Shown here piece by piece: positions 1-34,348 of a DNA stretch of 34,348 bases (positions within the stretch are counted from its first letter, which is position 1; the number at the start of each line of letters is the position of its first letter). The position numbers were made by a program, and so were the translations under genes. The stretch is from an uncultured Oscillospiraceae bacterium. GTDB lineage: Bacteria; Bacillota; Clostridia; Oscillospirales; Oscillospiraceae. The stretch is from positions 1 to 34,348 of the forward strand of contig CANPWM010000020.1 in assembly GCA_947584295.1 (NCBI GenBank), written 5' to 3'. The notes under the pieces are model-generated. The model saw nothing but the letters and a program-made list of their open reading frames with translations. It was not told the DNA's origin and did no database searches.

Positions 1-593
1 CTTTTGCCCCGGCCGGAGCCGGAGCGGTTGGAGCGGCCCCCGCCGGAGGCGGAGGTGCGGTAAGCGCCGCCGGAGGAGCTGCCGCCGGAGGACGATCTGC
101 CGGAGGAGCTTCTATTGTAGGAGCTTCCGTTGGAAGAACTTCTGCCATAGGAGCTTCCGCTGGAGGAGGTTCTGTTATAGGCACTCCCATTGGAGGAGGT
201 TCTGCCGTAAGAACTCCCGTTGGAGGCGGTTCTGTTGTAGGAGCCGCCGCTGGAGGAGGTTCTGTTGTAAGAACTTCCATTGGAGGCGGTTCTGTTGTAA
301 GAACTTCCATTGGAGGAGGTTCTGTTATAGGAATTTCCGCTGGAAGAGCTTCTGCCGTAAGAACTCCCGCTGGAAGAACTTCTGCCATAGGCGCCGCCGG
401 AGGGGGCGCGGGAGGCGTCCTGCCGCGGGGGGTAGGGGTCGTCAAAGCTCATGCCGTACCCGTCAGAGCCGGAGGCATCGTCGTCCTTCAGAAAGCCGAA
501 ATCAAGATCCGTCAGAAAGTCGGAGGTATAGTCCGGGGAGAGATCGGAAAAATCGTCCCCGAAGTCCTTGCCGTATTCGTTTTGCTTGTCCAT
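1..593 (-). CDS. Ser/Tyr/Arg decapeptide-repeat protein, N-terminal part (runs off left edge)
   Basis: The frame is open from an ATG at 593 to the window edge, giving 197 codons with no stop. GGAGA lies 8 bases upstream of the ATG. Residues 1-64 are acidic and rich in Asp and Phe. Residues 65-164 (positions 102-401) are ten consecutive 10-residue repeats of the form (S/N)G(S/G/N)(S/A)Y(G/N)R(S/T)(S/A)S. Residues 165-197 continue Ser/Gly/Arg-rich and become basic. There is no signal peptide or membrane segment in the visible part, so this end is probably cytoplasmic or precedes a later membrane anchor. It lies 29 bases downstream of the lipoprotein gene on the same strand and is probably co-transcribed with it. 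I do not recognise the family; a basic, disordered N-terminal extension on a cell-envelope protein is one guess. The reading frame is well supported but the function is unknown. Confidence 0.8.
   Translation of the reverse strand, partial: MDKQNEYGKDFGDDFSDLSPDYTSDFLTDLDFGFLKDDDASGSDGYGMSFDDPYPPRQDASRAPSGGAYGRSSSSGSSYGRSSSSGNSYNRTSSNGSSYNRTASNGSSYNRTSSSGGSYNRTASNGSSYGRTSSNGSAYNRTSSSGSSYGRSSSNGSSYNRSSSGRSSSGGSSSGGAYRTSASGGGRSNRSGSGRGK
102..401 (-). repeat. Ten tandem 30-bp coding repeats
   Basis: Ten 30-base units encode ten decapeptides with invariant Tyr and Arg. The units differ at many synonymous and some non-synonymous positions (Gly/Asn before Arg, Ser/Thr after it, Ser/Asn at the first position), so this is a partly diverged minisatellite within a gene and not a recent perfect expansion. 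Confidence 0.88.
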
Positions 594-622
594 AGCCTGA
601 TTCTCCAATCTTTTCAGAGCGG

Positions 623-1936
623 TCACTCTTGGGGATCGCTGAAGTCATAGCCGTAATCCGGCCTTACGTCGTAGTCAAAGACCTCTTTCGCGTCGAAAAG
701 GTGCAGATACCGTTCCCGGGAGTTGCGCAGGGTGGTGCCGTCGGCGTGGAGCCGGTCGCAGATGACGGCGGAGATATCGGTCTTCTCCGTGGCGAAGGAC
801 TCGGTACCCATGGAGCAGAAGATGCGGAAGCCCTCGCTTTGCAGGAACTTGAACACGTCGCCCGTCTTGTGCCAGTCGTCGCCGCCGTCGGGCTTGGCCC
901 CGTTGGGGTAGAGGTAGATGATGGTGTTGCCCACCAGGTCGCCCACGTCCTGATACCAGCGGTTCAGGTCGCGTTTGACGGCCTCCACGTCATATTTTTT
1001 GTTGGACAGGTTGATGTGGCCCCAGGTGTGGCAGCCGAAATACCAGCCCGTCTCGATAAGCCGCGCGATGATGGGCTTTACCGCCTCAATCTCCGAGGCG
1101 CGGAAGGCCTCCTGCTCCGCGGTCATGCCGGTGCTGAAGGTGTTGGTACGGTAGCCGAAGATGCCCTCGTAGCCGGTGAGGGACAGGCACGCCTTGGCCC
1201 CGTTGTAGGAGAAGTCCGGGTGTTCCCGCACGAAGGCGTCCAGAATGGGAATGGCGTCCAGCTCCCGGGACACCACCTCATAGCCGCCCGGCTCGTGGCC
1301 GTAGGCGGCGATCTGCCCCTCCTCGTCCAGTACCAGCTTTTCCATGAAGCCCTGGCCGATGTAGCTTTCGTAGTAGCAGGGGTCGTCGATGGAGATCACC
1401 AGGGGCTTTTTGCCCTTGGGGAGACGCAGGGTGTTCTTCACCATGCGCCGCTGGTTGCGTCCCACGTTCCGCTCCGTCCAGACGGTGTTCAGGTTCACCA
1501 GAATGTAGTTGTTGTCGTAGAGCTGCTGGAGGATCTTTTTGAATTCGTTCACCGTCACGGTGAGACTGTCGAAGGTCTTTTGGTAGTCGTCGCCGTCAAA
1601 GGCCAGCTCCGGGAGGGCGATGACCATGTGGAACATCAGATGCTCCACAACGCCGTTGTAGTCCGTAAGCTCCTCCTCCGGCCACACATAGGGGCGGTAG
1701 GTGTAGTCCACCGGCTCCGGCTCCGTGGAGTTGAGCTCCTCCTCCAGCCGGTCCAGCTCCTCGTCCCGCTTTTTCTTCTCCTCCAGGGCGGCCTGCTCCT
1801 CCTGGCGGCGGCGCTCCTCCTTCTGGGCGTTCAGCCACTTCCAGCTGTCCTCATTGCGTTTGCAGGAGGTCAAAAAAAGGGACAGCATCAGCGATATGAT
1901 CAGTGTGAGGGCGACGCCCCGTTGACGCGTACGCAT
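623..1936 (-). CDS. Polysaccharide deacetylase-like lipoprotein
   Basis: This 437-residue protein starts with a lipoprotein signal: basic MRTRQR, a hydrophobic stretch, then lipobox LTSC with Cys25 as the predicted lipidated residue. Residues about 36-70 are Glu/Lys/Arg-rich and probably form a coiled coil or extended linker. The rest resembles the NodB/CE4 deacetylase fold: SIDD matches the metal-binding TFDD motif and HTWGH matches the H-x3-H metal motif. By family it would remove acetyl or similar groups from a cell-wall or surface polysaccharide outside the membrane; the actual substrate is not visible. The ATG at 1936 has GGAG about 9 bases upstream. The repeat-protein gene follows 29 bases downstream. 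The SIDD variant means that activity should not be assumed. Confidence 0.85.
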   Translation of the reverse strand: MRTRQRGVALTLIISLMLSLFLTSCKRNEDSWKWLNAQKEERRRQEEQAALEEKKKRDEELDRLEEELNSTEPEPVDYTYRPYVWPEEELTDYNGVVEHLMFHMVIALPELAFDGDDYQKTFDSLTVTVNEFKKILQQLYDNNYILVNLNTVWTERNVGRNQRRMVKNTLRLPKGKKPLVISIDDPCYYESYIGQGFMEKLVLDEEGQIAAYGHEPGGYEVVSRELDAIPILDAFVREHPDFSYNGAKACLSLTGYEGIFGYRTNTFSTGMTAEQEAFRASEIEAVKPIIARLIETGWYFGCHTWGHINLSNKKYDVEAVKRDLNRWYQDVGDLVGNTIIYLYPNGAKPDGGDDWHKTGDVFKFLQSEGFRIFCSMGTESFATEKTDISAVICDRLHADGTTLRNSRERYLHLFDAKEVFDYDVRPDYGYDFSDPQE

Positions 1937-1991
1937 ACGAATTTCTCCGTTCCAGGGTAATTCCCGTTAAATTGGACTTTCACAAAACCCT

Positions 1992-1997
1992 ATTATA
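1992..1997 (-). promoter_or_regulatory. Candidate -10 box for the lipoprotein gene
   Basis: TATAAT on the minus strand lies 56 bases upstream of the lipoprotein start in the AT-rich divergent gap 1937-2151. No well-spaced -35 is evident; TTGTTT occurs about 20 bases upstream. Confidence 0.4.
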
Positions 1998-2041
1998 CAC
2001 CAAACGACGACAAAATGAAACAACTATTGCGTGAAAAAAGG

Positions 2042-2069
2042 TTACAAAATCCATAAGATATGTTATAAT
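2042..2069 (+). promoter_or_regulatory. Candidate promoter for addBA
   Basis: An extended -10 (TG, one base, TATAAT at 2064-2069) is preceded by TTACAA at 2042-2047 with a 16-base spacer. It lies about 80 bases upstream of the addB ATG. The -10 is good and the -35 weak. Confidence 0.55.
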
Positions 2070-2151
2070 CTTTTTATAAGCTTCCTATTCAGAGCCATCA
2101 TACCTCAAATTTGTATCAAATCCGCATCATCAGGCGGTTTTTGGAGGAAAT

Positions 2152-5100
2152 ATGCTGAAATTATACCTGGGCAGGGCCGGAAGCGGCAAGACCTCCGCCA
2201 TCTTGCGTGAGCTGGGTACTCTCGCGGCGGAGAAAAAGGGCGGCCATGTGCTGATCGTCCCGGAGCAGTATTCCCACGACTGCGAGCGGGCCCTGGCGGC
2301 GCAGGGGGACGGCGTGTGCCTTTACTGCGAGGTGCTGAGCTTCACCCGCCTGGCCGCCCGGGTCTTTGCCGAGACGGGGGGACTTGCGCGGCCCACCCTG
2401 GACGCGGGGGGCCGTACCCTGGCCATGAGCCTTGCCTATATGTCCGTCAGCTCCGCCCTGAAGGTCTACGACGTGGGGGGCCGGAGGCCGGACTTTGTCA
2501 AGAGCCTGCTGGCGGCCTACGACGAGCTGCGATCGGCCCGGGCCGGTACGGAGAAGCTCCTGGAGGCCGCCGAAAAAGCCTCCGGGAGCCTGGCCGGGAA
2601 GCTTTCGGATCTGGCCCTGCTCTTTGAGCGGTTCGAGGCGGTGAAGGAGCGCAGCGGGGCCGACGACCGGGACACCCTGGAGCGGCTGGCCGACCAGATC
2701 GGGGAGAGCTCCGTGGGGGCGCAGGGCGGGGTGTGGATCGACGGCTTCACCGACTTTACCCACCAGGAGCTGCGGGTCATCGACGAGCTTCTGCGCCGGG
2801 GGGCTGATGTCACCGTCTGCCTGGGGGTGGACGACCTGGCCTCCCGGGAGCTCCACTTCCGCCTGCCCGCCAAGACGGGCCGGAAGCTCCTGGCTATGGC
2901 CAAGAGCCGGGGCGTGGCGGCGAAAACCGTGTATTTTGAGAAGAAAACCGACAGGGATCCGGCCCTCGCCTATCTGGAGAGCGCCCTGCTGGACTACTCC
3001 GCGCCGCCCTATGAGGGGGAGCGCGGGGCGGTGCGGGTCTACGCCGCCGGGAGTCTGTCGGAGGAATGTGCCGTGGCGGCGGCCCGGGCGCTGGAGCTGG
3101 TACGCGCCGGGGCCAGATACCGGGACATCGCCGTGGTGTCCCCGGCCTTCTCCCAGTACGCCCCTCTGCTGGAGGGAATGTTCGCCAAGTACGGCGTGCC
3201 GGTGACCAGCACGGAAAAGAGCGATATCCTGGACAAGCCCGCCATGGCGATGCTCACCGGCGCGCTGGAGATCATCGCCGGGGGCTGGGACTACCAGAGC
3301 GTTTTCAAATACCTCAAGACCGGCCTTACGGGCCTTTCCCTGGACGAGTCTGACCAGCTGGAGAACTACGTCCTTAAGTGGAACCTCCGGGGGGAGAGCG
3401 CCTGGAGGCGGGCCTGGGAGCAGGCCCCCGGCGGCTACGCCGACGGCATGACCGACCAGGACAGGCAGGCCCTCACGCGGATAAACGCCGCCCGGGAGGC
3501 GGTGGCAGGGCCGATCCTGCGGTTGTCGGAGGCCCTTGAGGAGCAGGACAGCGCCCTGGGCAAGACGCGGGCTGTCTATACCTTCCTGGAGGACGTGGGC
3601 CTGTACGCCAAGCTGGAGGCCAAGGCCGCGGAGCTGAAGGCCGGGGGCAGGGCCGATCTTGCCCAGGAATACCGGCAGCTCTGGCAGACCCAGGTGCGGG
3701 CGCTGACCCAGTTTGCCGTCATTCTGGGGGAGACGGAGATCGACCCGGAGGAATTTATCCGGCTTTTGAAGCTGGTGCTGGCCCAGTACAAGGTGGGCGT
3801 GATCCCCTCCTCGGTGGACAGCGTCCGCGCCGGGGATATGACGCGCCTGCGGGCCAGGGGCGTGAAGCACCTGATCGTCCTGGGGGCGGTGGACGGGGCC
3901 CTGCCTGTGGGCGCCGCCAACGGGGGCGTGTTTACCGACGACGAGCGGGAGGCCCTGCGGGGCCTGGGCATCGACACCCTGGACGACCGGGAGGACAGTC
4001 TGGCCCGGGAGCTTTCCGGGGTCTATATGTCCCTGACCGTCCCCACCGGGAGCCTCACCTTCACCTACCCGGACTCCCGGCGGCGCTCCTATATCGTCTC
4101 CCGGGTGGAGAAGCTCTTCTCCCTGCGGGAGCTTGTCCCCGGCACGGAGATCTGGTCCGCCGCGCCGGAGCCGTGCTTTGAGCTGGCGGCCTCCGGGGAC
4201 AGGGCGGCCAGGAGCTATTTTGAGCGCCAGCCCGCCTGGGCGGACAGGCTGGAGGCGGTGAAGCGAGCCTCCCAGATCCGCCGGGGGAGCCTTACCGACC
4301 TGACGGCACGGCGGCTTTACGGGAAAAATCTGCGCCTGTCCGCCTCCCAGATCGACAGGTTCTACTCCTGCCGCTACGCCTACTTCCTGCAATACGGCCT
4401 CCGGGCCAGGCCCCGCCAGGAGGCGGCCCTGGACGCGCCGGAATCGGGTACCTTCGTCCATTTCGTGCTGGAGCGGGTGGCCAGGGCCGCGGGAGCGTTC
4501 GAGGGCGGGTTCCGCTCGCCCCGGGTGACGGAGGCGTTTATCAGGGAGCAGGTGGAGAGGGCCGTCACGGCCTACGCCGAGACGCGCCTGGGGGGCCTGG
4601 AGAACAAGAGCGGGCGGTTCCGCTATCTCTTTGCCCGCCTCACCGAGACGGCCGCCCAGGTGGCGCTGAATATGCGGGAGGAGCTGGCAAGCTCCGACTT
4701 TACGCCCCTGGACTTCGAGCTGCGCTTTGCCGAGGACGCGGAGCTTCCCCCGGTGCGCACCGAGGACGGCGACGCCGTCATCGGCACCGTGGATAGGGTG
4801 GACGGCTGGGAGCATGACGGCAAGCTCTATCTGCGGGTGGTGGACTACAAGACCGGCAAAAAGAAGCTGGAGCTTTCCGATATCCTCTACGGCGTGGGCT
4901 TGCAGATGTTCATCTACCTCTTCGCCCTGGAGCGGGAGGGGAGCGCCCACTACCGGGGCAAGCCCATCGTCCCCGCCGGGGTGCTGTATTCCCCGGCCCG
5001 GGACGCGCTGGTGACAAGCCCCACGGATCTGCCGGAGGGGGAGCTGCAAGCCCGTCGGGAGGAGCTTTTGCGCTTCTCCGGCCTTGTGCTGGCGGACAAC

Positions 5101-5487
5101 GAGGTTCTCCGGGCCATGGAGCGGGAGGGGCCCAGGCGGATCCCGGTGAAGATCTCCTCCAAGACCGGGGAACTGGTGGGCGCTCTTGCCAGCGCGGAGG
5201 AGCTGGGCAAGCTGGGGCGGGCCGTGGACAAGCTGGTGCGGGATATGGCCCAGGAGGTGCGCCGCGGCTCCATCACCGCCGACCCCTACCTGAGAAACGC
5301 GGCGGAGACAGCCTGCCGTTTTTGCAAATTCTACGACGCCTGCCGCTTCTCCGACGGGGACGGCGGGGAGAGCTACCGGCGCATCTATAAGCTGAAGGAC
5401 GCCGATTTCTGGGCGCTGCTGGACAGGCGCGAGGCGGAGGAAGGCAATCAGAATCAGGATATCCATACGGAAGGGGGGAACGGGTGA
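2152..5487 (+). CDS. addB: ATP-dependent helicase/deoxyribonuclease subunit B (AddB)
   Basis: AddB pairs with AddA in the cytoplasmic AddAB helicase-nuclease, which resects double-strand breaks and prepares 3' ends for RecA. The 1111-residue length is normal for the family. The N terminus carries a P-loop, GRAGSGKT (about residues 7-14). The C-terminal nuclease domain has the VVDYKTGKK motif with Asp near 898. Four cysteines match the AddB iron-sulfur staple: Cys740 alone, then Cys1055, Cys1058 and Cys1064 as C-x2-C-x5-C. The ATG at 2152 has GGAGG five bases upstream. The stop codon TGA overlaps the addA ATG (TGATG), so the two subunits are translationally coupled. Confidence 0.97.
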   Translation: MLKLYLGRAGSGKTSAILRELGTLAAEKKGGHVLIVPEQYSHDCERALAAQGDGVCLYCEVLSFTRLAARVFAETGGLARPTLDAGGRTLAMSLAYMSVSSALKVYDVGGRRPDFVKSLLAAYDELRSARAGTEKLLEAAEKASGSLAGKLSDLALLFERFEAVKERSGADDRDTLERLADQIGESSVGAQGGVWIDGFTDFTHQELRVIDELLRRGADVTVCLGVDDLASRELHFRLPAKTGRKLLAMAKSRGVAAKTVYFEKKTDRDPALAYLESALLDYSAPPYEGERGAVRVYAAGSLSEECAVAAARALELVRAGARYRDIAVVSPAFSQYAPLLEGMFAKYGVPVTSTEKSDILDKPAMAMLTGALEIIAGGWDYQSVFKYLKTGLTGLSLDESDQLENYVLKWNLRGESAWRRAWEQAPGGYADGMTDQDRQALTRINAAREAVAGPILRLSEALEEQDSALGKTRAVYTFLEDVGLYAKLEAKAAELKAGGRADLAQEYRQLWQTQVRALTQFAVILGETEIDPEEFIRLLKLVLAQYKVGVIPSSVDSVRAGDMTRLRARGVKHLIVLGAVDGALPVGAANGGVFTDDEREALRGLGIDTLDDREDSLARELSGVYMSLTVPTGSLTFTYPDSRRRSYIVSRVEKLFSLRELVPGTEIWSAAPEPCFELAASGDRAARSYFERQPAWADRLEAVKRASQIRRGSLTDLTARRLYGKNLRLSASQIDRFYSCRYAYFLQYGLRARPRQEAALDAPESGTFVHFVLERVARAAGAFEGGFRSPRVTEAFIREQVERAVTAYAETRLGGLENKSGRFRYLFARLTETAAQVALNMREELASSDFTPLDFELRFAEDAELPPVRTEDGDAVIGTVDRVDGWEHDGKLYLRVVDYKTGKKKLELSDILYGVGLQMFIYLFALEREGSAHYRGKPIVPAGVLYSPARDALVTSPTDLPEGELQARREELLRFSGLVLADNEVLRAMEREGPRRIPVKISSKTGELVGALASAEELGKLGRAVDKLVRDMAQEVRRGSITADPYLRNAAETACRFCKFYDACRFSDGDGGESYRRIYKLKDADFWALLDRREAEEGNQNQDIHTEGGNG

Positions 5488-8400
5488 TGGCCTTTACGCC
5501 GACTGAGGAACAGCGGGCCGCCATCGAGAGCGAGGGCGGACGTCTGCTTGTCTCCGCCGCCGCCGGGAGCGGCAAGACGAAGGTGCTGGTGGAGCGGCTT
5601 TTGCGGAAGGTGGACGCCGGGGAGGACATCGACCGGTTCCTGGTCATCACCTTCACCAACGCCGCGGCGGCGGAGCTGCGGGCCAGGATCATGGACGTGC
5701 TGTTCGACCGGGTGGCCGCCAACCCCGCCGACCTGCGCCTTCGCCGTCAGGCCCAGCTTCTGGGCCGGGCGCATATCGAGACGATCCACGGCTTCTGCGC
5801 CTCCCTGCTGCGGGAGTACGCCCACCGCCTGCGCCTGCCCCGGGATTTCCGGGTGGCCGACGAGAAGGAGACGGCCAACCTCAAGGATCAGGCCGCCGCC
5901 GATCTTCTGGAGAAGCTGTACGGGCAAAACGACCCGGACTTCAACGCCCTGGCGGATATCATGGGGGCGGGCCGGGACGATTCGGCCCTGGTGAGCGTCC
6001 TGCTGGACACCCACAGGAAGCTTTTGAGCCACCCGTCGCCGGAAAAATGGGTGCGCCGCCAGCTGGCGGCCCTGGAGCTGGACGGCGTCACCGACGCGGG
6101 GGAGACTGTCTGGGGCCGGAGTCTGCTTCAGGACACGGCCCGGGACGCGGCCTACTGGCTGGCGGCCCTCCGCAAAGCCCTGGAGGACGCCGGGAACGAC
6201 GAGAAATTCCGCAAAAGCTACGGCCAGGGCATGGAGGTCACCGCCGCCGGATTGGAGGCGTTCCTCACCGCCCTGGGGGGGAGCTGGGACGGGGCCAGAG
6301 AGGCCCTGACCGGCGTGGAATTCCCCCGGGCCAGAGGCGGCGCCCCCGGCTTTGAGCGGGAGATCGCCGTCCGCAACGCCTGCAAGGAGTGGGCGGGGAA
6401 GCTTACGGAGATCTTCTGGGACGACTCCCAAAAGGCCCTGGACGATATGCGCGCCATGGCCCCGGTGCTTCGCGCCCTTTTGGAGACGGTGCTGAGCTTC
6501 GACGGGCGTTTTACGGAGCTTAAGCGCAAAAGGGGCGTGCTGGACTTCTCCGACCTGGAGCATCTGACGCTGAAGCTTCTGACGGACCCGGAGACCGGCG
6601 CGCCCACGGACACGGCTTCGGAGCTTTCCGGGCGGTTTTCGGAGATCATGGTGGACGAGTACCAGGACGTCAACCAGATCCAGGAGAGCATCTTCACGGC
6701 GCTGTCCAAAAATGAACGGAACATCTTCACCGTGGGGGACGTGAAGCAGTCCATCTACCGCTTCCGCCTGGCCGACCCCGGCATCTTCCTGCGCCACTAC
6801 GACGCCTACGCCGACGTGTCGGAGGCGGGGGAGGGCCAGCCCCGCAAGGCGGTACTCTCCCGCAATTTCCGCTCCAGGCCGGAGATTTTGGAGGCGGTGA
6901 ACTTCGTCTTTGAGAACATCATGAGCCGGGAGCTGGGGGACATGGACTACGGCCCCCGGGAGCGGCTCTATCCCCCCGACGGGGCGGAGCGGGAGGGGGA
7001 GGCCCGGGTGGAGCTGGATCTTATCAGCGTCCGACCCCCGTCCCAGCCGGGGGAGAAGCGCAAAGTCGCCTTGGCCGAGGACAGCGACGCGCCGGACAAG
7101 GTGGAGGCCGAGGCCGCCTTCGCCGCCAGGCGCGTCAAGGAGCTGGTGGCCACCGGCACCGTTGCCGGGGACGACGGGGCGGAGCGGCCCGTGACCTACG
7201 GGGACATCGCCATTCTGATCCGCTCCCCCCGGAACGTCCAGGCCGTGTGGGAGCAGGTGTTCGCCCGGGAGGGCGTGCCGCTGGCCTCCTCCCAGCCCGC
7301 GGATCTCTTCGCGGAATACGAGGTGTCCCTGGCCCTCTCCATGCTGTCGGTCATCGACAACCCCCGCCAGGATATCCCCCTGATCACCGTGCTTCGCTGT
7401 CCCGTCTACGGCTTCACGGCGGAGGATCTGGCCCGGATACGCCTGGCGGACAGGGCGGGGGATTTCTGGGCGGCCCTCAACGCCTGCGCCCGGGAGGATC
7501 GGCGGTGCGCCGATTTTATCCGGGAGCTTTCCGAGCTTCGTACCCTGGCCCCGGACATGACCGGCGATGAGCTTCTCTGGACGGTCTATACCAGGACGGG
7601 CCTTTTCGCCGTGGTCAGCGCCATGCCCTCCGGGCAGGAGCGGCGGGAGAACCTGATGCTGCTGATGGAGCTGGCCCGCTCCTGCGAGAGCGCGGGGTAT
7701 CGGGGCCTCTTCGGCTTCATGACCTGGGTGCGCCGCCTCCAGGCCAGGGGCGACACGCCGGAGACGGTGTCCGGCGGCACGGAAAACGCCGTGACGCTGA
7801 TGAGTACCCACAAATCCAAGGGCCTGGAATTTCCCATCGTGTTCCTGGCGGGCCTGACCCGCCGTTTTAACCGGGAGGACGCCCGGGCGCGGCTCCTGAT
7901 CCACCCGGAGCTGGGGCCGGGGCCCAAGCGACTGGATATTCAGCGGAAGATCGAGTACAACACCATCGCCCGCCGCGCTGTGGCCGCCCGCCAGCGCCGG
8001 GAGGCTCTCTCCGAGGAGCTGCGGATCCTCTACGTGGCCATGACCCGCCCCAAAGAGCGGCTTATCCTGCTTTGTACCTTCCCGGACGCCTGCGCCGCCG
8101 TGCAGAAGCTCATAGACCTGCCCCTGCCGGTGCCGCCACAGCTGTTGTCCGCCATGCAGACCCCCGCCGAGTGGCTGTTGGCCCCGGCTTTGAAGCGGCC
8201 CGAGAGCGCCCCTGTCCGCTTCGGGCTGGAGCCGGAGTCGTACCCGGTGTCCGGCGCGGCCTGGGATATGCGCCTGATCGGCCCCGACTGGCTCACGTCC
8301 CACGAAGCCGCCGCCGTCCCGGCCTTCCCGGAGACGGCGGAGGACGGGGAGGACGTATCCGCCCTGGCGGAGCGCCTGGCCTTTGTCTACCCCTACGCCG

Positions 8401-9086
8401 GGGCCGTGTCCATGCCCTCCAAGGTCACCGCCACGGAGCTGAAGGGCAATGACAGCACCGCCCACGCCGCCCAGGAGGCGGCCTACTATGCCGGGACAGC
8501 GCCGGAGCCGCCGTCCCTCCCGCCGGAGGGGAAGGCCCCGGAGCGCCCCGCCTTCATGGGCGGCGCCGGGGGCCTCACCCCCGCCCAGCGCGGCACCGCC
8601 GCCCACATGGTCATGCAGTACGCCGATTACGCCCGGTGCGGCACCGTCCGGGGGGTTAAGGAGGAGATCGACAGGCTGTGCCGCATGGATATCCTCACCC
8701 CGGAGCAGGCCGGGGCCGTGAAGCCCGACCTGATCGCCGGTTTCTTTGCCAGCCGCCCGGGAAGGCTTGTCCTGGGGGCCGACCGGCTCCACAGGGAGCT
8801 TAAATTCTCCCTGCTGGTGGACTCCCAAGAGATCCCCGGCTTTGCCACCGGGGAGAAGGTACTGCTCCAGGGGGTGGTGGACTGCTGTGTGGAGAAAAAC
8901 GGCCGCCTTACCGTCATCGACTTCAAGACGGACCGGGTGACGCAGGCCACTATTGAGGAGCGCAGCCGGTATTACGCCGGTCAGCTGGCCGTGTACGCCC
9001 TGGCCGTCAGGCGGCTTTTCGGCCTCCCCGTGGAGCGGAAGATCCTCTACTACCTCACCGCCGGGAAATATGTGGAGCTTCCGTAA
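5487..9086 (+). CDS. addA: ATP-dependent helicase/nuclease subunit A (AddA)
   Basis: AddA is the UvrD-like SF1A helicase and nuclease subunit of AddAB. From the ATG at 5487 the protein has 1199 residues. Motifs in order are AAAGSGKT (Lys30), VDEYQD (about 390), VGDVKQSIYRFR (about 417), LYVAMTRPKERL (about 848) and the RecB-type nuclease motif VIDFKTD (about 1143). I prefer ATG 5487 to the in-frame GTG at 5484 because it forms a TGATG junction with addB and sits 8 bases from an AGGGGGG ribosome binding site; the GTG would add one Met. With addB it forms a complete two-gene operon, closed by a hairpin after the stop. Confidence 0.97.
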   Translation: MAFTPTEEQRAAIESEGGRLLVSAAAGSGKTKVLVERLLRKVDAGEDIDRFLVITFTNAAAAELRARIMDVLFDRVAANPADLRLRRQAQLLGRAHIETIHGFCASLLREYAHRLRLPRDFRVADEKETANLKDQAAADLLEKLYGQNDPDFNALADIMGAGRDDSALVSVLLDTHRKLLSHPSPEKWVRRQLAALELDGVTDAGETVWGRSLLQDTARDAAYWLAALRKALEDAGNDEKFRKSYGQGMEVTAAGLEAFLTALGGSWDGAREALTGVEFPRARGGAPGFEREIAVRNACKEWAGKLTEIFWDDSQKALDDMRAMAPVLRALLETVLSFDGRFTELKRKRGVLDFSDLEHLTLKLLTDPETGAPTDTASELSGRFSEIMVDEYQDVNQIQESIFTALSKNERNIFTVGDVKQSIYRFRLADPGIFLRHYDAYADVSEAGEGQPRKAVLSRNFRSRPEILEAVNFVFENIMSRELGDMDYGPRERLYPPDGAEREGEARVELDLISVRPPSQPGEKRKVALAEDSDAPDKVEAEAAFAARRVKELVATGTVAGDDGAERPVTYGDIAILIRSPRNVQAVWEQVFAREGVPLASSQPADLFAEYEVSLALSMLSVIDNPRQDIPLITVLRCPVYGFTAEDLARIRLADRAGDFWAALNACAREDRRCADFIRELSELRTLAPDMTGDELLWTVYTRTGLFAVVSAMPSGQERRENLMLLMELARSCESAGYRGLFGFMTWVRRLQARGDTPETVSGGTENAVTLMSTHKSKGLEFPIVFLAGLTRRFNREDARARLLIHPELGPGPKRLDIQRKIEYNTIARRAVAARQRREALSEELRILYVAMTRPKERLILLCTFPDACAAVQKLIDLPLPVPPQLLSAMQTPAEWLLAPALKRPESAPVRFGLEPESYPVSGAAWDMRLIGPDWLTSHEAAAVPAFPETAEDGEDVSALAERLAFVYPYAGAVSMPSKVTATELKGNDSTAHAAQEAAYYAGTAPEPPSLPPEGKAPERPAFMGGAGGLTPAQRGTAAHMVMQYADYARCGTVRGVKEEIDRLCRMDILTPEQAGAVKPDLIAGFFASRPGRLVLGADRLHRELKFSLLVDSQEIPGFATGEKVLLQGVVDCCVEKNGRLTVIDFKTDRVTQATIEERSRYYAGQLAVYALAVRRLFGLPVERKILYYLTAGKYVELP

Positions 9087-9087
9087 G

Positions 9088-9125
9088 GCCCCTTTCGCCC
9101 CCGGAGGGGAAAGGCGTACTTTTTT
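9088..9125 (+). terminator. Terminator after addA
   Basis: A hairpin with CCTTT/AAAGG and CCCC/GGGG arms around a CGGA loop is followed, after five bases, by six T. It separates addBA from the rpmE promoter. Confidence 0.6.
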
Positions 9126-9136
9126 CAAAAAAGATG

Positions 9137-9166
9137 TTGACAACGCAAAGCCAACTGTGGTAGAAT
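9137..9166 (+). promoter_or_regulatory. Promoter of rpmE
   Basis: TTGACA (9137-9142), an 18-base spacer and TAGAAT (9161-9166), about 40 bases upstream of the rpmE start. Confidence 0.8.
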
Positions 9167-9207
9167 AGCCAATGCGTGAGAACTAACGAATGAAAGAGGT
9201 GAACGCA

Positions 9208-9408
9208 ATGAAGGAGGGTATCCACCCCAAGTACGAGCAGACCACGATCCGGTGCGCCTGCGGCGCGGTCATTGAGACCGGCAGTACAAAGAGTGACATC
9301 AAGGTTGAAATCTGCTCCAAGTGTCACCCCTTTTATACCGGCAAGCAGAAGCTTGTCGATACCAGCGGCCGTGTGGATAAGTTCAACAAGAAATTCGGCC
9401 TCAAATAA
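9208..9408 (+). CDS. rpmE: 50S ribosomal protein L31
   Basis: This 66-residue protein ([16 protein letters not shown]...) is the type A, zinc-containing form of L31, a large-subunit protein at the subunit bridge. It has cysteine pairs C-x-C (RCACG) and C-x2-C (CSKC). The start is ATG 9208, not the in-frame ATG at 9190: AGAGGTGA at 9195-9202 is correctly spaced for 9208, and L31 begins with MK-x-(G/D)-IHP. It is a single-gene transcription unit with its own promoter and terminator. Confidence 0.96.
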
Positions 9409-9416
9409 CAAAAAAG

Positions 9417-9445
9417 CACGCGGGGTTCACGCCCCGCGTGTTTTT
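9417..9445 (+). terminator. Rho-independent terminator of rpmE
   Basis: A nine-base-pair GC-rich stem (CACGCGGGG with CCCCGCGTG) and a six-base loop, followed directly by five T. Confidence 0.9.
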
Positions 9446-9489
9446 ATCTGTGTTTCTTTTCCGATAAAACTTATAAGGGGGATCGCTCC

Positions 9490-10155
9490 GTGAAACTGCT
9501 TTTACGCCGCGCCTTCCGCGCCGCCCTCCGGGAGAGGGTGGACGAGGCGGCCCTTGCCGCCGCGCTTTCGTCCTTCCGGGAGGCGTGCCTTCTGGAAAAA
9601 GAGGCGGGGGCGCTGAATACCGCCTCCGTCTTTCGTTACCGCAAGCTTCTGTTTGCCTACCTGGAGCTTACGCCGGAGCGGCCGGAGGACGCCTGCCCCC
9701 AGGCCCCGCTGGCCCTGCTGGCCCCCTTTTTGAAGCCCTGGCCCGCCCTTGACGGCCCCGACCGGCCCTTCGTCCCCATGACCCCGGTTTTCTGGCACGA
9801 CCAGCCCACCTATGCCCGGGAGTATGTCCGCGCCCAGCCCCCGGAGGGGCGGTGCGGCCGGATCGCCCTGCTGCGGCCTGAAAAGCTCATGAGCTACGTC
9901 ACCTACCACCAGGCCCTGGTGCGGGAGGGCCTTCTGGTGGGGGATCGCCGCCAGTTCATCTCCCTCCACGAGAACGGCCTCTTCTCCTACTTCGAGACGC
10001 CCCGGGACCGGGAGCAGGTTAACATAAAACGATCCAATGAACCGTCCCGCGTCCTGGCCCAGTGGCTCGCCGCCGACCCGGACAGCCACTTTATCCGCTT
10101 CCCGGAATCCCCCCGGGAGAATTTTCACATCATCGAGACCGTCGTCTCCGCGTGA
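9490..10155 (+). CDS. Hypothetical protein, 221 residues, beside a Gfo/Idh/MocA oxidoreductase
   Basis: I do not recognise this family. The start is GTG 9490, with AAGGGGGA eight bases upstream. The protein has no signal peptide or membrane segment. The N-terminal 60 residues are Ala/Leu/Arg-rich and probably helical (FRAALRERVDEAALAAAL). The C-terminal half has a denser mix of aromatic and charged residues (PVFWHDQPTYAREYV, SYVTYHQALVREGLL, HENGLFSYFETPR, HFIRFPESPRENFHII) and looks like a globular domain. It ends 9 bases before the oxidoreductase start, so the two are co-transcribed and probably share a pathway, perhaps sugar or polyol metabolism, by association only. Codon use matches its neighbours. 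Confidence 0.85.
   Translation: MKLLLRRAFRAALRERVDEAALAAALSSFREACLLEKEAGALNTASVFRYRKLLFAYLELTPERPEDACPQAPLALLAPFLKPWPALDGPDRPFVPMTPVFWHDQPTYAREYVRAQPPEGRCGRIALLRPEKLMSYVTYHQALVREGLLVGDRRQFISLHENGLFSYFETPRDREQVNIKRSNEPSRVLAQWLAADPDSHFIRFPESPRENFHIIETVVSA
10018..10027 (+). repeat. Variant copy of the 10-mer (GTTAACATAA)
   Basis: It differs by one base from GTTGACATAA, has the same leading G and trailing AAC as the exact copy at 21731, and lies inside the 221-residue gene. Confidence 0.55.
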
Positions 10156-10164
10156 GGTGCGTAT

Positions 10165-11228
10165 ATGAAAAAATTGACGTTTTCCGTAATAGGTTCCGGC
10201 TGGCGGGCGGAATTTTACGCCCGGATCGCCGCCGCTCACCCGGATCGCTTCAGGCTCTCCCATATCCTCTGCCGTGGGGAGGAGAAGGCTGCCGCTATCC
10301 GCCAAAAGGGCTTCCCCGCCACCACAGATGAAGTTGACATAATCTCTGCAAAGCCCGATTTTGTTGTCGTCGCCGTGTCCAAGGGGGCAAACTTCGCCGT
10401 GACCTGCCATTGGTTGGCCCTGGGCTTTTCCGTGCTGGCGGAGACGCCCGCCGGTTGCTCCTTCGAGGAGCTGTGCGCCCTCTGGGAGCTCAGCCAAAGG
10501 GGGGCGCGGCTGGCCGTTGCGGAGCAGTACTTCCGCTATCCCCTCATCGCCGCCGGACTGCGCCAGGTTCGCGCCGGGTGGATAGGGGAGGCGCACAGCG
10601 TCACGCTCTCCCTGTGCCACGACTACCACGCCGCGTCGGTGATTCGCCAGATGCTGGGAATGGACAGCGGCCCCCTCCGGGACTTCACCGTGACGGCCTC
10701 TGTCCGGGACTACCCCGTGGAGCGCACCGATTCCCGCTTCGGCCCCGTCACCGACGGGGAGATCGTCCAGAGCGGCCGGGTCACGGCGGATTTTGTCTTT
10801 GACAACGGCAAGCGGGCGTTTTACGATTTTGACGGGATCCAGTACCACACCCGTATCCGCGCGCGGCATATCGACCTGCGGGGCCAGCGCGGACAGTGGT
10901 ACGACACCACAATTCTCTATTCCGACGAGACGCACACCCCCCGCAGGATCAGGCTCACGCCGCGCCTGTCCCCGGCTTTGAGGCGCTGGCGACGCCGGAG
11001 CTGGCGGAGCTTGCGGAGGCGTGGGATCCCTTCGTCCACATGGAGAACGCCCAGGACGAGTACGCCATCGCCACGCTGATGGACGGCATGGAGGCGTTCA
11101 TCGCCGGGGGAGCGGAGCCGTACCCCCTCCGGGAAGCCCTGGAGGACGCCTATACCTGGCTGATGATGGGAAGCTCCATCGACGCCCACGCCCCCGTCAC
11201 CAGCGCCCCGCGCCCCTGGCAGGCCTGA
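10165..11228 (+). pseudogene. Gfo/Idh/MocA-family NAD(P)-dependent oxidoreductase, frameshifted
   Basis: The N-terminal part has the Rossmann glycine motif (SVIGSGWRAEF, residues 7-17) and the body of the sugar/inositol dehydrogenase family. The ATG-initiated frame goes out of register after about residue 258 and runs into an Arg/Ser-rich tail ending at 11079. The expected C terminus (AIATLMDGMEAFIAGG..., then LREALEDAYTWLMM) continues in the -1 frame to a stop at 11228. The break maps to a run of six C at 10937-10942; one more C would restore a protein of about 355 residues, normal for the family. The catalytic EKP motif reads ETP (Glu93-Thr94-Pro95), so lysine is missing there too. Either this is a decaying gene or a base is missing in the assembly. 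Confidence 0.82.
10333..10342 (+). repeat. 10-mer GTTGACATAA, copy 1
   Basis: Exact copy inside the oxidoreductase gene, read as Val-Asp-Ile with the rare codons GTT and ATA. Confidence 0.8.
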
Positions 11229-11272
11229 CGGCCCGTCGAAGGTTGCGGCTCCGCCGCGTATTGAAAAATGTC

Positions 11273-11715
11273 GGGCCGCCAAGAGAGGCGGCCCCTACAA
11301 CATATGGGAAAGCTTTTCGTAAATTCGCGGGCGGGTTTTGAACCTGCCCCTACGGTTTTTAAGGGAAATTTATGCGTTTTTTTCGCATAATCTTTCGTCA
11401 ATGGCCGTACGGGCCGCCGCCCACGGCGGCCCACCGTATTCCTGGAAAACTATCCCACAAATTGTAGGGGCCGCCTCTCCAGGCGGCCCGCCGTCATACG
11501 CAACAATTTCCGATAATGATTTCGTTTTCTCCCAACGCACAATCTGCCCGTACGGGCCGGACACCTGGCCGGCCCGCCTATCGAATTATGATTTCGCCCA
11601 TCGAATTCCCGAATATTAAATTTAATCGCCGTACGGGCCGCCGCCCACGGCGGCCCACCGAATTCCCGAAAAATCTTCCCATAACCGCCGTAGGGGCCGC
11701 CTCTCCAGGCGGCCC
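11273..11715. repeat. Cluster A of GC-rich palindromic units in a gene-free gap
   Basis: The gap 11229-11722 has no credible gene. It holds six units of the form GTA(C/G)-GGGCCGCC-N6-GGCGGCCC, or the reverse, at 11273-11298, 11407-11432, 11464-11489, 11550-11575 (stem GGGCCGG/CCGGCCC), 11631-11656 and 11690-11715. A diverged seventh at 11329-11353 has stem GGGCgGGTT/AACCtGCCC. Six-base loops are AAGAGA, GCCCAC (twice) and TCTCCA (twice). AT-rich spacers of 30-55 bases often carry AATTCCCG. The last unit ends 7 bases from the kinase stop codon. Short frames across these units are by-products of the repeat. Confidence 0.9.
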
Positions 11716-11722
11716 CCCGCTT

Positions 11723-12751
11723 TTACGTCTCCACGACGACATCCGCCGCGGGGAACACGCCGCACGCCTCAAAATAGCGGTTCTCCAGCGGGATCCAGCG
11801 GTTGACATAATCATCAAACCGCTCCGGGTTCCGGGCCTTCAACCTGCCAAGCTGCGTCTTGGCGTCGGTGCGCAGGGCCAGCTTCAGGGTGTAGTGATCC
11901 CGCAGCGCCGGGTGGAGGCAGTAGGAGCCCTCCACGATGTTGACCCGGCGGGAGTCGTGCGTTACGGGCGGCTCCAGCGCCATCTTCCCGCAGTCAAACC
12001 GCCGGGTGACGGCCCTTTCGCCCCGCTCCAGGGGCAGCAGGATCTCCTCCAAAAGCCGCTCCCGGTGCATATTTCCCCCCGGCTCCGAAAGCCTCTGGGC
12101 CGTGCGGAGGCTGGCGGGCAGGAAGTAGTCGTCGGCATGGAATAGGTTCCCGCCGTACACCTCCGCCAAGGCGGCCCCCAGGGTGGATTTCCCGGCGGCG
12201 CACATGCCGTCGATGCCGACCATCACCGGCCCTTCAAGGCGGGCGAGGCGATCCACGGCGGAGTAGACGTCCATATACCGGGCGTACTCCCGGCTGATGA
12301 CCCGGTAGGCCGGGCTGTTGGCGGCCCGGTACGTCTCCGAGTGGGACAGCATGGGGTACCCCCGGGCGGCGTACTCGGCCAGAAAGGCGTCCACCTCCGC
12401 CGCCGGATAGGGGAGCTTATATAAAAGCGCCAGCTTTTCCCGGAAGCCCTCCAGACTTCCGGCGGGCCTCCGGGCGGAGAGGAAAAAGAGCTGAAAGAGC
12501 GTCTCCACCGTGAGCCTGCCCGCCGCCGGGGCCAGATTCACCCGGCAGAAGCCGCCGCCGATGGGGGAGACCAGCGGCCCGCCGCCGGGGGGACACGTCT
12601 CCATCTCCCGGCGCAGGCACTCCAGGGCCGCGCCGGGGTCGTCTATCAGATGCCCGCCGCCAAACTCGCTCTGGTAGAGGAGCTTCGCCCCGTCCCGGAG
12701 CTGAAACCCCGGCCGTTGCGCCTCCTTAAAGAGCAGGTCAAAAAGCTCCAT
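11723..12751 (-). CDS. P-loop uridine-kinase-like protein with N-terminal extension
   Basis: This 342-residue protein (ATG at 12751) has a C-terminal half typical of the uridine kinase/phosphoribulokinase-like P-loop family: Walker A GMCAAGKST (about residues 181-189), then FHADDYFLP, which matches the substrate-binding DDFY-like motif of uridine kinases, and VEGSYCLHP, typical of the same family. The N-terminal 170 residues (LLYQSEFGGGHLIDDP, CRVNLAPAAG) are not a domain I can name; similar fusions are usually labelled uridine kinase. The substrate is unknown. The longer frame to 12802 would overlap the upstream gene, whereas ATG 12751 starts two bases after its TGA, implying coupling. A copy of the GTTGACATAA motif lies near the C terminus. 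Confidence 0.85.
   Translation of the reverse strand: MELFDLLFKEAQRPGFQLRDGAKLLYQSEFGGGHLIDDPGAALECLRREMETCPPGGGPLVSPIGGGFCRVNLAPAAGRLTVETLFQLFFLSARRPAGSLEGFREKLALLYKLPYPAAEVDAFLAEYAARGYPMLSHSETYRAANSPAYRVISREYARYMDVYSAVDRLARLEGPVMVGIDGMCAAGKSTLGAALAEVYGGNLFHADDYFLPASLRTAQRLSEPGGNMHRERLLEEILLPLERGERAVTRRFDCGKMALEPPVTHDSRRVNIVEGSYCLHPALRDHYTLKLALRTDAKTQLGRLKARNPERFDDYVNRWIPLENRYFEACGVFPAADVVVET
11801..11810 (+). repeat. 10-mer GTTGACATAA, copy 2
   Basis: Exact copy on the plus strand within the minus-strand kinase gene, where it encodes part of Asp-Tyr-Val-Asn-Arg. Confidence 0.8.
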
Positions 12752-12753
12752 GC

Positions 12754-12975
12754 TCACCACTCCCGCTTGATGTCGCTCTCCCGGACGCCATAGGTCTCGC
12801 AAAACTCCCGGAGATCCTTATCCCCGCGGATCAGCATGACCTCGGTGAACTTGCCCGTGACGGGATCCTTCAGCCCCGCCACCTGCTCGCCGGTGCAGAT
12901 ACTGGCCCTGATGGTGGGGATCCTGCCGGCCATATCAAAGCGCGGCTCCCGCTTTTTTCTGTGGAATAACGGCAT
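12754..12975 (-). CDS. Small conserved hypothetical protein, 73 residues
   Basis: The protein starts with a basic MPLFHRKKREPRFD and continues as a compact sequence (GRIPTIRASICTGEQVAGL, GKFTEVMLIRGDKDLREFCETYG). This pattern recurs, to my knowledge, in small Clostridia proteins of unknown role that are sometimes mislabelled as enzymes. No catalytic motif or membrane segment is seen; the single Cys-Thr-Gly near residue 27 is suggestive only. AAGGAGA is well placed upstream of the ATG. It lies between the helicase (36-base gap) and the kinase-like gene (two-base gap) in a minus-strand operon. Confidence 0.85.
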   Translation of the reverse strand: MPLFHRKKREPRFDMAGRIPTIRASICTGEQVAGLKDPVTGKFTEVMLIRGDKDLREFCETYGVRESDIKREW

Positions 12976-13011
12976 GGGATCGTCTCCTTTTAGGTGACGC
13001 GGCCCGCCACC

Positions 13012-15273
13012 TTATTTTTTCCGCCGCCTCCGCTGGGGCTGGTTCTGGCTGCGCATACGGCGGAAGCAGTCGTCGCAGATGCGGCTTTTCTGATAGATGC
13101 TCAGGGGCTTGCCGCAGATGGCGCAGAAGCGGATATTGTTTTTCAGACGCGTCAGCAGAATATCGTTGATCTGCTCGGCCACGTCCTCCCGGGTCTCAAA
13201 GAGCTTGTCCTCGTCCACCGGCAGGTCAAAGGCCTTGCTGAAGGAGAAGTAGAGATCCAGCTTCTTGTAGTAAAGCTCCAGCTCCAGCAAGGTGGGATCC
13301 TCCGTGGCCAGCCCCGGCTGCTCGATCTCCTCGCCCATGCGGTAGCGCCGCAGCAGGGTGAAAAACAGCTCCCTCAGCGGCTCCGAAGTCTCGTCAAAGG
13401 GAATATTGGCGGCCCGCAGCTCCTGCTCTTTGCTGAGATCAAACCCCAGCTCCCGGAGCTTGGATATGATGGTGATATACCGGGAGATGTCCAGCTTCAC
13501 ATACGGCTCCACGGTGGGGAGCTTGTTCCACTCGGTCAGCACTTCCAAAAGGTCAAAATCCACCTGCAAGACCATGTCGGAAAAGCCCACCACGGCCTTC
13601 TCAATGGGGGGTACCGGGGCCTCCAGCCCCGCCTTGATGAAGGGCAGGTTCTGGGTCGCGCCCACAAAGCCCCGGTTATACATGCCAAAGCGCCCGGCCC
13701 GGCCCGCGATCTGCTTGATCTCCTCCGGCAGAAGCGCCCGGCGCTCGGTGCCGTCGAACTTCTCCGTCTCCATGAAGATGATCCGCCGGATCGGCAGGTT
13801 GAGGCCCATGCCGATGGCGTCGGTGGAGACCACATACTTCATGTCGCCCCGCAAAAAGCCCTCCATCTGCCGCCGCCGGGTGGCGTAGGGCAGAGCGCCG
13901 TAGATGATGGCCGGCTCCTTGCCGTGGGAGCGCAGCTCCTCGGCCACGCTGAGTACGCCCACCTTGGAGAAGGTGATAAGGGCGTCCCCCGGCTGGATGC
14001 GCTCGGGGGAGACGGTGGTGCGCATGGGGATCAGGGGGACGCGCCGCTCGTGCTTTATCACCGTGTAGGTGTCGCCGCAGCTGGCGATGAGCCGGATCAA
14101 AATATCCTCCGCCTCCGGGGCGGCGCACAGGTGTACCTCCGGGGCCAGCACCCCCAGAATGGCCCGGGTCCAGGCGTAGCCCCGCTGGGGATCCCGGATC
14201 ATCTGGCACTCGTCGATAACGGCCACGTCAAAGGGCCGCTTCAGATCCAGCTTCTCCGCCGTGGCGGCCACGTGGGTGTCCCCGGGGCGGGAGTCCTCCT
14301 CCTCGCCGGTGGCCAGGGAGCAGTCCACCCGTGCGTCCAGCAGCGTCTCCTGGGCCTCCAGGGCCAGAAGGCGCAGCGGCCCCAGATACACCCCCGTGGG
14401 GGCCTCCATCAGCCGCACAAGCCCGGCGTAGGTCTTGCCGGTGTTGGTGCCGCCGATGTGCAGGATAAAATGCCGCCGCATGGCCCGGGCCTCGGGGTAC
14501 TCGTCCCGGGGGTTCAGGGCCATCAGCAGGGAGAGGGAGCTTCGTATGGCCCGGGGGACGTACCACACCGACCACACCTTGGCAAGCCCGTCCCGGAACA
14601 GAAGCCCCAGAGGGAGATCCGGGGAGCGGAGCATATCGAAAAGGCTCTCCTCCGACTGTACCCCGTGGAGCTGCTCGATGACGTGTCCGGCGGCGACCTT
14701 GAGAATGTTGGGGTAATGCTCGATGACCTTGTCGCAGGGCCGCTCGTCCCAGTGGGCGCCGATATAGCCGCAGGACTTTGTCAGGCCGCTCATGGCCGGC
14801 GGCACGCAGGTGGCGGGGCGGCCCTTCTCCAGCGCCAGAAACTCTCCCAGCCAGGAGCTTACCTGCCCGTAGGACGGCTCCTGCCCGTTGGAACCCAGCC
14901 GCACCAAAATGGCCCGGTGGTAGTGCCGCGCCAGCAGGCTGGCGGCGGACTCGTCCCAGGGATATTTGGCGAAGGACCCCTCAAATAGCGCCCGCACCCC
15001 GGCGGTGTCCAGGGCCTTCTTCACCCGGGGAGCGGCCTCCCCCTGGGCCGTCGGGGCGGTCTCCGCCTCCGGCGCCACGATCCGGCGCTTGTCCATGAAC
15101 TCCGGCGTCTGCTCCGCCTCCGTCACGGCGCTCTTCCGCCAGGTGCGCAGTACCTTGCGGCCGTCCCCTATATGCACATAGGTAGGCTTGGGCAGAAGCG
15201 TCTCGATAAGCTCGTTGGTCCACCCCCGCCGCAGGAGGGCGCTTTTCGTCATGGAATTTTTGCTCTTGGACAC
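13012..15273 (-). CDS. SUV3-like DExH-box helicase with C-terminal zinc-binding motif
   Basis: This 753-residue SF2 helicase has motif I GGTNTGKT (about residue 275), DECQM as the DExH motif (about 354), GMGLNLPIRRIIF and QIAGRAGR (about 522). GGTNTGKT, DECQM and the overall order match the SUV3 family of RNA helicases (known from mitochondria, with bacterial relatives) better than RecQ or DEAD-box proteins. The C-terminal 40 residues hold C-x2-C-x14-C-x2-C (CAICG...CDDC), a probable zinc ribbon, then a basic tail QRRRRKK. About 240 N-terminal residues lack a recognisable motif. An RNA remodelling or decay role is inferred. The start is GTG 15273, preceded by AAGGGGG at 9 bases; ATG 15252 is possible but lacks a ribosome binding site. 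Confidence 0.88.
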   Translation of the reverse strand: MSKSKNSMTKSALLRRGWTNELIETLLPKPTYVHIGDGRKVLRTWRKSAVTEAEQTPEFMDKRRIVAPEAETAPTAQGEAAPRVKKALDTAGVRALFEGSFAKYPWDESAASLLARHYHRAILVRLGSNGQEPSYGQVSSWLGEFLALEKGRPATCVPPAMSGLTKSCGYIGAHWDERPCDKVIEHYPNILKVAAGHVIEQLHGVQSEESLFDMLRSPDLPLGLLFRDGLAKVWSVWYVPRAIRSSLSLLMALNPRDEYPEARAMRRHFILHIGGTNTGKTYAGLVRLMEAPTGVYLGPLRLLALEAQETLLDARVDCSLATGEEEDSRPGDTHVAATAEKLDLKRPFDVAVIDECQMIRDPQRGYAWTRAILGVLAPEVHLCAAPEAEDILIRLIASCGDTYTVIKHERRVPLIPMRTTVSPERIQPGDALITFSKVGVLSVAEELRSHGKEPAIIYGALPYATRRRQMEGFLRGDMKYVVSTDAIGMGLNLPIRRIIFMETEKFDGTERRALLPEEIKQIAGRAGRFGMYNRGFVGATQNLPFIKAGLEAPVPPIEKAVVGFSDMVLQVDFDLLEVLTEWNKLPTVEPYVKLDISRYITIISKLRELGFDLSKEQELRAANIPFDETSEPLRELFFTLLRRYRMGEEIEQPGLATEDPTLLELELYYKKLDLYFSFSKAFDLPVDEDKLFETREDVAEQINDILLTRLKNNIRFCAICGKPLSIYQKSRICDDCFRRMRSQNQPQRRRRKK

Positions 15274-15333
15274 CGGCGCCCGCCCCCTTTTTCACGTTGC
15301 TAAAAAATAAATAAAAAAATTTAAAAATAATGC

Positions 15334-15362
15334 TTGACAAATAAAAACCCTTGTAGTATAAT
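15334..15362 (+). promoter_or_regulatory. Consensus sigma-A promoter with no sense gene downstream
   Basis: TTGACA (15334-15339), a 17-base spacer and TATAAT (15357-15362) lie in a very AT-rich gap. Both hexamers and the spacer match consensus. Transcription would run rightward, antisense to the ymdB-like gene that ends at 15390. No plausible plus-strand gene follows. Confidence 0.7.
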
Positions 15363-15389
15363 GCGAATTATCCGAAAGCAAAAAGGGCC

Positions 15390-16163
15390 TTACGGGGTGA
15401 TCCGCAGGGCCTGACAGGCCGTACACAGGCCGGTTTTCGGGTCGATATCGAATAAAGCGCCCTCTATCTTGCACCGGCCCTCCGCCTGGGTGTAGGGGGT
15501 GCGCTTAGGCTCGCCCAAAAAGCGCCCGATAGACTGCTCCGGCCGCACGCCCAGAATGGAGTCTATGGCGCCGGTCATGCCAAGGTCGGTGATGAAGCCG
15601 GTGCCGTGGGGCAGTATACCGGCGTCGGAGGTCTGGACGTGGGTGTGGGTACCCCAGAGGGCGGAGATCTTGCCGTCCAGGTGCCAGGCCAGGGCCGCCT
15701 TTTCGCTGGTGGCCTCGGCGTGGAAGTCGATGAGGACGATCCTGGCGGTCAGCTTTTTGAGGATCCGTTCCGCCTCGTAAAAGGGGTTGTCCGGGCCGAA
15801 ATCCATGCCGCACCGACCGATCAGGTTGATAACGGCCACCCGGCCCAGGGGCGTGTCCGTCTCGGTCCAGCCCGTGCCGGGGGCGAGGGGGGAGAGGTTG
15901 GCGGGCCGCAGGATACGCGGCGTGTCGTCCAGATATCGGTGCAGGGTATATTTTTGCAGGGCGTGGTTGCCCAGGGTGATCACGTCCGCCCCGGCGGAGA
16001 AGATGGCCTCGGCCTCCTGGGGGTTGATGCCCACCACGCTGGCGTTCTCGCCGTTGACCACGCAGAAGTCCGCCTTCTGTTCCCGGCGGAGCTTCCAGAG
16101 GGAGGCGGTGAGGGCGTCTACGCCGTTTTCCCCCACCACGTCGCCCACAGCCAATATCCTCAC
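15390..16163 (-). CDS. YmdB-type metallophosphoesterase (TIGR00282 family)
   Basis: This 257-residue protein belongs to the YmdB family of dinuclear-metal 2',3'-cyclic nucleotide phosphodiesterases, which affect RNA metabolism, biofilm formation and motility in Bacillus. Visible signatures are GDVVG (7-11), VNGEN (36-40), GNH (65-67), DFHAEATSEK (about 145-154) and GTHTHVQTSD (about 170-179). The residues after GNH are ALQK instead of the more usual TW(D). The start is GTG at 16163, whose GTGA overlaps the TGA stop of the upstream lipid-kinase-like gene by four bases. Length is normal for the family. Confidence 0.93.
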   Translation of the reverse strand: MRILAVGDVVGENGVDALTASLWKLRREQKADFCVVNGENASVVGINPQEAEAIFSAGADVITLGNHALQKYTLHRYLDDTPRILRPANLSPLAPGTGWTETDTPLGRVAVINLIGRCGMDFGPDNPFYEAERILKKLTARIVLIDFHAEATSEKAALAWHLDGKISALWGTHTHVQTSDAGILPHGTGFITDLGMTGAIDSILGVRPEQSIGRFLGEPKRTPYTQAEGRCKIEGALFDIDPKTGLCTACQALRITP

Positions 16164-17065
16164 AGGCTGTTACCCACGTTGATGCGGACGGCCTGGCGGT
16201 GGTTCACCACGTCCACGGTCTTGTAGATGCCGCCGTCCTCGCCGTCCCGGGTCCACTGCACCTCGCCGTCGAACTCAAAGCGTATGCGGCCGGTGTGCAG
16301 GAGGGTGATGTTGTCGGAGTTGAAGTTGCGCTTGAGGATATTGCCCACGGTGGCGTTCAGCTCCGCCAGATTCCGGGGCTTGCGAATGAGGAGCGCCTCG
16401 AAAAGCCCGTCGTCCAGGGAGACGTTCTCCTCGTCAAATTTGACGAGGCCCCCGGCCACGGTCAGGGAGTTGGTGACGAAGCCAAAGAGCAGGTCGCCCT
16501 CGAAATACCCGCCGTCGTACCACACCCGGGCGTGGTGGGCGGTGATCTCGGTGAGCTGTCCCAGGGCCTCCGTCAGATACGCCAGATACCCCCAGGTGTT
16601 CTTGGCGGCCTGGGGGGTGGTGAAGGGGACGTTGGTAAAGGTGCCGAAGGCGGCCACATAGCCGAAATAGTCCTGTCCCAGCTGGCCCACGTCCAGGGGC
16701 CTGTGTTCCGCGTAAGCACCCAGGCACCCGATGGCGTCCCGGGGGGTCTTGGGGATATTCAGGGAGGTAGCCATATCGTTGGTGGTACCCAGGGGGATAT
16801 AGCTGATCTCCGGGCGCTGCTCCGGGGCCAGCCGCATAAGGCCGGAGATGACCTCGTTGAGCGTGCCGTCGCCGCCGGTGCAGACCACGTTTGACACGTC
16901 CGGGCCGTAGGCCTCGGCGAAGTCCGAGGCGTCGCCGCGCTTTTCCGTGACGCACACGGTGACGGCGCTGCCCCCGGAGCAGAGGGTGCTGAGCAGCTCC
17001 AGCAGGACGTTTTTGACCCGCCCCTTGCCGGAGACGGGGTTGACGATGAGAAGCTTCTTTTCCAA
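16160..17065 (-). CDS. Diacylglycerol kinase family lipid kinase (DagK/YegS-like)
   Basis: The 301-residue protein has the features of the DAGK catalytic family: VNPVSGKGR near the N terminus, TGGDGTLNEV (63-72) as the nucleotide-binding loop, and PLGTTNDMATSL where the family has G-T-x-N-D. These enzymes phosphorylate diacylglycerol or related lipids at the inner membrane face. The start is TTG at 17065, supported by AAAGGAGG and by conservation from the first residues (MEKKLLIVNP). It overlaps the ymdB-like gene by four bases. The upstream gap 17066-17182 has a GC-rich inverted repeat around 17130-17170 without a T-run, a weak candidate end for serA transcripts. Confidence 0.93.
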   Translation of the reverse strand: MEKKLLIVNPVSGKGRVKNVLLELLSTLCSGGSAVTVCVTEKRGDASDFAEAYGPDVSNVVCTGGDGTLNEVISGLMRLAPEQRPEISYIPLGTTNDMATSLNIPKTPRDAIGCLGAYAEHRPLDVGQLGQDYFGYVAAFGTFTNVPFTTPQAAKNTWGYLAYLTEALGQLTEITAHHARVWYDGGYFEGDLLFGFVTNSLTVAGGLVKFDEENVSLDDGLFEALLIRKPRNLAELNATVGNILKRNFNSDNITLLHTGRIRFEFDGEVQWTRDGEDGGIYKTVDVVNHRQAVRINVGNSL

Positions 17066-17182
17066 GGCGATCCTCCTTTTCGGGCCGATGGGGCGTATGG
17101 CCCTTTCACGGCAAAAGGGAACGTACAGGACAACGCCCCGGCGCGCGGTCGTGATTCGCCGCCGGGGAGGGGGAAGGTATGC

Positions 17183-18358
17183 TTATTTGGCGTCGATGAC
17201 GCGCACCCGGATAACGCCGCCGATCTCCCTGACCGCCTGGGCCAAGGCCTCGTCGGGCTGGTCGCCCAGCTCCAGCATGGTGTAGCTGATCTTACTGCCC
17301 TTTAAGGAGGCGTTGACCATGTTCTCGATGTTGAGGCCCGCGCCGGAGACGGCCCCGGTGATCCTGGCGATCATGTTGGGGACGTTCTTGTGGAACACGC
17401 ACAGCCGCGCCAGGCGCGAGGGGGCCATGACGGCCTTGCCGAAGTTGACGGAGTTGGTGATGTTGCCGTTTTCGATGTAATCCCGGGCCTCCTGGGCAGC
17501 CATGACGGCGCAGTTCTCCTCGCTCTCCCAGGTGGTGCCGCCCAGATGGGGGGTCATGACCACGTTCTTCGTGCCGATGAGGGTGTTGGTGGGGAAGTCG
17601 GTGACGAAGCGGGCCACCTTGCCGGTGTTGAGGGCGGCCCTGATGGCCTCCTCATTCACCACCTGCTGGCGGGCGTAGTTAATGATGCGCACGCCGTCCT
17701 TCATCTTGGCGATGAAATCGGCGTTGATCATGTCCCGGGTCTCGTCGTTCAGGGGGACGTGGAGGGTCAAAAAGTCGCAGTCGCACAGATCCTCCAGCCT
17801 GTCCACCCGGACTACCTTGTTGGAGATGGCCCAGGCCGCGTCCACGGACAGGTACGGGTCGTAGCCGTACACGTCCATGCCCAGGTGCTGGCAGATGTTG
17901 GACACCCTGCGGCCCACGTTGCCCATGCCGATGACGCCGATCTTCTTGCCCATGTACTCGGGACCGGCGAAGTTTTTCTTGACCTTCTCCATGACCACGC
18001 TGACGTCCCGCTCTTTTGTGTCAAAATCCAGCACCCACTGGATCGCCCCCAGGATATCCCGGCAGGCCATGCCCAGGGCCATCAGGAAAAGCTCCTTCAC
18101 GCCGTTGGCGTTGCCGCCGGGGGTGTTGAACACCACCACGCCCATCTCCGCCAGCTTCTCCAGGGGGATAGTGTTGACGCCGATGCCGGCCCTGGCCACG
18201 CACAGGAGCTTGTCGCCGAAGTCGTAGTCCAGCAGGGAGCTGGCCCGAACAAAGATCACCTCGGGGTTATCCAGATCCTCGCCCACCTGGTAGCGGGCGG
18301 GATCCAGGATCGCCTTGCAGGCGGGGGAGATGTTGTTGATCGTCTTGATCTTAACCAT
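17183..18358 (-). CDS. serA: D-3-phosphoglycerate dehydrogenase
   Basis: SerA oxidises 3-phosphoglycerate to 3-phosphohydroxypyruvate, the first step of serine synthesis. The 391-residue form has a Rossmann motif GVIGMGNVGRR (141-151), a substrate-loop RAGIGVNTI (56-64), PHLGGTT with the catalytic His near 271, and a C-terminal ACT domain from about residue 318 (VPNMIARITGAVSGAGLNIENM) suggesting feedback by serine. The lysine-free NYARQQVVNEEAI replaces the common NTARGG-x-V segment. It follows serC by 31 bases on the same strand, forming a serCA operon. Confidence 0.95.
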   Translation of the reverse strand: MVKIKTINNISPACKAILDPARYQVGEDLDNPEVIFVRASSLLDYDFGDKLLCVARAGIGVNTIPLEKLAEMGVVVFNTPGGNANGVKELFLMALGMACRDILGAIQWVLDFDTKERDVSVVMEKVKKNFAGPEYMGKKIGVIGMGNVGRRVSNICQHLGMDVYGYDPYLSVDAAWAISNKVVRVDRLEDLCDCDFLTLHVPLNDETRDMINADFIAKMKDGVRIINYARQQVVNEEAIRAALNTGKVARFVTDFPTNTLIGTKNVVMTPHLGGTTWESEENCAVMAAQEARDYIENGNITNSVNFGKAVMAPSRLARLCVFHKNVPNMIARITGAVSGAGLNIENMVNASLKGSKISYTMLELGDQPDEALAQAVREIGGVIRVRVIDAK

Positions 18359-18389
18359 ACTATTTTTACCTCTGCTTCAGATTTTATTT

Positions 18390-19478
18390 TCAGATTTTGT
18401 TTTCCGCTTCAAATTTCGCCATGAAGTCCACAAGCTTCCTGACGCCCTCCACGGGCATGGCGTTGTAGATGGAGGCGCGCATACCGCCCACGATGCGGTG
18501 GCCCCCCAGGGAGACGAAGCCCCGGGACGCGGCCTCCTTGACGAATTTCGCGTCCAGGTCGGGATCCCCGGTGCGGAAGGTGACGTTCATCTTGGAGCGG
18601 GCGGCCCGCTCCGCGCACCCTTTGAAGAGGCGGGAGTTGTCCAGGAAGTCGTAGAGCAGTCCGGCCCGCTCTTCCCGCAGGGCCTCCATGCCCCGGACGC
18701 CGCCCTGCTCCTTCACCCACTGAAGCACCAGCCCCAGCATGTAGATGTTGAAGGTGGGGGGCGTGTTATACATGGAGTCCTTGTCGATCATGGTCTTGTA
18801 GCTGAGAATGGTGGGGGTGAAGGGAAGCTCCCGCCCTGCCAGGGACTTGTCGATGATGACGGCGGCCATACCGGCGGGGGCCATGTTCTTCTGCACCCCG
18901 GCGTAAATAAGGCCGTGTCCGGCCACGTCCACGCTTTTGGAGAGGATATTGGAGCTCATGTCCGCCACCACCGGGCAGGGGGCCTGGGGGGTGTAGTCCC
19001 ACTCGGTGCCGTAGATGGTGTTGTTGGCGCAGTAGTGGAAATAGGCCGCGTCCTGAGAGAGCGCCAGTTCCTCCTGGCGGGGGATACGGGTGTGGTTCTG
19101 GGCGGAGGTGTCCGCCGCGATGTGGATCTGGCCGTACTTTTTGGCCTCCTTGGCCGCAAGGCCGGAGAAATTGCCGGTGACGGCGTAATCGGCCTTGCCG
19201 GTGGCGCCGATGAGGTTCATGGCCACGGCGGCGAACTGCCCCGTGGCGCCCCCCTGCATAAAGAGGATCTCATGGCTGTCCGGCACCGACAGGATCTGGC
19301 GGAACAGGGCCTTCGTCTCGTCGAAGATCTCCTGGTACGCCTTGGAGCGGTGGCTCATCTCCATGGCGGACATGCCGGAGCCGTTATGATTTTTGATCTC
19401 CCCGGCGGCCCGCTCCAGCACCGGGACAGGCAGCATGGAGGGGCCGGCGGAGAAGTTGTAGACGCGCTCAGTGAACAT
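18390..19478 (-). CDS. serC: Phosphoserine aminotransferase
   Basis: SerC transfers an amino group from glutamate to 3-phosphohydroxypyruvate, using PLP. The 362-residue protein starts with the family signature RVYNFSAGPSMLP and has the PLP lysine at Lys197 in YAGVQKNMAPAG. MQGGATGQF, also typical, lies near residue 75. Length is standard. It is the first gene of serCA and is preceded by a clear promoter; the 5' untranslated region is only about 35-40 bases, too short for a T-box or riboswitch. Confidence 0.97.
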   Translation of the reverse strand: MFTERVYNFSAGPSMLPVPVLERAAGEIKNHNGSGMSAMEMSHRSKAYQEIFDETKALFRQILSVPDSHEILFMQGGATGQFAAVAMNLIGATGKADYAVTGNFSGLAAKEAKKYGQIHIAADTSAQNHTRIPRQEELALSQDAAYFHYCANNTIYGTEWDYTPQAPCPVVADMSSNILSKSVDVAGHGLIYAGVQKNMAPAGMAAVIIDKSLAGRELPFTPTILSYKTMIDKDSMYNTPPTFNIYMLGLVLQWVKEQGGVRGMEALREERAGLLYDFLDNSRLFKGCAERAARSKMNVTFRTGDPDLDAKFVKEAASRGFVSLGGHRIVGGMRASIYNAMPVEGVRKLVDFMAKFEAENKI

Positions 19479-19520
19479 GGAAAATTCCCCCTGGCATCAG
19501 ATTTTTCTTTAATTAAATGA

Positions 19521-19549
19521 ATTATACATAAAATGATGCCGATTTACAA
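19521..19549 (-). promoter_or_regulatory. Promoter of serCA
   Basis: On the minus strand TTGTAA (19544-19549), a 17-base spacer and TATAAT (19521-19526). The -35 overlaps the last codons of mtaB. Confidence 0.8.
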
Positions 19550-20836
19550 GAGGACATTTCCCCAAAGCGTCCCATTGGAAAGGCCGGTGATTTGTGTATT
19601 TGCCACAGTGTTGCGCAGGGCCGCGCCCCGGACGCGCACCTGGCAGTAGTTCCCGGCGTGGCCCGTCCACACGCCGTCCCGCTCCGTCTCAAAGAGGACG
19701 GGGAGGACTCTGCCCACCTGCGCCTCCAGGAACCGGCGCTTCATCTGGCGGGCAACAGCGGCGGCCTCCCGGGCGCGGCGCTCCTTGACGGCCCGGGGGA
19801 GCTGCTCCATACCGGCGGCGGCGGTGCCGGGGCGGAGGGAGTAGGGGAAGACGTGCATGGAGGAGAAGGCACACTTCTCGATAAAGGCCAGGGTCTCCCG
19901 GTGGTCGGCCTCCGTCTCGCCGGGGAAGCCGGTGATAAGGTCGGCGGTGAGGCCGCAGTTGTCAAAATACCGCCGCAGGAGGGCGACGGACTCGTAGAAC
20001 CGGGCGCTGTCGTACTTCCGGCGCATGGCCAGGAGCGTCCTGTCACAGCCGCTTTGCAGGGACAGGTGGAAGTGGGGGCAGAGGTTGGGCAGGGCGGCCA
20101 GGGCGCGGCAGAAGTCCTCCGTCACCACCCGGGGTTCCAGGGAACCCAGGCGTATACGGCAGTCCGGCGCGGCCCCGGCTACGGCCAGCACGGCGTCGGT
20201 GAGGGTGGGCCTCCCCGGCAGATCGGCCCCGTAGGAGGCGATCTCGATGCCGGTGAGGACGATCTCCCGGTAGCCCTCCCGGGCAAGCCCCGCCGCCTCC
20301 GCCGCGCATTTTTCCAACGGCAGGGAGCGCACACGGCCCCGAGTATACGGTATGACGCAGTAGGAGCAGAAGTTCACGCACCCGTCCTCGATCTTCAACA
20401 GGGCCCGCGTCCTGCCCTCCGGGCTTCCGGCGGGGAGGATCTCAAATGCCCGCCGCTCCAGGGCGTTGTCCACACGGGCGCAGGGCGTTCTCTCCGCCAG
20501 GGCCCGCTCCAGGGCCTCCACAAAGCCTGCCTTATCGCCGCTGCCAAAGACCACGTCGCCTAACGCCGAGGCCGCCTTGGCCTCGGCCTGGCTCCAACAG
20601 CCGCAGACGGCCATCACCGCGCCGGGGTTCAGCTCCCGGAAATGGCGCACGGCCTGGCGGGACTTGCGCCCCGCCTCCGCCGTGACGGCGCAGGTGTTGA
20701 CGATGACGGCGTCCAGGCCCGTCTCCTCCGCCGTGACCTGGTGGCCCCGCTGGGAGAGCATGGTCTCCAGGGCGGCGGACTCAAATTGGTTGACCTTACA
20801 GCCAAGGGTGTGGATATGTATTCTCATAATGCTCAT
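19544..20836 (-). CDS. mtaB: tRNA (t6A37)-methylthiotransferase MtaB
   Basis: MtaB is a radical-SAM enzyme that adds a methylthio group to t6A at position 37 of ANN-decoding tRNAs. It has the N-terminal MTTase cysteines (HTLGCKVNQFES, NTCAVT, VCGCW), the radical SAM cluster motif C-x3-C-x2-C in CVNFCSYCVIPYTRG, and a C-terminal TRAM-like segment ending GLSNGTLWGNVLL. I chose ATG 20836 (MSIMRIHIHTLGCKV, 430 residues) because AGGA is about 10 bases upstream; ATG 20827 is the alternative. The frame stays open upstream to 21043, but that is divergent promoter DNA and the neighbouring gene. Confidence 0.94.
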   Translation of the reverse strand: MSIMRIHIHTLGCKVNQFESAALETMLSQRGHQVTAEETGLDAVIVNTCAVTAEAGRKSRQAVRHFRELNPGAVMAVCGCWSQAEAKAASALGDVVFGSGDKAGFVEALERALAERTPCARVDNALERRAFEILPAGSPEGRTRALLKIEDGCVNFCSYCVIPYTRGRVRSLPLEKCAAEAAGLAREGYREIVLTGIEIASYGADLPGRPTLTDAVLAVAGAAPDCRIRLGSLEPRVVTEDFCRALAALPNLCPHFHLSLQSGCDRTLLAMRRKYDSARFYESVALLRRYFDNCGLTADLITGFPGETEADHRETLAFIEKCAFSSMHVFPYSLRPGTAAAGMEQLPRAVKERRAREAAAVARQMKRRFLEAQVGRVLPVLFETERDGVWTGHAGNYCQVRVRGAALRNTVANTQITGLSNGTLWGNVLL

Positions 20837-20843
20837 AATGCTC

Positions 20844-20872
20844 TTGTCCTGTACGGAAATTCGTTGTATAAT
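20844..20872 (+). promoter_or_regulatory. Promoter of the cysteine desulfurase operon
   Basis: TTGTCC (20844-20849), a 17-base spacer and TATAAT (20867-20872). Confidence 0.7.
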
Positions 20873-20887
20873 AGGGGACAATTCGGT

Positions 20888-20916
20888 ATTATAGCCCATC
20901 TGAAAGCTAAAATCAA
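20888..20916 (-). promoter_or_regulatory. Promoter of mtaB
   Basis: Minus-strand TTGATT (20911-20916), a 17-base spacer and TATAAT (20888-20893). It lies back to back with the plus-strand promoter, with the two transcripts overlapping at their 5' ends. Confidence 0.7.
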
Positions 20917-20935
20917 GTTGAATGAGGATCAAACC

Positions 20936-22072
20936 ATGACTGTTTATTTTGATAACGCCGCCACCACGCGCCCCTGTCCCGAGGCGGTGGAGGCCGTGAC
21001 GCGGGCGATGACGGAGGACTACGGCAACCCCTCCTCCGGCCACGGCCCGGGCCGCCGTGCCGCCGCCGCCTTAAAGGAGGCCCGGGAGGAGCTTGCCCGC
21101 GCCCTGGGCTGTGAAAGCGGCGAGGTGCTGTTCACCTCCGGCGGCACGGAGGGGGACAATCTGGCCCTGCGGGGCGCGGCGTACCTCCAGCGGCACCGCT
21201 GCCGCCATATCATCACCTCCCAGGCCGAGCATGACGCGGTGCGCAGGACCTGTCAGGCCCTCCAGAGCCAGGGGTATGACGTGACCTTTTTAAAGCCGGA
21301 CAGCACAGGGGCCGTAAGCGCGGGCCAGGTGCTGGAGGCCATGCGGGAGGACACGGGCCTTGTGTCCCTGATGCTGGTGAACAATGAGACAGGGGCGGTG
21401 ACCGACGTGGCCGGGATCGCGACGGCGGTAAGGGGGATCAATCCCCACACGCTGATCCACTCCGACTGCGTCCAGGCGCTTTTGAAGCTCCCCTTCACCC
21501 CCAAGAAGCTGGGGGCTGACCTTGTCACCGTCAGCGCCCACAAGATCCACGGCCCCAAGGGGGTGGGGGCGCTCTATGTGAGAAAGGGCCTGCGCCTCCC
21601 CGGCATCGTCACCGGCGGGGGGCAGGAGGGGGGCGTTCGCCCCGGCACCGAGCCGATGCCCGCCATTCTGGGCTTCGCCGCCGCCGCCCGGGCGGGGCGG
21701 GCGTCCTTTGCGGAGGACGCGGCCCGCATGGTTGACATAAAACAATACCTTATGGACAATCTGGCCGCCCAGCTCCCCGGCGTGCGCTTTATCGGGGACA
21801 GTCGCGCCCCGCATATTCTCAGTATCTCCCTGCCGGGGTATAAAAGCGAGGTGCTGATGAACCTTTTGGACGCCAAGGGCATCTGCGTCTCCAAATCCTC
21901 CGCCTGCAAGAAGGGGGCCAGAAGCCACGTGCTGGAGGCCATGGGGGAGAGCGCGGAGACCATCGACGGGGCCATCAGGATAAGTCTGTCCCGGTACTCC
22001 ACCCCGGAGGAGGCGGACTACTTTATCCGCGAGCTGAAGGCGGCGGAGTCGCTGCGGGTGAAGATAAGATGA
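20936..22072 (+). CDS. Cysteine desulfurase (NifS/IscS-like)
   Basis: This PLP enzyme takes sulfur from cysteine as a persulfide for Fe-S clusters and thio-modified tRNA. The 378-residue protein starts VYFDNAATTRPCPEAV, has the PLP lysine in SAHKIHGPKG (Lys203) and the catalytic cysteine in SSACKKG (Cys324). The SSACxxG loop puts it nearer to the NifS/IscS branch than SufS. ATG 20936 has GAGGA upstream; the frame is open further 5' but only through promoter DNA. Next to mtaB it may supply sulfur for tRNA modification, which is inference. The stop overlaps the next gene's ATGATG. Confidence 0.95.
   Translation: MTVYFDNAATTRPCPEAVEAVTRAMTEDYGNPSSGHGPGRRAAAALKEAREELARALGCESGEVLFTSGGTEGDNLALRGAAYLQRHRCRHIITSQAEHDAVRRTCQALQSQGYDVTFLKPDSTGAVSAGQVLEAMREDTGLVSLMLVNNETGAVTDVAGIATAVRGINPHTLIHSDCVQALLKLPFTPKKLGADLVTVSAHKIHGPKGVGALYVRKGLRLPGIVTGGGQEGGVRPGTEPMPAILGFAAAARAGRASFAEDAARMVDIKQYLMDNLAAQLPGVRFIGDSRAPHILSISLPGYKSEVLMNLLDAKGICVSKSSACKKGARSHVLEAMGESAETIDGAIRISLSRYSTPEEADYFIRELKAAESLRVKIR
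21731..21740 (+). repeat. 10-mer GTTGACATAA, copy 3
   Basis: Exact copy in the cysteine desulfurase gene, read as Val-Asp-Ile (residues 266-268) in a surface-variable part of the family. Confidence 0.8.
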
Positions 22073-22740
22073 TGGACGAAACGGATATCTATCATGAACT
22101 GAAAACGGCCTTTGAGCGGACGGCGGATCCCGAGAAGGCTGTCGCAATGGCGGCGTATATGAGGGATCGGTTTGCCTTTTATGGGATCCCCACGCCGGAG
22201 CGGAAGGCGATTTATAAGGATCTGCTCAAAAAACAGCGGAAAACCGGGCGCGTGGACTGGGTGGTTTTGGACAGGTGCTGGGAGGACGAACACCGTGAAT
22301 TTCAGTATTTTGTCACGGATTACCTTTACGAGCTGCGCAAAAGCCTGGCCCTTGAGGACATGCCGCGCCTTGAAAAATACGCCCGCACCAGGCAATGGTG
22401 GGATTCCATCGACCTTTTGAACCGGGTGGTGGGGTTCGTCGCCCTTTCCGACAGGAGAATGGACGAGCTTATGCGGGCCTGGTCCACGGACGGGGATTTT
22501 TGGATACGCCGTATAGCCATAGAGCACCAGCTTGGCCGAAGGGACAGGACGGATACCGGGCTTTTGGAGGAGATAATACTTAATAATCTTGGGAGCGATG
22601 AGTTTTTTATAAACAAGGCCATCGGTTGGGCCCTCCGGGATTACTCCAAAACCGACTCTGAGTGGGTGCGGGACTTTCTGTCAAGGCACATGGATAAAAT
22701 GGACAAGCTGAGCGTGCGGGAGGCGGGGAAGTATATTTGA
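22069..22740 (+). CDS. AlkD-like DNA alkylation repair protein
   Basis: The 223-residue, all-helical protein matches the DNA alkylation repair (AlkD, HEAT-like repeat) family: YGIPTPERKAIYKDLL near the N terminus, REFQYFVTDYL, WWDSIDLLNRVVG, then FWIRRIAIEHQLG and FINKAIGWALRDYSK, the most characteristic segment. Family members excise positively charged alkylated bases; some are non-enzymatic, and I cannot judge activity here. It overlaps the cysteine desulfurase stop by four bases (ATGA), the second ATG at 22072 being an alternative start. Co-transcription with the desulfurase is likely. Base composition is slightly lower in GC than its neighbours. Confidence 0.9.
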   Translation: MMDETDIYHELKTAFERTADPEKAVAMAAYMRDRFAFYGIPTPERKAIYKDLLKKQRKTGRVDWVVLDRCWEDEHREFQYFVTDYLYELRKSLALEDMPRLEKYARTRQWWDSIDLLNRVVGFVALSDRRMDELMRAWSTDGDFWIRRIAIEHQLGRRDRTDTGLLEEIILNNLGSDEFFINKAIGWALRDYSKTDSEWVRDFLSRHMDKMDKLSVREAGKYI

Positions 22741-22879
22741 AAGGTTGGAAACGGATTAGCACAGGAGGGCGCTGAGACATAGGGATCGGGATCGCGGTCT
22801 GCAGGCTCAAGGGCGTGGGGAAAAGAACGCTGGGAAGGGCGCTGGTCAGCAGGCTAATGTGGAAGCGGTCATAAAATGG

Positions 22880-22908
22880 TTGCAATTATGAAGGCGATGG
22901 GGTATAAT
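22880..22908 (+). promoter_or_regulatory. Promoter of the HAD/AlaX operon
   Basis: TTGCAA (22880-22885), a 17-base spacer and TATAAT (22903-22908). The preceding stretch 22741-22879 contains nothing I can name. Confidence 0.78.
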
Positions 22909-22938
22909 GCGGATTAACCCATTATTTTGGTGGGAAAT

Positions 22939-23691
22939 ATGGTGGACAAGATGATAAAAGCTTTGATATTCGATCTGGACAACACGCTTTTGCGCTCTGA
23001 CAAGAGCCTGTCCGCCTACTCCCGGGGCGTTTTGGCGCGGTGCCGGGAGCGGGGGATCCGGGTGCTGGCGGCTTCGGCAAGGCCTGAACGGACGGTGCGG
23101 GAGTTTGGGATATTGGGGGAATTTGAGGCCCTGGTGACCCTGAACGGCGCGCGGGTGCTGTCCCGGGGCCGGGAGCTGGTGAACGCGATCCCCCGGGAGA
23201 GCGGGGAGCGGATCGCGGCGGGGCTTCTGCCCCTGCCGGGGGCGGTGGTCAGCGTGGAGATGAGCGGCGGCATATTCGCCTCCGCCCCGATCCCGGAGTG
23301 GAACGCCCGGGTGTTCGGGGGCTTTCCCGGACTGCCGGAGGGGACGCTCTACAAGGTGCTGGTCAGCGGCGTCACGGAAAAGGAGGCCCGGGCGGCCCTG
23401 ACGGGGGATACATACTGCACCGCCATCGAGGGCGGGAAGCTCTATCAGTTCATGAGCCGGGAGGCCACCAAATGGAACGGCGTCCGGGAGATGCTGGCGG
23501 ATTTCGGCCTGGAGCCGGAGGCGTGCGCCTTCTTCGGGGACGACTGGGACGATATCCAGTGCGTGAAAAACTGCGGCCTGGGGGTGGCTATGGAGAACGC
23601 TATCCCGGAGGTGAAGGCCGCGGCGGACGCCATCGCGGGCCCCTGCGACGGGGACGGCGCCGCCAGATATGTGGAGGAGAACATCTTATGA
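22939..23691 (+). CDS. HAD-superfamily (Cof/IIB-type) hydrolase
   Basis: A 250-residue predicted phosphatase. Motif I is FDLDNTLL, with the nucleophile Asp followed by the acid Asp. Motif II is the Ser in LAASARPERT, where Cof-type proteins have (T/S)GR. Lys in the SREATKWNGV segment matches motif III, and FFGDDWDDIQ is motif IV. The cap between residues 85 and 180 is of the C2 type. Substrates of this group are usually sugar phosphates or nucleotides and cannot be told from sequence. I chose ATG 22939 (MVDKMIKALIF); an upstream TTG at 22927 and ATG 22951 are possible. The stop overlaps the next ATG (ATGA). Confidence 0.9.
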   Translation: MVDKMIKALIFDLDNTLLRSDKSLSAYSRGVLARCRERGIRVLAASARPERTVREFGILGEFEALVTLNGARVLSRGRELVNAIPRESGERIAAGLLPLPGAVVSVEMSGGIFASAPIPEWNARVFGGFPGLPEGTLYKVLVSGVTEKEARAALTGDTYCTAIEGGKLYQFMSREATKWNGVREMLADFGLEPEACAFFGDDWDDIQCVKNCGLGVAMENAIPEVKAAADAIAGPCDGDGAARYVEENIL

Positions 23692-24830
23692 CACGAAAGC
23701 TCTATTATGAGGACGCGCATATCCGGGCGTTTGACGCGGCGGTTCTCTCCTGCGGGGAGCGGGACGGGGCCTTTGAGGTGATTCTGGACAAAACGGCCTT
23801 TTTCCCCGAGGGCGGGGGCAATCCGGCGGACACGGGGACGCTGGGAAACGCCCGCGTCCTCCACACCCTGGAGCGGGGGAGCCAGGTCGTCCACCGATGC
23901 GACGCGCCCCTGGAGCCGGGGACGGCGGTACACGGGGAGATCGACTGGGAAAAGCGGTTTTCCCATATGCAAAACCACACCGCCGAGCATATCGTCTCCG
24001 GCCTTGTCCACCGGCGGCACGGGTATGACAACGTGGGCTTCCACATGGGGGCCGAGGGGGTCATCGTGGACTTCGACGGGTTTGTGGACGACGGGGAGCT
24101 GGCGGACATCGAGCGGGAGGCCAACGAGGCCGTCTGGCGCGATGTGCCGGTCACCCAGAGCTTCCCCGCGCCGGAGGAGCTGCCGGGGCTATCCTATCGC
24201 AGTAAGCTGGCCCTTACGGAGAACGTGCGCCTGGTGACCATCGAGGGCGTGGACGTGTGCGCCTGCTGCGCGCCCCATGTGAAGCGCACCGGGGAGATCG
24301 GCGTTATCAAGATCTTTGAGTCCATCCGCCGCAAAAACGGCGTGCGGATCCGTATGCTGGCGGGGGAGCGGGCCTATGAGGACTACCGCAAGCGGGCCGG
24401 GAGCGCCGCCGCCGTTTCGGCGCTGCTGTCCGTACCCCAGGACGATGTGGCGGCGGCGGTGCGGCGGCTGCTGGACGAGCGGGAGAGCCTCGCCTATAAG
24501 CTGGGCGGGCTTAAGCGGAAGATGATCCGGCAGGAGGTTGACATAATCAAAGGAACGCCGGGGAATCTGGTGTTTTTCGAGGAAGATTTCGACGTGAAGG
24601 AGCTGCAGCTGCTCGCCAACGCCGCCAGGGAGAAGTGCGCGGTGGCCGCCGCCTTCTCCGGGGACGACGGGACGGGGTACAGATACGTCCTGGCCGCCGG
24701 GACCACCGACCTGCGCCCGGTGGTCAAGGCCATGAACGAGGCCCTTCAGGGGCGGGGCGGCGGCAGGCCGGAGCTGGCCACCGGGACGGTGAGGGCCAGC
24801 CGGGCGGAGATAGAGAAATATTTTATGTAA
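23688..24830 (+). CDS. Alanyl-tRNA editing protein, AlaX-L type, with DHHA1 domain
   Basis: Free-standing homologue of the AlaRS editing domain that hydrolyses mischarged Ser-tRNA(Ala). The 380-residue length and architecture (N-terminal OB-like barrel, editing core, C-terminal DHHA1-like domain) indicate the long type. Zinc ligands are H97-x3-H101 in NHTAEH and Cys193-x3-His197 in CACCAPH. FFPEGGGNPADTG (38-50) is the conserved first motif. A coiled stretch around residues 250-285 precedes PGNLVFFEEDFD and the DHHA1 part. It overlaps the HAD gene by four bases. A GTTGACATAA copy encodes Val-Asp-Ile at the boundary of coiled coil and DHHA1. Confidence 0.93.
   Translation: MTRKLYYEDAHIRAFDAAVLSCGERDGAFEVILDKTAFFPEGGGNPADTGTLGNARVLHTLERGSQVVHRCDAPLEPGTAVHGEIDWEKRFSHMQNHTAEHIVSGLVHRRHGYDNVGFHMGAEGVIVDFDGFVDDGELADIEREANEAVWRDVPVTQSFPAPEELPGLSYRSKLALTENVRLVTIEGVDVCACCAPHVKRTGEIGVIKIFESIRRKNGVRIRMLAGERAYEDYRKRAGSAAAVSALLSVPQDDVAAAVRRLLDERESLAYKLGGLKRKMIRQEVDIIKGTPGNLVFFEEDFDVKELQLLANAAREKCAVAAAFSGDDGTGYRYVLAAGTTDLRPVVKAMNEALQGRGGGRPELATGTVRASRAEIEKYFM
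24537..24546 (+). repeat. 10-mer GTTGACATAA, copy 4
   Basis: Exact copy (preceded by G) in the AlaX gene at an interdomain junction. Confidence 0.8.
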
Positions 24831-24861
24831 ACCTGTTCCCGTATGGAGCGGGGTATGCGGC

Positions 24862-24887
24862 GGGCCGCCAAGAGAGGCGGCCCCTAC
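24862..24887 (+). repeat. Solitary GC-rich palindromic unit (B)
   Basis: GGGCCGCC, loop AAGAGA, GGCGGCCC then CTAC, 31 bases after the alaX-like stop. Same subfamily as 11273-11298. Confidence 0.88.
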
Positions 24888-24928
24888 GGCGCTGTTTGAC
24901 GGATCATGCAAGAATAAGGAGGTTCCCC

Positions 24929-25570
24929 ATGCCGTTTGATTTCAAAAAGGAATACAGGGAATTTTATATGCCGGAGAAAAAGCCGGCGCTTGTGGACGTT
25001 CCCGCCATGAACTATGTGGCTGTGCGGGGGCGGGGGGATCCCAACGACGAGGGCGGGGCGTATAAGGCGTCCATCGGGCTTCTCTACGGCGTCGCCTTTA
25101 CCATCAAGATGAGCAAAATGGGCGACCACCGCATGGAGGGCTATTTTGACTTTGTGGTGCCGCCGCTGGAGGGGTTCTGGTCACAGGAGGGGAGCGTAAC
25201 GGGCATCGACTACACGCGCAAGGGCGACCTTGCGTTTATATCCTGCATCAGACTGCCCGATTTTGTGACGAAAGAGGAATTTGACTGGGCCGTAAAGGAG
25301 GCCGCGCGGAAGAAAAAGACGGACTTTTCCAAGGCTGAATTTCTGACTGTCAGGGAGGGGCTGTGCGTCCAATGTATGCACCTGGGGCCCTACGACGCGG
25401 AACCTGAAACCGTCCGTCTGATGCACGAATATATGGAAAAACAGGGCTGTGTGCTGGACATATCGGACACAAGACCGCACCATGAGATATACCTCTCCGA
25501 CCCGCGCAAGTGCGCCCCGGAGAAGCTGAAAACTGTGGTGCGGCACCCGGTCAGACCTGTGGGGGCGTGA
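24929..25570 (+). CDS. GyrI-like small-molecule-binding domain protein
   Basis: The 213-residue protein starts MPFDFKKEYREFYMPEKKP, has the GyrI-like family's VPAMNYVAVRGRGDPN segment (residues about 23-38), and ends LYLSDPRK...KLKTVVRHPVR, as in stand-alone GyrI-like proteins of Firmicutes. Such domains bind hydrophobic small molecules, and some hydrolyse them. AAGGAGG sits seven bases upstream of ATG 24929; the open frame further upstream runs through the alaX 3' end and the palindrome and is not coding. The NUDIX gene follows after three bases, so the two are an operon. Confidence 0.9.
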   Translation: MPFDFKKEYREFYMPEKKPALVDVPAMNYVAVRGRGDPNDEGGAYKASIGLLYGVAFTIKMSKMGDHRMEGYFDFVVPPLEGFWSQEGSVTGIDYTRKGDLAFISCIRLPDFVTKEEFDWAVKEAARKKKTDFSKAEFLTVREGLCVQCMHLGPYDAEPETVRLMHEYMEKQGCVLDISDTRPHHEIYLSDPRKCAPEKLKTVVRHPVRPVGA

Positions 25571-25573
25571 GGT

Positions 25574-26029
25574 ATGGACAGGACGGAAAAGGTGATCTTC
25601 ACCAACATGTGCATGATCGAGGACGGCGCGGGAAACGTGCTGATCCAGGATCGGGTGGATCCCGACTGGCCCGGCGCCGCCTTTCCCGGCGGCCATGTGG
25701 AGAGAGGGGAATCCTTCACCGACGCGGTCATCAGGGAGGTCCGGGAGGAGACGGGCCTTACCGTCTCGCACCTTACGCTGTGCGGCATCAAGGACTGGAC
25801 GCGGGAGGACGGCACGCGGTACGCGGTGCTTTTATATAGGACAAGCCGGTTTTCCGGCAGTCTCGTCTCCTCCGACGAGGGAGAGGTACGTTGGGTACCC
25901 CTCCGGGAGCTTACGTCCATGCGGCTTGCCGACGGCATGGAGACGATGCTGAGGCTCTTTCTGGAGGACGGGCTTTCCGAGCAGTTTTTCTACCGGGAGG
26001 ACGGCCGGTGGGTGGAGCTATTGAAATAG
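25574..26029 (+). CDS. NUDIX hydrolase (MutT/8-oxo-dGTPase-like)
   Basis: A 151-residue protein with a complete NUDIX box at residues 40-62: G40-x5-E46-x7-REVREETGL, with all metal-binding Glu present. The sequence before it (CMIEDGAGNVLIQDR) and WPGAAFPGGHVE match the 8-oxo-dGTP diphosphatase-like subgroup common in Firmicutes, but the true nucleoside-diphosphate substrate cannot be read from sequence. It starts three bases after the GyrI-like gene. Confidence 0.92.
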   Translation: MDRTEKVIFTNMCMIEDGAGNVLIQDRVDPDWPGAAFPGGHVERGESFTDAVIREVREETGLTVSHLTLCGIKDWTREDGTRYAVLLYRTSRFSGSLVSSDEGEVRWVPLRELTSMRLADGMETMLRLFLEDGLSEQFFYREDGRWVELLK

Positions 26030-26043
26030 CATATCATTGAGAG

Positions 26044-26053
26044 GTTGACATAA
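26044..26053 (+). repeat. 10-mer GTTGACATAA, copy 5, in the metF leader
   Basis: Exact copy, preceded by G, ending one base before the metF ATG at 26055. It is the only exact copy outside a coding region and sits between the GAGAGG ribosome binding site and the start codon. Confidence 0.8.
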
Positions 26054-26054
26054 T

Positions 26055-26918
26055 ATGTATATTCGAGAACTTTACAGGGCAAAGAAGCTGCCGGTGTCCT
26101 ATGAGATCTTCCCGCCCAAGGGGGAACTGCGGGTGGAGGAGCTGCGGGGGACGCTGGAGGCGCTGGCGGGGACGGAGCCGGATTTTATCTCCGTCACCTG
26201 CTCCGCCGGAGGCTCCGGGAACGGCAAAAATACGGCGGCGCTGACGGGGATCATCGAGCGGGAGTATGGCATTCCGGCGGTGGCCCATGTGACGTGCGTA
26301 AACTCCACCAGGGCCAATGTGGACGGGGCCATCGAGGACATCAGGAGCCAGGGGATCTCCAACGTCTTTGCCCTCCGGGGGGACAAGCTGCCGGGGAGCG
26401 AGACGCGGGATTTTTGCTACGGCGCGCAGCTTGTACGGTATCTGCGGGAGCGCACGGACTTTTGCGTGGGCGGCGGGTGCTACCCGGAGGGACACGTGGA
26501 GTGCGACGATTTTGACGAGGACATACGGCACCTTCGGGAGAAGCAGGACGCAGGGGCGGAGTTTTTCCTAAGCCAGCTTTTCTTTGAGAACACCGCGTTT
26601 TATCGCTTTATCGACAGGGCCAGGGCGGCGGGGATATCCGTCCCCATCGACGCCGGGATCATGCCCATCATGGGCAAGAGCCAGATCACCCGCATGGTCT
26701 TTATGTGCGGGGCCAGCCTGCCCTCAGCGGTGGTGCGCATGGTGAACCGATATGAGAACGACCCGGCCTCCCTGCTGAAAGCCGGTATGGAGTACGCCGC
26801 CAGACAGATCGTGGAGCTGGCGGAGAGCGGCGCGGCCAGCGGGATCCATATCTACACCATGAATAAGCCCGAGGTGGCTAAGTTTGAGCGGGGGGCGCTG
26901 CGCGATGCCGGCTTCTGA
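26055..26918 (+). CDS. metF: Methylenetetrahydrofolate reductase
   Basis: MetF reduces 5,10-methylene-THF to 5-methyl-THF, the methyl donor for MetH. The 287-residue TIM-barrel protein has the early signature VSYEIFPPKGE, then FISVTCSAGGS, HVTCVNSTRANVD, NVFALRGDKL and the FLSQLFFENTAFYRF segment, all typical. It begins a three-gene unit (metF, MetH activation protein, metH) with overlaps. The only recognisable ribosome binding site is GAGAGG about 10 bases upstream; the GTTGACATAA copy fills the spacer. No SAM or cobalamin riboswitch fits in the 25-base gap before it. Confidence 0.95.
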   Translation: MYIRELYRAKKLPVSYEIFPPKGELRVEELRGTLEALAGTEPDFISVTCSAGGSGNGKNTAALTGIIEREYGIPAVAHVTCVNSTRANVDGAIEDIRSQGISNVFALRGDKLPGSETRDFCYGAQLVRYLRERTDFCVGGGCYPEGHVECDDFDEDIRHLREKQDAGAEFFLSQLFFENTAFYRFIDRARAAGISVPIDAGIMPIMGKSQITRMVFMCGASLPSAVVRMVNRYENDPASLLKAGMEYAARQIVELAESGAASGIHIYTMNKPEVAKFERGALRDAGF

Positions 26919-27597
26919 GTTTGCCCTGGAAAAAAGCGAGGTCCTGCGGTATCTGGGCTACCGGGGCCAGGAGCTGGGGCCGGAGCTGGAGGGGCTTATC
27001 GACGAGATGTGCCAAAGGTGCCTTGAGAGCGCCAGGCCCCGGTATTACTGGCGGGCCTTTCCCCTGACGGCGGGGGAGCGGGGACAGCCGGAGCTTGCCG
27101 GGACGGGGGTCGTCCTGGAGGGGCGGGACATCAAAAAGCACCTGGATCGGGGGACGGCCTGCGCGGTCATGGCGGCCACCCTGGGGCTGGAGCCGGAGCG
27201 GGAGATGCTGCGGATCGGCCGCCGCTCCACCACCGGGGAGGTGGTGTTCAACGCCGCGTGTACGGCGCTTATCGAGAGCGTGGCGGACGTGTGCGAGGGG
27301 GAGATCAGGGCATACGCCAGGAGGGCGGGGCTTGATACCGGCTACCGATACAGCCCGGGGTACGGGGACTTCCCCCTGGAACAGCAGGAGGCGGTGCTGG
27401 GGGTCATCGAGGCGGGAACCAGGCTGGGGATCACCCTGACGGACTCGCTGCTGATGGTGCCGAAAAAGAGCGTTTCGGCGCTGATCGGCCTCTATCCCGC
27501 CGGGGAGGGGATCCGCCGGGGCGGCTCCACCTGCGAGACCTGCGAAAACTATGAAAACTGTCAGTTCAGAAAGGAGGGCTTCGGCTGTGGCGGATAA
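26905..27597 (+). CDS. Methionine synthase B12-dependent activation (reactivation) domain protein
   Basis: The 230-residue protein corresponds to the C-terminal activation domain of classical MetH, which binds SAM to remethylate oxidised cobalamin; here it is a separate polypeptide, as in many Clostridia. Recognisable segments are AVMAATLGLEPE, the TGEVVFNAACTALIES helix, and RYSPGYGDFPLEQQ, which matches the SAM-site RxxxGYgd region. The C terminus adds four cysteines (C-x2-C-x5-C-x8-C in CETCENYENCQF...CGG), a possible metal or Fe-S site. ATG 26905 overlaps the metF 3' end by 14 bases; the gene overlaps metH by 11 bases. Confidence 0.92.
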   Translation: MPASEFALEKSEVLRYLGYRGQELGPELEGLIDEMCQRCLESARPRYYWRAFPLTAGERGQPELAGTGVVLEGRDIKKHLDRGTACAVMAATLGLEPEREMLRIGRRSTTGEVVFNAACTALIESVADVCEGEIRAYARRAGLDTGYRYSPGYGDFPLEQQEAVLGVIEAGTRLGITLTDSLLMVPKKSVSALIGLYPAGEGIRRGGSTCETCENYENCQFRKEGFGCGG

Positions 27598-29974
27598 GGG
27601 TTTTATTCTCCTGGACGGGGCCATGGGGACGGAGCTGCAAAAGCGGGGCCTGAAAACAGGCGCTCTGCCGGAGCTGCTCAACCTGACCGATCCCGCCGTG
27701 GTGCGGGCGGTGCATGAGGATTATGTAAACGCCGGGGCGGATATCATCACCGCCAACACCTTTGGGGCCAACGCCCGGAAGCTGGGGAGCGCCCAGCGGG
27801 TGCGGGAGGTCGTCGCCGCCGGGATACGGCTTGCCCGGGAGGCGGGGGCCAGGCGCGTGGCGCTGGATCTGGGCCCCACCGGGGCCATGCTGGCCCCCAT
27901 GGGCACCATGAGCTTTGAGGAGGCCTACGGGCTTTTCAAGGAGCAGGTCGCGGCGGGCGTGGAGGCCGGGGCGGATCTGGCGCTCATCGAGACCATGTCG
28001 GATCTGTTGGAGGCCAAGGCGGCGCTTTTGGCGGTGAAGGAGAACTCGCGGCTGCCGGTGTATGTGACCATGACCTTTGACCGGGACGGCAGGACGTTTT
28101 TGGGGACAAGCCCCGCCATCGCGGCGGTGACGCTGTCGGCCCTGGGGGCGGACGCGGTGGGCATCAACTGCTCCTTAGGGCCGGAGGAGATCGTACCCTT
28201 CGCCCGGGAGATGCTGGCGTGGGCGACTGTGCCGGTGGTCGTCCAGCCCAACGCGGGCCTTCCCGACGCCACCTCCGGCCAGACGGTGTACCCCGTGGGG
28301 CCGGAGGCGTTCGCCCGGAGCGTGGGGCAGATGCTGGACGCGGGGGTGACCATCGCCGGAGGGTGCTGCGGCACCACCCCGGAGCATATAAGGCTCCTGC
28401 GGGCGGAGATGGACAGGCGCGCGCCGGTGGAGCGGGCGGTCAGGCACCGCACCGTCTTTACCAGCGCCCAGAGGCTGGTCTGCCCGGAGGGGGGCATCGC
28501 CGTCATCGGCGAGCGCATCAACCCCACCGGGAAAAAGAAGATCAAGGAGGCCCTGCGCAGCCAGTGCTTCGACCATATCCTCAATGAAGCCATCAGCCAG
28601 GAGGAGGCCGGGGCGGAGCTTTTGGACGTGAACGCGGGCCTGCCGGAGATCGACGAGCCGGGGACGCTGACAAGGCTTGTGACGGCGTTGCAGGCGGTGA
28701 CGCCCCTGCCGCTGCAGATCGACAGCTCCGACCCGGAGGCCGTGGACAGGGCCTGCCGGGTGTACGCCGGGAAGCCCATCATCAACTCCGTCAACGGCAA
28801 GGAGGAGAGCCTGCGGGCTATCCTGCCCCTGGCCAAAAAGTACGGCGCGGCGGTGGTGGGCCTGACCTTGGATGAGGAGGGGATCCCCGACAGGGCGGAG
28901 GATCGGCTGAAGATCGCGGAGAAGATCGTCCGCTGGGCCGCCGAGTACGGGATCCCCCGGGAGGACGTTCTCATCGACTGCCTGACCATGGCGGTGTCCA
29001 CCAACCAGAGGCTGGCGGGGGAGACCCTGCGGGCCGTCCGGCTGGTGACGGAGAAGCTGGGGGCCGGTACGGTGCTGGGCGTCAGCAATATCTCCTTCGG
29101 CCTGCCCGCCAGGGAGCTGCTGAACGCCACCTTCCTGGCTAACGCCCTGGCGGCGGGACTGACGCTGCCGATCTTAAACCCGCTGTCCCAGCGGTATATG
29201 GACGTGGTGGCCGCCTGGCGCGTCCTCAACGGCCAGGACAGAGACGCGGGCCGGTATATAGAAAGTTATGTCAACAAGACGGTGACATATCAAAGTTATG
29301 TTAACAAAAGGGCCAACGACGCCCCAGCAACTGCTGATGTTATGTCTACCGATAAGGAGGTTGACATAACGCAAATCGTCCTGTCGGGGCGGAAGATGTT
29401 CATCGAGGACGCGGTACGCAGGGCCCTGGAGGAGAGGCCGCCCATGGAGGTCATCAATGAGTTGCTGATCCCCGCCATCAACGCCGCCGGGGATCGGTTT
29501 GAGAAGGGGCAGTTTTTCCTGCCGCAGCTGATGGCCTCGGCGGAGACGGTGAAGCTGGGCTTTGACGTGATCCGGGACAGGGCCAAAACCGGGGAGGTCG
29601 TGAGCAAGGGGAAGATCCTGCTGGCTACGGTGAAGGGCGATATCCACGATATCGGGAAGAACATCGTGAAGATGCTCCTGTCCAACTACGGCTATGAGAT
29701 CGTCGATCTGGGCCGGGACGTGGATCCCGACACGGTGGTGGAGGCGACCCTGCGGGAGAACATAAAGCTGGTGGGCTTGTCGGCGCTGATGACCACTACC
29801 GTCAAGGCCATGGCGGAGACCATCGAGAAGCTCCGCAAGGCCGGGGCGGACTGCAAGATCATGGTGGGGGGCGCTGTGCTGAACCCGGAGTACGCCAGGC
29901 TTGTGGGCGCGGATTTTTACGCCAGGGACGCCCAGGAGTCGGCCAGGATCGCCGCAGGGATCTTTGGACAGTGA
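27587..29974 (+). CDS. metH: B12-dependent methionine synthase, without activation domain
   Basis: MetH moves a methyl group from methyl-THF through cobalamin to homocysteine. The 795-residue form has the homocysteine-binding barrel (LLDGAMGTELQ at the N terminus; zinc Cys in GINCSLGPE near 195 and GGCCGTT near 258), the pterin-binding barrel (IGERINPTGKKK near 307, LDVNAG, DSSDPEA), the B12 cap and the B12-binding domain with GDIHDIGKN (His about 687). The activation domain is encoded by the preceding gene. GTG 27587 has AAGGAGGG at 27571-27578, an ideal spacing; the longer frame from 27551 lacks this. Residues about 559-594, between pterin and B12 modules, contain an unusual repeated segment (SYVNKTVTYQSYVNK). 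Confidence 0.96.
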   Translation: MADKGFILLDGAMGTELQKRGLKTGALPELLNLTDPAVVRAVHEDYVNAGADIITANTFGANARKLGSAQRVREVVAAGIRLAREAGARRVALDLGPTGAMLAPMGTMSFEEAYGLFKEQVAAGVEAGADLALIETMSDLLEAKAALLAVKENSRLPVYVTMTFDRDGRTFLGTSPAIAAVTLSALGADAVGINCSLGPEEIVPFAREMLAWATVPVVVQPNAGLPDATSGQTVYPVGPEAFARSVGQMLDAGVTIAGGCCGTTPEHIRLLRAEMDRRAPVERAVRHRTVFTSAQRLVCPEGGIAVIGERINPTGKKKIKEALRSQCFDHILNEAISQEEAGAELLDVNAGLPEIDEPGTLTRLVTALQAVTPLPLQIDSSDPEAVDRACRVYAGKPIINSVNGKEESLRAILPLAKKYGAAVVGLTLDEEGIPDRAEDRLKIAEKIVRWAAEYGIPREDVLIDCLTMAVSTNQRLAGETLRAVRLVTEKLGAGTVLGVSNISFGLPARELLNATFLANALAAGLTLPILNPLSQRYMDVVAAWRVLNGQDRDAGRYIESYVNKTVTYQSYVNKRANDAPATADVMSTDKEVDITQIVLSGRKMFIEDAVRRALEERPPMEVINELLIPAINAAGDRFEKGQFFLPQLMASAETVKLGFDVIRDRAKTGEVVSKGKILLATVKGDIHDIGKNIVKMLLSNYGYEIVDLGRDVDPDTVVEATLRENIKLVGLSALMTTTVKAMAETIEKLRKAGADCKIMVGGAVLNPEYARLVGADFYARDAQESARIAAGIFGQ
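29262..29369. repeat. Cluster of GTTGACATAA sites in the metH linker
   Basis: Exact copies lie at 29266-29275 (minus) and 29360-29369 (plus); variants lie at 29296-29305 (minus, GTTAACATAA) and 29340-29349 (minus, GTAGACATAA). A tandem duplication of 30 bases starts at 29262 and 29292. GTTATGTCTACC and GGTTGACATAAC at 29339-29370 form an inverted repeat of 12 bases with one mismatch and an 8-base loop. Confidence 0.82.
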
Positions 29975-30018
29975 GAACGGGGCGCTTCAAAATTTTTTGA
30001 AATTTTCATAAAAAATCC

Positions 30019-30047
30019 TTGACAACCCCGCCGCGCGTGGGTATAAT
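30019..30047 (+). promoter_or_regulatory. Consensus promoter of tRNA-Gln
   Basis: TTGACA (30019-30024), a 17-base GC-rich spacer and TATAAT (30042-30047), 13 bases before the tRNA 5' end. Confidence 0.9.
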
Positions 30048-30060
30048 AGCTTTTGCGTTT

Positions 30061-30134
30061 AGCGGGATTGTGTAAAGGTAGCACAGCGGACTCTGACTCC
30101 GTATGTGAGGGTTCGAATCCTTCTCCCGCTGCCA
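30061..30134 (+). tRNA. tRNA-Gln (anticodon CUG)
   Basis: A cloverleaf folds from AGCGGGA paired with TCCCGCT as the acceptor stem. The anticodon arm is GCGGA-CTCTGAC-TCCGT with CTG at positions 34-36, reading CAG. The T arm GAGGG-TTCGAAT-CCTTC includes the conserved TTCGA. Discriminator G and an encoded CCA end the gene. It is a single-gene transcription unit. Confidence 0.93.
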
Positions 30135-30135
30135 T

Positions 30136-30167
30136 AAAAAAATCCACCCGTAAGGGTGGATTTTTTT
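30136..30167 (+). terminator. Terminator of tRNA-Gln
   Basis: A perfect stem of ATCCACCC and GGGTGGAT, with flanking A and T runs and a GTAA loop, ends in seven T. It immediately follows the tRNA. Confidence 0.93.
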
Positions 30168-30229
30168 ATGGCTGGATTGGATCGGAAGGGGGAACCTGAC
30201 GACTTCCTGAAAACCTATCTTTATACGCC

Positions 30230-30882
30230 GTACGGGCCGCCGCCCACGGCGGCCCACCGTATTCCCGTGAATCTATCGTATACCTTTGTAGGGGCCGCCT
30301 CTCTTGGCGGCCCGACGTCTTACGCAATGATTTCCGAATTTCAGGGCCATTTCGTACAACGATTCGTAGGGGTCGCCCTCCCGGGCGACCCGTCCACCGT
30401 TGATTGACCGCCCGGCGGTTGACCGGGACGGGCCGCCCGGGAGGGCGGCCCCTACGAGCGCATCATACATAATGCGCCGGAAATTCGGCGGGCCGCCTGG
30501 AGAGGCGGCCCCTACAACGTTTTAAGGAAGATTTTTGGGAATTCGATTGGCGGGCCGCATTGGGGGCCCCATCGGGCTGTTGCCCGATGGGGAAAGGAGG
30601 AGCGAACCGTGCGCCTGAGCGTTCCCGCCGTGCGGGGACGCGAGGTGAAGCCGGTTCCGCGACGACGTGTCCGGCCCGTACGGAAAGAATGTGCGTTGGG
30701 GGAAGCGAAAAGATATGGGGAAATCGTTGCGCATGACGGCGGGCCGCCGTGGGCGGCGGCCCGTACGGCGTTGCAAGATAGATTGCCGGGAATTCGGCGG
30801 GCCGCCTGGAGAGGCGGCCCGTACGGCGGATAAGGCAAGATTGCCGGGAATTCGGTGGGCCGCCTGGAGAGGCGGCCCGTAC
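30230..30882. repeat. Cluster C of GC-rich palindromic units in a gene-free gap
   Basis: The gap 30168-30922 has no credible gene. Units lie at 30230-30255, 30288-30313, 30366-30391 (stem GGGTCGCC/GGCGACCC), 30430-30455, 30490-30515, 30741-30766, 30799-30824 and 30857-30882. The last two sit in a longer repeated context with GCCGGGAATTCGG on the left. Another left half (CCGGGAATTCGGCGGGGCG) runs into the ECF gene's stop codon at 30923. Units alternate in orientation. Between 30600 and 30720 is GC-rich DNA with no recognisable function. Confidence 0.9.
30567..30592. repeat. Perfect 11-bp hairpin within cluster C
   Basis: CCCCATCGGGC, loop TGTT, GCCCGATGGGG. It is not followed by a T-run in either direction (GGAAAGGAGG follows), so it is not an ordinary terminator. 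Confidence 0.75.
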
Positions 30883-30922
30883 GGGTGCGTTATATGAAGT
30901 GCGCCGGGAATTCGGCGGGGCG

Positions 30923-31435
30923 TTATTTCATGATCTTTTCATAGGCCTTTTTGATGCCGCAGGCGTAGGTAAGGGGGATAGAGAGGAAGCCCAGCAGCGC
31001 CTGGAGGATCTGGAACGGCAGCTTTGCCACGGCGTATTCGGGGGTGGAGTAGATGTAGGCGCGGCCCAGGGTGTAGCCCACCACCATGATGACGGCGCCC
31101 ACGGCCACGGCGATGGCGGAGGAGAGTACGGGCTTCTTGCCGCCCAGGAGCTTGTGGGCCAGCAGGGAGATCACCACCGCCTGAAGGCCGTGGGTCACCA
31201 GGGAGACGTACATGGGCGCGGGATAGAACAGAAGATCGCCCAGAAAGGCCCCCACGCCGCCCACCACAAAGGCGCAGAAGGGATCCAGCAGCAGCGCCGC
31301 GGTGCAGATGATGATGTCGTTGGCGTAGAGATGGCCGCCGGGGACGGGTATGGACAGTATTTCCATGCTCAGGACGATGTTCATGGCCATGAGCATTGCT
31401 GTCAGAGTGAGTTTTTTGATGTCTTTTGATTTCAT
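30923..31435 (-). CDS. ECF transporter S component
   Basis: A 170-residue membrane protein with about five or six hydrophobic segments, matching the substrate-binding S component of energy-coupling factor vitamin transporters: TAMLMAMNIVLSM (helix 1, with the A-x3-A-like motif used to dock EcfT), then PGGHLYANDIIICTAALLLDPFCAFVVGGVGAFLGDLL. Substrate is not determined by sequence alone. ATG 31435 has AAGGAGG eight bases upstream; the longer upstream frame runs into the divergent regulator gene. It shares its control region with the MocR-like gene, which suggests a vitamin B6-related substrate (inference). EcfA/T genes are not in the window. Confidence 0.9.
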   Translation of the reverse strand: MKSKDIKKLTLTAMLMAMNIVLSMEILSIPVPGGHLYANDIIICTAALLLDPFCAFVVGGVGAFLGDLLFYPAPMYVSLVTHGLQAVVISLLAHKLLGGKKPVLSSAIAVAVGAVIMVVGYTLGRAYIYSTPEYAVAKLPFQILQALLGFLSIPLTYACGIKKAYEKIMK

Positions 31436-31448
31436 AGGGGGTTCCTCC

Positions 31449-31477
31449 TTGACAAGTGGAATTATCCCTATTATAAT
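31449..31477 (+). promoter_or_regulatory. Consensus promoter of the MocR-like gene
   Basis: TTGACA (31449-31454), a 17-base spacer and TATAAT (31472-31477). On the opposite strand TATAAT (31470-31475) overlaps the same -10, with no good -35, and may serve the ECF gene, so the two promoters would compete or be regulated together. Confidence 0.8.
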
Positions 31478-31528
31478 CGCATTTGGGCATATGAAAATCA
31501 CCAAAAAAGGAGAAGTTTTTATAACCAG

Positions 31529-32617
31529 ATGTTGACCTATGATTTGAAGGAAGGGACGGGGCCGCTGTATCTGCGGCTCTATGAGCAGATCCGGGAGGAC
31601 ATACGCTCCGGGGCCGTGGGGCCGGGGAGCCGCCTGCCGTCCAAGAGGACGCTGGCGGAGCATCTGGGCGTCAGCGTCATCACCGTGGACGGGGCGTACA
31701 GGTGCCTCATCGACGAGGGGTATGTGACCAGCCGGGAGCGCAGCGGGTATTTCGCCGCGCGGCTGGGGGAGGCCTCGCCCCGGGAGGAGGGGGAGGCGGA
31801 GGCGCTTTTGGAGGAGGAGGCGGAGGCCGGGACAGACTACGGCTTTCGCTATTCGGCGCTGTGGAAGATCATGCGGGAGGCCATCTCCGAGCGGGGCGAG
31901 AAGCTGCTGGCAAAGCCGCCGGCCTTCGGGTGCGCGGAGCTGAGGCGGGCCATCGCGGCCTTTTTGCGGCGCTACCGGGGCATGCGGGTGGAGCCGGGGC
32001 GGGTCATTGTGGGCTCCGGCGCGGAGTATCTTTACGGAATGCTGGCGCAGCTTTCGGGGCGGGAGAAGATCTTCGCCGTGGAGGAGCCGGGGTATGTAAA
32101 GATCCGCAGGGTGTATGAGTCCATGGGCGTGACCTGCCGGGCCCTGCCCCTGGACGGGGACGGGGTCAGCTCCCAGGCCCTGGCGGCCACCGACGCGGAT
32201 ATTTTGCACGTCACGCCCTATCACAGCTTCCCCACGGGCATCACGGCCTCCCACGAGAAGCGGCGGGAGTATCTGGACTGGGCGGCAAGGGGGGAGCGGT
32301 ACGTCATCGAGGACGACTTCGACTCGGAGTTCTCCCCGTCCCGAAGGCCCCAGGAGCCGCTCTTCTCCATGGATCGGGGCGGGAAGGTCATCTACCTCAA
32401 CACCTTCTCCCACTCGCTGGCCCCGTCCATGCGCATCGGGTACATGGTGCTGCCGGAGGAGCTTTTCAGGCTCTATGAGGAGAAGCTGGGCTTCTACTCC
32501 TGCCCGGTGCCGGTGTTCGACCAGTATGTGCTGGCCCGGTTCATCGACCGGGGGCATTTTGAGCGGCACCTGAACCGGGTGAGACGCCAGCTCCGGGCAG
32601 AGGGGGAGAGTAAATAA
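31529..32617 (+). CDS. MocR-like (GntR/aminotransferase) regulator, PLP lysine replaced and C terminus truncated
   Basis: Residues 10-75 are a GntR winged helix-turn-helix (LYLRLYEQIREDIRSG, LPSKRTLAEHLGVSVITVDGAY). The rest is a class-I aminotransferase-like sensor domain (PGRVIVGSGAEYLYGML, HSFPTG, IEDDFDSEFSP). In this family the PLP lysine is in (G/N)TFSK(S/T)LAPS-x-RIGY; here it is NTFSHSLAPSMRIGY, giving His295. At 362 residues the protein is about 100 short: it stops after RHLNRVRRQLRAEGESK, where relatives continue with the aminotransferase small domain. The region after the stop is repeats. ATG 31529 has AAAGGAGAAG 13 bases upstream, a long spacing. It could be a decaying gene or a regulator with changed ligand sensing. 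Confidence 0.85.
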   Translation: MLTYDLKEGTGPLYLRLYEQIREDIRSGAVGPGSRLPSKRTLAEHLGVSVITVDGAYRCLIDEGYVTSRERSGYFAARLGEASPREEGEAEALLEEEAEAGTDYGFRYSALWKIMREAISERGEKLLAKPPAFGCAELRRAIAAFLRRYRGMRVEPGRVIVGSGAEYLYGMLAQLSGREKIFAVEEPGYVKIRRVYESMGVTCRALPLDGDGVSSQALAATDADILHVTPYHSFPTGITASHEKRREYLDWAARGERYVIEDDFDSEFSPSRRPQEPLFSMDRGGKVIYLNTFSHSLAPSMRIGYMVLPEELFRLYEEKLGFYSCPVPVFDQYVLARFIDRGHFERHLNRVRRQLRAEGESK

Positions 32618-32643
32618 GATTGGCGGGAATTCGATAGGGCGGT

Positions 32644-32778
32644 GGGCCGCCGTGGGCGGCGTTGAATTGAGCTGTTTCGTAAATGGTTGTAGGGGCCGCC
32701 GTGGGCGGCGGCCCGTACGTCGTTGATTGACGGCCCGGAGATTGACCGGGACGGGTCGCCCGGGAGGGCGACCCCTAC
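32644..32778. repeat. Cluster D of GC-rich palindromic units
   Basis: Units at 32644-32661 (right half missing, ends GGCG), 32689-32718 (GTAG and GTAC on both sides, loop GTGGGC) and 32753-32778 (stem GGGTCGCC/GGCGACCC, loop CGGGAG, CTAC). The last is preceded by GTTGATTGAC-GGCCCGG..., a longer context shared with 30400-30455. The gap 32618-32812 contains no gene. Confidence 0.88.
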
Positions 32779-32812
32779 GGTTGCGCGGAACGGAACATAC
32801 CAGAAATTCGAT

Positions 32813-32839
32813 AAAAGGGCGGGGGAACCCGCCCTTTTT
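32813..32839. terminator. Bidirectional terminator
   Basis: AAAAGGGCGGG, loop GGAA, CCCGCCCTTTT. It lies between the convergent MocR-like and 68-residue genes; the minus-strand gene ends at 32838 inside it. Confidence 0.88.
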
Positions 32840-33044
32840 ACATGATCCCCAACCCGTTTTTGCCGAACTCGGACACCAGGTACTGCATCTCCTCCGGGGA
32901 TTTGACGCCGTGGACGCGGGCGAACAGCTCCTCCCGCTGACGCTGGCTCAGAGAGGAGAAGCGGTTCATCGCCGCCACGTTGGAGGCCAGCACCATGCCG
33001 AAGCCCAGGGGCAGGCCGTCGTTATAAAGCTCGTTATACAGCAT
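32838..33044 (-). CDS. Small conserved Clostridia protein, 68 residues
   Basis: The protein (MLYNELYNDGLPLGFGMVLASNVAAMNRFSSL...) resembles a family of small proteins in Clostridia with a conserved GFGMAL-x-N-xx-AM-x-RF core followed by a helical part and V-x-S-xx-EM near the end. No function is known to me. ATG 33044 has AGGTGA well spaced; a longer frame to 33167 exists but would run into its own promoter. It is a single-gene unit with a clear promoter upstream and the bidirectional terminator downstream. Confidence 0.85.
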   Translation of the reverse strand: MLYNELYNDGLPLGFGMVLASNVAAMNRFSSLSQRQREELFARVHGVKSPEEMQYLVSEFGKNGLGIM

Positions 33045-33138
33045 GAAGATCACCTCAGAGAAATCATTCCCCGCCGCGGCCCGGCCTATGCGCGGGAGAG
33101 ATGATCTCGTGGTGAAAATATCCGCCGGGAAAGAGGGA

Positions 33139-33167
33139 AAAATACTTTTGCGGGGTTGACTTGTCAA
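33139..33167 (-). promoter_or_regulatory. Promoter of the 68-residue gene
   Basis: Minus-strand TTGACA (33162-33167), a 17-base spacer and TATTTT (33139-33144). Confidence 0.72.
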
Positions 33168-33184
33168 GGCAAATGGTGTAAATT
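33156..33184 (+). promoter_or_regulatory. Promoter of mgtE
   Basis: TTGACT (33156-33161), a 17-base spacer and TAAATT (33179-33184). Its -35 abuts the opposite promoter's -35, making an inverted repeat TTGAC-TT-GTCAA. Confidence 0.65.
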
Positions 33185-33212
33185 TAAAGATACGGCAAAA
33201 CCTGAATTCAAC

Positions 33213-33320
33213 AAAATGTGAGGTGAGATCATGGACGCGGGCAGTACAGGCACAGTGGGTCGAGAACGTGGTAAGGCCCGCGTGTGGTCTTACGTTTAAA
33301 ATCCATAGTGCCTTGGTTCC
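33213..33320 (+). ncRNA. Structured mgtE leader, possible Mg2+ riboswitch (M-box-like)
   Basis: A 250-base leader separates the promoter from mgtE. It contains AGGTGAG (33221-33227), ATGGA (33231-33235) pairing with TCCAT (33302-33306) followed by AGTGCC, and an inner stem CGCGGGC (33236-33242) with GCCCGCG (33276-33282). AGTGGGTC lies in the enclosed arm. The order AGGUGAG ... UGGGUC ... CCAUA-GUGC resembles the M-box, but the inner arms look shorter than usual, so the class is uncertain. A strong GC hairpin (33331-33358) and another near 33371-33405 follow, either of which could form the expression platform. Confidence 0.45.
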
Positions 33321-33440
33321 TTTGCCTTACCCGGCGCGGCCCAAAAAGGCCCCGGCGGGAGAAAAAGCGGGGAGCGCGGGGGCGGCCCTATATGGCCCTC
33401 CGCGCGGGCTTCGCTTTAGAAAATGAGAGGAGACAAGGTT

Positions 33441-34348
33441 ATGGCAGAGACAAATCAGGCGATTTTAACTTCCACCATCGAGACGCTGATTGAGGGAAAG
33501 AAATACGCCACCCTTCGGGATATTTTTGTCACCATGCAGCCCATGGACATCGCCGGGGTGCTGGGGGAGCTGGGGGAGAACAGGCTGCCGCTGATGTTCA
33601 GGCTTCTGCCCAAGGAGCTGGCGGCGGAGACCTTCATCGAGATGGATCCTGAGGAGCAGGAGCTTCTCATTCGCGGCTTTTCCGACGCGGAGCTTAAGGA
33701 CGTGGTGGACGAGCTGTACGTTGACGACGCGGTGGATCTGATCGAGGAGATGCCGGCCAACGTGGTCAAGCGGATCCTGAAATCCGCCGACCCGGAGATG
33801 CGCCGCACCATCAACGAGCTTTTGAATTACCCGGAGGACTCCGCCGGTTCCATCATGACCACGGAGTACGTCTCCCTGCGCCCGGAAATGACGGCGGAGG
33901 AGGCCATCAAGCGTATCCGCCGGGGGGCGGTGGACAAGGAGACCATCTACACCTGCTATGTGACGGACAAAAACAGGAAGCTGGTGGGGTACGTCACGCT
34001 GAAATCCCTGCTGCTGGCCGAGGACGACACCCAGATCACCCAGATCATGGGGACGGACACCATCTCCGTCACCACCACCGACGACCAGGAGGAGGTGGCG
34101 GGCGCCTTCTCCAAATATGACCTGTCGGCCCTGCCCGTGGTAGACAAGGAGTCGCGGTTGGTGGGCATCGTCACCGTGGACGACGCCATCGATGTCATGG
34201 AGGAGGAGGCCACCGAGGATATCGAGAAGATGGCCGCCATCATGCCCACGGACAAGCCCTATCTGAAGCTTTCCCCCTTTGAGATCTGGAAATCCCGCAT
34301 CCCGTGGCTGCTGCTGCTGATGGTTTCGGCCACGTTCACGGGCCTTAT
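33441..34348 (+). CDS. mgtE: Magnesium transporter MgtE, N-terminal part (runs off right edge)
   Basis: The visible 302 residues cover the cytoplasmic MgtE N-domain (superhelical, ending with ILKSADPEMRRTINELLNYPEDSAGSIMT), two CBS domains (YVSLRPEMTAEEAIKRIRR and ISVTTTDDQEEVAGAF, then LSALPVVDKESRLVGIVTVDD), the connecting helix, and the start of the first membrane helix (IPWLLLLMVSATFTGL). These parts sense cytoplasmic Mg2+ and gate the channel. ATG 33441 has AGGAG about 9 bases upstream. The remaining membrane domain is outside the window. Confidence 0.95.
   Translation, partial: MAETNQAILTSTIETLIEGKKYATLRDIFVTMQPMDIAGVLGELGENRLPLMFRLLPKELAAETFIEMDPEEQELLIRGFSDAELKDVVDELYVDDAVDLIEEMPANVVKRILKSADPEMRRTINELLNYPEDSAGSIMTTEYVSLRPEMTAEEAIKRIRRGAVDKETIYTCYVTDKNRKLVGYVTLKSLLLAEDDTQITQIMGTDTISVTTTDDQEEVAGAFSKYDLSALPVVDKESRLVGIVTVDDAIDVMEEEATEDIEKMAAIMPTDKPYLKLSPFEIWKSRIPWLLLLMVSATFTGL

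Follow-up and report, generated by a model that had tools for sequence, protein, structure and literature searches.

A putative XerD half-site multiplied across a family of Clostridia and arrayed upstream of xerD

In Bacillus subtilis, SMC is reportedly unloaded at the terminus at XerD-binding sites (XDS), an observation credited to Karaboja et al. (2021). The accessible parts of four papers (PMC10945525, PMC12322038, PMC8357415, PMC9733580) likewise describe XerD as unloading SMC in the terminus region of this bacterium, and the first of them describes the MatP-matS system of the Escherichia coli ter region, in which a short site, present in many copies, keeps an SMC complex off the terminus. 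The dif site is given as ACTTCCTAGAATATATATTATGTAAACT for B. subtilis and as CACGCCGATAATGCACATTATGTCAAGT for F. alni in the part of PMC3025954 that was available. In streptococci and lactococci, according to the abstracts of PMC2731167 and PMC5357621, the recombinase gene xerS lies beside difSL, its own type of site.

We analysed a window of 34,348 nucleotides (the whole stretch of DNA) from a 2.35 Mb draft genome that comprises 123 contigs and is 94.8% complete. A preliminary description of this window had listed seven exact copies of the word GTTGACATAA, and all seven positions and strands were confirmed (Table 1), as was the G that precedes five of them. Its list of copies with one mismatch was correct at 10018, 29296 and 29340; the copy placed at 27722 starts at 27721, and one on the minus strand at 24823 had been missed. 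The window thus holds seven exact copies and five with one mismatch, and the resulting 12 matches compare with 0.54 expected from dinucleotide shuffles (the largest count was 4, and none of 100 shuffles reached 12), in agreement with the claim that the word is far above chance. In the 21 open reading frames (ORFs) of the window taken as genes, GTTDACATAA (D = A, G or T) occurs nine times, the mean being 0.23 and the maximum 3 in 2000 synonymous-codon shuffles; protein sequence and codon usage are therefore not the source of the count, which upholds the earlier impression that the DNA, rather than the protein, is under selection. As had been stated, all four copies that lie in sense orientation in plus-strand genes read Val-Asp-Ile, but this cannot be taken as a bias, because the other two frames of GTTGACATAA give TGA or TAA. 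Among the 20 site-bearing contigs of known length, the window is the densest, with 11 sites where 1.29 are expected (P = 1e-7) or, counted as clusters, seven where 0.80 are (P = 2e-5).

Table 1. Copies of the word in the window and the protein linker that holds four of them
Feature	Position	Strand	Context
GTTAACATAA site	10018..10027	+	in-frame Val-Asn-Ile in ORF 9490-10155, which has no Pfam match
GTTGACATAA site	10333..10342	+	inside oxidoreductase gene (GFO_IDH_MocA, 10165-11079)
GTTGACATAA site	11801..11810	+	antisense in candidate minus-strand ORF 11723-12802, which has no Pfam match
GTTGACATAA site	21731..21740	+	inside aminotransferase class V gene (20642-22072)
GTTGACATAA site	24537..24546	+	inside AlaX-like gene (tRNA_SAD, DHHA1; 23298-24830)
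GTTTACATAA site	24823..24832	-	spans the end of the AlaX-like ORF
GTTGACATAA site	26044..26053	+	gap between NUDIX gene and metF, immediately ahead of the metF start codon (26055)
GTTTACATAA site	27721..27730	-	metH-like gene, codon 57; a site at that position in 9 of 30 genus loci
GTTGACATAA site	29266..29275	-	interdomain linker of metH-like gene
GTTAACATAA site	29296..29305	-	linker of metH-like gene
GTAGACATAA variant	29340..29349	-	linker of metH-like gene; variant shared with the arrays at xerD in certain relatives (L130, L136, L138)
GTTGACATAA site	29360..29369	+	end of the linker of metH-like gene
metH-like linker	29168..29369	+	protein 27551-29974; from Pterin_bind (to residue 539) to B12-binding_2 (from residue 606), by Pfam matches

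The enrichment extends beyond the window. With one position freed, the draft genome contains 88 copies of GTTNACATAA and only seven of the reversed word, which served as the control; C never occupies the free position in these 88 copies. For 80 of the 88 sites the flanks were examined, which gave the consensus RGTTDACATAA, with R in 75% of them, and showed conservation limited to some 11 bp, with no dyad or inverted partner beside the word. The strand bias noted earlier is a local feature of the window: genome-wide, the exact word has 15 forward and 13 reverse copies and GTTNACATAA has 43 and 45. A skewed motif likewise finds no support in these figures or in those for 199 relatives (2997 sites on one strand, 2944 on the other). 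The genome thus shows no leading-strand polarity of the KOPS or SRS type, nor was an orientation trend visible by eye among the sites between 1.70 and 2.46 Mb of the complete relative G078. The copies are strongly clustered: 38 of the 88 have a neighbour within 150 bp, against 1.0 expected (maximum of 10 in 500 simulations), and 21 of 26 close spacings measure 14–39 bp from start to start.

An uptake-sequence-like word had been suggested earlier, and, as would suit a DNA uptake sequence or another horizontally spread word, the word is short, abundant and present in both orientations. DNA uptake sequences, however, come in hundreds to thousands of dispersed copies; the 88 copies found here fall below such numbers and are clustered, and they include tandem arrays of set spacing, among them those at xerD, and positions common to diverged relatives at xerD and a metH-like gene. 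We regard an uptake sequence or another such spread word as highly improbable.

The preliminary description knew of no described match, yet one exists: on the other strand, the XerD arm of B. subtilis dif lies entirely within RGTTDACATAA, and the corresponding arm of F. alni dif fits this pattern in all but one base. The genome encodes XerD (TIGR02225, 342.1 bits at a cut-off of 329.6), and the word is likely to be a XerD half-site, to which XerD would bind. It is not a canonical 28-bp dif (XerC arm, 6 bp, inverted XerD arm), as its 88 copies lack a conserved inverted arm, and no 28-bp dif was found elsewhere; structural scans of stretches of this genome and of the relatives G078, G160 and G098 yielded no common candidate. 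Two individual candidates were rejected, namely the window site at 26043, which agrees with B. subtilis dif at an unconvincing 18 of 28 positions, and a dyad at 43975 of contig C1 of the same genome, which is not conserved (it has a match with three mismatches in six of 59 other genomes, the reversed control in five). A Deinococcus RDRM and a generic -35 element were dropped in view of the missing dyad and the copies inside genes. Among the papers listed as containing at least two of the six sequence forms of the word, only PMC2731167 concerns dif, judged by title, and no printed description of the word as a scattered site was seen.

Conservation of the word's arrangement is highest upstream of xerD. 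In the draft genome, xerD directly follows a gene that we term only spoIIM-like because it has no Pfam family and its NCBIfam match (TIGR02831) is below the cut-off. The 56-kb contig with xerD (C5) carries 12 sites against 2.1 expected (P = 2e-6) or, counted as clusters, four against 1.3 (P = 0.045). The best 30 xerD loci drawn from the family have 38 sites and no controls. We searched up to ∼ 3 kb upstream of xerD for tandem pairs, defined as two words spaced 4 or 5 bp apart and showing no more than two mismatches (some pairs lay far off), leaving out loci with too little upstream DNA or an unrecognised XerD motif. Such a pair was found in 22 of the 28 usable loci from the best-scoring 30 of the family (L112 and L128 were dropped), being exact in 12; among the matches listed, it was also found in 42 of 54 usable loci of closer named bacteria (three dropped; exact in 23) and in two of 19 usable loci of more distant ones (four dropped; exact in one). 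The control pair of reversed words was absent from all 101 usable loci. Exact pairs are also present in the draft genome itself (L070) and in G078 (L094).

The consensus of 63 arrays, GTTtACATAA-ta.t-gTTtACATAA-tattTtg.cAtAAtt.acAAAA, is followed by TTGa and Tata.t in promoter spacing. The array thus combines two strong sites with a third that is degenerate, arranged as direct repeats with a pitch of 14 and 13 bp, ∼ 20 bp upstream of the -35 box; no inverted XerC arm was found 6 bp from the XerD arm at the xerD arrays. An extra exact site lies upstream of the pair in 13 of 66 loci, at 113–126 bp in 12 of them (113–115 bp in nine) and at 241 bp in one; in the draft genome it lies at 115 bp. We read the array as a putative XerD operator, which would probably be autoregulatory. 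Among the titles and abstracts that our literature search covered, there was no paper on XerD autoregulation; the idea is new, and a testable one.

Alternatively, the word could serve an ordinary transcription factor as its operator, with the arrays as promoters of the respective regulon and the likeness to the XerD arm due to chance. Several arrays are indeed situated ahead of genes, and the array with the best conservation has the position with respect to the -35 box given above. Nevertheless, that array is found at xerD itself, and ORFs taken as genes contain nine of the window's 11 GTTDACATAA sites, two of these ORFs having no Pfam match. The ten scanned genes in or near arrays share no common theme, encoding a RadA/KaiC-type ATPase, an amidase, a GHMP kinase, SpoIIR, a FolD-type protein, a carbon-nitrogen hydrolase, a C39-type peptidase, a GDSL lipase and two spoIIM-like proteins. 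The concentration of sites at the terminus of G078 (see below) also speaks against this alternative, which we consider unlikely.

Selection for the word appears to have left a mark on a protein as well. The metH-like gene of the window encodes S-methyl_trans, Pterin_bind and B12-binding domains, and its interdomain linker carries three GTTDACATAA sites and one variant. The gene is present in all 34 genomes of the genus, and the 30 loci that we compared hold 76 sites within it, of which 48 belong to the linker region, and three in the flanks, with no controls. In 20 of the 30 loci the gene carries one or more sites, and all of these loci have at least 74% protein identity to the window; the ten loci below 72% identity have none. 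The linker grows with the number of sites: of the 29 loci that could be aligned (L176 is cut), 11 have linkers of 65–73 residues and together 37 sites, and 18 have linkers of 50–53 residues and 11 sites, the latter range including all ten loci without any site. The linker words, in both orientations, encode SYVN, VMST or IMST, and VDI, and relatives differ from each other by whole words, which argues for selection on DNA. The metH-like linker seems to be a clear case of a DNA site shaping and lengthening a protein sequence.

The word is widespread in the family. We counted 5941 sites and 1596 controls in 199 family genomes, with sites outnumbering controls in 175 genomes and controls outnumbering sites in 20. 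Among genomes that are at least 90% complete, the ratio of sites to controls was 3.83 in the 106 with full-length XerD (E-value of 1e-90 or better) and 1.84 in the 23 without it (p = 0.008); across all 199 genomes, it was 4.03 with XerD (146 genomes) and 2.82 without (53 genomes; p = 0.14). Enrichment therefore weakly tracks the presence of XerD, in the right direction and with exceptions on either side. Of the 106 genomes that encode full-length XerD, 13 are enriched little or not at all, and some drafts in which no XerD was detected (genera g65, g92 and g105) are still enriched. By XerD, the nearest named relatives among the matches listed are mostly Oscillospiraceae (Oscillibacter, Flavonifractor, Pseudoflavonifractor and Intestinimonas), followed by other Clostridia and Paenibacillus, which suggests that the genome of the window also belongs to the Oscillospiraceae.

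Placement of the sites on the origin–terminus axis, which had been proposed as a check, was possible in relatives and showed terminus concentration that is clear in G078, partial in G160 and absent in G098. In G078 (4.31 Mb in one contig, dnaA at 398), 24 of 44 sites fall in the quarter most distant from dnaA (p = 3e-5), as do 21 of 40 when sites within 1 kb are merged (p = 2e-4); the Rayleigh test gives p = 5e-4. The 380 kb from 2.02 Mb, the only part of G078 where GC skew was sampled, contain 14 sites, no controls and a sign change of the skew near 2.05 Mb. In G160 (3.67 Mb, dnaA at 3.59 Mb), 30 of 43 sites lie in the terminus half (p = 0.007), 15 in the far quarter (p = 0.10) and 23 in the best window of 18% of the genome (simulated maximum, 20); 20 sampled stretches revealed no clear switch of GC skew. 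G098 (2.19 Mb; 27 sites, 11 controls) has 13 of its 27 sites in the terminus half, and its GC skew changes weakly at 1.22–1.30 Mb. Terminus tests cover these three genomes; G128 and G125 have too few sites for them, at 11 and nine, respectively.

The contigs of the draft genome can be placed on this axis by gene content only. From C5, 20 open frames match G078 at more than 38% identity, all of them at 2.058–2.089 Mb, beside the skew change, within the 380 kb searched; none of 22 proteins of the window has a match above 38% identity in the same 380 kb. The addA gene of the window was placed in five of the six genomes in which it was sought and is in the terminus half in all five, at about 0.69–0.93 of the way from dnaA (the lengths of G128 and G125 being rounded); it is at 1.49 Mb in G078 and inside the dense site region in G160.

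The xerD gene is on the terminus side in all five complete or nearly complete genomes (G125 is in two contigs), whereas the available part of PMC3025954 places xerD genes near the origin. Its array in G078, at 2.085 Mb, is within ∼ 40 kb of the skew sign change, and xerD of G098, at 1.227 Mb, is near the weak one. These positions, and the fact that no other dif was found, would suit an arrangement in which the array upstream of xerD is itself a dif, the site of chromosome dimer resolution, and adjoins its recombinase gene in the manner of difSL and xerS, the remaining copies being its scattered half-sites. However, the array is made of direct repeats and has no inverted XerC arm at 6 bp, and we judge such an arrangement to be quite unlikely.

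We consider it probable, from the word statistics, the match to the XerD arm and the xerD array taken together, that RGTTDACATAA represents XerD half-sites that have multiplied, singly and in arrays, with a plausible role in SMC unloading or terminus marking and a likely autoregulatory array at xerD. A protein-binding site linked to chromosome organisation, one of the explanations offered in the preliminary description, is accordingly the best reading. Half-sites lacking a XerC arm would have become numerous in coding as well as intergenic DNA, and XerD-bound loci would probably form at those scattered over terminus-side DNA. By analogy with B. subtilis, it is plausible that SMC condensin would be unloaded at such loci and the terminus thereby marked, and the array before the xerD operon would probably let XerD sense its own level. 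More tentatively, it is possible that the terminus of the whole family is organised by arrays of XerD half-sites, that XerD is titrated between these arrays and its own operator, so that the number of terminus sites would set both the XerD level and SMC unloading, and that selection for DNA sites builds and lengthens linkers (SYVN, VMST and VDI repeats). With copies of a putative XerD half-site throughout a large family of Clostridia, it may become possible to read terminus organisation from sequence, and the array upstream of xerD turns XerD autoregulation into an idea that can be tested.

In comparison with known systems, the word resembles dif in holding the XerD arm and differs from it in having no XerC arm at 6 bp and in its many copies. 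Like difSL and xerS in the available parts of PMC2731167 and PMC5357621, xerD lies beside what would be its own type of site; the array at xerD consists of direct repeats. The many copies of a short site recall MatP-matS as far as the excerpt of PMC10945525 describes it, although both the protein and the site are different. What likens the word to the XDS of B. subtilis is that a putative XerD half-site occurs outside a full dif and, in one relative or more, toward the terminus; the sites described here are known from their sequence, number dozens of copies, many of them in genes, form tandem arrays, include a conserved array at xerD and are clearly concentrated at the terminus in one of three genomes.

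No XerD was detected at an E value of 1e-90 in eight genomes, each at least 98% complete, of the genera g44, g46 and g66 from the family survey, and the word GTTDACATAA, a putative XerD half-site, is not enriched in these genomes (67 sites versus 103 reversed-word controls, summed). Since the word is enriched in other genera without detected XerD, this pairing of absent XerD with absent enrichment is a lead only.

Within the window's own draft genome, four copies of the word encode most of the N-terminus of one ORF; at another locus, copies flank on either side a hairpin that resembles a transcription terminator, and sites and hairpin together form an extended inverted repeat. The window also carries imperfect GC-rich repeats (spotted by eye) in the interval from a tRNA-like segment to the following ORF.

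Locations of word copies and other repeats in the window and its draft genome (loci L073 and L074, contigs C34 and C37)
Feature	Location	Sequence
ORF with largely word-encoded N-terminus	L074:2979-3081 (C37)	beginning: MKTVYITQSGEVNITQDFAMKVNITSGQNHKVNIT
Hairpin flanked by word copies	L073:5780-5862 (C34)	
GC-rich repeats	window 30230-30890	forms of GGCGGGCCGCC...GGAGAGGCGGCCC

In each of the five complete or near-complete family genomes examined (G078, G098, G160, G128 and G125), the xerD gene is located on the terminus side, whereas a passage of PMC3025954 places xerD genes on the origin side.
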